A stretch of DNA of 40,321 nucleotides, from assembly GCA_021779535.1 (NCBI GenBank), contig JAJYAM010000017.1:1-40321 (forward strand), in the 5' to 3' direction. The stretch's first letter is position 1, and each line of letters begins with the position of its first letter. The notes under the pieces are model-generated. The model ran no database searches. It was not told where the DNA came from and saw only the letters and a program-made list of their open reading frames with translations. Positions 1-40,321 of the stretch are shown here, piece after piece. Made by a program: the position numbers and the translations under genes. This stretch comes from Pseudomonadota bacterium (GTDB lineage: Bacteria; Pseudomonadota; Gammaproteobacteria; Steroidobacterales; Steroidobacteraceae).

Positions 1-1609
<1,609 letters not shown>

Positions 1610-1722
1610 CGCCGCGCGCTCGCGCCGGTCCGCGTCATCGTCCCTCGCTTCGGTTCGCTTCGCCGCCCATTTGTTATTGTAGAGGCTCCGGGGCTCCCGA
1701 CGAGCGGCACGACGCCCACGCG

Positions 1723-2967
1723 ATGGCAACGACAGCACCCCATTCCGAACCCCCGGCGGCCCCGGCGCGTGACCCGCGGACGCCGCGGCGTCGCTGGTCG
1801 CTGCGCGCGATCCGGCGACCGGCGCGCCTGCTCGCGTTCGACCGCGGGTTCGAGCGCGCGGCACCCGCGCTCGCCGCGCTGCTGGCGGCGCTGTGTGGCG
1901 CCCTCGAGATCCGCCCCTACGCGGCACGGGTGCTCGCCGCGCTCGCGGCCGCCGGGCATCACCGCACGGACTTGATCGACCTGGCGGCCTTTCCGCACGT
2001 GGTCCTCGGTACCGCGCTCGCGCTGATGTCGTTCGGCCTGCTGCTGCGCGCGCGCATCGCGTGGGTGATCGCGCTGCTGCTCGGCGCGCTCATCGCCGCG
2101 TTGTCCTGGCGGCACGCGCAGGCGCCGACGCTGGCGTTCGGGACCGCCGCCCTGCTCATCGCCGTGCTGCTCGCCGCGACGCGGCGCTTCGATCGCAGCA
2201 ACCTCGCCGCGAGCTCGCTGTTCGCGCTGCTGAGCGTCGGCACGCTGCTGCTGTACGGGGTGCTCGGCTCGCTGTGGTTCGGCGCGGGCTACGCGCCGGC
2301 GATACGCGACCTGCCGACGGCGTTCTACTATACGATCGAGACGATGTCGACGGTCGGTTACGGCGACATCGTGCCGCGCACGACCGAGGCGCGGATGTTC
2401 ACGGTGTCGATGATCGTGCTCGGCATCACGGTATTCGCGACGACGTTGTCGGTCGTGATCGGACCGCTGGTCGGCGGCAGCATCAAGCGCGCGCTCGAGG
2501 GTCGCATGCAGAGCAAGCAACGCACCGGACATTTCGTGATCATCGGCACCTCCGCGCTCGCATATGCGCTCTGGAAGCAGCTGCAGGCGCGCGGTGCGGC
2601 GGTGACCGTGATCGCGCCACCCGACCGGCCGTCGCCGTACCCGGCCGAGGCGGACGTGATCACCGGCGACCCGACGCGCAACGAGGTGCTCGAGGAGGCC
2701 GGCGTTCCGCACGCCCAGGCGGTGCTCACGCTGCGCGACGACGACGCGGAAAACGCGTTCGTGGTGCTCGCGGTCAAGGAGATCGCGCCGCAGGTGAAGA
2801 CGATCGCCGGCGTGAACGACGCGCGGCACCTCGCCAAGATCCGGCGGGTGCAGCCGGACATGCTGTTCGCGCCGCAGGTGCTCGGCAGCGACCTGCTGGT
2901 GCGGACCTTGTTCAACGAACCGATCGACAAGGACACGGTCGATCAGCTCCTGTTCGCCCGCAATTGA
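1723..2967 (+). CDS. Voltage-gated-like potassium channel with RCK/TrkA-N domain (Kch type)
   Basis: A 414-residue inner-membrane ion channel. After a proline-rich cytoplasmic N-terminus come several hydrophobic helices (about residues 45-190). The pore loop follows, with the K+ selectivity filter TVGYGD at about 210-215 and an inner helix after it. The C-terminal half is a Rossmann-like RCK (TrkA-N) domain beginning [15 protein letters not shown]. Its glycine motif is looser than a canonical GxGxxG, so nucleotide binding is uncertain. Layout and length match the Kch/VKG group of bacterial channels. It lies between the divergent hydantoinase gene (113 bases upstream) and the convergent LysR gene, so it is probably transcribed alone. 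The ATG at 1723 has no strong Shine-Dalgarno; start confidence is moderate. Confidence 0.9.
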
Positions 2968-2974
2968 CGATTCC

Positions 2975-3006
2975 GCGGCGCGCGACGGTGACCGACCGTG
3001 CGCCGC
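2975..3006. terminator. GC-rich hairpin between convergent genes
   Basis: Arms GCGGCGC (2975-2981) and GCGCCGC (3000-3006) enclose a second stem ACGGT/ACCGT (2985-2989, 2995-2999), with a 3-base bulge on one side. It fills the 47-base gap between the ends of the channel gene and the LysR gene. There is no T-tract on either strand, so it would be at best a weak intrinsic terminator, or a stem that protects 3' ends. Confidence 0.4.
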
Positions 3007-3014
3007 GCGGACCC

Positions 3015-3935
3015 TCACGGGGCCCGGGGTGGCTCGGCGCGCGCGGTCGTCGAGCGCAGGATCTCGGCGAGGCGCCGCGCACCGGGCCCCGCGTAATCCG
3101 GATCCGGCAGGATCAGGTACAGCTCCACCCGCCGTTCGCCCCCCTCGCGCAGCGGCAGCGGCCGCAACGCGCCGCTCTCGAGCTCGTCGCGGATCATCTC
3201 GTCGGGGTACCAGGCAAAGCCGAGCCCGAGCTGCACGGCTCTGATGGCGGTCGCCTTGTGGCTCACCGTCCAGCGCCGCTCGGCGCCGAGCCATCCGGAC
3301 TCCCGGTGCCGGCGCAGGCCCGAGTCGCGGATCACCATCTGGCGATGCACGCGCAGGTCCTGATGGGTGATCGGCCGGCCGAGCGCGTGCAACGGATGAT
3401 CGGGCGCCGCAACGGCGACGAAACGCAGCGAAATCAACGGGTCGCCAACGAAGCCGGGCGGGATGATCGACCCGATCGCGAGATCGACCTGGCGCTGCGT
3501 CAATGCGTCCTCGGTACCGCCGAGCACCGTCTCGTACAGTTCGATCCGCATCGCCGGCCGCTCGGCCGCGAACACGCGCAAGGCCTCGAGCAACAGCCAG
3601 GTCGGGAACACGACGTCGACCGCGAGCCGCAGCTCGGGCTCCCAGCCGGCGGCGAGCGTCCCCGCGGCCGCCTCGAGCGCGAGGGCCTCCTCGGTGAGCG
3701 CTCGCGCGCGCCGATAGAGCAACTGACCGGTCGGTGTCAGCACCGCCTTGCGGCCCTGGATCTCGAACGCCTCGATGCCGAGCACCGTCTCGAGTTTCTG
3801 GACCGCATAGGTGACCGCGGACTGGCTCTTGTGCAGCCGGGTGGCCGCGGCCGCATAGCCGCCCGCTTCGACCACGGCGATCAAGGCTCGCCATTGTTCG
3901 AGCGTGATCCGCGCGACGTTCCCGGAATTCTTCAT
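3015..3935 (-). CDS. LysR-family transcriptional regulator
   Basis: 306 residues, the usual LysR length. The N-terminal winged helix-turn-helix (residues about 8-65) reads ITLEQWRALIAVVEAGG then AAAATRLHKSQSAVTYAVQK, typical for the family. The rest is a periplasmic-binding-protein-like effector domain (about 90-295). It is divergent from doxX-pirin across an AT-rich 130-base gap that contains two inverted repeats, the classic position for a LysR regulator controlling its divergent neighbour and itself. The effector is unknown. The ATG at 3935 overlaps one of those repeats and has only a weak ribosome-binding site, so a slightly different start is possible. No helix-turn-helix residue looks missing. 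Confidence 0.92.
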   Translation of the reverse strand: MKNSGNVARITLEQWRALIAVVEAGGYAAAATRLHKSQSAVTYAVQKLETVLGIEAFEIQGRKAVLTPTGQLLYRRARALTEEALALEAAAGTLAAGWEPELRLAVDVVFPTWLLLEALRVFAAERPAMRIELYETVLGGTEDALTQRQVDLAIGSIIPPGFVGDPLISLRFVAVAAPDHPLHALGRPITHQDLRVHRQMVIRDSGLRRHRESGWLGAERRWTVSHKATAIRAVQLGLGFAWYPDEMIRDELESGALRPLPLREGGERRVELYLILPDPDYAGPGARRLAEILRSTTARAEPPRAP

Positions 3936-4000
3936 CTATCTAATATTTTGATAGATCATTGGTAAAAAATCGACTTTTATAACTATTTAATCAATAGTTA
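3934..4000. promoter_or_regulatory. AT-rich divergent control region with two inverted repeats (candidate LysR boxes)
   Basis: Two perfect inverted repeats lie in the only AT-rich stretch of this area. The first is ATCTATC (3934-3940) / GATAGAT (3950-3956), spacer 9. The second is TAACTATT (3980-3987) / AATAGTTA (3993-4000), spacer 5, which contains a T-N11-A core as in LysR boxes. The first repeat touches the LysR start codon, which would fit autoregulation. Assignment to the LysR protein is inference from position and symmetry. Confidence 0.55.
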
Positions 4001-4065
4001 AATGATCGGGCCGTCACGATCGACGGCGGCTTCCAGAGGGCCCCGGGCGGGCCAGGAGTAGCGCG

Positions 4066-4452
4066 ATGAATTCATGGCAAAAATCGGCGGACCTCGCGGG
4101 CCGCGTGCTGTTGGTGATCCTGTTTCTGCTCGCCGGCATCTCGAAGATCGGCGGGTATGCGGGCACTCAAGCCTATATGCAATCGGCCGGAGTCCCGGGC
4201 GCGCTGTTGCCGCTCGTGATCCTCACCGAGATCGGCGGCAGCGTGTTGGTCGTGCTCGGGTTGTGGACGCGGCTGGCGGCGTTCCTGCTCGCCGGGTTCA
4301 GTCTGCTCGCCGGCGTGATCTTCCATCACGGGGTCGGCAATGAGATCCAGCAGTTGATGCTGCTGAAGGACATCTCGATCGCCGGTGGATTCCTCGTGCT
4401 GGTCGCGCACGGCGCCGGACCGTGGAGCGTCGATGCGCGCCGCGGTCGCTGA
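4066..4452 (+). CDS. DoxX-family membrane protein
   Basis: 128 residues with four predicted transmembrane helices (about 10-28, 45-65, 68-88 and 98-116), the architecture of the small DoxX/SURF4-like family. The early block LLVILFLLAGISKIGGYAG is characteristic. A good Shine-Dalgarno, AGGAG, stands at about 4053. Its 3' end overlaps the pirin gene by 20 bases, so the two are one transcription unit, apparently under the divergent LysR regulator. DoxX-pirin pairs beside a LysR gene recur in proteobacteria and have been linked to redox or electrophile stress; the biochemical role is not settled. This is not the DoxD/DoxA thiosulfate:quinone oxidoreductase despite the name and the sulfur genes nearby. 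Confidence 0.85.
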   Translation: MNSWQKSADLAGRVLLVILFLLAGISKIGGYAGTQAYMQSAGVPGALLPLVILTEIGGSVLVVLGLWTRLAAFLLAGFSLLAGVIFHHGVGNEIQQLMLLKDISIAGGFLVLVAHGAGPWSVDARRGR

Positions 4453-5320
4453 GCGCGGCGTCGCACGGATCATCCCGTCGGTCGCCGCGTCCGACGGGGC
4501 CGGCGTGAAGCTGCGCCGCAGCCTCGGCAGCGCCCCGACGCTGCGCGTCGATCCGTTCTTGATGCTCGACGAGTTCGGCACCGACAATCCGGACGATTAC
4601 ATCGCTGGATTTCCGCCGCACCCGCACCGCGGCTTCGAGACCGTGACCTACATGATCGACGGCCACATGCAGCACCGCGACCACCTCGGCAACGTCGGCG
4701 ATCTCGGGCCCGGCGGCGTGCAATGGATGTGCGCCGGGCGCGGCGTGATCCATTCCGAGATGCCGCGCCAGTCCGAAGGCCGGATGCGCGGCTTCCAGCT
4801 GTGGATCAACCTGCCGGCGGCGGAGAAGATGAAGCCGGCGAGCTACCGTGACATCCCGTCGTCGGACATCCCGACCGCGGCACTCCCGGACGGCGGGCGC
4901 GTGAAGGTGATCGCCGGCGCGATCGTGGTCGCCGGACGGCGCGTCGCCGGGCCGATCAATGCTCCCGGCGCGCCGCTCTCGACCGATCCGCTGTATCTCG
5001 ACGTCGAACTGCCGCCCGGCGGCGAGTTCGTCCAGCCCCTGCCGCCGGGTCATGCCGCATTCCTCTATCCGTACGAGGGCGACGCCGTGGTGCAGACCGC
5101 GGCGGGCCCCACGGCGGTGCCGCTGCAGGCGGCGGCGGTCCTCGACACCGACGGCGAGGGGGTGCGCTGGATCGCGGGTCAGCGCGGCGTGCGGGCGCTG
5201 CTGCTCGCCGCGAAGCCGCTCGGCGAGCCGGTCGTGCAGTACGGTCCGTTCGTGATGAACACCCGCGAGGAAATCGAGCGCGCGATCGCCGATTATCAGG
5301 CCGGCCGGCTCACCGCCTGA
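4433..5320 (+). CDS. Pirin-family cupin protein
   Basis: 295 residues from the ATG at 4433, which has GGAG six bases upstream and overlaps doxX by 20 bases. An in-frame start further upstream would read through doxX and is unlikely. The N-terminal cupin domain carries the pirin metal-site motif PHPHRGFETVTY (about residues 61-72) and a later GVIHSEMP, supplying the His/His/His/Glu ligands of the family. The C-terminal domain (about 180-280) is the usual pirin C-cupin. Family members include quercetinase-like dioxygenases and redox-responsive regulators; which applies here cannot be read from the sequence. It is probably co-expressed with doxX under LysR control. Confidence 0.9.
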   Translation: MRAAVAERGVARIIPSVAASDGAGVKLRRSLGSAPTLRVDPFLMLDEFGTDNPDDYIAGFPPHPHRGFETVTYMIDGHMQHRDHLGNVGDLGPGGVQWMCAGRGVIHSEMPRQSEGRMRGFQLWINLPAAEKMKPASYRDIPSSDIPTAALPDGGRVKVIAGAIVVAGRRVAGPINAPGAPLSTDPLYLDVELPPGGEFVQPLPPGHAAFLYPYEGDAVVQTAAGPTAVPLQAAAVLDTDGEGVRWIAGQRGVRALLLAAKPLGEPVVQYGPFVMNTREEIERAIADYQAGRLTA

Positions 5321-5344
5321 CCCTGCGAGGCTCCGCAGCCGGCT

Positions 5345-5410
5345 ACGGGGGATCCCGTATGGGATCCCCCGTTCGCCCGGGGGAACATGAGCCGGCGACG
5401 GGATCCCCCG
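5345..5410. promoter_or_regulatory. Cluster of mutually exclusive GC-rich hairpins before the hydrogenase operon
   Basis: A perfect 12-base inverted repeat, ACGGGGGATCCC (5345-5356) / GGGATCCCCCGT (5361-5372), has only a GTAT loop. Its right arm can instead pair with the next bases: TCCCCCG (5365-5371) with CGGGGGA (5378-5384). A third C-run, CCCCCG at 5405-5410, could compete for that G-run. It sits 36-101 bases before hynD and just after the pirin stop. It could end the pirin transcript, attenuate the hydrogenase transcript, or be a protein-binding palindrome. No T-tract follows, so simple intrinsic termination is not clear. Confidence 0.5.
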
Positions 5411-5445
5411 GCATTGCCGGAACCAGCAAGGAAGGGAAACCGGCT

Positions 5446-5991
5446 ATGGCTGTCGGCATCGCGACGACTCGGGTATTGGTACTGGGTCTAGGGAATGTGT
5501 TGCTGACCGACGACGGGGTTGGCATCCACGTGATCCGCACGCTCGAGCGGACACTGACCGGGCGGTCGCGGCCACCGGCCGTGAGGCTGTGCGACGGCGG
5601 CACCCTCGGTCTCAATCTACTCTTCGAACTCGACTCGGCCGACGCGCTGATCGCGGTCGACGCGATGGATCTCGGCGCCCCACCGGGCACGGTTCGCTCG
5701 TTCGACCACGCGGGGCTCGACGCGAGGCTCGCCGGCAAGCGCGGCAGCGTTCATGAGCTCGCGCTCGCCGACCTGCTCGCCGCGGCCGAGTTGACCGGCC
5801 GACGGCCGTCGCGGCGGGCCCTCGTCGCGATCCAGCCCGCATCGACGGACTGGGGCCTCGAGCCGACGGCACCGGTCGCCGCCGCGATCCCCGCGGCGTG
5901 CCGGATCATCCAGGACTTGCTCGAGGATTGGGGCGATTCCCACAACGGTCCGCGGGATGCGGACTGCGGCGCGCTGCGCGCGGAGGCCTGA
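5446..5991 (+). CDS. hynD: [NiFe]-hydrogenase maturation endopeptidase
   Basis: 181 residues from the ATG at 5446, with AAGGGA about 9 bases before it. The opening VLVLGLGNVLLTDDGVG (residues 10-26) is the HyaD/HybD/HycI signature, with an acidic nickel-sensing residue at D23 in place of the usual Glu. A second acidic motif, VDAMDLG, and a later SVHELALADLL with the third metal-binding His are present. The enzyme removes the C-terminal peptide of the hydrogenase large subunit once Ni-Fe is inserted; the presumed substrate is hynL in the same operon. It is unusual as the first gene of the unit and ends four bases before hynS. The longer in-frame start at 5359 would translate through the hairpin region and is rejected. 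Confidence 0.9.
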   Translation: MAVGIATTRVLVLGLGNVLLTDDGVGIHVIRTLERTLTGRSRPPAVRLCDGGTLGLNLLFELDSADALIAVDAMDLGAPPGTVRSFDHAGLDARLAGKRGSVHELALADLLAAAELTGRRPSRRALVAIQPASTDWGLEPTAPVAAAIPAACRIIQDLLEDWGDSHNGPRDADCGALRAEA

Positions 5992-5995
5992 CGAC

Positions 5996-7054
5996 ATGAC
6001 GGACGAAAGAACGATCGGCGAGCTGCTCGCGCAGCGCGGGATCTCGCGCCGCGCGCTGTTGAAGTACGGCGCCTATCTCGGTGCGTTGATGGCCCTGCCG
6101 CCGTGGCAGGCGCGCGCGCTCGCCGAAGGGCTCGCGAACGCGCGGCGCCAGTCGGTGATCTGGTTGAGTTTCCAGGAATGCACCGGGTGCACGGAATCCT
6201 TGACGCGTTCGTTCACGCCGACGATCGAGCACCTGATCTTCGATCTGATCTCGCTCGACTATCACGAGACCCTGCAGGCGGCGTCCGGGTTCGCCGCGGA
6301 GGCGGCCCGGCTCTCGGCGATGCGTGCGAACGCCGGCAAGTACGTCGTGGTCGTCGACGGCTCGGTCCCGATCAAGGACGGCGGCGTCTACGCGACGATC
6401 GCCGGCAAGACCAACCTCGAGATCCTGCGCGAGACCACGGCGCAGGCGCTCGCGGTGATTTCGGTCGGCACCTGCGCCTCGTTCGGCGGGATCCCGCACG
6501 CCGATCCGAACCCGACCGGCGCGGTGCCGGTCTCCGAGATCATCACCGACAAGCCGCTGATCAACATCTCCGGCTGCCCGCCGATCCCCGAGGCGATGGC
6601 CGGCACGATCGCGTACCTGATCACCTTCGGGAAGCTCCCCGACCTCGACGAGCTGAAGCGCCCGAAGTCGTTCTTCGGCGAGACGATCCATGATCGCTGC
6701 TACCGGCGCCCGTTCTACGACAAGGGGCTGTTCGCGAAGAGCTTCGACGACGAGGGTGCACGGCGCGGCTGGTGCCTGTACGAGCTCGGCTGCAAGGGCC
6801 CGGTGACCTACAACGCCTGCCCGACGGTGAAGTGGAACGGCGGCGTGTCGTTCCCGATCCAGTCGGGGCACGGATGCCTCGGTTGCTCGGAACCGAATTT
6901 CTGGGACAAGGGCGGCTTCTACCATCCGTTGTCGACGAGCACCGGGAGCCTCGGCAAGTCGGTCGGCGCCGCCGCCGCGATCGGCATCGGCACCGGCGTC
7001 GCGGCCGCGATGGTCGCACGCCACCGCCGGAACAAGGCGTCACGAGGAGAGTGA
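5996..7054 (+). CDS. hynS: [NiFe]-hydrogenase small subunit, Isp-type (group 1e-like)
   Basis: 352 residues. The N-terminus has a twin-arginine signal (SRRALLKYGAYLGALMAL, about 18-35), sending the folded heterodimer to the periplasm. The mature part begins with ECTGCTES, whose C62 and C65 bind the proximal [4Fe-4S] cluster, and later has further cysteine motifs for the electron chain (GTCASFGG, SGCPPIPE, HDRCYRR, GCLGCSEP). A C-terminal hydrophobic helix (about 322-342) followed by basic residues would anchor it in the membrane. It transfers electrons from the Ni-Fe site in HynL to Isp1/Isp2. It is followed immediately by isp1. The Isp1/Isp2 neighbours, rather than sequence alone, place it in the Isp group. 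Confidence 0.95.
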   Translation: MTDERTIGELLAQRGISRRALLKYGAYLGALMALPPWQARALAEGLANARRQSVIWLSFQECTGCTESLTRSFTPTIEHLIFDLISLDYHETLQAASGFAAEAARLSAMRANAGKYVVVVDGSVPIKDGGVYATIAGKTNLEILRETTAQALAVISVGTCASFGGIPHADPNPTGAVPVSEIITDKPLINISGCPPIPEAMAGTIAYLITFGKLPDLDELKRPKSFFGETIHDRCYRRPFYDKGLFAKSFDDEGARRGWCLYELGCKGPVTYNACPTVKWNGGVSFPIQSGHGCLGCSEPNFWDKGGFYHPLSTSTGSLGKSVGAAAAIGIGTGVAAAMVARHRRNKASRGE

Positions 7055-7055
7055 A

Positions 7056-7715
7056 ATGGACTTGTTGGACTTCGCGAGGGGACCGGCGCTCACCACCGCG
7101 CTCAGCGTGTTCGCGTTCGGCGTCGCGTGGCGGCTCGTGTCGCTGTGGTTGTTGCCGTGGGCGCGCGATCCGTCGGCGCGCCGGGAGGGCGCGCGTCCGG
7201 CCTGGATCGGCGCGGTCCGGGGGTTCGCCCGGCACCTGTGGCCGCGCAAGCCGTTCGCGCGCGCCGCGATGGTCACGACCGTGAACGGCTACGTGATGCA
7301 CTTCGGGCTCGCGATCGTGTTCTTCGGGCTCGCGCAGCACATCCTGTTCCTGCGCGGGCTGTTCGGGCTCGCGTGGCCGAACCTGCCGAGCGGGCTGATC
7401 TCGGGAGTCGCGGTCGTCACGCTCGGCTCGCTCGCGCTCGCGCTCGCGCGCCGCCTGACCGACCCGGTGCTGCGGCTGATCTCGACGTTCAACGACTATT
7501 TCAGCTGGCTCGTGACGTTCCTGCCGATCGCGACCGGGCTCCTCGCGGTGAGCCACCTCGGCGCGCCGTACCCGACGCTGCTCGCGGTGCACCTGCTGAG
7601 CGTGTCGCTGCTGCTGATCTGGTTCCCGTTCGGGAAGTTGATGCACTCGTTCCTCATCTTCGTGACCCGTGGCGAGACCGGCATCACGTATAACCGCAGG
7701 GGGGTCGTGCTGTGA
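7056..7715 (+). CDS. isp1: Isp1-type membrane cytochrome b (NarI/HdrE-like)
   Basis: 219 residues with about five transmembrane helices and histidines placed for haem ligation (YVMHFGLAIVFFGLAQH, AVSHLG, AVHLLS, GKLMHSF). This is the pattern of the NarI/DsrM-like cytochrome b subunits found with Isp-type hydrogenases. It should take electrons from HynS across or into the membrane and pass them to quinone or to Isp2. It lies between hynS and hynL with a one-base gap to hynS and a 4-base overlap with hynL. The ATG at 7056 has GAGGAGAG just upstream inside the hynS end, a good Shine-Dalgarno. Confidence 0.88.
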   Translation: MDLLDFARGPALTTALSVFAFGVAWRLVSLWLLPWARDPSARREGARPAWIGAVRGFARHLWPRKPFARAAMVTTVNGYVMHFGLAIVFFGLAQHILFLRGLFGLAWPNLPSGLISGVAVVTLGSLALALARRLTDPVLRLISTFNDYFSWLVTFLPIATGLLAVSHLGAPYPTLLAVHLLSVSLLLIWFPFGKLMHSFLIFVTRGETGITYNRRGVVL

Positions 7716-9478
7716 ACGACGCAGCGAACGCGAAGATCGTCGTCGATCCGATCACGCGCATCGAAGGACATCTGCGCATCGAGGCCGAGACCGATGCGAA
7801 CGGCGCGATCGTGAACGCCTTGAGCTCCGGCACGATGGTCCGGGGCATCGAGCTGATCCTGCGCGGGCGCGACCCGCGCGACGCCTGGGCGTTCGCCCAG
7901 CGCATCTGCGGCGTTTGCACGCTGGTGCACGGGATCGCGTCGGTCCGCGCGGTCGAGTCGGCGCTGAATTATCCGATCCCGCCGAACGCGCAGCTGATCC
8001 GCAACCTGATGATCGCCGCCCAGTTCGTGCACGACCACGTGATGCACTTCTACCATCTGCACGCGCTCGACTGGGTCGACGTGGTCTCGGCGTTGAAGGC
8101 GGACCCGGCGGCCGCGTCGCGGCTCGCGCAATCGATCTCGCCGTATCCGAAGTCGAGCCCCGGGTACTTCTCGGACACGCAGACGAAGCTGCGAAACTTC
8201 GTCGACTCCGGACAGCTCGGGATCTTCGCGAACGGTTTCTGGGGCAACCCCGGCTACAAGCTGCCGCCCGAGGCGAACCTGATGGCGGTCGCGCACTACC
8301 TGGACGCGCTCGAATGGCAACGCGAGGTCGTGCAGATCCACACGATCCTCGGCGGCAAGAACCCCCATCCGAACTTCCTCGTCGGGGGCGCACCGTCGCC
8401 GATCAGCATCGACACCCCGGGCGCCGGCGGCACCGCGGCGACCGCGCTGGATCTCGCCGGGCTGGAGAGAATCGCGAGCGTGATCGAGCGCATGCGCGCG
8501 TTCGTCGATCAGGTGTACCTGCCGGACACCCTCGCGATCGCGTCGTTCTACAAGGATTGGTTCCAGCGCGGCGAAGGCATCGGCAACTTCCTGACCTACG
8601 GCGACTTCCCCGAAAAGGGGATGAACGACCCGGCGAGCTGGCTGATCCCGTCCGGCGTGATCCTCGGCCGCGATCTGTCCCGGATCCATCCGATCGACCT
8701 CACCGACCCCGCGCAGGTCCAGGAGTTCGTCGCGCATTCCTGGTACGACTATGCCGGAGGGAAACAGGAGGGACTGCACCCTTACCACGGCGAGACGCGG
8801 TTGCATTACTCGGGACCGAAGCCGCCGTACGAGCACCTCGACGCCGCGCAGAGCTACTCGTGGCTGAAGTCGCCGCGGTGGAAGGGCAAGGCGATGGAAG
8901 TCGGACCGCTCGCGCGCGTGCTGATGCTCTATGCACACGGAAATGAGCCGACCAAGGCGCTCGCCGACAGCGCGCTCAAGCAGCTCGACCTGCCGCTGAC
9001 CGCGATGTTCTCGACGATGGGCCGCACCGCGGCCCGCACGCTCGAGAGCAAGATCATCGCCGACCAGATGAGCACGTGGCATGCGCATCTGACCGCGAAC
9101 ATCAAGCGCGGCGATCTCGCGGTGCATAATCCCGCGAAGTGGGATCCGTCGACGTGGCCGGCGCAGGCGCGCGGTGTCGGGTTCACCGAAGCCCCGCGCG
9201 GCGCGCTCGCGCACTGGATCGTGATCCAGGACGGCAAGATCGACAACTATCAGGCGGTCGTGCCCTCGACCTGGAACGCCGGTCCGCGCGATCCGGCCGG
9301 GCAGCCCGGCGCGTACGAAGCGGCCCTGATGGACCGCCACACCGTCTACGATCCGGCGCAGCCGCTCGAGATCCAGCGCACGATCCACAGCTTCGACCCC
9401 TGCATCGCGTGCGCGGTGCACGTCGTCGGCGCCGGCGAGCGGCAGTCGTTCGCAATCCGCAGGAGCGCACGTTCATGA
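7712..9478 (+). CDS. hynL: [NiFe]-hydrogenase large subunit
   Basis: 588 residues. The active-site cysteines are all present: L1 motif RICGVC with C66 and C69, and L2 motif DPCIACAVH with C564 and C567. The protein continues 18 residues past H570, the predicted cut site for the endopeptidase encoded by hynD. The opening VVDPITRIEGHLRIE is canonical. The start is a GTG at 7712 overlapping the isp1 stop, with GGGGG just before it; there is no better ATG nearby. It forms the periplasmic H2-oxidising (or evolving) heterodimer with HynS. In the best-known Isp clusters hynL comes after isp2; here it lies between isp1 and isp2. Confidence 0.96.
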   Translation: MNDAANAKIVVDPITRIEGHLRIEAETDANGAIVNALSSGTMVRGIELILRGRDPRDAWAFAQRICGVCTLVHGIASVRAVESALNYPIPPNAQLIRNLMIAAQFVHDHVMHFYHLHALDWVDVVSALKADPAAASRLAQSISPYPKSSPGYFSDTQTKLRNFVDSGQLGIFANGFWGNPGYKLPPEANLMAVAHYLDALEWQREVVQIHTILGGKNPHPNFLVGGAPSPISIDTPGAGGTAATALDLAGLERIASVIERMRAFVDQVYLPDTLAIASFYKDWFQRGEGIGNFLTYGDFPEKGMNDPASWLIPSGVILGRDLSRIHPIDLTDPAQVQEFVAHSWYDYAGGKQEGLHPYHGETRLHYSGPKPPYEHLDAAQSYSWLKSPRWKGKAMEVGPLARVLMLYAHGNEPTKALADSALKQLDLPLTAMFSTMGRTAARTLESKIIADQMSTWHAHLTANIKRGDLAVHNPAKWDPSTWPAQARGVGFTEAPRGALAHWIVIQDGKIDNYQAVVPSTWNAGPRDPAGQPGAYEAALMDRHTVYDPAQPLEIQRTIHSFDPCIACAVHVVGAGERQSFAIRRSARS

Positions 9479-10740
9479 GCACCTCGATCGACCTGAAGGC
9501 GGCGACCCGGACGTTCCTCGCACAGACCGAGGGACATCTCGCGACCTACCTCGAGGGCTGCGTGCACTGCGGCGCGTGCGCCGATGCCTGCCATTTCTAC
9601 GTCGCATCCGGCGATCCGCGGCATACACCGGCGTACAAATTGTTCCCGATCGCCAAGGCCCACCGCAGCCACAAGTTCCCGTTCGGCTGGTTCGGCTTCG
9701 CACGCCCGATCGGCGAGCGCGACCTGCGGGAGTGGGAGGAGCTCCTGTTCGACACCTGCACGATGTGCGGCCGCTGCACGATGATCTGCCCGATGGCCAT
9801 CGACATCGCGGCGATCGTCGCGGGCGCGCGGCGGGCGTTCGTCGCGGCGGGGCTCGGCCCGCCGGACCTGCTCGCCGCGGCCGACAGCTCGCGCGACCAC
9901 GGCAGCCCGCTCGGCGTGACCGCCGACAAGCTGCGCGAACGGATCGAGTGGATCGCCGACGACAACGGCGTGACGATCCCGCTGGATGCGCCGAAGGCGG
10001 ACGTGCTGCTGACGCTCTCCTCGGTCGAGACGATGAAGTATCCGAAGTCGGTCGCGGCGATGGCGAAGCTCCTGAACCACGCCGGCGTGTCCTGGACGCT
10101 GAGCACCAAGGGCTATGAGGCGACGAACTTCGGCTACCTCGCCGGCAAGGGCGATATCGCGAAGACGATGGTCGAGCGCATCGTCACCGCGGCCGGGAGC
10201 GTCGGCGCCAAGACGGTCGTGATTCCGGAGTGCGGACACGCCTACGGAGTGCTGCGCTGGTCCGCCGCCGCGATGCTCGGCCGCCCGCTGCCGTTCCAGG
10301 TGCTGCACATCTCCGAGTTCCTCGCGCGCTTGAAACGCGACGGGAAGCTGCGACTCACGCCCTTCGACGAGCCGATGACCTATCACGACCCCTGCCAGGT
10401 CTCGCGTCGCGGCGGCGCGACCGCGGACGCCCGCGACGTGCTGAGCGGATTCGCGCGGAACTTTCGCGAGATGACGCCGACGGGTGACGAGAACTGGTGC
10501 TGCGGCGGCGGCGGCGGCGTCCAGGCGATCGAGCGGGCGGCGCCGCTGCGCCACCAGGTGTTCAAGCTCAAGATGGACCAGGTCGAACGCACGGGTGCGA
10601 AGACCATGGTGTCGGCGTGCTCGAACTGCCGGCTGACGATGGACGAGAGCAAGGCGCACTGGCAGTGGCAGGGCGGCATCGACAGCCTGGTCGAGATCGT
10701 CGCCGACCATCTGGTCGAGGCGCCGCGCCAGAGCCGCTGA
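9475..10740 (+). CDS. isp2: Isp2, HdrD-like iron-sulfur protein of the hydrogenase
   Basis: 421 residues from the ATG at 9475, which overlaps the hynL stop by four bases. Two ferredoxin-type [4Fe-4S] motifs come first (CVHCGACADAC about 29-39 and CTMCGRCTMICP about 97-108). CCG-domain repeats follow. The C-terminal one is complete (DPCQ, WCCGGGG, ACSNC), as in HdrD subunits that carry a non-cubane cluster; the N-terminal one is degenerate apart from PECGHAYG. It is predicted to be cytoplasmic and bound to Isp1, forming an HdrE/HdrD-like pair that could reduce a disulfide- or persulfide-type acceptor with electrons from H2. The natural acceptor of Isp-type enzymes is not firmly known; sulfur has been proposed. 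Confidence 0.9.
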   Translation: MSTSIDLKAATRTFLAQTEGHLATYLEGCVHCGACADACHFYVASGDPRHTPAYKLFPIAKAHRSHKFPFGWFGFARPIGERDLREWEELLFDTCTMCGRCTMICPMAIDIAAIVAGARRAFVAAGLGPPDLLAAADSSRDHGSPLGVTADKLRERIEWIADDNGVTIPLDAPKADVLLTLSSVETMKYPKSVAAMAKLLNHAGVSWTLSTKGYEATNFGYLAGKGDIAKTMVERIVTAAGSVGAKTVVIPECGHAYGVLRWSAAAMLGRPLPFQVLHISEFLARLKRDGKLRLTPFDEPMTYHDPCQVSRRGGATADARDVLSGFARNFREMTPTGDENWCCGGGGGVQAIERAAPLRHQVFKLKMDQVERTGAKTMVSACSNCRLTMDESKAHWQWQGGIDSLVEIVADHLVEAPRQSR

Positions 10741-10756
10741 CGCGGCGACCGCCGCG
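10741..10756. terminator. Short hairpin between convergent isp2 and osmC-like genes
   Basis: CGCGGC (10741-10746) / GCCGCG (10751-10756) with a GACC loop directly follows the isp2 stop. The gap to the convergent OsmC-like gene is only 43 bases. No T-tract is present, so it is a weak candidate terminator. Confidence 0.3.
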
Positions 10757-10783
10757 GGCGGGGCGCGCGATGCGGAGCGCGGG

Positions 10784-11221
10784 CTAGACCGAGACGACCT
10801 CGCCCGTGAACTCGCGCGCCGCGGCGAGCGAGTTCGCGACCAGGCAATCGCGATCCGCCTTGTCGAGCAAACGGCGCGCCTTCAGCGCGTCCGCGCCGGC
10901 CGCGATGGTCAGCGTCGCGGTCGTGCGGATCCGCGAGAACCGCAGCTGGCGGTCGACGCGGTCGAGCACGCCCTCGACGCGGCACTCGAGACGCTGCCAG
11001 CCGAACATCGAGGCGGCGCTGACCGCGCGGAACGTGAGCACGAAGCAGTCCGCGAGCGCCGCCGGCAGGAGCGTTTCCGGCGACCATTGCGCGCCGGTGC
11101 CCCCGAACTGCGCCGACGGACCGGCGACGATCGTCGCGAGGCCCGGCGAGTTCACCGCGACGTCACCGGTCTGCTGCGCCTCCGCCGACGCGTGATAGAC
11201 GTGCGGAAACGGTTCGATCAT
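10784..11221 (-). CDS. OsmC/Ohr-family protein
   Basis: 145 residues with the OsmC-fold signature: PETLLPAALADCFVLTFRAVS (first Cys, C58 or so) and later DKADRDCLVANSL (second Cys). The two are placed as the reactive pair used by OsmC/Ohr thiol peroxidases. The family reduces hydroperoxides, commonly with dihydrolipoyl proteins as the electron donor for Ohr. That link is noteworthy next to a lipoate-assembly locus but unproven here. It is the last gene of the leftward unit dsrE2-tusA-fadL-osmC and begins 13 bases after the fadL stop. Some OsmC-like proteins in sulfur oxidisers may handle persulfides instead of peroxides; this is inference. Confidence 0.82.
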   Translation of the reverse strand: MIEPFPHVYHASAEAQQTGDVAVNSPGLATIVAGPSAQFGGTGAQWSPETLLPAALADCFVLTFRAVSAASMFGWQRLECRVEGVLDRVDRQLRFSRIRTTATLTIAAGADALKARRLLDKADRDCLVANSLAAAREFTGEVVSV

Positions 11222-11234
11222 CGATGCCGCTCCG

Positions 11235-12599
11235 CTAGCGCGGCCAGGCGTACGCGAAATCCAGGATGTACTGGTGCATCCGCAGGAAAATCGTCTGCGT
11301 CGGATCGAACGAGTTCGGACCGCTGACCGTCTTCTGCGGCGCGTAGGTGAACGCCATGTCGAACTCGCCGCGATTCGCGAGATGCCGGGTGAACCCGACC
11401 GCGATGTGATCCTCGACCACGCCGGGCGCGAGGATGTTGAAGGTCGCCTGGGAATTCGGGATCGGTTGCCGCGCGTGGCTGAAGCCGATCCGGCCGGTCC
11501 ACTCCTCGTTCAGCTCCCAGCTCACGCCGAGCTTGAACACGGTCATGTCGCGCCAGCCGAATCCGGGGCCGGATTCGCCGCCGAGGCAATCCTGGAGGTT
11601 CAGGCCGGGCGCGCCGGTCGTCGGGCAGGAAAACAGGTTCGAGATCGGGTTGCTGACCGCCGGCACGCCGCTGTACCAGATCCTCTGGACGTCGAAGTCG
11701 AACGCGACCGGCGGCACCGGCCGGTAGGTCACGCCGAGCGTCGCGTTCGCCGGAATGTCGAACGCGCCGTGCTGCGCGAACAGGTCCGCGTACTTCGTGA
11801 GCCGCGACATGTACATCTTGGTCGTGTACGCCGCGGCGGCGCTGAACGCGGGCAACGGCCGCCATTCGACGCCGAGCGACGCGCCGCCGCCGTAGGACAT
11901 CTCGGCGCCGTTGTTCGTGAGCGCCGTCGGCATCACGGTGCCGCCGCTCGCGGCGAAGGACTCGGTGTACGGCGCGAAGTTTCCGAGGCCGCGCGCGACG
12001 AAGCGCTGCATCGCGATGATCGCCGACGCGCCGACCGAGAGCTGCCGGTCGAGCGAGGCGTGCGCGATCGTGAAGTTCAGGAACCCTTGCATCAGGTCGA
12101 CGCCCGCGGTTCCGCCGCCGTAGGTGCCCGGCAGGGTCACCGGCGCGGCGCCCGGCCCCGGCGCGAACGTCGCCGTGCCGCCTTGCCAGACCGTGTTCAT
12201 CCCGCCGCGCGCATAGAACGCGACCGCGACGCTGTCGGACGGATCGAGCTGCCAGTTCGCGGCGATGTAGGGGATCGGAAACAGCTTGTTGCCGCTGTCG
12301 ATCGAGTTCGGCCCGATCGTGAACGCCCCACCGTAGCCGTTCGCGAGGCTCGACGAGGTCGAATAGCTGCGGATCGGGCTGAACAGCGACAGCCCGAGCT
12401 CGAGGCGGTCCGGGACGAACGCGAGGCCCGCCGGATTCGTCGCGATGACCAGCACCTCCTGCGGATCGGCACTGCCCGCGCCCGCGAGGCCGTCGCTCTT
12501 CACGCCGACACCGTCGGTCAGATAGCCGTTGGTCGCCTGCGCGACGCTGGCCGCCAGCACGGTCATCGATACGAGGGCCTTGAGTATCCAGCTTTTCAT
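11235..12599 (-). CDS. FadL/OmpP1/TodX-family outer-membrane channel
   Basis: 454 residues. A signal peptide (MKSWILKALVSMTVLAASVAQA) is followed by TNGYLTDGVGVKSDGLAGAG and ATNPAGLAF, the N-terminal hatch signature of FadL-like hydrophobic-substrate channels. The rest alternates short beta strands and ends in a C-terminal Trp-Pro-Arg. The ATG at 12599 is chosen because GGAGG lies seven bases upstream; an in-frame ATG 21 bases further up has none. Known members import long-chain fatty acids or aromatic hydrocarbons. Lying in the same transcription unit as dsrE2 and tusA, it may admit a hydrophobic sulfur compound (S8, polysulfide or organosulfur); that is inference from context. Confidence 0.88.
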   Translation of the reverse strand: MKSWILKALVSMTVLAASVAQATNGYLTDGVGVKSDGLAGAGSADPQEVLVIATNPAGLAFVPDRLELGLSLFSPIRSYSTSSSLANGYGGAFTIGPNSIDSGNKLFPIPYIAANWQLDPSDSVAVAFYARGGMNTVWQGGTATFAPGPGAAPVTLPGTYGGGTAGVDLMQGFLNFTIAHASLDRQLSVGASAIIAMQRFVARGLGNFAPYTESFAASGGTVMPTALTNNGAEMSYGGGASLGVEWRPLPAFSAAAAYTTKMYMSRLTKYADLFAQHGAFDIPANATLGVTYRPVPPVAFDFDVQRIWYSGVPAVSNPISNLFSCPTTGAPGLNLQDCLGGESGPGFGWRDMTVFKLGVSWELNEEWTGRIGFSHARQPIPNSQATFNILAPGVVEDHIAVGFTRHLANRGEFDMAFTYAPQKTVSGPNSFDPTQTIFLRMHQYILDFAYAWPR

Positions 12600-12665
12600 C
12601 ACCGCACCTCCGTGCCGCACCGTTCCACGAACCCGATCGCCAGTCGGCGCACGCCGCGCACCCGG

Positions 12666-12893
12666 TCAGCCGGTCTTGCGCAACACGAACCGGAAGACGT
12701 TCCCCTCGGTGCTCGACTCGACCAGCTCATTGCCGGTCGTGCGGCAAAATGCCTGGAAATCCTTGACCGAGCCCGGATCGGTCGCAAGCACCTCGATCGT
12801 TCCGCCGGCGCCGACCGTCTGCAGCGCCTTCTTCGCGCGCAGGATCGGCAATGGGCAGTTCAGGCCTTTCGCATCGACTGTCTGGTCCGCCAT
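12666..12893 (-). CDS. tusA: TusA-like sulfur carrier protein
   Basis: 75 residues, the full family length. The sulfur-binding cysteine is C13 in the CPxP motif (GLNCPLPILRAKKAL). TusA holds sulfane sulfur as a persulfide and hands it between rhodaneses, DsrE proteins and the oxidation machinery. In sulfur oxidisers it typically sits beside dsrE and shdr genes, as here. It follows dsrE2 by 36 bases and precedes the FadL gene. A second Cys (in DFQAFCRTTG) is common in the family and not thought essential. Confidence 0.95.
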   Translation of the reverse strand: MADQTVDAKGLNCPLPILRAKKALQTVGAGGTIEVLATDPGSVKDFQAFCRTTGNELVESSTEGNVFRFVLRKTG

Positions 12894-12929
12894 CGTGCAA
12901 TCTCCGCCGCGGCCCCGCGCCGCGGGCCG

Positions 12930-13433
12930 TCAAATGAACAAATTGATCTCCGATTGAGTCGCGACGTCGATGTAGCTCGCCGCGCCGCCGAGTTCCGGTC
13001 CCTCGATCATGTCCTTCAGCGTGTAATCGAACAGGTCCATCGTCATCTGGCACGCGATCATGCGCACGCCGGACTCGACCGCGAGTCCGCGCAGGTCCTC
13101 GATGGTCGCGACGCCCTTCTTGCGCATCAGATTGTTCATCATCGCCGACGCGGCCGCATCGACGCCCGGGATCATCGACGCGATGTTCGGCATCCCGAGG
13201 TGCATGCCCGCCATCGGCATCTTCATCGCCGGATTGCCGAGCGGCGAGAGCTGCAGATCCAGCTTCTTCAGCAGCAGCGGCAACCCGTAGAAGGTGAAGA
13301 ACATCGTGACGTCGAGACCCATCGCCGCGGCGGTGGTCGCCAGGATGAACGGCGGATACGCCCAGTCGAGCGTCCCTTTCGTGACGATGATCGACATGCG
13401 CTTGGCGCGCCGCTCGGAACCTGTCTCAGCCAT
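12930..13433 (-). CDS. dsrE2: DsrE2-like sulfurtransferase/peroxiredoxin-like DsrE family protein
   Basis: About 167 residues. The body has the DsrE/DsrF fold with hydrophobic stretches (PPFILATTAAAMGLDVTMFFTFYG) and the DsrE2 signature Cys in RMIACQMTMDLFDYTLKDMI; this is the only cysteine. DsrE2 proteins occur with tusA and are thought to pass sulfane sulfur, possibly at the membrane. It is first in the leftward unit, about 37 bases from a good promoter. The start is uncertain: ATGs at 13445, 13433 and 13397 are all in frame, and the GGGGGAG lies close to the middle one, which I use. It is distinct from the second DsrE at 19080, which has a vicinal Cys pair. Confidence 0.87.
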   Translation of the reverse strand: MAETGSERRAKRMSIIVTKGTLDWAYPPFILATTAAAMGLDVTMFFTFYGLPLLLKKLDLQLSPLGNPAMKMPMAGMHLGMPNIASMIPGVDAAASAMMNNLMRKKGVATIEDLRGLAVESGVRMIACQMTMDLFDYTLKDMIEGPELGGAASYIDVATQSEINLFI

Positions 13434-13469
13434 CGCTCCCCCCATCAGGCTCGCGTCGTTCTACGGCCG

Positions 13470-13498
13470 AACATAGCAAATCCGCGGCGAATAGCCAA
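13470..13498 (-). promoter_or_regulatory. Sigma70-like promoter for dsrE2-tusA-fadL-osmC
   Basis: On the minus strand TTGGCT (13498-13493) and TATGTT (13475-13470) are spaced by exactly 17 bases. Transcription would begin about 30 bases before the dsrE2 start. It lies in the AT-rich divergent region that also carries two palindromes. Prediction from consensus only. Confidence 0.5.
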
Positions 13499-13516
13499 TG
13501 GTCCTATTAGATCGCA

Positions 13517-13541
13517 CTCATATGAGAATATGATGATATTC
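13517..13541. promoter_or_regulatory. Paired palindromes in the divergent sulfur-gene control region (candidate operator)
   Basis: CTCATATGAG (13517-13526) is a perfect 10-base palindrome. It abuts GAATAT (13526-13531) / ATATTC (13536-13541), a 6-base inverted repeat with a GATG spacer. A -10-like TATGAT (13529-13534) for the rightward unit lies inside the second repeat. The location between the two divergent sulfur units, with an ArsR repressor of the SqrR/BigR type in the same locus, makes this a natural operator. Binding by that protein is inference. A weaker AATAG/CTATT pair lies at 13490-13508. Confidence 0.5.
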
Positions 13542-13655
13542 GTTCCGCCTCATCCGCGGTTCCCCGGATCGCGCCGCGCCCGCCGCGAACCGGCGGTCGG
13601 CGTGCGCGCTGCACGGCGTCGGAGCGGGCGGGCAGGCGCACGGTCGGGATGGACG

Positions 13656-14768
13656 ATGCGGCGAACGACGATCTTCATCGGCAGCGGTTCGTGGGAGACG
13701 CCCGGCTTCGGCGACTCCCATCCGCTCGCGATCCCGCGGGTCGCGAGCGTGGTCCGCTTGTGCGAGGCGCTCGAATGGCTCCCGCCGGAGGAGTTCCGCC
13801 AGAGCCCGCGCGCGACGATCGCCGAGCTCGAGCGCTTCCACACGCCGGCGTACGTCGCCGCGCTCGCCGAGGCCGACGCCGCCGGGATCGCGAGCGTCGC
13901 GGCCCGCACCCGCTTCGGGATCGGCACGCGTGAGAATCCGCTGTTCCCGGGCGTGTTCGCGCGCGCGGCGGCGGCCGTCGGCGGCTCGCTGCTCGCCGCG
14001 GACCTCGCGGTGCGCGGTCACCTCTGCTTCCACCCGGAAGGCGGGACGCACCACGGGCGGCCGGACCGCGCGAGCGGCTTCTGCTACTTCAACGATCCGG
14101 TGTTCGCGGTTCGCCGCCTCCTCGAGCGCGGCGTGGACCCGGTGCTCTACGTCGACCTCGATGCGCATCACGGCGACGGCGTGCAGGAGGCGTTTCGCGG
14201 CGATCCGCGGGTGCACACGGTCTCGATCCACGAGCGCGGCCGGTGGCCGTACACCGGCGCGGCGGCGGATCGCGGCGGGGGACGCTCCTGGAACTTTCCG
14301 GTCCCGGCCGGTTTCGGCGACGGGGATCTGGAGTTCCTGATGCGCGAGGCCGTGCTGCGGATCGCCGCGCGGGTCGCCCCGGCGGGGATCGTGGTCGTCT
14401 GCGGTACCGACGGACTCGCGGGCGACCCGCTGTCGGGGCTCGCGCTCGGCAATGCGGCGCTCTGGGACGCGGTCCTCGCGCTGGTCGCCACGGCGCCGGC
14501 CGCGGTCGTGCTCGGCGGCGGCGGCTACAATCCGTGGACGCTCGCCCGCGCGTGGACCGGCCTGTGGGCGCGGCTCAGCGGCCGGCCGATCCCGGACACG
14601 CTCCCCGAGGCGGCGCGGCGGGTGCTCGCCGGCCTCGCCTGCGATCTGATTGACGAGGATCGGATCGATCCGGCATGGTTGACGACGCTCGCCGATGCGC
14701 CGCGGGCCGGCGCGGTGCGGGCCGAGGTCCGCGATCTCGTTCCGGATTGGGAGGTGGTCACCACATGA
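13656..14768 (+). CDS. HDAC/AcuC-fold deacylase inside the lipoate-assembly operon
   Basis: 370 residues of the arginase/deacetylase fold. All expected catalytic elements are visible: the tandem histidines H132-H133 (GGTHHG), zinc ligands D169 and H171 (YVDLDAHHGDG) and D252 (GTDGLAGDPL), and the transition-state tyrosine Y291 (GGGGYNP). It should therefore be an active zinc-dependent amidohydrolase. Known members remove acetyl or other acyl groups from lysines or polyamines. Its stop overlaps the lipS1 start by four bases (ATGA), so it is translationally coupled to the lipoate-synthesis genes. A substrate such as an acylated or lipoylated lysine on LbpA is an attractive but untested idea. 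The ATG at 13656 is chosen where family similarity begins. Confidence 0.9.
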   Translation: MRRTTIFIGSGSWETPGFGDSHPLAIPRVASVVRLCEALEWLPPEEFRQSPRATIAELERFHTPAYVAALAEADAAGIASVAARTRFGIGTRENPLFPGVFARAAAAVGGSLLAADLAVRGHLCFHPEGGTHHGRPDRASGFCYFNDPVFAVRRLLERGVDPVLYVDLDAHHGDGVQEAFRGDPRVHTVSIHERGRWPYTGAAADRGGGRSWNFPVPAGFGDGDLEFLMREAVLRIAARVAPAGIVVVCGTDGLAGDPLSGLALGNAALWDAVLALVATAPAAVVLGGGGYNPWTLARAWTGLWARLSGRPIPDTLPEAARRVLAGLACDLIDEDRIDPAWLTTLADAPRAGAVRAEVRDLVPDWEVVTT

Positions 14769-15841
14769 AGGGCTGGCTCGACGCGCTCGCGAACATCGAG
14801 GAACTCGAGGACGCGCCGATCGACGCCGCGCTGGTCGCCGAGCTCGAGGCGGCCGGCGGTGCGGTGCGCGCCCGGCCGATCCGGTTCTCGACGCCGACGT
14901 TCAAGGACTACGCGAGCACGGAGCTGCGCGGTTGCGCGAAGAACAGCTTCCCCGCGTTCTCGATCACCGGGGCCGCCTGCGCGCTGGATTGCGAGCACTG
15001 CCGCGCGAAGATCCTCGCGCCGATGCTGCCGGCGACCTCGCCGGAGATGCTCGACCGCAAGGTCCGCGAGCTGATCGCGACCCAGGATCTGCGCGGCTTC
15101 CTGTTGTCCGGCGGCTCGAACCGGCGCAACGAGATCCCGTATCGACGCTTCTATCCGGTCGTCGAGCGGCTGAAGCGCGATCATCCGGATCTGCAGATCG
15201 CGATCCACACCGCGCTCACCGATGCCGCCGGCGCCCGCGCGATGGAGGCGGCGGGCGTCGACGTCGCGATGCTCGACGTGATCGGCGCACAACAGACGAT
15301 CCGCGACGTCTACCACCTGGACCGCCCGGTCGCGGACTTCGAGGCGACGCTCGCCGCGCTGTGCGCGACCTCGATGACGGTGACCCCGCACGTCGTGATC
15401 GGCCTGCATTTCGGCCGCATCCTCGGCGAGCGGACCGCGCTCGACATCGTCGCCCGCCACCCGGCCGCGAACCTGGTGCTGGTCGTCGTGATGCCCTTCT
15501 ACGCGAAGCCGGGCACGTTCCAGGCACCCCCGGCCGAGGACGTCGGCCGGATCTTCGCCGAGGCGCGGCGCCGGCTGCCGGACCGCAAGGTCCTGCTCGG
15601 CTGTGCGCGCCCGCCGGGCATGCACAAGCGCGTGACCGACGCGTACGCGGTGCTCGCCGGCCTCGATGGGATCGCGTTTCCGGCCGACGGCGCGGTCGCG
15701 GTCGCCCGGGCGATCGGCCGGCCTTTCGAGCAGCAAAACGCCTGCTGCTCCATCAAGATCGGCGAACCCGCGCGGCGCGCGGGCGCCTGCGGTCCGGTCC
15801 GGGCGGCCGCCGCGGCCCCGGACGAAGGAGTCCTCGCATGA
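14765..15841 (+). CDS. lipS1: Radical SAM lipoyl synthase component LipS1
   Basis: 358 residues with a radical SAM motif CALDCEHC (C72, C76, C79), preceded by the conserved stretch GCAKNSFPAFSITGAAC and followed by FLLSGGSNRRNEIPY. Together with LipS2 it forms the two-protein lipoyl synthase known from archaea and from bacteria with the sHdr pathway, where the pair inserts the two sulfur atoms into octanoyl chains on the carrier protein. LipS1 and LipS2 are unlike classical LipA. It overlaps the upstream HDAC-like gene and the downstream lipS2 by four bases each. The C-terminal NACCSIKIGEP and a late Ala-rich tail with one more Cys may help bind an auxiliary cluster. Assignment of S1 versus S2 rests on order and sequence style. 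Confidence 0.85.
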   Translation: MKGWLDALANIEELEDAPIDAALVAELEAAGGAVRARPIRFSTPTFKDYASTELRGCAKNSFPAFSITGAACALDCEHCRAKILAPMLPATSPEMLDRKVRELIATQDLRGFLLSGGSNRRNEIPYRRFYPVVERLKRDHPDLQIAIHTALTDAAGARAMEAAGVDVAMLDVIGAQQTIRDVYHLDRPVADFEATLAALCATSMTVTPHVVIGLHFGRILGERTALDIVARHPAANLVLVVVMPFYAKPGTFQAPPAEDVGRIFAEARRRLPDRKVLLGCARPPGMHKRVTDAYAVLAGLDGIAFPADGAVAVARAIGRPFEQQNACCSIKIGEPARRAGACGPVRAAAAAPDEGVLA

Positions 15842-17103
15842 GCTGTATCGAACCCTCGCGACCGGCCGCGAACGCCGGCCCCGCCGCCGCCGATCACAAC
15901 GGCTTCGCCGCCATGCAACCGCGCGCGCCGACGCCGACGCCGCCGGAACGGCGCAACGGCGCGCGCGTGAAGAGCGCCGACGAGCCGCCGAACGGTGTGT
16001 ACCTGCCGAACAACAACCTGCTCGCGCCGCACATGCGCTCGCCGGAGTACGTGCAGCTGTCGACCGCGGCGGCGATGACGCTCGGGATCATGCCGGGACG
16101 GATGCATCGCTGCGGGTGCACGCGCTGCCTGAACCTGCTGCTCACCTATCCGGAAGGCTGCCGGGCGAACTGTGCGTATTGCGGTCTGGCGCGCCATCGC
16201 GAGGCGGAGCGGGACTACGCGGACCGCAACTTCATCCGCGTCGACTGGCCGGCCGTGCCGCTCGACCGGGTGATCGACATCGTCGCGCGCGATCCGGCCG
16301 CGAGTCCGTTCCACCGGATGTGCATCTCGATGATCACGCACCCGCGCTCCGACGCAGACACCGTCGCGGTGCTCGGCGCGTGGACGCGCCGGATCGACCC
16401 GGGCGTGATCCCGGTCTCGATCCTGTCGAACCCGACCACGATGGAGCGCGCGGACGTGGTCCGGCTGAAGGACCTCGGCGCCGAGATCTTCACCGTCGCG
16501 CTCGACGCGGCGACGCCGGCGATCTTCGATCGGACCCGCGGCAAGGGCGTGCAGTCCCCGCACCGGTGGGAGCAGTACTGGCAGATCCTGCTCGCGGCCC
16601 GCGACGTGTTCGGTCCGCGAAAATTCGGTGCGCACGTGATCATCGGGATGGGCGAGACCGATCACGAGGCGCTCGCGCTGGTGCAGCGCCTCGTCGACCT
16701 CGGCGGCCACAGCCACCTGTTCTGCTTCTTTCCGGAGAAGGGCTCGCTGATGGACCATCTGCCGGCGACGCCCCGCGATCAATGGCGGCGCGTGCAGCTC
16801 GCGCGCTACCTGATCGATTACGCCGGCGCACGCGTCGAGCGGATGCGCTTCGACGCCCGCGGCCGGGTGGTCGACTACGGGATCCCGGCGGCCGAGCTCG
16901 AGCGGGTGATCGGCGCGGGCGTCGCCTTCCGCACGTCCGGCTGCCCGGGCAAGTTCCGCGACGACGTGTCGGCCTGCGACCGGCCCTACGGCGACTCTCC
17001 GCCGAGCGACATCGCGAGCTATCCGTTCCAGCCGAACGCGCGCGACCTGAAGCGCATCCGCCGGCAGCTCGGCGTGCGCGCGCGCGACGCCGAGGAGGCA
17101 TGA
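15838..17103 (+). CDS. lipS2: Radical SAM lipoyl synthase component LipS2
   Basis: 421 residues. The SAM-cluster motif is CRANCAYC (C108, C112, C115), and a preceding CGCTRC (C92, C94, C97) could serve an auxiliary cluster. Further conserved blocks are FTVALDAATPAIFDRTRGKG and HVIIGMGETDHEAL, typical of biotin/lipoyl-synthase-like TIM barrels. A final SGCPGKFRDDVSACDRPYGD adds two more cysteines. It acts with LipS1 on an octanoylated carrier. A proline- and alanine-rich N-terminus (about 50 residues) precedes the conserved core, so the true start might be later, but the ATG at 15838 overlaps the lipS1 stop as at the other junctions of this operon. Confidence 0.87.
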   Translation: MSCIEPSRPAANAGPAAADHNGFAAMQPRAPTPTPPERRNGARVKSADEPPNGVYLPNNNLLAPHMRSPEYVQLSTAAAMTLGIMPGRMHRCGCTRCLNLLLTYPEGCRANCAYCGLARHREAERDYADRNFIRVDWPAVPLDRVIDIVARDPAASPFHRMCISMITHPRSDADTVAVLGAWTRRIDPGVIPVSILSNPTTMERADVVRLKDLGAEIFTVALDAATPAIFDRTRGKGVQSPHRWEQYWQILLAARDVFGPRKFGAHVIIGMGETDHEALALVQRLVDLGGHSHLFCFFPEKGSLMDHLPATPRDQWRRVQLARYLIDYAGARVERMRFDARGRVVDYGIPAAELERVIGAGVAFRTSGCPGKFRDDVSACDRPYGDSPPSDIASYPFQPNARDLKRIRRQLGVRARDAEEA

Positions 17104-18179
17104 CCACGCGCTTCCGGGTCGTCGACGCGGGCCTGCAGGAGGGCCGCACCAACATCGCGCTGGACCAGGCGATGCTCGAGCTGCACCAGGCGGGGGCGAT
17201 CCCCGATACGGTGCGATTCATCCATTTCCGGCCGAGTGCGCTCGTCGGCCGGCACCAGGCGCTGTCCCAGGAAATCGACCTCGAGTACTGCCGGGGGCAC
17301 GGCATCGGCGTCGGCCGCCGCATCACCGGCGGCGGAGCGATCTATCTCGACGAAGGACAGCTCGGCTGGGAGCTCGTGTTCAACCGCCGCACCCTCGGCG
17401 CCGCGCCGCTCACCGAGACCGCGCGCCGGATCTGCGAAGCGGCGGCCCAGGGCCTGAGCCGCCTCGGCGTCGATGCCCGGTTCCGGCCGCGCAACGACAT
17501 CGAGGTCGAGGGCCGCAAGTTGAGCGGCACCGGCGGATTCTTCGACGGCGACTCGCTGATCTATCAGGGCACGGTGCTCGTCGATCTCGACCCGGCCGCG
17601 ATGCTCGGCGCGCTGCGGATCCCGCAGGCGAAGCTCGCGAAGCGCGGCCTCGATTCCGCGGCGGCCCGGGTCGTCACGCTGCGCGAGCTGCTCGCGGCCG
17701 CGACGCCGACGATCCCCGCGGTCGAGGCGGCCCTGCTCGCCGGGTTCGAAGGCGCGCTCGGCCTCGAGTTCGAGCGGGCCGCGTTGAGCGACGCCGAGCT
17801 AGAGCTCGCGCAGCGCCTCTACGCCGAGTCGATCGGGCGCGAGGCGTTCGTCGCCGAGATCGACGCGCCGCCGCAGGGTGACGGCGTGCGCGTGGGGACT
17901 CACGCGGCCCCGGGCGGCACGATCAAGGTGTACCTGCGCTGCGAGGGCACGCCGGCGCGCCGGATCGGACACGCGTTGATCACCGGCGACTTCTTCGTCG
18001 CGCCGCCGCGGTTGATCTACGATCTCGAAGGACAGTTGCGTGGCGCCCCGATCGAGGCGGCGGCCGCGGCCGTCGACGCGTTCTTCGCGGCCCGCCCCAC
18101 CGGGACCGCGACGGTCGGCGCGGCGGATTTCCGCCAGGCGATCGAGGCGGCGCTCTGTGCGCCGCCCGCCGGCGGCTGA
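17100..18179 (+). CDS. slplAB: Lipoate-protein ligase sLpl(AB)-type
   Basis: 359 residues. The N-terminal LplA/BPL catalytic domain shows FRPSALVGRHQALSQEID, the glycine-rich GIGVGRRITGGGAIYLDEGQLGWE, and the conserved lysine region VEGRKLSGTGGFFDGDSLIYQGTVL. A C-terminal LplB-like accessory domain (about 265-355) is fused, as in the sLpl(AB) enzymes of sHdr loci. It activates octanoate or lipoate with ATP and attaches it to the LbpA lysine. The ATG overlaps the lipS2 stop by four bases. Distinction from ordinary LplA is based on length, fusion and neighbours. Confidence 0.88.
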   Translation: MTTRFRVVDAGLQEGRTNIALDQAMLELHQAGAIPDTVRFIHFRPSALVGRHQALSQEIDLEYCRGHGIGVGRRITGGGAIYLDEGQLGWELVFNRRTLGAAPLTETARRICEAAAQGLSRLGVDARFRPRNDIEVEGRKLSGTGGFFDGDSLIYQGTVLVDLDPAAMLGALRIPQAKLAKRGLDSAAARVVTLRELLAAATPTIPAVEAALLAGFEGALGLEFERAALSDAELELAQRLYAESIGREAFVAEIDAPPQGDGVRVGTHAAPGGTIKVYLRCEGTPARRIGHALITGDFFVAPPRLIYDLEGQLRGAPIEAAAAAVDAFFAARPTGTATVGAADFRQAIEAALCAPPAGG

Positions 18180-18195
18180 CCGGAGCACGCGACGC

Positions 18196-18930
18196 ATGGC
18201 CGACCGGATTCGCGCGCTCGCGGTCATCCAGCACGACTCGGCGGAATATCTCGGCCTGATCGAGGATCACCTCGAAGGCCGGCGGATTCGGTTTCGCTAT
18301 TTCCGCCCGTTCACCACCGACGGCCGGCTGCCCGGCTCGGCGGAACGCGCGGAGGGACTCGTGCTGCTCGGTGCCGGCCCCTGGGGCGGCGCTCCCGGCC
18401 CGCAACGCCTGCCAACCTTCGAGCAGGAGGTCGCCCTCACCGCCGATGCGCTCGTGCACGGCGTGCCGATCCTCGCGATCGGGCTCGGCGCGCTGATCCT
18501 GTGCGTCGCCGGCGGCGGCACGATCGAACCGGCGCCGCTGTCGTTCGAGATCGACGTCGCCGAGCGCACCGCGGCCGACGCGCTCGACGGATACCTGCCC
18601 GGGCGCTTCCCGTCGGTTCGCTATGGCCGCGACCGGCCGCGGCCACCGCCGGCGGCGCGGGTTCTCGCGGTCGACGCGGCGCAGCGGCCGGCGCTCTTCC
18701 AGATCGGCGCGCGCGCGTTCGGGTTCACGGGCCACCCGGGCGTCAAGTCGGCGATGATCGAGGACCTGATCATGGAGTTCCCGGAATCCCCGCCCGATCC
18801 CGGGCCCTTGCTCGCGGCACTGCGGACGATGAACGCCGCGATCGAGGACGCGCTGGTACCGATGATGACCGGCCTGGTGCGTTGCATGGGCTGGATGGGG
18901 CCGGACGACCCCGCGCGCGCGCCGGGTTGA
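18196..18930 (+). CDS. gat: Class I glutamine-amidotransferase-like protein lacking the nucleophile
   Basis: 244 residues with the class I GATase fold (alpha/beta core, GLVLLGAGPWGG oxyanion-side loop). Where active enzymes have GxCxGxQ the sequence is LAIGLGALIL, so the catalytic Cys is Gly96. The His is present at H180 (FTGHPGVKS), but the Glu two residues on is Gly182. The protein should not hydrolyse glutamine by the known mechanism. A gat gene commonly accompanies lipS1/lipS2 in sHdr loci, where its function is not established to my knowledge. The ATG at 18196 has GGAG about 11 bases upstream. It is last in the lipoate-assembly unit; a 149-base gap follows. Confidence 0.8.
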   Translation: MADRIRALAVIQHDSAEYLGLIEDHLEGRRIRFRYFRPFTTDGRLPGSAERAEGLVLLGAGPWGGAPGPQRLPTFEQEVALTADALVHGVPILAIGLGALILCVAGGGTIEPAPLSFEIDVAERTAADALDGYLPGRFPSVRYGRDRPRPPPAARVLAVDAAQRPALFQIGARAFGFTGHPGVKSAMIEDLIMEFPESPPDPGPLLAALRTMNAAIEDALVPMMTGLVRCMGWMGPDDPARAPG

Positions 18931-18985
18931 GCGAAGCCGCGCGGCACCCCCGGCAAGCCCTGGCTTGCGCATGCGAACGAATTAC

Positions 18986-19001
18986 ATTAGCCTCGGCTAA
19001 T
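18986..19001. promoter_or_regulatory. Palindrome before the dsrE3-hdr operon (candidate operator)
   Basis: ATTAGCC (18986-18992) / GGCTAAT (18995-19001), perfect 7-base arms with a TC spacer, lies in the 149-base gap between gat and dsrE3. This gap is the only sizeable non-coding stretch in the rightward sulfur region. It may hold the promoter of the hdr operon; I could not find a convincing -35/-10 pair. It could be bound by the ArsR repressor at the end of the operon. Confidence 0.45.
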
Positions 19002-19079
19002 ACCTCGAGAAGCGGCCCGGCATCCACGGATCCGGGCGGCCGGGTCGACGGACGGGCGAGGGGTCGAAGGGGGGCGCAA

Positions 19080-19457
19080 GTGGCGACGAAGCTGATCATC
19101 GTGATGGCGAACACCGATCCTCGCAACGGCGAGGAGCTCGGCGCGCCGATATTCCAGGCGACCGTCGCCGCGGCGATGGAGTTCGAGGTCGAGGTGATCT
19201 GCACCGCGACCGCGGGCCGCCTGCTGATGAAGGGCGTCGCCGAGAAGCTGTTCGTGAAGCCCGGATCCCCGAAATCGGTGCTCGACTTCATCAAGGACGC
19301 CCATGAAGCCGGCGTGAAGTTCTACTGCTGCTCGCCGAACCTCGACCTGTTCGGCATGACCGAGGCGGATCTGATCCCCGAGTGCGCAGGGATCATCGGC
19401 GGCGCCTACCTGATCGAGCGCGTGATGATGGACGACTACAAGGTGTTGACCTACTGA
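19080..19457 (+). CDS. dsrE3C: DsrE3-type sulfurtransferase (likely DsrE3C)
   Basis: 125 residues, DsrE fold. The reactive cysteines are a vicinal pair C83-C84 (KFYCCSPNLDLFG), with C102 in PECAGIIGG. A vicinal pair at exactly this place is the hallmark of the DsrE3C proteins that exchange persulfide sulfur with TusA and feed the sHdr system, as studied in Hyphomicrobium. The start is a GTG at 19080 with GGGGG about eight bases upstream; the next in-frame ATG would cut off the first beta strand. It is first in the hdr operon, 27 bases before hdrC1, and downstream of a palindrome. It is only distantly like the DsrE2 protein of the divergent operon. Confidence 0.9.
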   Translation: MATKLIIVMANTDPRNGEELGAPIFQATVAAAMEFEVEVICTATAGRLLMKGVAEKLFVKPGSPKSVLDFIKDAHEAGVKFYCCSPNLDLFGMTEADLIPECAGIIGGAYLIERVMMDDYKVLTY

Positions 19458-19484
19458 TCCCGTCGACCTGGTGAGGGGACGTTC

Positions 19485-20240
19485 ATGACCGGCGTGACCG
19501 CGACGACGCGCGTGCAGGAATTCATCGGCGATCCGCTCGCCGGCACCGCGCCCGTTGCCCGCGAGAAGCTCGAGGAGATCTTCCAGGACATCCAGGCGGA
19601 CCTGCGCTTCGACCATGAGCTGAACGGCTGCCTGAACTGCGGAATCTGCACCGCGACCTGCCCGTCGGCCCATTACTACGACTACAGCCCGCGCGAGATC
19701 GTGCAGCTGTTGTGGACCGAGAATCTCGAGGGCATCTACGACGCGATGCAGGAGAAGATCTGGGCCTGCGCGCAGTGCTACACCTGCGCGGCCCGCTGCC
19801 CGTTCGGCAACTCGCCGGGCGGCCTCGTGATGCTGATGCGCGAAACCGCGATCAAGCACGGAATGGAGTCCGCGAAGAACGTGCTGCGGCCGTTCAGCCG
19901 GGTGATGCTGAAGCTGATCTCGACCGGCAATCAACTCTCGCCCGACATGATCAGCCGTGACGCGTTCCCCGACTGGGGCCCGAACATCTCGAAGGTCGAT
20001 GCGCCGCTCGCGGTGCTGCGCAAGGCGATTCCGGTGCCGACGCTGCACACGACCAAGACGGCGTGGGAAGTGAACCTGAAGACCTCGGTCGAGCTGTACA
20101 CGATCTGGGAAGAGACCGGGGTGTTGACGAGCTTGAAGGTCGTGGATCCGAACCTCTTCGACGTGATCGGCGACATCATGGACGAGAAGCGCGACGAATA
20201 CGCCGAGTGGCTCGAAGAACAGGAGGAGGAGACGACATGA
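19485..20240 (+). CDS. hdrC1: sHdrC1, double [4Fe-4S] subunit of the sulfur-oxidising Hdr-like complex
   Basis: 251 residues. Two ferredoxin motifs, CLNCGICTATCP (about 49-60) and CAQCYTCAARCP (about 95-106), are separated by a helical linker. The remainder is helical with an acidic C-terminus. HdrC passes electrons between HdrA flavin and the HdrB cysteine-rich subunit. The order hdrC1-hdrB1-hdrA-hyp-hdrC2-hdrB2 is the diagnostic sHdr arrangement for cytoplasmic oxidation of sulfane sulfur to sulfite. Shine-Dalgarno GGTGAGGGG precedes the ATG at 19485. It overlaps hdrB1 by four bases. Confidence 0.95.
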   Translation: MTGVTATTRVQEFIGDPLAGTAPVAREKLEEIFQDIQADLRFDHELNGCLNCGICTATCPSAHYYDYSPREIVQLLWTENLEGIYDAMQEKIWACAQCYTCAARCPFGNSPGGLVMLMRETAIKHGMESAKNVLRPFSRVMLKLISTGNQLSPDMISRDAFPDWGPNISKVDAPLAVLRKAIPVPTLHTTKTAWEVNLKTSVELYTIWEETGVLTSLKVVDPNLFDVIGDIMDEKRDEYAEWLEEQEEETT

Positions 20241-21598
20241 GCGATCCCAACGAGCGGACTGCGGGCGAACGCTTCACCGGTCACGGGTCCGAATGGAAGA
20301 GCGCCGCGCTGAGCGCGAAGGAGGCCCAGGGCGCGACCGCCTGGGTCGAGCAGATCATCGACCGGCGCTCGATGCTCACGAACAAGGATCGCGTCGAGGA
20401 CGTCCGCGACGCGATGTGGCAGCTCGAGAAGGACGGGGAGATCCTCGTCCACCGGGTCAGCGACGAGCATCGGCCGGTCCACGTGCGCACGCTCTACGGT
20501 TGGGACAAGAAGATCCCGACCACGCAGCTCTGGCATCACAAGTCCTGCGGCCAGTGCGGCAACATCCCGGGCTATCCGACCTCGCTGCTCTGGTTGATGA
20601 ACCAGATGCAGATCGAATACCTCGACGAGACCGATCAGACCTCGTGCACCGCGTGGAACTACCACGGCTCGGGGATCGGCAACGTCGAGAGTCTCGCGGC
20701 GGTGTTCCTGCGCAATTTCCACCAGGCCTACGTCGCATCGAAGGCGCAGGGGCTGCCCGAGGGCTACTACTATCCGCTGGTCCACTGCGGAACCTCGTTC
20801 GGCAATTACAAGGAGATGCGCTCGTTCCTGATGCACTCGGCGAAGCTGCGCGAACGGATGCGCAAGATCCTCGGCAAGCTCGGACGGCTCGTCGACGGCA
20901 AGCTCCTGATCCCGGAAGAGGTCGTGCACTACTCGGAGTGGCTGCACGTGATGCGGGACGAGGTCGCGAAACGCCGCGTGATCGACTGCAGCGCAATTCG
21001 CGCGACGATCCACCCCGCCTGCCACGTCTACAAGATGATCCCCGAGGACGCGATCTACGACGAGACGGTGCTCGACGGCAACCGCGTCGCGGTATCGACC
21101 GGCATCATGCAGACGCTCGGCACGCAGGTCATCGACTACTCGACCTGGTACGACTGCTGCGGGTTCGGATTCCGGCACATCATCTCGGAGCGGGAATTCA
21201 CCCGCTCGTTCGCGATCGACCGGAAGATCCGGGTCGCGGTCGAAGAGGCGCACGCCGACGTGATGATCGGCCACGACACCGGCTGCATCACCACGCTCGA
21301 CAAGAACCAGTGGATCAGCAAGGCGGACGGACGGCCGGTGGGGTTGCCGGTGCTGGCGGACTGCCAGTTCGCCGCGCTGGTCTGCGGGGCGCACCCGTAC
21401 AAGATCGTGCAATCGCACTGGCATGCCTCCGCGACCGAGACCCTGATGGACAAGCTCGGCATCGACTGGCGCGCGCGCAAGGCGGAGTTCGAGGAATACC
21501 TGAAGGACGTCGCCGCCGGGCGCGGCGAGACGCTCTACGACCCACGGCGGATGATCACGTCGGGGCCCGGTTACAAGCGCCTGGGACAACCCGGATGA
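20237..21598 (+). CDS. hdrB1: sHdrB1, CCG-domain subunit with degenerate cysteine motifs
   Basis: 453 residues, longer than methanogen HdrB, with an extra N-terminal segment of about 90 residues. In the N-half the cysteine pattern begins CGQCGN, but the expected CCG is replaced by SCTAWNY. In the C-half ACH and DCCGFGF (C307-C308) are present, while the closing CxxC is reduced to DTGC. The set of ligands therefore differs from a full pair of non-cubane [4Fe-4S] sites, in keeping with what is known of sHdrB1 versus sHdrB2. It is thought to be the catalytic or electron-relay partner near HdrA. It is joined to hdrC1 and hdrA by four-base overlaps. Confidence 0.94.
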   Translation: MSDPNERTAGERFTGHGSEWKSAALSAKEAQGATAWVEQIIDRRSMLTNKDRVEDVRDAMWQLEKDGEILVHRVSDEHRPVHVRTLYGWDKKIPTTQLWHHKSCGQCGNIPGYPTSLLWLMNQMQIEYLDETDQTSCTAWNYHGSGIGNVESLAAVFLRNFHQAYVASKAQGLPEGYYYPLVHCGTSFGNYKEMRSFLMHSAKLRERMRKILGKLGRLVDGKLLIPEEVVHYSEWLHVMRDEVAKRRVIDCSAIRATIHPACHVYKMIPEDAIYDETVLDGNRVAVSTGIMQTLGTQVIDYSTWYDCCGFGFRHIISEREFTRSFAIDRKIRVAVEEAHADVMIGHDTGCITTLDKNQWISKADGRPVGLPVLADCQFAALVCGAHPYKIVQSHWHASATETLMDKLGIDWRARKAEFEEYLKDVAAGRGETLYDPRRMITSGPGYKRLGQPG

Positions 21599-22641
21599 AC
21601 GACCCGATCCTGATCGTCGGCGGCGGTCCCGCCGGCCTCGCGGCCGCGCACGCGCTCGCGCGCGTCGGGCGGCGCGGCGTGCTCGTCGACAAGGCGGACC
21701 GCCTCGGCGGCGCGCCGATCCTCTCCGGCTATGCGAAGCTCGTGCCGTCCGGCGAATGGGCGAAGGATGCGATCGGCGGAATGGTCGAACGGGTCCGCGC
21801 CGACCCGTTGGTCGAGGTCCACACCGGCACCACGGTGCGCGCGTTCGACGGCTCGCCGGGCGATTTCACCGCCCAGCTGTCCGACGGCACGGCGGTGCGC
21901 GCCGGGGCGGCGATCCTCGCGACCGGCTTCACCCATTTCGACTCCCTGAACAAGCCCGAGTGGGGATTCGGCACGTTCCCGGACGTCGTGACCACGACCC
22001 AGGTCGAGCAGATGATCTCCTCGGGGCGCGGCGTGCGCTGTCCGTCCGACGGCCGCAAGCCGCAGCGCGTCGCGATCCTGCTGTGCGTCGGCTCCCGCGA
22101 TCGGCAGATCGGCCGGGAATGGTGCTCGAAGATCTGCTGCACGGTGTCGACCAATCTCGCGATGGAGATCCGCGAGGAATTGCCGGACTGTCACGTGTAC
22201 ATCTATTACATGGACATCCGCACGTTCGGCCTGTACGAGACCAAGTACTACTGGCGCAGCCAGGAGGAGTTCAAGGTCAAGTACATCAAGGCGCGCATCG
22301 CCGAGGTGACCTCGGACGGCCAGAAGCTGATCGTGAAGGGTGAGGACACCCTCGTGAAGCGGCCGGTGACGATCCCGTTCGACCTGGTCGTGCATGCGAT
22401 CGGCATGGACCCCAACGTCGACAACAAGACGATCGCATCGACCTTCGGCGTCGCGCTGGAGCCGCATGGCTACCTTGCGCGCGGCAACAGCTACGGCAAC
22501 ATGGCCGAGACCTCGCGCGCCGGGATCTTCGTCGCCGGTGCCGCGACCGGGCCCGAGACGATCGACGACTCGATCGGTCAGGGTCACGCCGCGGCGATCA
22601 GCGCCCTCGGGCTCCTCGGCGCCGCACGGGCGATCGCATGA
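21595..22641 (+). CDS. hdrA: sHdrA, FAD-binding subunit of the Hdr-like complex
   Basis: 348 residues, the short bacterial sHdrA form. The N-terminal dinucleotide-binding motif ILIVGGGPAGLAAAHAL binds FAD. Cysteines C164, C177, C181 and C182 (in CVGSRD and EWCSKICC) provide the site for its iron-sulfur cluster. The second FAD contact is near the end (AGIFVAGAATGPETIDDSIGQGHAAA). It lacks the ferredoxin inserts and extra domains of methanogen HdrA, so flavin-based electron bifurcation as in methanogens should not be assumed. It overlaps hdrB1 and the hyp gene by four bases. Confidence 0.95.
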   Translation: MNDPILIVGGGPAGLAAAHALARVGRRGVLVDKADRLGGAPILSGYAKLVPSGEWAKDAIGGMVERVRADPLVEVHTGTTVRAFDGSPGDFTAQLSDGTAVRAGAAILATGFTHFDSLNKPEWGFGTFPDVVTTTQVEQMISSGRGVRCPSDGRKPQRVAILLCVGSRDRQIGREWCSKICCTVSTNLAMEIREELPDCHVYIYYMDIRTFGLYETKYYWRSQEEFKVKYIKARIAEVTSDGQKLIVKGEDTLVKRPVTIPFDLVVHAIGMDPNVDNKTIASTFGVALEPHGYLARGNSYGNMAETSRAGIFVAGAATGPETIDDSIGQGHAAAISALGLLGAARAIA

Positions 22642-23465
22642 GGCGGGTTCCCGCGGCCGCGCCGCCGGTGTCGCTCGATTTGAGCGGGGAACGCCTGGGA
22701 TCGAGCCTCGCGCGCCTGGTCGCGGGGGCCGAGCCGCACGGCGGGCTGGAGCGCTACGTCGAAGCGCTGAAACTGAAGTGCGCGACGTTCCGCGACGCCC
22801 TGCAAGCGGCGCCGGACCGGCTCGCGACGCTCGAGCCGGCCGCCTTCGGCGCGCTCTGCCCGTTCATGCCGACGGTGCGCCGGCGGATCGCTCGCTGGCT
22901 CGCGCGGCCGGCGTACGACACGCTGCGCGAGGAGCTCGCGGCGCTGCTCGCGACCGCCGGCGACACGGCCTCGACCGACGCGCGGCTCGCAGAATTCGGC
23001 ACCGGCCTCGGCAACGACCGCAGCCAGCGCTGGGTCCGGGACCTCGCGGCGGAGGTGCTGCACAACGTCGATCCGGAGCGTTATCCGTTGATGACGCGCT
23101 GGGTCTGGGATGCCGCGGCCAACACCGGGGTGCTGCGCGAGATCTGGTTCGCGGACGGTGCGTTCCCTGATCGGATCGCGGTCGCGGACAGCTACGCGAC
23201 GTTCCTCGCGCTGCGCGAGGAGCTCAGCGGCTATCTCGCCCGGCAGGGCTTCTTTCGCGACATGCTCCACTACGTCGATCTGCTGTGTGCGCAGGTGTAC
23301 GCCGAGTACATCTGCGATCAGGGCGGAAGCTACCTGCGCACCGACTTCTCGGCCGAGCCGGACCCGCTCGAGTTCACGCGGCGGCTGCTCGGTCTCGACG
23401 GCGTCGGGGCCGGCAGCGGCCGGGCGCGCCTGAACACGATCGAAGGCCGCGCGACGGCCGCCTGA
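22638..23465 (+). CDS. Conserved hypothetical protein of the sHdr cluster (Hyp between hdrA and hdrC2)
   Basis: 275 residues, mostly alpha-helical by composition, with no transmembrane segment or signal peptide. It has four cysteines (KCATF, ALCPF, LLCAQ, YICDQ). The middle contains GNDRSQRWVRDLAAEVLHNVDPERYPLMTRWVWD, and the C-terminal third has YVDLLCAQVYAEYICDQGGSYLRTDF. No catalytic motif is recognisable. A gene for such a protein sits between hdrA and hdrC2 in the sHdr clusters of many sulfur oxidisers, so a structural or assembly role in the complex is likely but unproven. It overlaps hdrA by four bases and ends seven bases before hdrC2. Confidence 0.9.
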   Translation: MRRVPAAAPPVSLDLSGERLGSSLARLVAGAEPHGGLERYVEALKLKCATFRDALQAAPDRLATLEPAAFGALCPFMPTVRRRIARWLARPAYDTLREELAALLATAGDTASTDARLAEFGTGLGNDRSQRWVRDLAAEVLHNVDPERYPLMTRWVWDAAANTGVLREIWFADGAFPDRIAVADSYATFLALREELSGYLARQGFFRDMLHYVDLLCAQVYAEYICDQGGSYLRTDFSAEPDPLEFTRRLLGLDGVGAGSGRARLNTIEGRATAA

Positions 23466-23472
23466 GGCGCCC

Positions 23473-24240
23473 ATGCCGATCCACGAGAAAGAGCTCATTC
23501 GGCCGGAGAATCTGCGCACCCACGAACAGTTGACGGTCGACGGCGTCGACGTCTCCGGGCATTGGAGCACCTTCATCCAGTCCCGCGTCGTCACCGACTA
23601 CAACGAGGCGATGCAGGACGAGATCGCGGCCCTGCCGGGTGGAGAATTCATCCACCGCTGCTGGCAGTGCGGATCCTGCACCAACGCGTGCACCGTGAAC
23701 GCGGTGAACCCCGACTTCAATCCCCGCTTCTGGATCTACCTCGTGCGGGTGGGCATGGAAGCCGAGCTCCTGCGCGACAAGGACATCGTGTGGCAGTGCG
23801 TGAGCTGCAACAAGTGCACGACCATCTGCCCGCGCGACGTGAACCCCGAGGGCGTGATGAAGGCGCTTTCCCACTGGCTCGAGCTCAAGGGGCACACGCC
23901 GAAGTCCCCGTCGATGGTGTTCGACGAGGTATTCGCCGATCAGGTGATCCGCCGCGGGAAGATCGAGGACGGCCGGACGATCCGCCGCTTCTTCGAGCGC
24001 ACCGGCCAGGCGCTCCAGCAGGATTGGCTGATCGAGATGGCGAAGCGGCTCGTCCGCCACCTGCCCGTCGGCTTGCTCGCGCGGCTCGGCTGGAGCGCCG
24101 TGATCGCGCCGCGAACCCGCGACTGGTCGCGCGCACGCGCCGCGATCGAGGAATACGTGCACGACCAGCATGCCGCGCAACGGCAGGCGCTCGGCCTCGA
24201 CGCGGCAGGCGGCGCCTCGACGACTCGCGAAGGAGCCTGA
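23473..24240 (+). CDS. hdrC2: sHdrC2, double [4Fe-4S] subunit
   Basis: 255 residues. Ferredoxin motifs are CWQCGSCTNAC (about 62-72) and CVSCNKCTTICP (about 110-121). The first lacks the proline that usually follows the fourth Cys (Thr instead), as often in this subunit. The C-terminal half is basic and helical (about 150-250) and may contact the membrane or another subunit. It pairs with HdrB2 to form the second arm of the complex. The Shine-Dalgarno before ATG 23473 is weak (GAGG at about 23464), suggesting coupling to translation of the preceding gene. Confidence 0.94.
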   Translation: MPIHEKELIRPENLRTHEQLTVDGVDVSGHWSTFIQSRVVTDYNEAMQDEIAALPGGEFIHRCWQCGSCTNACTVNAVNPDFNPRFWIYLVRVGMEAELLRDKDIVWQCVSCNKCTTICPRDVNPEGVMKALSHWLELKGHTPKSPSMVFDEVFADQVIRRGKIEDGRTIRRFFERTGQALQQDWLIEMAKRLVRHLPVGLLARLGWSAVIAPRTRDWSRARAAIEEYVHDQHAAQRQALGLDAAGGASTTREGA

Positions 24241-24246
24241 CGCCCG

Positions 24247-25185
24247 ATGTCCGAGACCAAGTCCGACAAGTACGCCCGCGTCGCCTATTACCCCGGCTGC
24301 GCGCTCGAGGGCACCGGCCATCCCTACAACCGCTCGACGAAGGCGGTCGGCAAGGCGCTCGGCCTCGACCTCGTGGAGGTGGACAACTGGAACTGCTGCG
24401 GGGCGATGGAGGTCAAGAACATCGATCCGAAGGTCCAGACCTATCTGTCGTCGCGGGTGATGTCGATCGCCGCGAACCAGATGCGGATGGACGTGGTGAT
24501 GGCGCCGTGCAACGGCTGCTACCACAACCTGAAGAAGGCGGAGCACGATCTCGCCCACGACCCGGCGAGCGCCGAGGTCGTCGCCCGGTTGTCCGCGAAA
24601 GCGGGACACGCGGCGTATCAACCCGGGCAGGTCGAGTCGATCCACGCGCTCGACTGGCTCAAAGGAGCGATCGGCGAGGACGGCTTGCGCGCACGCGTGA
24701 AGGGCGGCCTCAAGGGTTTGCGGATCGCGAACTACTACGGCTGCATGTACACCCGCCCACGCAACATCTTCCCGGAGAAGGACGCCGGACCGGGAAGCGA
24801 GTCGACCTCGAAGCCGCACTTCATGGACGACCTGCTGGCCGCGGCGGGCGCGGTCAACGTGGACTTCCCGCTGAAGACCGCGTGCTGCGGGGGGGCGCAC
24901 ACGCTCTCCGACAGCGATCTGTCGACGAAGCTCGTGCTCAACATCCTGAACGCCGCCGAAGCGGCCGGCGCCGAGATCATCGCGACCGAGTGCCCGACCT
25001 GCCATTCCGGGCTCGAGATGCATCAGATCCGGGCCGAGAAGCGCTTTCAGCGCAAGACCCAGGTCAAGATCGTGTACTTCACCCAGTTGCTCGGTCTCGC
25101 GCTCGGGCTGTCGGCGCGCCAGGTCGGCCTCCACGAGAACGTGTCGGAGTCCCGTGAGCTGCTCGCCGCCAAGGGACTCGGATGA
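24247..25185 (+). CDS. hdrB2: sHdrB2, CCG-domain subunit with two complete cysteine motifs
   Basis: 312 residues. Both CCG repeats are intact: YYPGCALEGTG, NCCGAME (C50-C51) and PCNGC in the N-half; YYGCMYTRP, ACCGGAHT (C213-C214) and ECPTC in the C-half. Each set can hold a non-cubane [4Fe-4S] cluster as in methanogen HdrB, where it cleaves a heterodisulfide. In sHdr it is expected to act in the reverse, oxidative sense on a thiol or persulfide substrate. GAAGGAG lies about ten bases before the ATG, inside the hdrC2 end. It overlaps the next small gene by four bases. Confidence 0.95.
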   Translation: MSETKSDKYARVAYYPGCALEGTGHPYNRSTKAVGKALGLDLVEVDNWNCCGAMEVKNIDPKVQTYLSSRVMSIAANQMRMDVVMAPCNGCYHNLKKAEHDLAHDPASAEVVARLSAKAGHAAYQPGQVESIHALDWLKGAIGEDGLRARVKGGLKGLRIANYYGCMYTRPRNIFPEKDAGPGSESTSKPHFMDDLLAAAGAVNVDFPLKTACCGGAHTLSDSDLSTKLVLNILNAAEAAGAEIIATECPTCHSGLEMHQIRAEKRFQRKTQVKIVYFTQLLGLALGLSARQVGLHENVSESRELLAAKGLG

Positions 25186-25598
25186 TCCCGCTCGACGAGG
25201 TCGAGTCGCGCCTGGCGACGCTCACCGCCGCCGCCCCGGCGCCGGACGACGCCGCCGAGATCCTCGCGCTCGGCGAAGCGGTCCTCGAGCACTGGGTGCG
25301 CGCACGCGGCGAGACGCCGACCACGGACCGGCAGGAAGGCTTCCGGTTGCTGGCGCTGCATCGCCAGGGTGCCCGCGGGATGCCGAGCTTCAATGCCTGT
25401 CGCGAGAGTTGCCGCGAGCTCATCTATCACTACAACCTGCTAAAATCGGAGCCTGAACACCCGGACGCCGGCCGGCGCGCGCGGATGATGGCGCTGCTCG
25501 CGAATCATCTGTGCTTGTTCGTCGGCGGGAAGCTGCAGACCGAGCGCCTGGGCGAGTTCTGTTGCGCATCGAAACCGGTGCGCGCGCAGTCCGGTTGA
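25182..25598 (+). CDS. Uncharacterised 138-residue cysteine-containing protein between hdrB2 and lbpA
   Basis: The gene overlaps the hdrB2 stop by four bases (ATGA) and ends 28 bases before lbpA, so it is firmly part of the operon. The protein is helical and soluble. It has five cysteines: NACRESCRELIYHY (a C-x3-C pair), NHLCLF, and a near C-terminal FCC. I do not recognise a family. The cysteine placement could bind a metal or carry a persulfide, and its position suggests work with HdrB2 or LbpA. Codon use is like its neighbours. Confidence 0.82.
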   Translation: MIPLDEVESRLATLTAAAPAPDDAAEILALGEAVLEHWVRARGETPTTDRQEGFRLLALHRQGARGMPSFNACRESCRELIYHYNLLKSEPEHPDAGRRARMMALLANHLCLFVGGKLQTERLGEFCCASKPVRAQSG

Positions 25599-25626
25599 AC
25601 GGGCATCGGCGAGAGGAGTTCGAGTC

Positions 25627-26070
25627 ATGGCCACGGTGCGCGGATGCAATCTGCCCGATGATCTGCTCTACGACGTGCAAAGCCACATCTGGTTCCGCGA
25701 GATCGGCGACGGCAACGTCAAGGTCGGAATGACCGCGGTCGCGACCGCGATGGCCGGCCGCCTGGTCGCGTTCACCCCGAAGGGCGTCGGCAAGGAAGTG
25801 AAGGCCGGCAAATCCTGCGCGACGGTGGAGTCCGGCAAGTGGGTCGGACCCGCGAAGGTCGCGGCCGGCGGCACGGTCGTCGAGGTCAACGAGACGCTGG
25901 TCGCGACGCCGAGCATCGCGAACGAGGATCCGTACGGGCGCGGCTGGCTGCTGGTGCTGAAGCCCGACAACTGGGCGGAAGTGAAGCCGACGCTCGTCCC
26001 GGGCACGCAGGTCGCGGGCCCCTACGAGGCGAAGATGACCGCCGACGGCTTCGCCGGTTGCGGCGCATGA
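25627..26070 (+). CDS. lbpA: Lipoate-binding protein LbpA (GcvH-like)
   Basis: 147 residues with the GcvH fold. The lipoyl lysine is K71 in the motif TVESGKWVGPAK, within the hammerhead hairpin, with a matching downstream ANEDPYGRGWLLVLKPDNW. This is the sulfur-specific LbpA rather than glycine-cleavage GcvH, judged by its sHdr operon and the absence of gcvT/gcvP. Its lipoyl group is thought to carry the sulfur substrate as it is oxidised by sHdr. A strong Shine-Dalgarno, GAGAGGAG, precedes the ATG. Two cysteines (near the N-terminus, RGCNLP, and K-S-C in KAGKSCATVES) and a terminal FAGCGA are also present. It overlaps the arsR gene by four bases. Confidence 0.94.
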   Translation: MATVRGCNLPDDLLYDVQSHIWFREIGDGNVKVGMTAVATAMAGRLVAFTPKGVGKEVKAGKSCATVESGKWVGPAKVAAGGTVVEVNETLVATPSIANEDPYGRGWLLVLKPDNWAEVKPTLVPGTQVAGPYEAKMTADGFAGCGA

Positions 26071-26462
26071 CACGCACGCCGGTGCGCAAGCGCCCGGGCG
26101 GCGCGCCCCGGTCCCGCGCACCGGAAACGCCGCCCACGGCGGCGATCGCCTTGCTGCACCGGCGCGAGCTCGCGGCCCTGCACACGCGGGCGACGCGCGT
26201 CTCCGCGGTCCTGAAGGCGATCGCGAACGAGGCGCGGCTGCTCCTCGTCTGTCAGCTCGCCGAGGGCGAGAAGTCGGTCGGCCAGCTGCAATCGTGCGTC
26301 GGCCTGAGCCAGTCCGCGGTCTCGCAGCACCTCGCGCTGCTGCGCGAGCACAAGCTGGTGTCGACCCGGCGGCGGGGACAGTCGATCCACTACGCTCTGT
26401 CGAGCGGGGAAACCGCGGCGATCATCCGCACGCTCCACGACCAGTTCTGCCGCAAGCGCTGA
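26067..26462 (+). CDS. shdrR: ArsR-family repressor of SqrR/BigR/sHdrR type
   Basis: 131 residues from the ATG overlapping the lbpA stop. A winged helix-turn-helix (GLSQSAVSQHLALLREHKLVSTRRRGQSIHYAL) follows the ANEARLLLVC block. Cysteines C62 and C128 are 66 residues apart, the same spacing as the C41/C107 pair of Rhodobacter SqrR, which forms a sulfur bridge under persulfide stress. Metal-site cysteines of ArsR/CadC are absent. It should therefore be a persulfide-sensing repressor that is relieved when sulfane sulfur rises, controlling the sulfur operons. An extra C77 lies in the DNA-binding region. The Pro/Arg-rich N-terminal 25 residues may be disordered. Confidence 0.9.
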   Translation: MTRTPVRKRPGGAPRSRAPETPPTAAIALLHRRELAALHTRATRVSAVLKAIANEARLLLVCQLAEGEKSVGQLQSCVGLSQSAVSQHLALLREHKLVSTRRRGQSIHYALSSGETAAIIRTLHDQFCRKR

Positions 26463-26566
26463 ACGGCGCACGCCCGGCCGACCCGCGCGGGCCCGCCGCG
26501 CAATCGGTGCCGGCGGGATCCCGGATCCGGTGCCGCCCTGGTCCGCGCCCGCGCTAAACTCGACGG

Positions 26567-28048
26567 ATGACCGCGACGCCGCGAGATCCGACCTACTCGA
26601 AGTTCGCCGAGCGCCTGCTGAATCGCGCCGCCGGCGCACCGCCGATCCCCGGCAACGCGGTCGACTTGCTGACCGATGGTGAGGCGAATTTCGACGCCTG
26701 GCTGCGCGCGATCCGCGGCGCGCAACGCCGGATCTTCCTCGAGAATTACATCGTCCGCGACGATTGTGTCGGCGTCGAGTTTCGCGACGCGCTCGCCGAA
26801 CGCGCCCGCGCCGGCGTCGCCGTCGCGGTGATCGTCGACTGGCTCGGCTGCCTTGGACAGTCGGGAAGACGGTTCTGGACGCCGATCCGGGACGCCGGCG
26901 GCGAGGTACGCATCTACAACCCGCCGCGGATGGGTCACTCGTTCGGCTGGGTGAGCCGCGACCACCGCAAACTTCTGGTCGTCGACCGGCGGCACGGCTT
27001 CCTGTCCGGCATCTGCATCAGCGCGAAGTGGCTCGGGGACCCGGCCCGCTCGGTGCCGCCGTGGCGGGACACGGGCGTTGCGATCCGCGGCCCCGCCGTC
27101 GTCCGGCTGGAGGCCGCGTTCCTCGACAGCTGGAGCAGCCTCGGCACGCCGTTCGCACCGATCGACGACGACGCGGCGACCGAGCCACAGGGCGCGGTCG
27201 CGGTCCGCGTGATCGCGACGCAGCCCGCGAGCGCGACGCTGTACCGGCTCGACCTACTGGTCGTCGCGATGGCGCGACGCACGCTGTGGCTCACCGACGC
27301 CTACTACCTCGGCGTCGCACCCTACGTGCAGGCGCTGGTCGGCGCCGCGCACGACGGCGTCGACGTGCGGCTCCTCGTGCCCGGCGCGAGCGACGTGCCG
27401 GTGGTCGCGGCGATGTCCCGATCGGGCTATCGGCCGCTGCTGCGCGCCGGAATCCGGATCTACGAGTGGAACGGCTCGATGCTGCACGCGAAAACCGCGG
27501 TCGTCGACGGCCTGTGGTCGCGCGTGGGATCGTCGAACCTGAACCTGTCGAGCTGGTTCGGCAACCGCGAGATCGACGTCGCGATCGAGGACGAGGGCTT
27601 CGCCCGGCGGCTGGCCGCACAGTACCAGGCCGACCTCGCGAACGCGACCGAGATCGTGCTCGCGCCGCGCCGTTTCCGCACCAGCGAGCGGGTGGGCACG
27701 AGCGATCCGGCGGCCACGCGGCGCGCGCGGGAACTGCGCCGTGGCGCCGGCAGCTCGAGCCGCGCCGCGGTGGGCGCGCTGCGGATCGCGACGAGCGTCG
27801 GGGTCGCATTGCGCGCGCACCGGGTGCTCGGCGACACGAACCGCGGACCCGCGATCACCGCGACCGTCGCGCTCGCGGCGATCGCCGCCGGCGCGGCGTT
27901 GTGGCCACGGATCGTCGCCTGGCCGGTCGCCGCGGTATGCGCCTGGTTGGCGCTGAACCTCGCGGTCCGGCAATGGCGCGAACGGCGGCGGCGGCGGCAC
28001 TGGCAACGCCTCGACGCCGCGCGCGAGGACTCGACGGCGGACGACTAG
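26567..28048 (+). CDS. Phospholipase D-family protein, cardiolipin-synthase-like
   Basis: 493 residues with two HKD motifs: DHRKLLVVDRRHGFLSG (about 131-147) and MLHAKTAVVDGLWSRVGSSNLN (about 304-325). These are the paired catalytic sites of PLD enzymes; the spacing and the opening RRIFLENYIVRDD are as in bacterial ClsB/YwiE-type cardiolipin synthases, which join two phospholipids at the membrane. A hydrophobic C-terminal region (about 425-472) would add one or two membrane segments not present in ClsB. A TAAACT box lies 9-14 bases before the ATG, too close to be its -10 unless the message is nearly leaderless. It is separate from the sulfur operon (104-base gap). Confidence 0.88.
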   Translation: MTATPRDPTYSKFAERLLNRAAGAPPIPGNAVDLLTDGEANFDAWLRAIRGAQRRIFLENYIVRDDCVGVEFRDALAERARAGVAVAVIVDWLGCLGQSGRRFWTPIRDAGGEVRIYNPPRMGHSFGWVSRDHRKLLVVDRRHGFLSGICISAKWLGDPARSVPPWRDTGVAIRGPAVVRLEAAFLDSWSSLGTPFAPIDDDAATEPQGAVAVRVIATQPASATLYRLDLLVVAMARRTLWLTDAYYLGVAPYVQALVGAAHDGVDVRLLVPGASDVPVVAAMSRSGYRPLLRAGIRIYEWNGSMLHAKTAVVDGLWSRVGSSNLNLSSWFGNREIDVAIEDEGFARRLAAQYQADLANATEIVLAPRRFRTSERVGTSDPAATRRARELRRGAGSSSRAAVGALRIATSVGVALRAHRVLGDTNRGPAITATVALAAIAAGAALWPRIVAWPVAAVCAWLALNLAVRQWRERRRRRHWQRLDAAREDSTADD

Positions 28049-28113
28049 CGCGATCGCCTCGGCGACGCCGAAGCCGTGCGCCGGATGCGGTCGCGCGGCG
28101 CTCACGGCGCCGG

Positions 28114-28521
28114 TCAGCGATTCTCGTCGAGATGCTGCAATCGAATCGCCTGCAGGCGGTCGATCGTGGCGCGCAGCAATCCTTGCAGCAGGTGATAGCC
28201 GATCCGCGGATCGGCGTCGCAGCGCTCGCGTACCCGGCGAGCGTCGATCGCGATCGCATGCACCGGCTCGATCGCGCGGGCATCGAACGCCCATCGATAC
28301 GGCGGCAGGATCCAGGACAAGCCGACGAGATCGCCGGCGCCGAGCGTCGCGACCAGATTCACGGGCCGCGCCGGCGCGTGCGCCTCGACGGCGACCCGGC
28401 CGCGTTCGATCAGGTAGCACTCCTCGGCCGGTGCCCCGACCCGCAGCAGATACTCGCCCGGTGCGAACTCGACCGTCCGGGCACAGCCCGTGACCGCTTC
28501 ACCGAGATCTTCAAGACGCAT
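28114..28521 (-). CDS. Stand-alone cyclic-nucleotide-binding-domain (cNMP/CAP_ED) protein
   Basis: 135 residues from the ATG at 28521. The beta-roll (VEFAPGEYLLRVGAPAEECYLIERGRVAVEA, then LGAGDLVGLSWILPPYRWAFDARA) is a CAP_ED effector domain with a phosphate-binding-cassette-like segment. No helix-turn-helix follows; after the domain there is only a terminal helix (about 105-135). It may bind a nucleotide or serve as a protein module. It overlaps by eleven bases a 37-codon ORF with a strong ribosome-binding site, so it is likely translated by coupling. It is divergent from the MFS transporter gene. Confidence 0.82.
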   Translation of the reverse strand: MRLEDLGEAVTGCARTVEFAPGEYLLRVGAPAEECYLIERGRVAVEAHAPARPVNLVATLGAGDLVGLSWILPPYRWAFDARAIEPVHAIAIDARRVRERCDADPRIGYHLLQGLLRATIDRLQAIRLQHLDENR

Positions 28522-28624
28522 GCGCTTCGCTCCCCGCGGCTTCACCGTACGCCGCCGCGATGTCCGCATCCACGAACGCGGATCGGCCCGGCAGGTGCAC
28601 GGCAGCGACGTCGCGGTCGGGCAT
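28511..28624 (-). CDS. Small 37-residue ORF coupled to the cNMP-domain gene
   Basis: AAGGAGG lies four bases upstream of the ATG at 28624, the best Shine-Dalgarno in this area. The product begins MPDRDVAAVHLPGRSAFVD, is acidic and alanine-rich, and lacks a hydrophobic helix. Its TGA lies ten bases after the cNMP ATG begins, in another frame. It may be a leader that drives translation of the next gene, or a small protein in its own right. An alternative is that the two are halves of one gene split by a frameshift. Confidence 0.5.
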   Translation of the reverse strand: MPDRDVAAVHLPGRSAFVDADIAAAYGEAAGSEAHAS

Positions 28625-28762
28625 GGACCCTCCTTCCGACGAGGCTGGAATCTTCGGCGAATCGCCCCGCAGCGTGCAATACGGGCTTTCCGCGCCCGGC
28701 CCGCGACCGCGCGCCAGGCCGGATTCCCTTCGCGGGACGCTGCGATTACCCTGTCGGGCGAA

Positions 28763-30358
28763 ATGGATACCGCCGACGCTCCTCGACCCACGGCCGCCTA
28801 CCGCCCGCGAATCAACCCGTGGTTGATCGCGCCGATCGTGGCGCTCGCCGCGTTCATGGAAGTGCTCGACATCTCGATCGCGAACGTGTCCTTGCCGCAC
28901 ATCGCCGGCAATCTCGGCGCGAGCCAGGACGAGTCGGCCTGGGTGCTGACCTCGTACCTCGTCACCAACGCGATCTCCATGCCGGTCTCCGGCTGGATTT
29001 CGACGACGATCGGCCGGCAGCGCTTCTTCTTGATCTGCATCGTCGGATTCACGATCGCATCGCTCCTGTGCGGCATCGCGCCGAGCCTCGGCGCGCTGGT
29101 GTTCTTCCGGGCGCTGCAGGGCGCCGCCGGCGGCGGCTTGCAACCGACGGCTCAAGCGATCCTGACCGACACCTTCCCCCCGAAGCAGCGCGGGATGGCG
29201 TTCGCGGTCTACGGCATAGCGGTCGTGTTCGCGCCCGCGCTCGGGCCCACGCTCGGCGGCTGGATCACCGACAACATCTCCTGGCGCTGGGTATTCCTGC
29301 TGAACGTCCCGGTCGGCGCGATCCTGGTGTCCTTGATCCTCGCGTTCATCGAGGATCCGCCGCACCTCGTGAGCGCGCGACTCGACGCGCGGCGCCGCGG
29401 GGTCCGTTTCGACGTGCTCGGCTTTGGATTCGTCGCGCTCGGACTTGGCGCGCTGCAGGTCGTCCTCGACCGCGGCCAGGTGGACGATTGGCTCGCCTCG
29501 CCGTTGATCGCGACGCTGGCGGCGGTCTCGGTGCTGTCGCTGATCGCGCTGGTCGTCCGGGAGTTGCGCGCGCCCGAGCCGATCGTCGATCTGCGCTTGC
29601 TCCGCAACCGGACGTTCGCGGCGAGCTCGCTGCTGATGTTCATGCTGGGGTTCGTGTTGCTCGGCAGCACCTTCCTGGTTCCCGCGTTCGTGCAGGAACT
29701 GCTCGGCTACACGGCGACCGACGCCGGTCTCGTGATCACCCCCGGCGCGCTGGCGTTGGTCGTGCTGATGCCGTTCGTCGGCCGCGCGATCGGCCGGGTC
29801 GACGCGCGCGGGCTGATCGCGTTCGGGCTCACGGTCTGCGGGTTCGCGCTCCTGTGGATGTCGCGCTTCGATCTGACCACCGACTACGACACGGTGATGC
29901 TCGCGCGGGTGATGCAGGCCTTGGGGCTCGCGTTCCTGTTCATTCCGATCAACACCGAAGCCTTCGGGTCGGTGCCGGCCACGAAGACCAACAATGCGTC
30001 GGCGCTGATCAACGTGTGCCGCAACCTCGGCGGCAGCGTCGGGATCTCGATCGGCTCGACGTTGCTGATCCGGCGCAGCCAGTTCCATCACAGCGTGCTG
30101 GTCACGCGCCTGCACGCGGGCGACCCGGCGTATCAATCGATGCTCGCGCGCCTGAGCGCGTATTTCGCGCCGCTCTACGGCAGCGCGAACGCGCCCGCGC
30201 ACGCGCTCGCGACGATCGGCTTCTTCGTCGACCGGCAAGCCCGCCTGCTCGCGTATCTCGACGCATTCTGGTTCTTCGGTCTGGTGTTCCTCGCGATGGT
30301 GCCGATCGTGTTCCTGATGAAGGCCGCGAAGGGCAATCACGCACCGCCCGCCCATTGA
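28763..30358 (+). CDS. MFS multidrug exporter, DHA2/EmrB family
   Basis: 531 residues with about 14 transmembrane helices, the DHA2 count. Family motifs are visible: FMEVLDISIANVSLPHIAGNL in helix 1 (motif D1), QDESAWVLTSYLVTNAISMPVSGW in helix 2, and FFRALQGAAGGGLQPTAQAIL. EmrB proteins export hydrophobic compounds by proton antiport, usually with an EmrA adaptor and a TolC channel. No emrA is adjacent. The ATG at 28763 is where similarity starts. It is divergent from the cNMP-domain gene across 138 bases. Confidence 0.92.
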   Translation: MDTADAPRPTAAYRPRINPWLIAPIVALAAFMEVLDISIANVSLPHIAGNLGASQDESAWVLTSYLVTNAISMPVSGWISTTIGRQRFFLICIVGFTIASLLCGIAPSLGALVFFRALQGAAGGGLQPTAQAILTDTFPPKQRGMAFAVYGIAVVFAPALGPTLGGWITDNISWRWVFLLNVPVGAILVSLILAFIEDPPHLVSARLDARRRGVRFDVLGFGFVALGLGALQVVLDRGQVDDWLASPLIATLAAVSVLSLIALVVRELRAPEPIVDLRLLRNRTFAASSLLMFMLGFVLLGSTFLVPAFVQELLGYTATDAGLVITPGALALVVLMPFVGRAIGRVDARGLIAFGLTVCGFALLWMSRFDLTTDYDTVMLARVMQALGLAFLFIPINTEAFGSVPATKTNNASALINVCRNLGGSVGISIGSTLLIRRSQFHHSVLVTRLHAGDPAYQSMLARLSAYFAPLYGSANAPAHALATIGFFVDRQARLLAYLDAFWFFGLVFLAMVPIVFLMKAAKGNHAPPAH

Positions 30359-30429
30359 ACCCGCGACGGCTCGCGCCAGCCGGCCGCGTCGGGCAGCCGG
30401 CAGGGCTTCCAGCCGCAGGTCGGGTTCAC

Positions 30430-32457
30430 CTACCGGCTGATCACGGAGCTGGCCGGCGGACGCCCGATCGACCGGTAGAGCCACGCGATCGCCGCGGCGA
30501 ACACGATGCCGCCGAGCCAGACCGACGCGCTCGCGAAGCCGTCGCCGACGAGCGCGAGCGGCGCGGCACGGCCGGAGAACACGACGAGCGCCGCGAGCAG
30601 CACGCCGACGAGGCTCTCGCCGACGATCAGGCCGGACGCGAGCAGCACGCCGCGCCGCCGCGTCGCCTCGGGCTCGGGTCCGCGGTCCGCGCGGCGCTCG
30701 AACCAGTGGCCCGCAATCGCGCCGAGCACCACCATCAAGGTCGTCGACGTCGGCAGATAGATCCCGAGCCCGATCGCGAGCGGCGGCAAGCTCACGCGGC
30801 GCCAGCGGCGCGTCAGCGCGGCATCGACCGCGATCGCGGCAGCCCCGATCGCGGCGCCATCCACGATCAGGCTCCAGTCGATCTTCCCCTGGAGCACGCC
30901 GACCGCGAGCGCCGAGATCAGTCCCGCCTGCGGCGCCGGCAGCGCCCGTGCCGGATCCGCGCCGGGCGCGCCGGCGAACCCGTAGGCCTGGTTCAGGAGT
31001 CCGAGCACCGGCGGGATCACCGCCGCGCCCATCACCACGCCGACCACGAGCGCGAGCTGCTGCCGCCACGGCGTCGCATCGACGAGCTGCCCGGTCTTCA
31101 GGTCCTGCAGGTTGTTGTTCGCGATCGTCGCGACCGCGAAGATCACCGCGGTCACGAACAGCGCGAACGCGACCAGCGCGCGCCCCGCCTCGGGCGGCAG
31201 CCGGGGCTCGAGGCCGAGCGCGAGCAGCACCGCGGCACCGATCACCACCAGGATGCCGACGCCGGACAACGGGCTGTTCGACGCCCCGATGAGACCCGCC
31301 ATGTAGCCGCACACCGCGGAGACGAAGAAGCTCATCAGGACGATGTACGCGAGCCCCCCGGCGACCAGCACCGGGAGCTCCGCGCCGAGGCCGCTGCTGC
31401 GCGCGAACGCACCGAGGATCGCGGCGACCGGGATCAAGCACGCGAGGGTCACGGCGCCGACGATCCCGATCGGGATGTCGCGCTCGACGCGCGCGAGCGC
31501 CGCCGCGCCGCGCGCGCGGCGCGCGCGTGACGCGGCCAGCGCCGCGGCCAGGCCGGATGCGACCGGACGCGCGAGCGACAGCAGCGTCCAGACCGCGGCG
31601 ACACCGATCGTGCCGGCACCGACGAACCTCACGCGCGCGCTCCACGCCGCCTCGGCGGCGGCGGCCGCCCCGCCGGCGAACGGATGGACCGAGGTGAACC
31701 AGGGAACGAGGCCGCCCCAGGCGATGCCCGCACCGACGAGCATCGCGAGGCCGACCCAGAGGCCGACCAGATGACCGACGCCGAACAGCGCGAACGACAG
31801 GCTGAAGTCGAAGCCGGTCGCGCCGCGCGCGCCGACGCGAAAGTAGCGGACGACGTCGCCGGCGAACAGGCGCGTGCCGATCAGCGCCGCGAACGCCGCC
31901 GAAGTCCACGCACCACGCACGACCGCGCGCAGGCCTGCGCGTGCGTCGTCGGCCGCGGCGTCATCGGCCGCGGTGCCGGCGGCGGACGCCGGCGCCGCGG
32001 CCGTATCGCGGCTGCCGAGGTTCAGCACCGCCGCGCACGCGACCCCTTCCGGGTATGGGAGCGTCGAGCCCGTGACCAGGGCCCGTCTGAGCGGGATCGA
32101 ATACATCACCCCGAGCACGCCGCCGAGCGCGCAGATCAGGAACGTCGTCCAGTACGGAAAGGTCCGCCACCAGCCGATCATCACCAGGCCCGGCAGCACG
32201 AAGATGATCGCCGAGAGCGTGCCGGCCGCCGACGCGACGGTCTGCACGATGTTGTTCTCCTGGATCGACGCGCCGCGCACCCGCCGCAGCAGCGCCATCG
32301 AGATCACCGCGGCCGGGATCGAGGTCGCGAACGTGATGCCGGCCTTCAACCCGAAGTAGACGTTCGCCGCGGTGAACACCACGGTGATCAGCGCGCCGAG
32401 CGCCAGGCCGCGGAAGCTGAGCTCGCGGGTCGGCGGTCCGCCGTGGCTCGCGCTCAT
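30430..32457 (-). CDS. OPT-family oligopeptide/metal-chelate transporter
   Basis: 675 residues, all hydrophobic helices (about 16) joined by short loops. Starting blocks ELSFRGLALGALITVVFTAANVYFGLKAGITFATSIPAAVISM and ENNIVQTVASAAGTLSAIIFVLPGL are characteristic of bacterial OPT/YSL-like proteins. They import oligopeptides or metal chelates by proton symport; the substrate here is unknown. A long cytoplasmic Ala/Asp insert (about 150-165) is low complexity. The start lies 25 bases after the stop of the TPR-sulfotransferase on the same strand, so the two are probably co-transcribed. Confidence 0.9.
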   Translation of the reverse strand: MSASHGGPPTRELSFRGLALGALITVVFTAANVYFGLKAGITFATSIPAAVISMALLRRVRGASIQENNIVQTVASAAGTLSAIIFVLPGLVMIGWWRTFPYWTTFLICALGGVLGVMYSIPLRRALVTGSTLPYPEGVACAAVLNLGSRDTAAAPASAAGTAADDAAADDARAGLRAVVRGAWTSAAFAALIGTRLFAGDVVRYFRVGARGATGFDFSLSFALFGVGHLVGLWVGLAMLVGAGIAWGGLVPWFTSVHPFAGGAAAAAEAAWSARVRFVGAGTIGVAAVWTLLSLARPVASGLAAALAASRARRARGAAALARVERDIPIGIVGAVTLACLIPVAAILGAFARSSGLGAELPVLVAGGLAYIVLMSFFVSAVCGYMAGLIGASNSPLSGVGILVVIGAAVLLALGLEPRLPPEAGRALVAFALFVTAVIFAVATIANNNLQDLKTGQLVDATPWRQQLALVVGVVMGAAVIPPVLGLLNQAYGFAGAPGADPARALPAPQAGLISALAVGVLQGKIDWSLIVDGAAIGAAAIAVDAALTRRWRRVSLPPLAIGLGIYLPTSTTLMVVLGAIAGHWFERRADRGPEPEATRRRGVLLASGLIVGESLVGVLLAALVVFSGRAAPLALVGDGFASASVWLGGIVFAAAIAWLYRSIGRPPASSVISR

Positions 32458-32482
32458 GGGTTGGCGTCGCGGCGCATCGGGG

Positions 32483-34402
32483 TCAGCTCGCGCGGGCCCG
32501 CGGATCGGCGCCCGCCAAGGGTCCGAGCGCCTCCTCGAGCGGCCCGAGCCAGGGCTCGAAGTGACGCCACTGGTCGAGACCTTCCCGGTTGATCGGCCGG
32601 CGAACCTGCTCCGAGCTCACCGTGCGCACCGCGCGCTCGGTCTTGTGGAACTCGAGGCACGCCGGCTCGAACGGCAGCCCGCAGAAGTCGAGCAGGCGAT
32701 GCACGGTGCCTTCGAAGTCGTTGACCGTGTCCGCATGCCACACGCGCAGCACTTTTCCCGGCAGCACGCGGTCCCAGTGCGCCATCAGCCGCACGTAATG
32801 GCGGTAATAGTGGCCGACCTCGCGAAGTCCATAGCTGAACTCCTGGCCGTTGCCGAACAGTTGCTTGAAATTGCTGAAGCAGCAGGCCATCGCATCCCGC
32901 CGCGCATCGATGACCTTCGCGTTCGGCAAGATCAGCTGGATGAAGCCGATGTCGAGGAAATTGCCCGGCATCTTGTCGACGAAGAACGGCGCCTTCTCGC
33001 GGTAGACCTGGGTCTCCTCGAGGTAGATCTCGCCGAGACGCCGCCACTCGTCGGGACGCAGGTCCGCCAGCAGCTCCGCGTAGCGATCCCGCTCCGCCGG
33101 CCCGCGCGGCCGGAACTGCTTCACGAGCCTGGGGATCTCCGGCAGCTCGAGCGTGCCGTCCACCTGCGAGTGCGATGCCAGGATCTGCTCGAGCAGGGTC
33201 GATCCCGCGCGGGGCATCCCGACGATGAAGATCGGGTCCGGGCGGAGGCACCCGACGCCGCGCCGGGCGGCGAAGAACTCGGGCGTGAACAACCGCTCCC
33301 GTACCTCCACGCTGCGTTCCACGGCCTCCGGGTTGTAGCGCGCCTCGGCGCGCCGCAGCGCGTTGCCGCGCGAATAACAGCGGAACGAGTCCTCGAATTG
33401 GCGGCGATCCTCGAGCGCCTTGCCCAGCGCGAAACTCACCGAGATGTGCTGCGGCGCCGACTCCGGATCGGCCGCGATCCGGCGCATCGCGCCGAGGTCC
33501 TCGTCGCTGAACCGGTAGGTCTTGAGGTCGGCGAGCGCCGCGTAGGCGGAACCGACGCTGTCCTTCAGCCGCAGCAGGCGTCGAAAGACGTCGATGGATT
33601 CCTCGGTCTTGCCCTGGTTGCGCAGCGCGAGCCCGATCGCGAATTGCAGCTCCCGGTCCTCGGGGGTCTCGACCAGCAACTGCCGGTACACCGTCAGGGC
33701 TTCGTCGAACCGGCCCAGGCCATCGCAGGCGCCGGCGTACAGCATCCGCAGCTTCCGTTCGGTCGGAAACAGCGCCAGCAGCCGCTGTGCCTGCAGCAAC
33801 GCGGGATAGAACCGCCGCCGCTGCTTGAAGATCATCCCGAGCTCGTAGCGGGCCTCGTGATACTCCGGATCGCGGTCGAGGATCGCCTCCAGCAACAGCT
33901 CGGCGTCGTCGAAGTTCTTGCGGTCCGAGCAGATCTGCGCGAGCAGCCGCATGCCGTCGAGGTGCGGCCCGTGACGGGTGAGGTACCCGCGGATGATCGA
34001 CTCGGCACCGTCGAGATCGCCCTCGCTCAGCCGGCTCGATCCCTCGACGAGCTCGGGCGGCAGGCCTTGAAGCTTCGCGAGCGCGGCCGCCGCCCGCTCC
34101 GCATCCGCGCGCCGGCCGGCCGCTCGCGCGAAACCGGCGAGCGCGCGCCACGCCTCCGGCAACGCATCGTTGAGCTCCACCGCGCGCCGGTACGCCGCCT
34201 CGGCACCCGCCCGATCGCCTTTCGCGATCAGGCAGACGGCGCGCTCCTGCCACAGCGAGCCGGATCTCGGATGAGTCGCTTCCAGCTCCTCGAGTTGCCG
34301 TAGAGCCGCCGCGTGATCGCCGGACCGACCGAGCGCTCGCACCTGCGTGAGTCCGTCGCGCAAGGCGTCGAAGGTACTCGTCGGACTGGCGCTCGCGACC
34401 AT
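32483..34402 (-). CDS. TPR-containing sulfotransferase
   Basis: 639 residues. The N-terminal half (about 20-290) is a run of TPR repeats (for example AEAAYRRAVELNDALPEAWRAL). The C-terminal half is a PAPS-dependent sulfotransferase: the 5'-phosphosulfate loop PIFIVGMPRAGSTLLEQIL lies near residue 390, and a 3'-phosphate block VIDARRDAMACCFSNFK near 500. Such proteins resemble tyrosylprotein or polysaccharide sulfotransferases, but their substrates in proteobacteria are mostly unknown. No signal peptide is seen, so it should be cytoplasmic. It is separated from the TonB-receptor gene upstream by a clear terminator and is followed by the OPT transporter gene. Confidence 0.9.
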   Translation of the reverse strand: MVASASPTSTFDALRDGLTQVRALGRSGDHAAALRQLEELEATHPRSGSLWQERAVCLIAKGDRAGAEAAYRRAVELNDALPEAWRALAGFARAAGRRADAERAAAALAKLQGLPPELVEGSSRLSEGDLDGAESIIRGYLTRHGPHLDGMRLLAQICSDRKNFDDAELLLEAILDRDPEYHEARYELGMIFKQRRRFYPALLQAQRLLALFPTERKLRMLYAGACDGLGRFDEALTVYRQLLVETPEDRELQFAIGLALRNQGKTEESIDVFRRLLRLKDSVGSAYAALADLKTYRFSDEDLGAMRRIAADPESAPQHISVSFALGKALEDRRQFEDSFRCYSRGNALRRAEARYNPEAVERSVEVRERLFTPEFFAARRGVGCLRPDPIFIVGMPRAGSTLLEQILASHSQVDGTLELPEIPRLVKQFRPRGPAERDRYAELLADLRPDEWRRLGEIYLEETQVYREKAPFFVDKMPGNFLDIGFIQLILPNAKVIDARRDAMACCFSNFKQLFGNGQEFSYGLREVGHYYRHYVRLMAHWDRVLPGKVLRVWHADTVNDFEGTVHRLLDFCGLPFEPACLEFHKTERAVRTVSSEQVRRPINREGLDQWRHFEPWLGPLEEALGPLAGADPRARAS

Positions 34403-34455
34403 GATCGACAGGATAAGCCGCGGCGCCGCCCCGCGCCACGCGCGGATAGAAAAAC

Positions 34456-34485
34456 GCCCCCTCGCAGCTTTCGCTGCGAGGGGGC
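34456..34485 (-). terminator. Rho-independent terminator of the TonB-dependent receptor gene
   Basis: A perfect 13-base stem, GCTGCGAGGGGGC (34473-34485) with GCCCCCTCGCAGC (34456-34468), has a TTTC loop on the plus strand, GAAA when read on the minus strand. On the minus strand the stem is followed by GTTTTTC. It stands 39 bases after the receptor stop and is the clearest intrinsic terminator in the window. Confidence 0.92.
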
Positions 34486-34523
34486 GCGAGGTCCATCAAA
34501 ACCCGATGGAAAAGTAACTGCGC

Positions 34524-37500
34524 TTAGAAGTCCGCCTTCAGGTTCATGAAGATGTACCGGCCGAGCGTGTCGTACACCTGCGGATAGGTGTTGCCGTTGA
34601 AGAACGGCGCGGGCAACGAGCTGGTCGGCAGGATCGGCGGATCCTTGTCCAGCACGTTGTTCACGCCGACGAGCACGTGCACGCCCTTGACGAGCTCGTA
34701 GCTCGCGACGAGGTCCAGGTAGTCGCGGCTGCCGGTCCACTGAATGGCCTTCTGGAAGCTCGACGCGAGCAACGGCGACGGGCTCGCCGAGTCGATCTCG
34801 GTATTCCCGAGGTGCCGCCAGCGCATGGTGAAGTCGAGGCTGCGCACCGGCGTCTCCCAGGTGGCGCTGAACGTGTGCCGCCACTTCGGCATCGGATTGC
34901 CACAGGTGCCGCCGAAGTAACCGGCGCAGTTGTAGGTCCCCGAACCCGGGTACGGCTCGGTGATGAACGAGAACACGTAGGTCCCGTTCAACGCGTAGTC
35001 GATCGCACCGAAGCGGCCCATGTCCTCGCGGTAATGCGCCGCGAGGTCCACGCCCCGCTCCTGTAGATACCCCAGGTTATTCAGCGGATCGTTCACGTAG
35101 CCGCCCTGCGACAGCCAGATCGAGCCCGAACCGTCACGATGCACCAGGTTACAGAAGGTCGGGTTGTTGTTGATGATGCACTGGTTGACGATCAGGTTCG
35201 CGCCGTAGCGCCCGATCACGTTGTTGATCTTGATGTCGTAGTAGTCGATGGTCGCGCTGAGCGTCGGCACGAAGGTCGGCGTGAAGACCAGGCCGAACGT
35301 GTAGGTATCCGCCTTCTCAGGGCTCAGCTGCGGATTACCGCCGATCATGCCGTTGTACTGGCCCGCCGGGTTGCCCGCGACGCCGGTCGCGCCGAACTGC
35401 GCCGGGGTGACGCCGTGCGCGAGGCAGGACGCCTTGCGCGCCGCGAGCGCCGAGCCGGTGAGATAGCTCGGCGGCGAGCCGAACCCGGTGGTCGCGCAGG
35501 GATCCTCGCTGCCGTCCAGGCCGACGACACGTTCGGCGAACAGTTCGCCGAGGTTCGGCGCCCGCACCGCGCGGTTGTAACCGCCGCGGAAGCGGAGGTC
35601 GGAGTTCGGCGACCAGTCGGCCTCGATCTTGTACGTGCTGGTGGTCGGACCGTAGTCGTACTTCGAGTAGCGATAGCCGGGATTGATCGAGATTTCCTTC
35701 GCGAAGCGCTTGTCCTGCACGATCGGCAGCCGCATTTCGACGAAGCCTTCCTTCACGCCGAACCCGGCGCTGAGCGGCGTGATCGCGCCGCCCTGGCCCG
35801 CGAGGTCGCCGGTCAGGAACTCGAGATCCGGCCGCAAGGTCACGAACTCCTCGCGATACTCGGCGCCGAAGTTGGTCACGAGGCCGTCATGGGCGCCCGG
35901 CATCTTGATGCCGGCGGATGTGCCGTCGTAGGTGAAGTCGGCGTGGTACACGCGCTCTTCGGTCCGGCCCTGCTCCGAGCCCGGGGTGGTGATGTACGCG
36001 ACCGACGCGGGGGTCGGCCCGCCGGCGGCGTTCGTGTACTGGGCCGAATAAGGGGTGCCGAGACCCCAGATGTCGTACGGCACGCAGCCCGGTGCGCCGT
36101 TCGCGCCGTTCGCGTTCGCGGCGCAGACCACCTGTCCGCTCGTCGGGTCGACGACCGCGTTCAATGCATAGGTGATCCGCTGCTTGGAGACGTCGTTCTG
36201 GTAGTTCTCCTGCAGCAACGTGACGCCTTCCTGCGCGTACACGTTGTACATCAGATTGTCGGTGAGGTTGCCCTTGCTGCCGATCACCATCCGGAACGAG
36301 GTATGGTTCAGGTGGTCCTGGCGGTTGCCGCCCTCGACGTTGCGCCGGCCGAACAGCACCGACGCGTTGCCGGTGGTCGCACCGTTGCACAAGGTCGTCT
36401 GTTCCTGGGCCGACAGCAGCGGGTTGTTGCAGTTCACCGTCCAGCCGCCGTCCGGCAAGCCGGTCACCGGATTGACGCCGAGGCCCGAGGTCAGGAACGC
36501 ACCGCTCGGCGCGATCTGCGCGACCGTGTGGTCGGTCATCATCATCAGCGAGCTGAAGACCTGGTGGTTCTGGTCGATGTTGTAATGCGCGAAATAGCCG
36601 CCGTTCCAGCGCTCGTCCGGCCGGATGTAGTAGTTCCAGGTGCCGTAGTTGAAGTGATGGATCCCGGGGACGATCTGCCCGGTCGCCGGAACGACGGTCC
36701 CGAAGATCACCGGCGCGGTGAAGTAGCCGTTCACCCCCGGCGGATTGGTGAAGAAGAACCCGCCGGTCGCCGCGGTGCTCGACCCGGAACACACCACGTT
36801 GCCGCCGCTGGTCGCGAGCGTGCAGCGGCTGAAGTCGCGCGAGCTCTGCATCACCGGGTTCGTGCGACGGTAGGTGAGGTAGGCCGTCGCGTTGCCCTTG
36901 CCGTCGGCGAAGTCGCTGCCGAGGATGAAGCTGACGTCCTTCTCCGCACCGTCCATCACCGAGCTCGGCGCCGAGCCATAACCGGCGGCCGGCGAGACCC
37001 CACCGTAACCATCGTGCTGGCTGTGCTGGAACGCCGAGGCGTTCGCGTTGATCTCGAAGCCCTGGAAGTGGTCGTTCATCACGAAGTTGACCACGCCCGC
37101 GACGGCGTCCGCGCCGTACACCGACGAGGCACCGCCCGTCAGCACGTCGATGCGCTCGATCAGCGCGGTCGGGATGTTGTTGATGTCGGCGGAGTTGTCG
37201 CCGCTGCCCGGGTCGCCCGGCATCAGGCGCTGGCCGTCGATCAGCACCAGGGTGCGCTGCGGTCCGAGACCGCGCAGGTTCACCGTCGCGGTGCCGGTCG
37301 CGGCGTTGGATGACATGGCACCTTGATCCGCGGCCACCTGCGGCAGCTGGTTCAGCACGTCTTCCACCGAGGTCGCGCCGAGCTGGGTGATCGCCTTTTG
37401 ACTCACCGAGATCACCGGGCTGGTCGAGTGCAGGCCCGGGATGCTGATGCGCGATCCGGTGACCACCACTTCTTGGAGCGTATTCGCCGATTCCGCCGAT

Positions 37501-37688
37501 CCGGTCGACGCCGGCGTGCCTTGCGCCGTTCCATTGGCTTGCGCGAGCAGGAGCGGTGCCGGCGGTCCCGCGGAGGCGTCCTTGGACGAATCGGCGTTCG
37601 CCGATGCGATTGGCAGTGCGACCGACGCCACTGCAGCATTGGCAAGCGCCAGTCGAATGGCCTGCTGCAAGAAGTGATTTTTTGCCAT
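34524..37688 (-). CDS. TonB-dependent outer-membrane receptor
   Basis: 1054 residues. A signal peptide (about 1-31, ending SANA) is followed by an unstructured linker. Then comes the plug domain: LQEVVVTGSRISIPG is the TonB-box-like start, and DVLNQLPQVAADQG, NLRGLGPQRTLVLIDGQRLMPGD and VYGADAVAGVVNFVMND are plug signatures. The barrel ends in LGRYIFMNLKADF with a C-terminal Phe for BAM recognition. This oligopeptide- or steroid-degrader-type receptor subfamily is large and mostly uncharacterised. The ATG at 37688 has GGGAG about ten bases upstream; a start 45 bases earlier lacks one. A consensus promoter and terminator flank the gene, so it is monocistronic. Confidence 0.94.
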   Translation of the reverse strand: MAKNHFLQQAIRLALANAAVASVALPIASANADSSKDASAGPPAPLLLAQANGTAQGTPASTGSAESANTLQEVVVTGSRISIPGLHSTSPVISVSQKAITQLGATSVEDVLNQLPQVAADQGAMSSNAATGTATVNLRGLGPQRTLVLIDGQRLMPGDPGSGDNSADINNIPTALIERIDVLTGGASSVYGADAVAGVVNFVMNDHFQGFEINANASAFQHSQHDGYGGVSPAAGYGSAPSSVMDGAEKDVSFILGSDFADGKGNATAYLTYRRTNPVMQSSRDFSRCTLATSGGNVVCSGSSTAATGGFFFTNPPGVNGYFTAPVIFGTVVPATGQIVPGIHHFNYGTWNYYIRPDERWNGGYFAHYNIDQNHQVFSSLMMMTDHTVAQIAPSGAFLTSGLGVNPVTGLPDGGWTVNCNNPLLSAQEQTTLCNGATTGNASVLFGRRNVEGGNRQDHLNHTSFRMVIGSKGNLTDNLMYNVYAQEGVTLLQENYQNDVSKQRITYALNAVVDPTSGQVVCAANANGANGAPGCVPYDIWGLGTPYSAQYTNAAGGPTPASVAYITTPGSEQGRTEERVYHADFTYDGTSAGIKMPGAHDGLVTNFGAEYREEFVTLRPDLEFLTGDLAGQGGAITPLSAGFGVKEGFVEMRLPIVQDKRFAKEISINPGYRYSKYDYGPTTSTYKIEADWSPNSDLRFRGGYNRAVRAPNLGELFAERVVGLDGSEDPCATTGFGSPPSYLTGSALAARKASCLAHGVTPAQFGATGVAGNPAGQYNGMIGGNPQLSPEKADTYTFGLVFTPTFVPTLSATIDYYDIKINNVIGRYGANLIVNQCIINNNPTFCNLVHRDGSGSIWLSQGGYVNDPLNNLGYLQERGVDLAAHYREDMGRFGAIDYALNGTYVFSFITEPYPGSGTYNCAGYFGGTCGNPMPKWRHTFSATWETPVRSLDFTMRWRHLGNTEIDSASPSPLLASSFQKAIQWTGSRDYLDLVASYELVKGVHVLVGVNNVLDKDPPILPTSSLPAPFFNGNTYPQVYDTLGRYIFMNLKADF

Positions 37689-37770
37689 TGAGTATTCTCC
37701 CAAGCAATTTTTGAAGAGCCGCCTTGCCACCACATGGTGCCCAAACGCAACAAGGCTTCTTAAGCCGTGT

Positions 37771-37799
37771 AAGATAGGTTCTGACGGCGTTGTTGTAAA
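37771..37799 (-). promoter_or_regulatory. Sigma70-like promoter of the TonB-dependent receptor
   Basis: On the minus strand TTTACA (37799-37794) and TATCTT (37776-37771) have a 17-base spacer, a five-of-six and four-of-six match. It would start about 75 bases before the receptor ATG. The rest of the 280-base gap (37689-37968) shows no other gene or strong repeat that I can see. Confidence 0.6.
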
Positions 37800-37968
37800 G
37801 GGTCATGGCCGGGTTCCCCGGAATCGCCGCGCAGCACCGGGGCGAGCGCGGACGGGATCCGCGGCACGGGACGGCGCCAGCAGCAACCGCAATGGAATCG
37901 AGAATTGTTGCGCTTCAACAACGGACCGCCATGCGGCGGTTCCTGAAATCCGGCCTGCGAAGCCATGA

Positions 37969-39786
37969 ATGACTGACCCGACGGGCCCAGCCGACGTTCC
38001 GACCGTCGAACGGGCGATCAGCTTGTTGCGACACGGAAAACCGCTCGCCAGCGCGGCGATCTGCGGCGCGATCCTCGCGCGCGAACCCCGCAACGCGATC
38101 GCGGCGCATCTGCTCGGGCTCGCCCTGAAGGACACCGGCGACTGGGAACAGGGGGAGCGCTGGCTGAAGTTCAGCATCACGCTCGAGCCGCAGCGCGGGG
38201 AATTCCACGCGAACCTCGGCAACCTGCTGAGCAAAAGCCGCAGATTTGCGGAAGCCGAGGCGGCGTACCGGGAAGCGCTGCGGCGGCTGCCGGGCTTGGT
38301 CACCGCGCTCCGCGGGCTCGCGCAGACCCTGGTCGACCTCGGCCGTTGGGCGGAAGCCGAGGCGCAATGCCGCGTCCTGCTCGGCCGCGACTCGAACGAT
38401 GCGGAAACCTGGGAAACCCTTGCGCTCGCGTTGACCCCGCAAGGCCGCCGCGGCGAGGCCGAGCACGCCCATCGGCGCGCGATCGCGCTCAAGCCGGACT
38501 ACGCCGTCGCCCATCACAATCTCGGCGAATTGCTGGTCACGCTCGAGCGGCCGGACGCGATCGACGCGCTCGAGCGGGCCCGCAACCTCGGCGCCGACGG
38601 CTACGAAGTCGCCTACAACCTCGGCCGCGCCGCGGTCGACGCGGGCGATCTCGAGCGCGCCGAGACGGAATTCGCGCGGGCGGTGGAGCTGCAACCGCTG
38701 AACCCCGAGGCACACCGGGCCCTGGCATCGCTGCGGTTCATGCGCGGCGACCCGGCGTTCGTACGATCGCTCAGCACCGCGGTGCGCGCCCATCGCGATC
38801 AACTCCCGCTGCAGATCGTGTTGGCCGAGCTGCTGTGGCACTCCGGGGAGCTGCCCGGCGCGGAGACCTTGCTGCGCGACGCGCTCACGCGCAACGGCAC
38901 CGACCCGACGGTGCGTTCGACGCTCGCAAGGGTGCTGCTGGATCAGGGGCGGCTCGACGAGGCCGAGGCCGAGGCGCTCGAGGCCGCGAGCCTCCGATCG
39001 GACGGCCCGGCCGCCGCGCTCCACCTCGTGACGGTGTTGATCGCGCGCGGGCGGCCGGCGGAAGCGCGACCGTTCATCGCGGCTCAGCTCCAGCGGGACC
39101 CGCTCGCCCCCGCGTGGCTTGCCTTCGAGTCCACCGCGGCCCGGATGCTCGGCGAGGAGCGCCACCGGGCGCTGTGCGATTACGAACGCTTCGTGCGCGC
39201 GTTCGACCTGCCGCCGCCGCCCGGCTTCGGCACGATCGCCGAGTTCAACGCGGCCCTGGCCGCGGTGCTCGAGGACCGGCACCGGTTCAAGCGGCAACCG
39301 CTCGACCGGACCCTGCGCAACGGGACGCAAACCTCCCGGAGCCTGCTGAGCGATCCGGAACCGGTGGTCCAGGCCGCGCTCGCGGCGTTCCAAACGGCCG
39401 TCCTCGAGTACCGTGCCGGACTCGAGGTACCGCCGGAGCATCCGCTCGCGCGAATCCGCGACGGCGCCGTGGCGTTCGCCGGCGCCTGGTCGGTACGTTT
39501 GGAACGCGCCGGCTTCCAGGTCAACCACCACCGCTCCGGCGGACTCGTGAGCGCGGTGTACGACGTCGTCGTACCGGAGGACGTGCGCGATCCCGCGCTG
39601 AAGCTCGGCTGGCTCAAGTTCGGCGAGCCGCGCTACCCGCCACCCGGCGTCGGACCGGAGTATTTCGTCGAGCCCCGCGCAGGCCGGCTGGTGCTGTTCC
39701 CTTCCTATTTGTGGCACGGCACCAACCCGATCTACAGCCACACGCCCCGGCTCAGCATCGCGTTCGACGCGGGGCCGACGGCCTGA
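37969..39786 (+). CDS. TPR protein with C-terminal 2OG-Fe(II) oxygenase-like domain
   Basis: 605 residues. TPR units fill about 10-370 (for example AEAEAAYREALRRLPGLVTALRGLA and AETEFARAVELQPLNPEAHRAL). The C-terminal 130 residues match the putative 2OG-Fe(II) oxygenase type found behind TPRs: NHHRSGGLVSAVYDV (H520, H521), then LVLFPSYLWHGTNP (H583) and PRLSIAFD (R594, candidate 2-oxoglutarate contact). One metal ligand of the usual HxD/E...H triad is unclear, so activity is likely but not certain. It is divergent from the TonB-receptor gene. Family members often neighbour TPR-sulfotransferases and TonB receptors. The ATG at 37969 is preceded by another ATG, four bases upstream, in a different frame. 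Confidence 0.85.
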   Translation: MTDPTGPADVPTVERAISLLRHGKPLASAAICGAILAREPRNAIAAHLLGLALKDTGDWEQGERWLKFSITLEPQRGEFHANLGNLLSKSRRFAEAEAAYREALRRLPGLVTALRGLAQTLVDLGRWAEAEAQCRVLLGRDSNDAETWETLALALTPQGRRGEAEHAHRRAIALKPDYAVAHHNLGELLVTLERPDAIDALERARNLGADGYEVAYNLGRAAVDAGDLERAETEFARAVELQPLNPEAHRALASLRFMRGDPAFVRSLSTAVRAHRDQLPLQIVLAELLWHSGELPGAETLLRDALTRNGTDPTVRSTLARVLLDQGRLDEAEAEALEAASLRSDGPAAALHLVTVLIARGRPAEARPFIAAQLQRDPLAPAWLAFESTAARMLGEERHRALCDYERFVRAFDLPPPPGFGTIAEFNAALAAVLEDRHRFKRQPLDRTLRNGTQTSRSLLSDPEPVVQAALAAFQTAVLEYRAGLEVPPEHPLARIRDGAVAFAGAWSVRLERAGFQVNHHRSGGLVSAVYDVVVPEDVRDPALKLGWLKFGEPRYPPPGVGPEYFVEPRAGRLVLFPSYLWHGTNPIYSHTPRLSIAFDAGPTA

Positions 39787-39807
39787 CGGCGGATCGGCGC
39801 CGCGCGA

Positions 39808-40321
39808 TCAGCGCAAGCGTTGCACCTTGCAGCCGCGGCGGGACGGGGTTTGCATCCAGTACGAATCCAGCCAGCCCCGCGAGATCTCCACGGTGTCGCC
39901 CACGTCGACCGGGGGTGCGTTCCCGTCGTTGAGCAACTCTTCCCAGACCTGTCCGTTCGCGAGTTGATAGAGCATGCGTCCGTCCGGCGCCTTCTGCAGG
40001 CGGACCACCCGGGTCGTGATGCTGGAGATGGACCGCTGCTTCGGATGGCGCTTGAATTCCTGCGCGAGGATCGCGGCCGACGACATCCCGAAGGTCCGCC
40101 GGGGATCCGGGAGCGCCACCGTGGGCTCACGGGATTGCACGGCACGCGGCGTGCTCGAGGTCAGGGTCGCCGCCAGCCGGTCGAAGCACTGCAAGCGCCG
40201 GGCATCGGCCGAGACGCCGCGGCAGGCGAGCACCCGTTGGGCGAGACCGGCGGAGGGCGCCGCAGCGGCCAGCGCCGGCCCCACGCTGAGCACCGCGCAG
40301 GCCAGCAGGGCCCGGATTTCG
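39808..40321 (-). CDS. Probable secreted protein of unknown function, 5' partial
   Basis: At least 171 codons; the reading frame stays open to the right edge. A GTG at 40293 could start it, but the upstream residues (EIRALLACAVLSVGPALAAAA) continue as a signal-peptide hydrophobic core, so the true start probably lies outside. The mature N-terminus has LACRGVSADARRLQCFDRLAATL, a Cys-pair motif seen in several small periplasmic proteins. The C-terminal part (YQLANGQVWEELLNDGN, VDVGDTVEISRGWLDSYWM) looks like an SH3-type beta domain common in gammaproteobacterial hypotheticals. It is convergent with the 2OG-oxygenase gene. No function is known to me. Confidence 0.75.
   Translation of the reverse strand, partial: EIRALLACAVLSVGPALAAAAPSAGLAQRVLACRGVSADARRLQCFDRLAATLTSSTPRAVQSREPTVALPDPRRTFGMSSAAILAQEFKRHPKQRSISSITTRVVRLQKAPDGRMLYQLANGQVWEELLNDGNAPPVDVGDTVEISRGWLDSYWMQTPSRRGCKVQRLR

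Follow-up and report, generated by a model that had tools for sequence, protein, structure and literature searches.

The window, by which we mean the whole 40,321-nt stretch analysed and to whose positions all coordinates refer, carries at 12666-26462 what is, judged from its encoded proteins, a complete type I sHdr-LbpA sulfur-oxidation locus with LipS1/LipS2/sLpl, TusA, DsrE2, DsrE3 and an ArsR repressor (Table 1). We propose, tentatively and with slightly less than even confidence, that LbpA would serve as the hub of this type I locus, that the membrane pair Isp1-Isp2 of a nearby hydrogenase would exchange electrons with it, and that a class I HDAC would act as a lysine deacylase of the lipoyl system.

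Table 1. Features of the sHdr-lip locus and its flank, with the evidence for each name
Feature	Positions	Strand	Evidence
HycI/HynD-type hydrogenase maturation protease	5359-5991	+	Pfam HycI 3.5e-22
HynS, small subunit	5957-7054	+	Pfam; NCBIfam TIGR00391 421.9 bits (cut-off 179.5)
Isp1, HdrE/NarI-like membrane cytochrome b	7056-7715	+	Nitrate_red_gam 8.4e-4, under cut-off; position between HynS and HynL
HynL, large subunit	7712-9478	+	Pfam NiFeSe_Hases 1.9e-229
Isp2, HdrD-like, 4Fe-4S and one CCG domain	9475-10740	+	CCG 5.7e-13; Fer4_8
OsmC family protein	10784-11221	-	Pfam OsmC 1.4e-14
FadL family outer-membrane protein	11235-12620	-	Pfam Toluene_X 2.4e-13
TusA sulfur carrier	12666-12893	-	Pfam 1.9e-23
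DsrE2 sulfurtransferase	12930-13445	-	Pfam DrsE_2 5.4e-48
Perfect inverted repeat GAATAT-N4-ATATTC, operator candidate	13526-13541	.	divergent region
Class I HDAC, first cistron of lip unit	13656-14768	+	PF00850 4.8e-65; catalytic residues; tree
LipS1 lipoyl synthase subunit	14765-15841	+	NCBIfam LipS1 1.8e-55; radical SAM Pfam 1e-5, under cut-off
LipS2 lipoyl synthase subunit	15838-17103	+	Radical_SAM 6.9e-11; NCBIfam LipS2 1.3e-51, under cut-off
sLpl(AB) lipoate:protein ligase	17100-18179	+	LplA-B_cat 4.7e-44; LplB domain 8.6e-11, under cut-off
LipX, amidotransferase-like	18196-18930	+	NCBIfam PRK07053 4.2e-11, under cut-off
TTAG-N6-CTAA palindrome, candidate operator	18987-19000	.	upstream of dsrE3
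DsrE3 sulfurtransferase	19080-19457	+	Pfam DrsE_2 3.9e-10
sHdrC1	19485-20240	+	Fer4_8 3.1e-10
sHdrB1	20237-21598	+	CCG 1.7e-7; NCBIfam HdrB 1.9e-28, under cut-off
sHdrA	21595-22641	+	Pyr_redox_2 5.8e-18; best NCBIfam matches HdrA families, under cut-off
sHdr hypothetical subunit (H)	22638-23465	+	conserved position
sHdrC2	23473-24240	+	Fer4_9 9.2e-10
sHdrB2	24247-25185	+	CCG 1.7e-22, two stretches
hyp138, conserved 138-aa helical protein	25182-25598	+	position, alignment, AlphaFold
LbpA lipoate-binding protein	25627-26070	+	GCV_H 8.7e-32; Lys and both diagnostic Cys
ArsR repressor, sHdrR-type, Cys62 and Cys128	26067-26462	+	HTH_5 1.2e-11

The shdrC1B1AHC2B2 genes, whose presence as one syntenic cluster defines type I sHdr (PMC11582611), follow one another at 19485-25185, and lipS1, lipS2 and slpl stand together beside shdr-lbpA as a lipoate-assembly unit; Pfam and NCBIfam searches place these genes where the sequence-only reading had put them, bearing out its claim of an sHdr-LbpA locus with dedicated lipoate assembly. 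LbpA proteins are GcvH-like and marked by a lipoyl Lys and two additional Cys, all conserved (PMC6067878); our alignment has these residues within ESGKW, GCNLP and GFAGC, and they recur in a consensus over 62 sequences. The hypothetical sHdr subunit returned neither a family match nor a significant fold match. Directly 3' of HdrB2 in 61 of 61 decidable loci lies hyp138, with C73 and C127-C128 invariant among 30 aligned sequences and an AlphaFold model (pLDDT 91) that gave no significant PDB match. LipS1 and LipS2 score 188.4 and 175.8 bits, below the NCBIfam equivalog cut-offs of 230 and 270 bits, so they are named by their best family match and by synteny. ATGA overlaps link HDAC-LipS1-LipS2-sLpl, the LipS1 start that we chose overlapping the HDAC stop; another in-frame ATG lies at 14675. 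In class I glutamine amidotransferases the nucleophile Cys sits in a G-x-C-x-G elbow, and we rejected LipX as a member of that class because this Cys, kept in the aligned PDB entries 9xfs and 1o1y, is absent from 63 of 63 LipX sequences (Gly in 60, Glu in 3).

The locus had also been described as unusual in its organisation, and the comparison with other sHdr loci that had been proposed as a check does not uphold this. In our genome and locus samples, which lean toward kin of the window, the order is an ordinary one: TusA-DsrE2, divergent from HDAC-LipS1-LipS2-sLpl-LipX-DsrE3-HdrC1B1A-Hyp-C2B2-hyp138-LbpA-ArsR, recurs wholly or for the most part in many loci of Gammaproteobacteria and Alphaproteobacteria, among them many of L025-L104 (exceptions include L045, L053, L058, L061, L100 and L101). 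HDAC, OsmC and FadL, said to have been drawn in, are indeed present. The lip-linked HDAC regularly opens the lip unit, and FadL, matched in 32 of 80 loci and chiefly next to TusA or after ArsR, is probably the published lipY, an equation that we infer. Both lipX and lipY, the latter a putative fatty-acid transporter, are published associates of such loci, named in PMC10332631. The OsmC protein is possibly a lipoyl-dependent peroxidase, with two Cys seen by eye in an alignment of only two sequences; it appears only in the window, G006, G019, G066 and L040, though the 10-kb flank is often too short to reach its position. No lipT match was found at E<=1e-15 in the whole genome (G000, 127 contigs), as the sequence-only reading had it, nor in the relatives G006 and G019, and its statement that there is no second lbpA is correct within the window. 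That reading passed over lipX (18196-18930), hyp138 (25182-25598) and the Isp-type [NiFe] hydrogenase operon (5359-10740), and its limits fall short of OsmC and FadL (10784-12620, minus strand) and of the hydrogenase, which is where the most informative variation lies. Between the window and G006, dN/dS is 0.07-0.29 in the 21 of 24 genes that are comparable over at least 90% of codons, HycI, HynS and Isp1 being cut by a contig edge in G006.

The Hyphomicrobium denitrificans type I locus, lip-dsrE3C-shdr-lbpA2, shares lipS1, lipS2, slpl, lipX, dsrE3C, the shdr genes, lbpA and sHdrR with the window. Its published order includes lipT and, in the available part of the source, shows no HDAC, whereas the window locus has an HDAC and its genome no lipT; shdrR precedes lipS1 and tusA follows lbpA2 there, whereas in the window ArsR follows LbpA and TusA is divergent. 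The available text of PMC12423496 mentions no hydrogenase at the H. denitrificans locus. The repressor earlier called SqrR-like can be classed as sHdrR/SqrR-type by its two cysteines, both present in at least 95% of 46 sequences and spaced by 66 residues, as are Cys50 and Cys116 in H. denitrificans. The hdr operon, for which separate control was also claimed earlier, seems to have a candidate operator of its own in the conserved TTAG-N6-CTAA palindrome: of 66 regions ahead of dsrE3, the window's included, 47 contain it (48 of 68 against a mean of 0.14 for the shuffled control). In H. denitrificans the lipX-dsrE3C gap is reported to be bound by SoxR and sHdrR in vitro (PMC10451225, PMC12423496). 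The GAATAT-N4-ATATTC repeat is not conserved in relatives.

The HDAC adjoins LipS1 in 42 of 49 decidable loci and does not in the other 7 (31 of 80 loci are undecidable). At E<=1e-120 it is present in 50 of 59 sHdr genomes, or 52 counting a contig-edge fragment in G012 and a tree-based assignment in G071, against 0 of 50 sHdr-negative relatives, and it was absent from all 391 sHdrA-negative genomes of the phylum sample, among the best five candidates scored per genome. No lip-type HDAC was found in G022 (84% complete), G064, G068, G076, G079, G081, G103 and G110. Lip-linked HDACs group in a single clade, whose 58 rows all come from genomes carrying lip genes; its support of 89/90 falls short of the 95/80 mark. 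All 58 retain the catalytic His-His, Asp-x-Asp-x-His, Asp and Tyr, as placed by HDLP numbering, in which the literature gives D173. The nearest solved structure is HDLP of Aquifex aeolicus (PDB 1C3P; 1.1e-67, against 8.3e-44 for HDAC8), which sits on a long branch outside the clade but shares with it a rim Glu at position 92, which all 58 lip-linked rows have and none of the 21 sister rows has. Aquifex also has LbpA (PMC6067878). Whereas HDLP is described as a protein deacetylase, we propose the lip HDAC as a putative lipoyl/octanoyl lysine deacylase. Deacylase-family proteins that act on lipoylated proteins include the bacterial sirtuin lipoamidases CobB and SrtN and the SirTM of GcvH-L operons (PMC8556138), but these are NAD-dependent sirtuins and the lip HDAC belongs to the zinc HDAC family. 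We met no report of HDAC-lip linkage in the literature searched.

HynS, HynL, Isp1 and Isp2 in one operon mark an Isp-type hydrogenase, and all four are present here, Isp1 by a weak match and position (its orthologues share 44-96% identity) and Isp2 with NCBIfam matches to HmcF/DsrK/TmcB that all lie under cut-off. The Isp-type (group 1e) enzymes of Thiocapsa and Acidithiobacillus ferrooxidans have the same HynS, Isp1, HdrD-like Isp2 and HynL (PMC10892978, PMC7735108); unlike them, the window hydrogenase adjoins sHdr-lip genes, and its order HynS-Isp1-HynL-Isp2 differs from the published HynS-Isp1-Isp2-HynL (PMC7735108), which we found in Woeseiaceae, G061, G062 and G069. HynL at at least 65% identity occurs in 36 of 59 distinct sHdr genomes. 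In 20 of these 36 the hydrogenase is on the sHdr or lip contig within 15 kb, in four layouts. Two have it as part of the hdr operon, where hyp138 and lbpA flank it (L037, L046), and nine have it 3.4-10.5 kb beyond TusA, separated by other genes. The other 16 carry HynL on another contig, even where the sHdr contig extends far beyond the locus, as in G098 and G109. Isp1-Isp2 without HynS/HynL near sHdr is clear in three genomes and likely in three more; these pairs stand some 2.8 kb beyond FadL and on the other strand. Because of these kilobase gaps, intervening genes and opposite strands, the distant hydrogenases and lone pairs are neighbourhoods rather than operons. The 10-kb flanks of 80 loci hold a hydrogenase in 3 and an Isp pair in 6; the hydrogenase is therefore not required. 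The literature searched yielded no report of hydrogenase-sHdr linkage.

Two sister species, G487 and G509, have LbpA, the carriers, the lip genes, the HDAC and the hydrogenase, with no sHdrA at E<=1e-10 in either, no sHdrB1 found in G487 and no dsrA found in either; G507, of the same genus, has a full sHdr locus. In G487 and G509 the hydrogenase stands where the sHdr core would be expected, an arrangement that we likewise did not meet in the literature searched. All 13 genes compared between them are under purifying selection (dN/dS 0.00-0.09), LbpA having dN 0 at dS 0.43.

In the scheme that we propose, sulfane sulfur would enter via TusA, DsrE2 and DsrE3, lipoylated LbpA would help to pass it on, and the sHdr complex would oxidise it towards sulfite; these steps are those of the published scheme, and the LbpA hub/Isp and HDAC roles are two proposed additions. 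The data establish gene content, linkage, co-occurrence, unbroken catalytic residues and purifying selection; the reactions and partners are ones that we infer. LbpA, rather than sHdr, would be the hub able to stay constant. The HdrED-like membrane pair Isp1-Isp2 would exchange electrons between the lipoyl disulfide/dithiol of LbpA (or a persulfide carried by LbpA) and the quinone pool, with HynSL coupling the pair to H2 in either direction. Without sHdr, the pair in G487 and G509 would act together with LbpA, the simplest case being H2-driven sulfane sulfur reduction. Isp2 resembles heterodisulfide reductases and sulfur reduction with H2 is the only known major role given for Thiocapsa Hyd (PMC10892978); in Woeseiaceae MAGs group 1e has been read as hydrogenotrophic sulfur reduction (PMC8443593). 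The class I HDAC would be a lysine deacylase that serves the lipoyl system specifically, removing octanoyl or lipoyl groups from LbpA or freeing octanoate for sLpl.

The neighbouring genes may share only a habitat. On this account, which we consider unlikely but the strongest of the alternatives, the sHdr locus is ordinary, hydrogenase and HDAC share regulation or habitat in a chemolithotrophic island without touching LbpA, and the HDAC deacetylates an unrelated protein such as acetyl-CoA synthetase, the role of AcuC. The scarcity of hydrogenases in the 10-kb flanks and their frequent distance of kilobases fit it, as do HDLP's description and the sister HDACs (43-52% identity) of sHdr-free genomes; yet the HDAC overlaps lipS1 and tracks lip genes even where sHdr was not found, as in the lip locus of G487 and G509, and two genomes hold the hydrogenase within the hdr operon and another two immediately after sLpl. 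Somewhat less probable is that the HDAC is a supplier rather than an eraser, cleaving octanoyl or lipoyl lysine from other proteins (GcvH, E2) to give free octanoate or lipoate to sLpl, which is reported to use only these free precursors (PMC10332631). Its first place in the unit agrees with this, and FadL/LipY points to another fatty-acid source; a fatty-acid importer or thioesterase could, however, provide octanoate, and the present data do not separate supplier from eraser. Least probable is that the LbpA-lip unit of G487 and G509 now works for another partner, such as an unrecognised sulfur enzyme encoded at a different place in the genome, with the hydrogenase merely inserted after sLpl: the searches there covered only sHdrA and dsrA in both species and sHdrB1 in G487, but the joint arrangement is kept in two species under purifying selection, and the Isp operon also adjoins lbpA in L037 and L046.

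A broader form of the LbpA-hub reading, which we think doubtful as a whole, would make LbpA a stand-alone lipoyl shuttle for different redox machines. Isp1-Isp2 would be the quinone outlet in sHdr genomes, and Isp would replace sHdr in G487 and G509 as an H2:lipoyl-protein (sulfane sulfur) oxidoreductase; the lip HDAC would be a zinc-dependent lipoyl/octanoyl-lysine hydrolase whose substrate Aquifex HDLP may share. If true, such an oxidoreductase would identify the sulfur partner with which Isp-type hydrogenases work. The associations with HDAC and hydrogenase suggest possible routes for electron exchange in sHdr systems and for the handling of their lipoic-acid cofactor, and bear on the electron exit from sHdr, the redox partner of Isp-type hydrogenases, the source of free octanoate for sLpl and the cellular role of bacterial class I HDACs. 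The natural swap of sHdr for an Isp hydrogenase around an unchanged LbpA, together with a lipoate-tracking HDAC, opens these questions to direct tests with small proteins.

The genome that holds the window is a GC-rich metagenome-assembled genome (MAG) of 2.93 Mb in 127 contigs, 99% complete, and the named sequences closest to its HdrA come from MAGs with the label Gammaproteobacteria or Proteobacteria, including two of Steroidobacteraceae (loci L031 and L034). The sequence-only reading correctly recognised a known system here, and the genes it named are confirmed in the window; its inventory overlooked lipX, a gene for a 138-residue protein (hyp138), and an Isp-type [NiFe] hydrogenase operon. 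It had also called the organisation unusual. Scanning genome contigs with an HdrA alignment yielded 408 relatives; the 80 best of them (L025-L104) serve as the comparison set. The window's divergent order, with TusA and DsrE2 in one direction and HDAC-LipS1-LipS2-sLpl-LipX-DsrE3-HdrC1B1A-Hyp-C2B2-hyp138-LbpA-ArsR in the opposite one, recurs, whole or up to the contig end, in many gamma- and alphaproteobacterial MAGs among these best 80 of 408. Since this order is so common, and since lipX and lipY are already published, the organisation is an ordinary one, with some loci (L045, L053, L058, L061, L098, L100 and L101) arranged differently. In all 61 loci where this could be decided, hyp138 is the gene directly after hdrB2, and LipX is encoded upstream of DsrE3 in 58 of 63.

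Features of the window and of two compared loci, with their coordinates
Feature	Sequence	Coordinates	Remark
Isp-type [NiFe] hydrogenase operon	window	5359-10740	
OsmC family protein	window	10784-11221	between Isp2 and FadL, as in G006 and G019
sHdr locus	window	12666-26462	
LipX	window	18196-18930	
138-aa protein (hyp138)	window	25182-25598	
Hydrogenase-TusA interval	L144 (G080, Woeseiaceae MAG)	6506-11574	HupH, metallo-beta-lactamase fold protein, molybdopterin oxidoreductase with Mo-co dimerisation domain, Cons_hypoth698 membrane protein
Lipoate ligase catalytic domain fused to DUF116	L214 (G487/G509 locus)	16060-17682	beside lbpA

As the sequence-only reading held, LipT is missing: a sequence search did not find it anywhere in the window genome, and FlpD (PF02662) is likewise absent there. 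LipT matches at E<=1e-15 occur in 17 of the 30 genomes searched, and passages of PMC10332631, which also names lipX and lipY, place LipT in about 53% of bacteria with LipS1/S2. A gap of more than 900 bp separates LipS1 from LipS2 in 15 of 50 loci, and all 15 of these loci have a LipT identified by sequence; in L032, L033, L039, L040, L042, L044, L073 and L080 LipT lies behind the cluster. A second contig of the window genome (C25; L234) carries an rDsr-type set comprising dsrA (1.3e-169), dsrH and dsrK matches that pass their cut-offs, a reading frame similar to dsrB, a dsrM-like gene that stays below its cut-off, and what is probably dsrL; the genome therefore has two cytoplasmic sulfane-sulfur routes, sHdr and rDsr-type. 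dsrA is also present in G006.

Judged by its sequence, LipX is no amidotransferase of the usual kind. Where solved relatives have the nucleophile Cys, 60 of 63 sequences have Gly, the other 3 have Glu and none has Cys, which makes the published label "putative glutamine amidotransferase" doubtful as a description of activity; the protein is under purifying selection (dN/dS 0.23). The 138-residue protein is helical, with C73, C127 and C128 invariant in 30 aligned sequences, and has no Pfam, NCBIfam or significant fold match; a fold search with the Hyp subunit, whose model reaches only pLDDT 73, gave no significant match either. The OsmC gene adjoins FadL also in G066 and L040. LbpA may be a reductant of this OsmC protein, by analogy with OsmC/Ohr proteins that can be lipoyl-dependent peroxidases (titles cited in PMC10332631).

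The proposal that the hdr operon is separately controlled is supported by a conserved candidate operator, TTAG-N6-CTAA, before dsrE3, and by binding of SoxR and sHdrR to the corresponding H. denitrificans fragment, which is reported to have prominent repeats (passages of PMC12423496 and PMC10451225); the palindrome may already be partly published. Of 66 regions upstream of dsrE3, 47 contain it, the window's among them (0.12 in mononucleotide shuffles); with the regions fixed at 300 bp the count is 48 of 68, and dinucleotide shuffles give 0.14 (at most 2). The centre of the palindrome is variable, 19 of the 66 regions lack it, and the 80 loci (best of 408) hold 53 copies in 1.257 Mb. A shared operator for the divergent promoter was rejected: TTAG-N6-CTAA is found in 0 of 35 divergent DsrE2-HDAC regions, and the window's GAATAT repeat is not conserved. 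We also set aside a tie between the palindrome and the cluster's ArsR: the association (25/7 versus 6/11, p 0.005; on a first count 25/9, p 0.014) is weak and confounded by kinship, and some loci scored as lacking ArsR (L041, L051, L063, L066 and L067) do carry it on the gene map. Searches for sigma70 promoters and terminators gave nothing above chance.

The lip unit opens with the HDAC gene. Its stop codon overlaps the likely LipS1 start (ATGA), ATGA-type overlaps are likewise present at the LipS1-LipS2 and LipS2-sLpl junctions, and from these junctions we infer probable translational coupling from HDAC through sLpl. Among the best 80 of 408 loci, HDAC adjoins LipS1 in 42 of 49 decidable cases, 31 loci being undecidable. 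At E<=1e-120 it is found in 50 of 59 sHdr genomes, or 52 counting G012, with a contig-edge fragment, and G071, a member by tree; sHdr genomes without a lip-type HDAC are G022 (84% complete), G064, G068, G076, G079, G081 and G103. A count by E-value alone (54 of 59) was dropped because a sister group scores 1e-96 to 1e-110 and because the tree placed G068 and G103 outside the lip-linked HDACs and G071 inside. None of 50 sHdrA-negative relatives has a lip-type HDAC, the best HDAC there reaching E 3.5e-45. In a phylum sample of 398 genomes, scored on the best five first-look candidates per genome, sHdrA (E<=1e-100) was found in the window genome and six others, and HDAC at E<=1e-120 in the window genome, in five of those six (not G110) and in 0 of 391 sHdrA-negative genomes; HDACs scoring 1e-110 to 1e-96 are present in 19 of these 391, including one, in G487, that proved lip-linked.

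In an 88-row tree, 56 lip-linked HDACs together with those of G071 and G060 form one clade, with support (89/90) under the tool's 95/80 mark, and the sister group consists of 22 HDACs from sHdr-free or unlinked places. The Aquifex HDAC-like protein HDLP falls outside both groups on a long branch, yet apart from HDAC6-like paralogues, a placement for which the tree tool warns of long branches meeting. The active-site residues are intact in 58 of 58 lip-linked rows, at what we take to be the corresponding HDLP positions except for D173, which has a literature source; a rim Glu (HDLP position 92) is present in HDLP and in all 58 lip-linked rows versus 0 of 21 sister rows. One MAG labelled Paracoccaceae (G105; L198 and L199) holds lip-linked and sister-type HDACs together. 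HDAC is ruled out as a LipT substitute, as the two co-occur (for example in L067, L094 and L099). No deacetylase is mentioned for sHdr-lip loci in the main texts of PMC10332631, PMC6067878, PMC11582611, PMC12423496, PMC10451225 and PMC12345210, and none of the papers listed by literature searches on such loci has the term "histone deacetylase".

The hydrogenase was followed through HynL in 59 distinct sHdr genomes (60 handles, G078 being G042 again). HynL at >=65% identity, taken as Isp-type (in G090 and G102 by HynL identity alone), occurs in 36 of the 59, and in 20 of these 36 it lies within 15 kb on the sHdr or lip contig. For a target of 44 kb and a genome of 3.3 Mb, simple arithmetic gives a chance expectation of about 1.3% per genome; independent linkage events number fewer than 20 because the sample favours the window's kin. 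Four layouts and two subunit orders occur among the linked hydrogenases. Seven genomes of the window's genus, the window included, carry the hydrogenase immediately past OsmC or FadL, and in G066 3.2 kb separates Isp2 from OsmC. G061 has it behind ArsR, and in G062 and G069 it is placed within the operon, flanked by hyp138 and lbpA. In nine genomes that belong to Woeseiaceae or group with that family (G042, G056, G063, G065, G077, G080, G082, G086 and G099), TusA is 3.4-10.5 kb away from it and other genes intervene. The remaining 16 of 36 genomes have HynL on another contig, where non-linkage is not always shown because several of the 16 contigs end near the cluster. A second HynL type (58-60%), accompanied by HynS, is found near the sHdr cluster in G086 (L140) and away from the cluster's contig in G072 and G083 (L149 and L150), and G006 and G019 (L011 and L018) have a HynL-like match of 33% some 1.4-1.5 kb beyond a PLD (PLDc) gene.

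Six Woeseiaceae-lineage genomes have an Isp1-Isp2 pair on the opposite strand, some 2.8 kb beyond FadL. Their HynL sits on a different contig, together with a divergent Isp2 of its own, so the matches near FadL are not read as the hydrogenase. No HynS/HynL was found around the lone pair in the three genomes whose surroundings were fetched. The lone-pair Isp2s group in a single clade (100/100), adjacent to the Woeseiaceae Isp2s that are linked to a hydrogenase. Passages of PMC8443593 report that group 1e hydrogenases and sulfide oxidation co-occur in Woeseiaceae, and passages of PMC12345210 report sHdr in Woeseiales; the listings and passages searched held no statement of hydrogenase-sHdr gene linkage.

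Two sister species, G487 (100% complete, 10 contigs) and G509 (98%, 8 contigs), have the hydrogenase where sHdr would be expected, and no detected sHdr. Their locus encodes LbpA-DsrE3-FadL-TusA-DsrE2 in one direction and HDAC-LipS1-LipT-LipS2-sLpl-HycI-HupH-HynS-Isp1-HynL-HupE-Isp2-HypF in the other; lipX, hyp138 and ArsR are absent at the locus. Neither genome has an sHdrA match at E<=1e-10 or a dsrA match, and G487 has no sHdrB1 match. In G507, of the same genus, there is a full sHdr locus and no hydrogenase within the 35 kb examined. G487 LbpA as query found a match in 5 of 61 relatives, G487 included, and in alignment LbpA keeps the lipoyl Lys and both Cys. Between the two, dN is far below dS in 13 of 13 compared genes (LbpA 0 versus 0.43, Isp2 0.003 versus 0.47, HDAC 0.07 versus 0.90). 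Given this locus content, the lack of an sHdrA match and the low dN, LbpA, the carriers, the lip genes and HDAC are maintained in these species without detected sHdr, beside an Isp hydrogenase.

HdrD-type proteins have disulfides as substrates. The lipoyl arm forms a cyclic disulfide whose E0' is about -0.29 V (passages of PMC6067878), and Isp1 is, by family, predicted to be a membrane cytochrome b. On the simplest joint reading, Isp1-Isp2 would link LbpA to quinone and HynSL would add H2 to this link, while HDAC, as a lysine deacylase in a lipoate operon, would act on the acyl-lysine of LbpA or supply free octanoate; sLpl accepts free precursors only (passages of PMC10332631). For the Thiocapsa Hyd, passages of PMC10892978 give sulfur reduction with H2 uptake as the only known major role and note that schemes placing this enzyme in sulfur metabolism fail to account for all the data. 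An LbpA hub with Isp1-Isp2 exchange and an HDAC deacylase is our best overall explanation, one that we consider to have just short of an even chance of being right, our confidence being slightly reduced because some of the hydrogenase linkages are neighbourhoods rather than operons. The sHdr-LbpA system is already known, in an ordinary arrangement; what is new is the HDAC in its lip unit and its linkage to an Isp hydrogenase, above all in the variant without detected sHdr.
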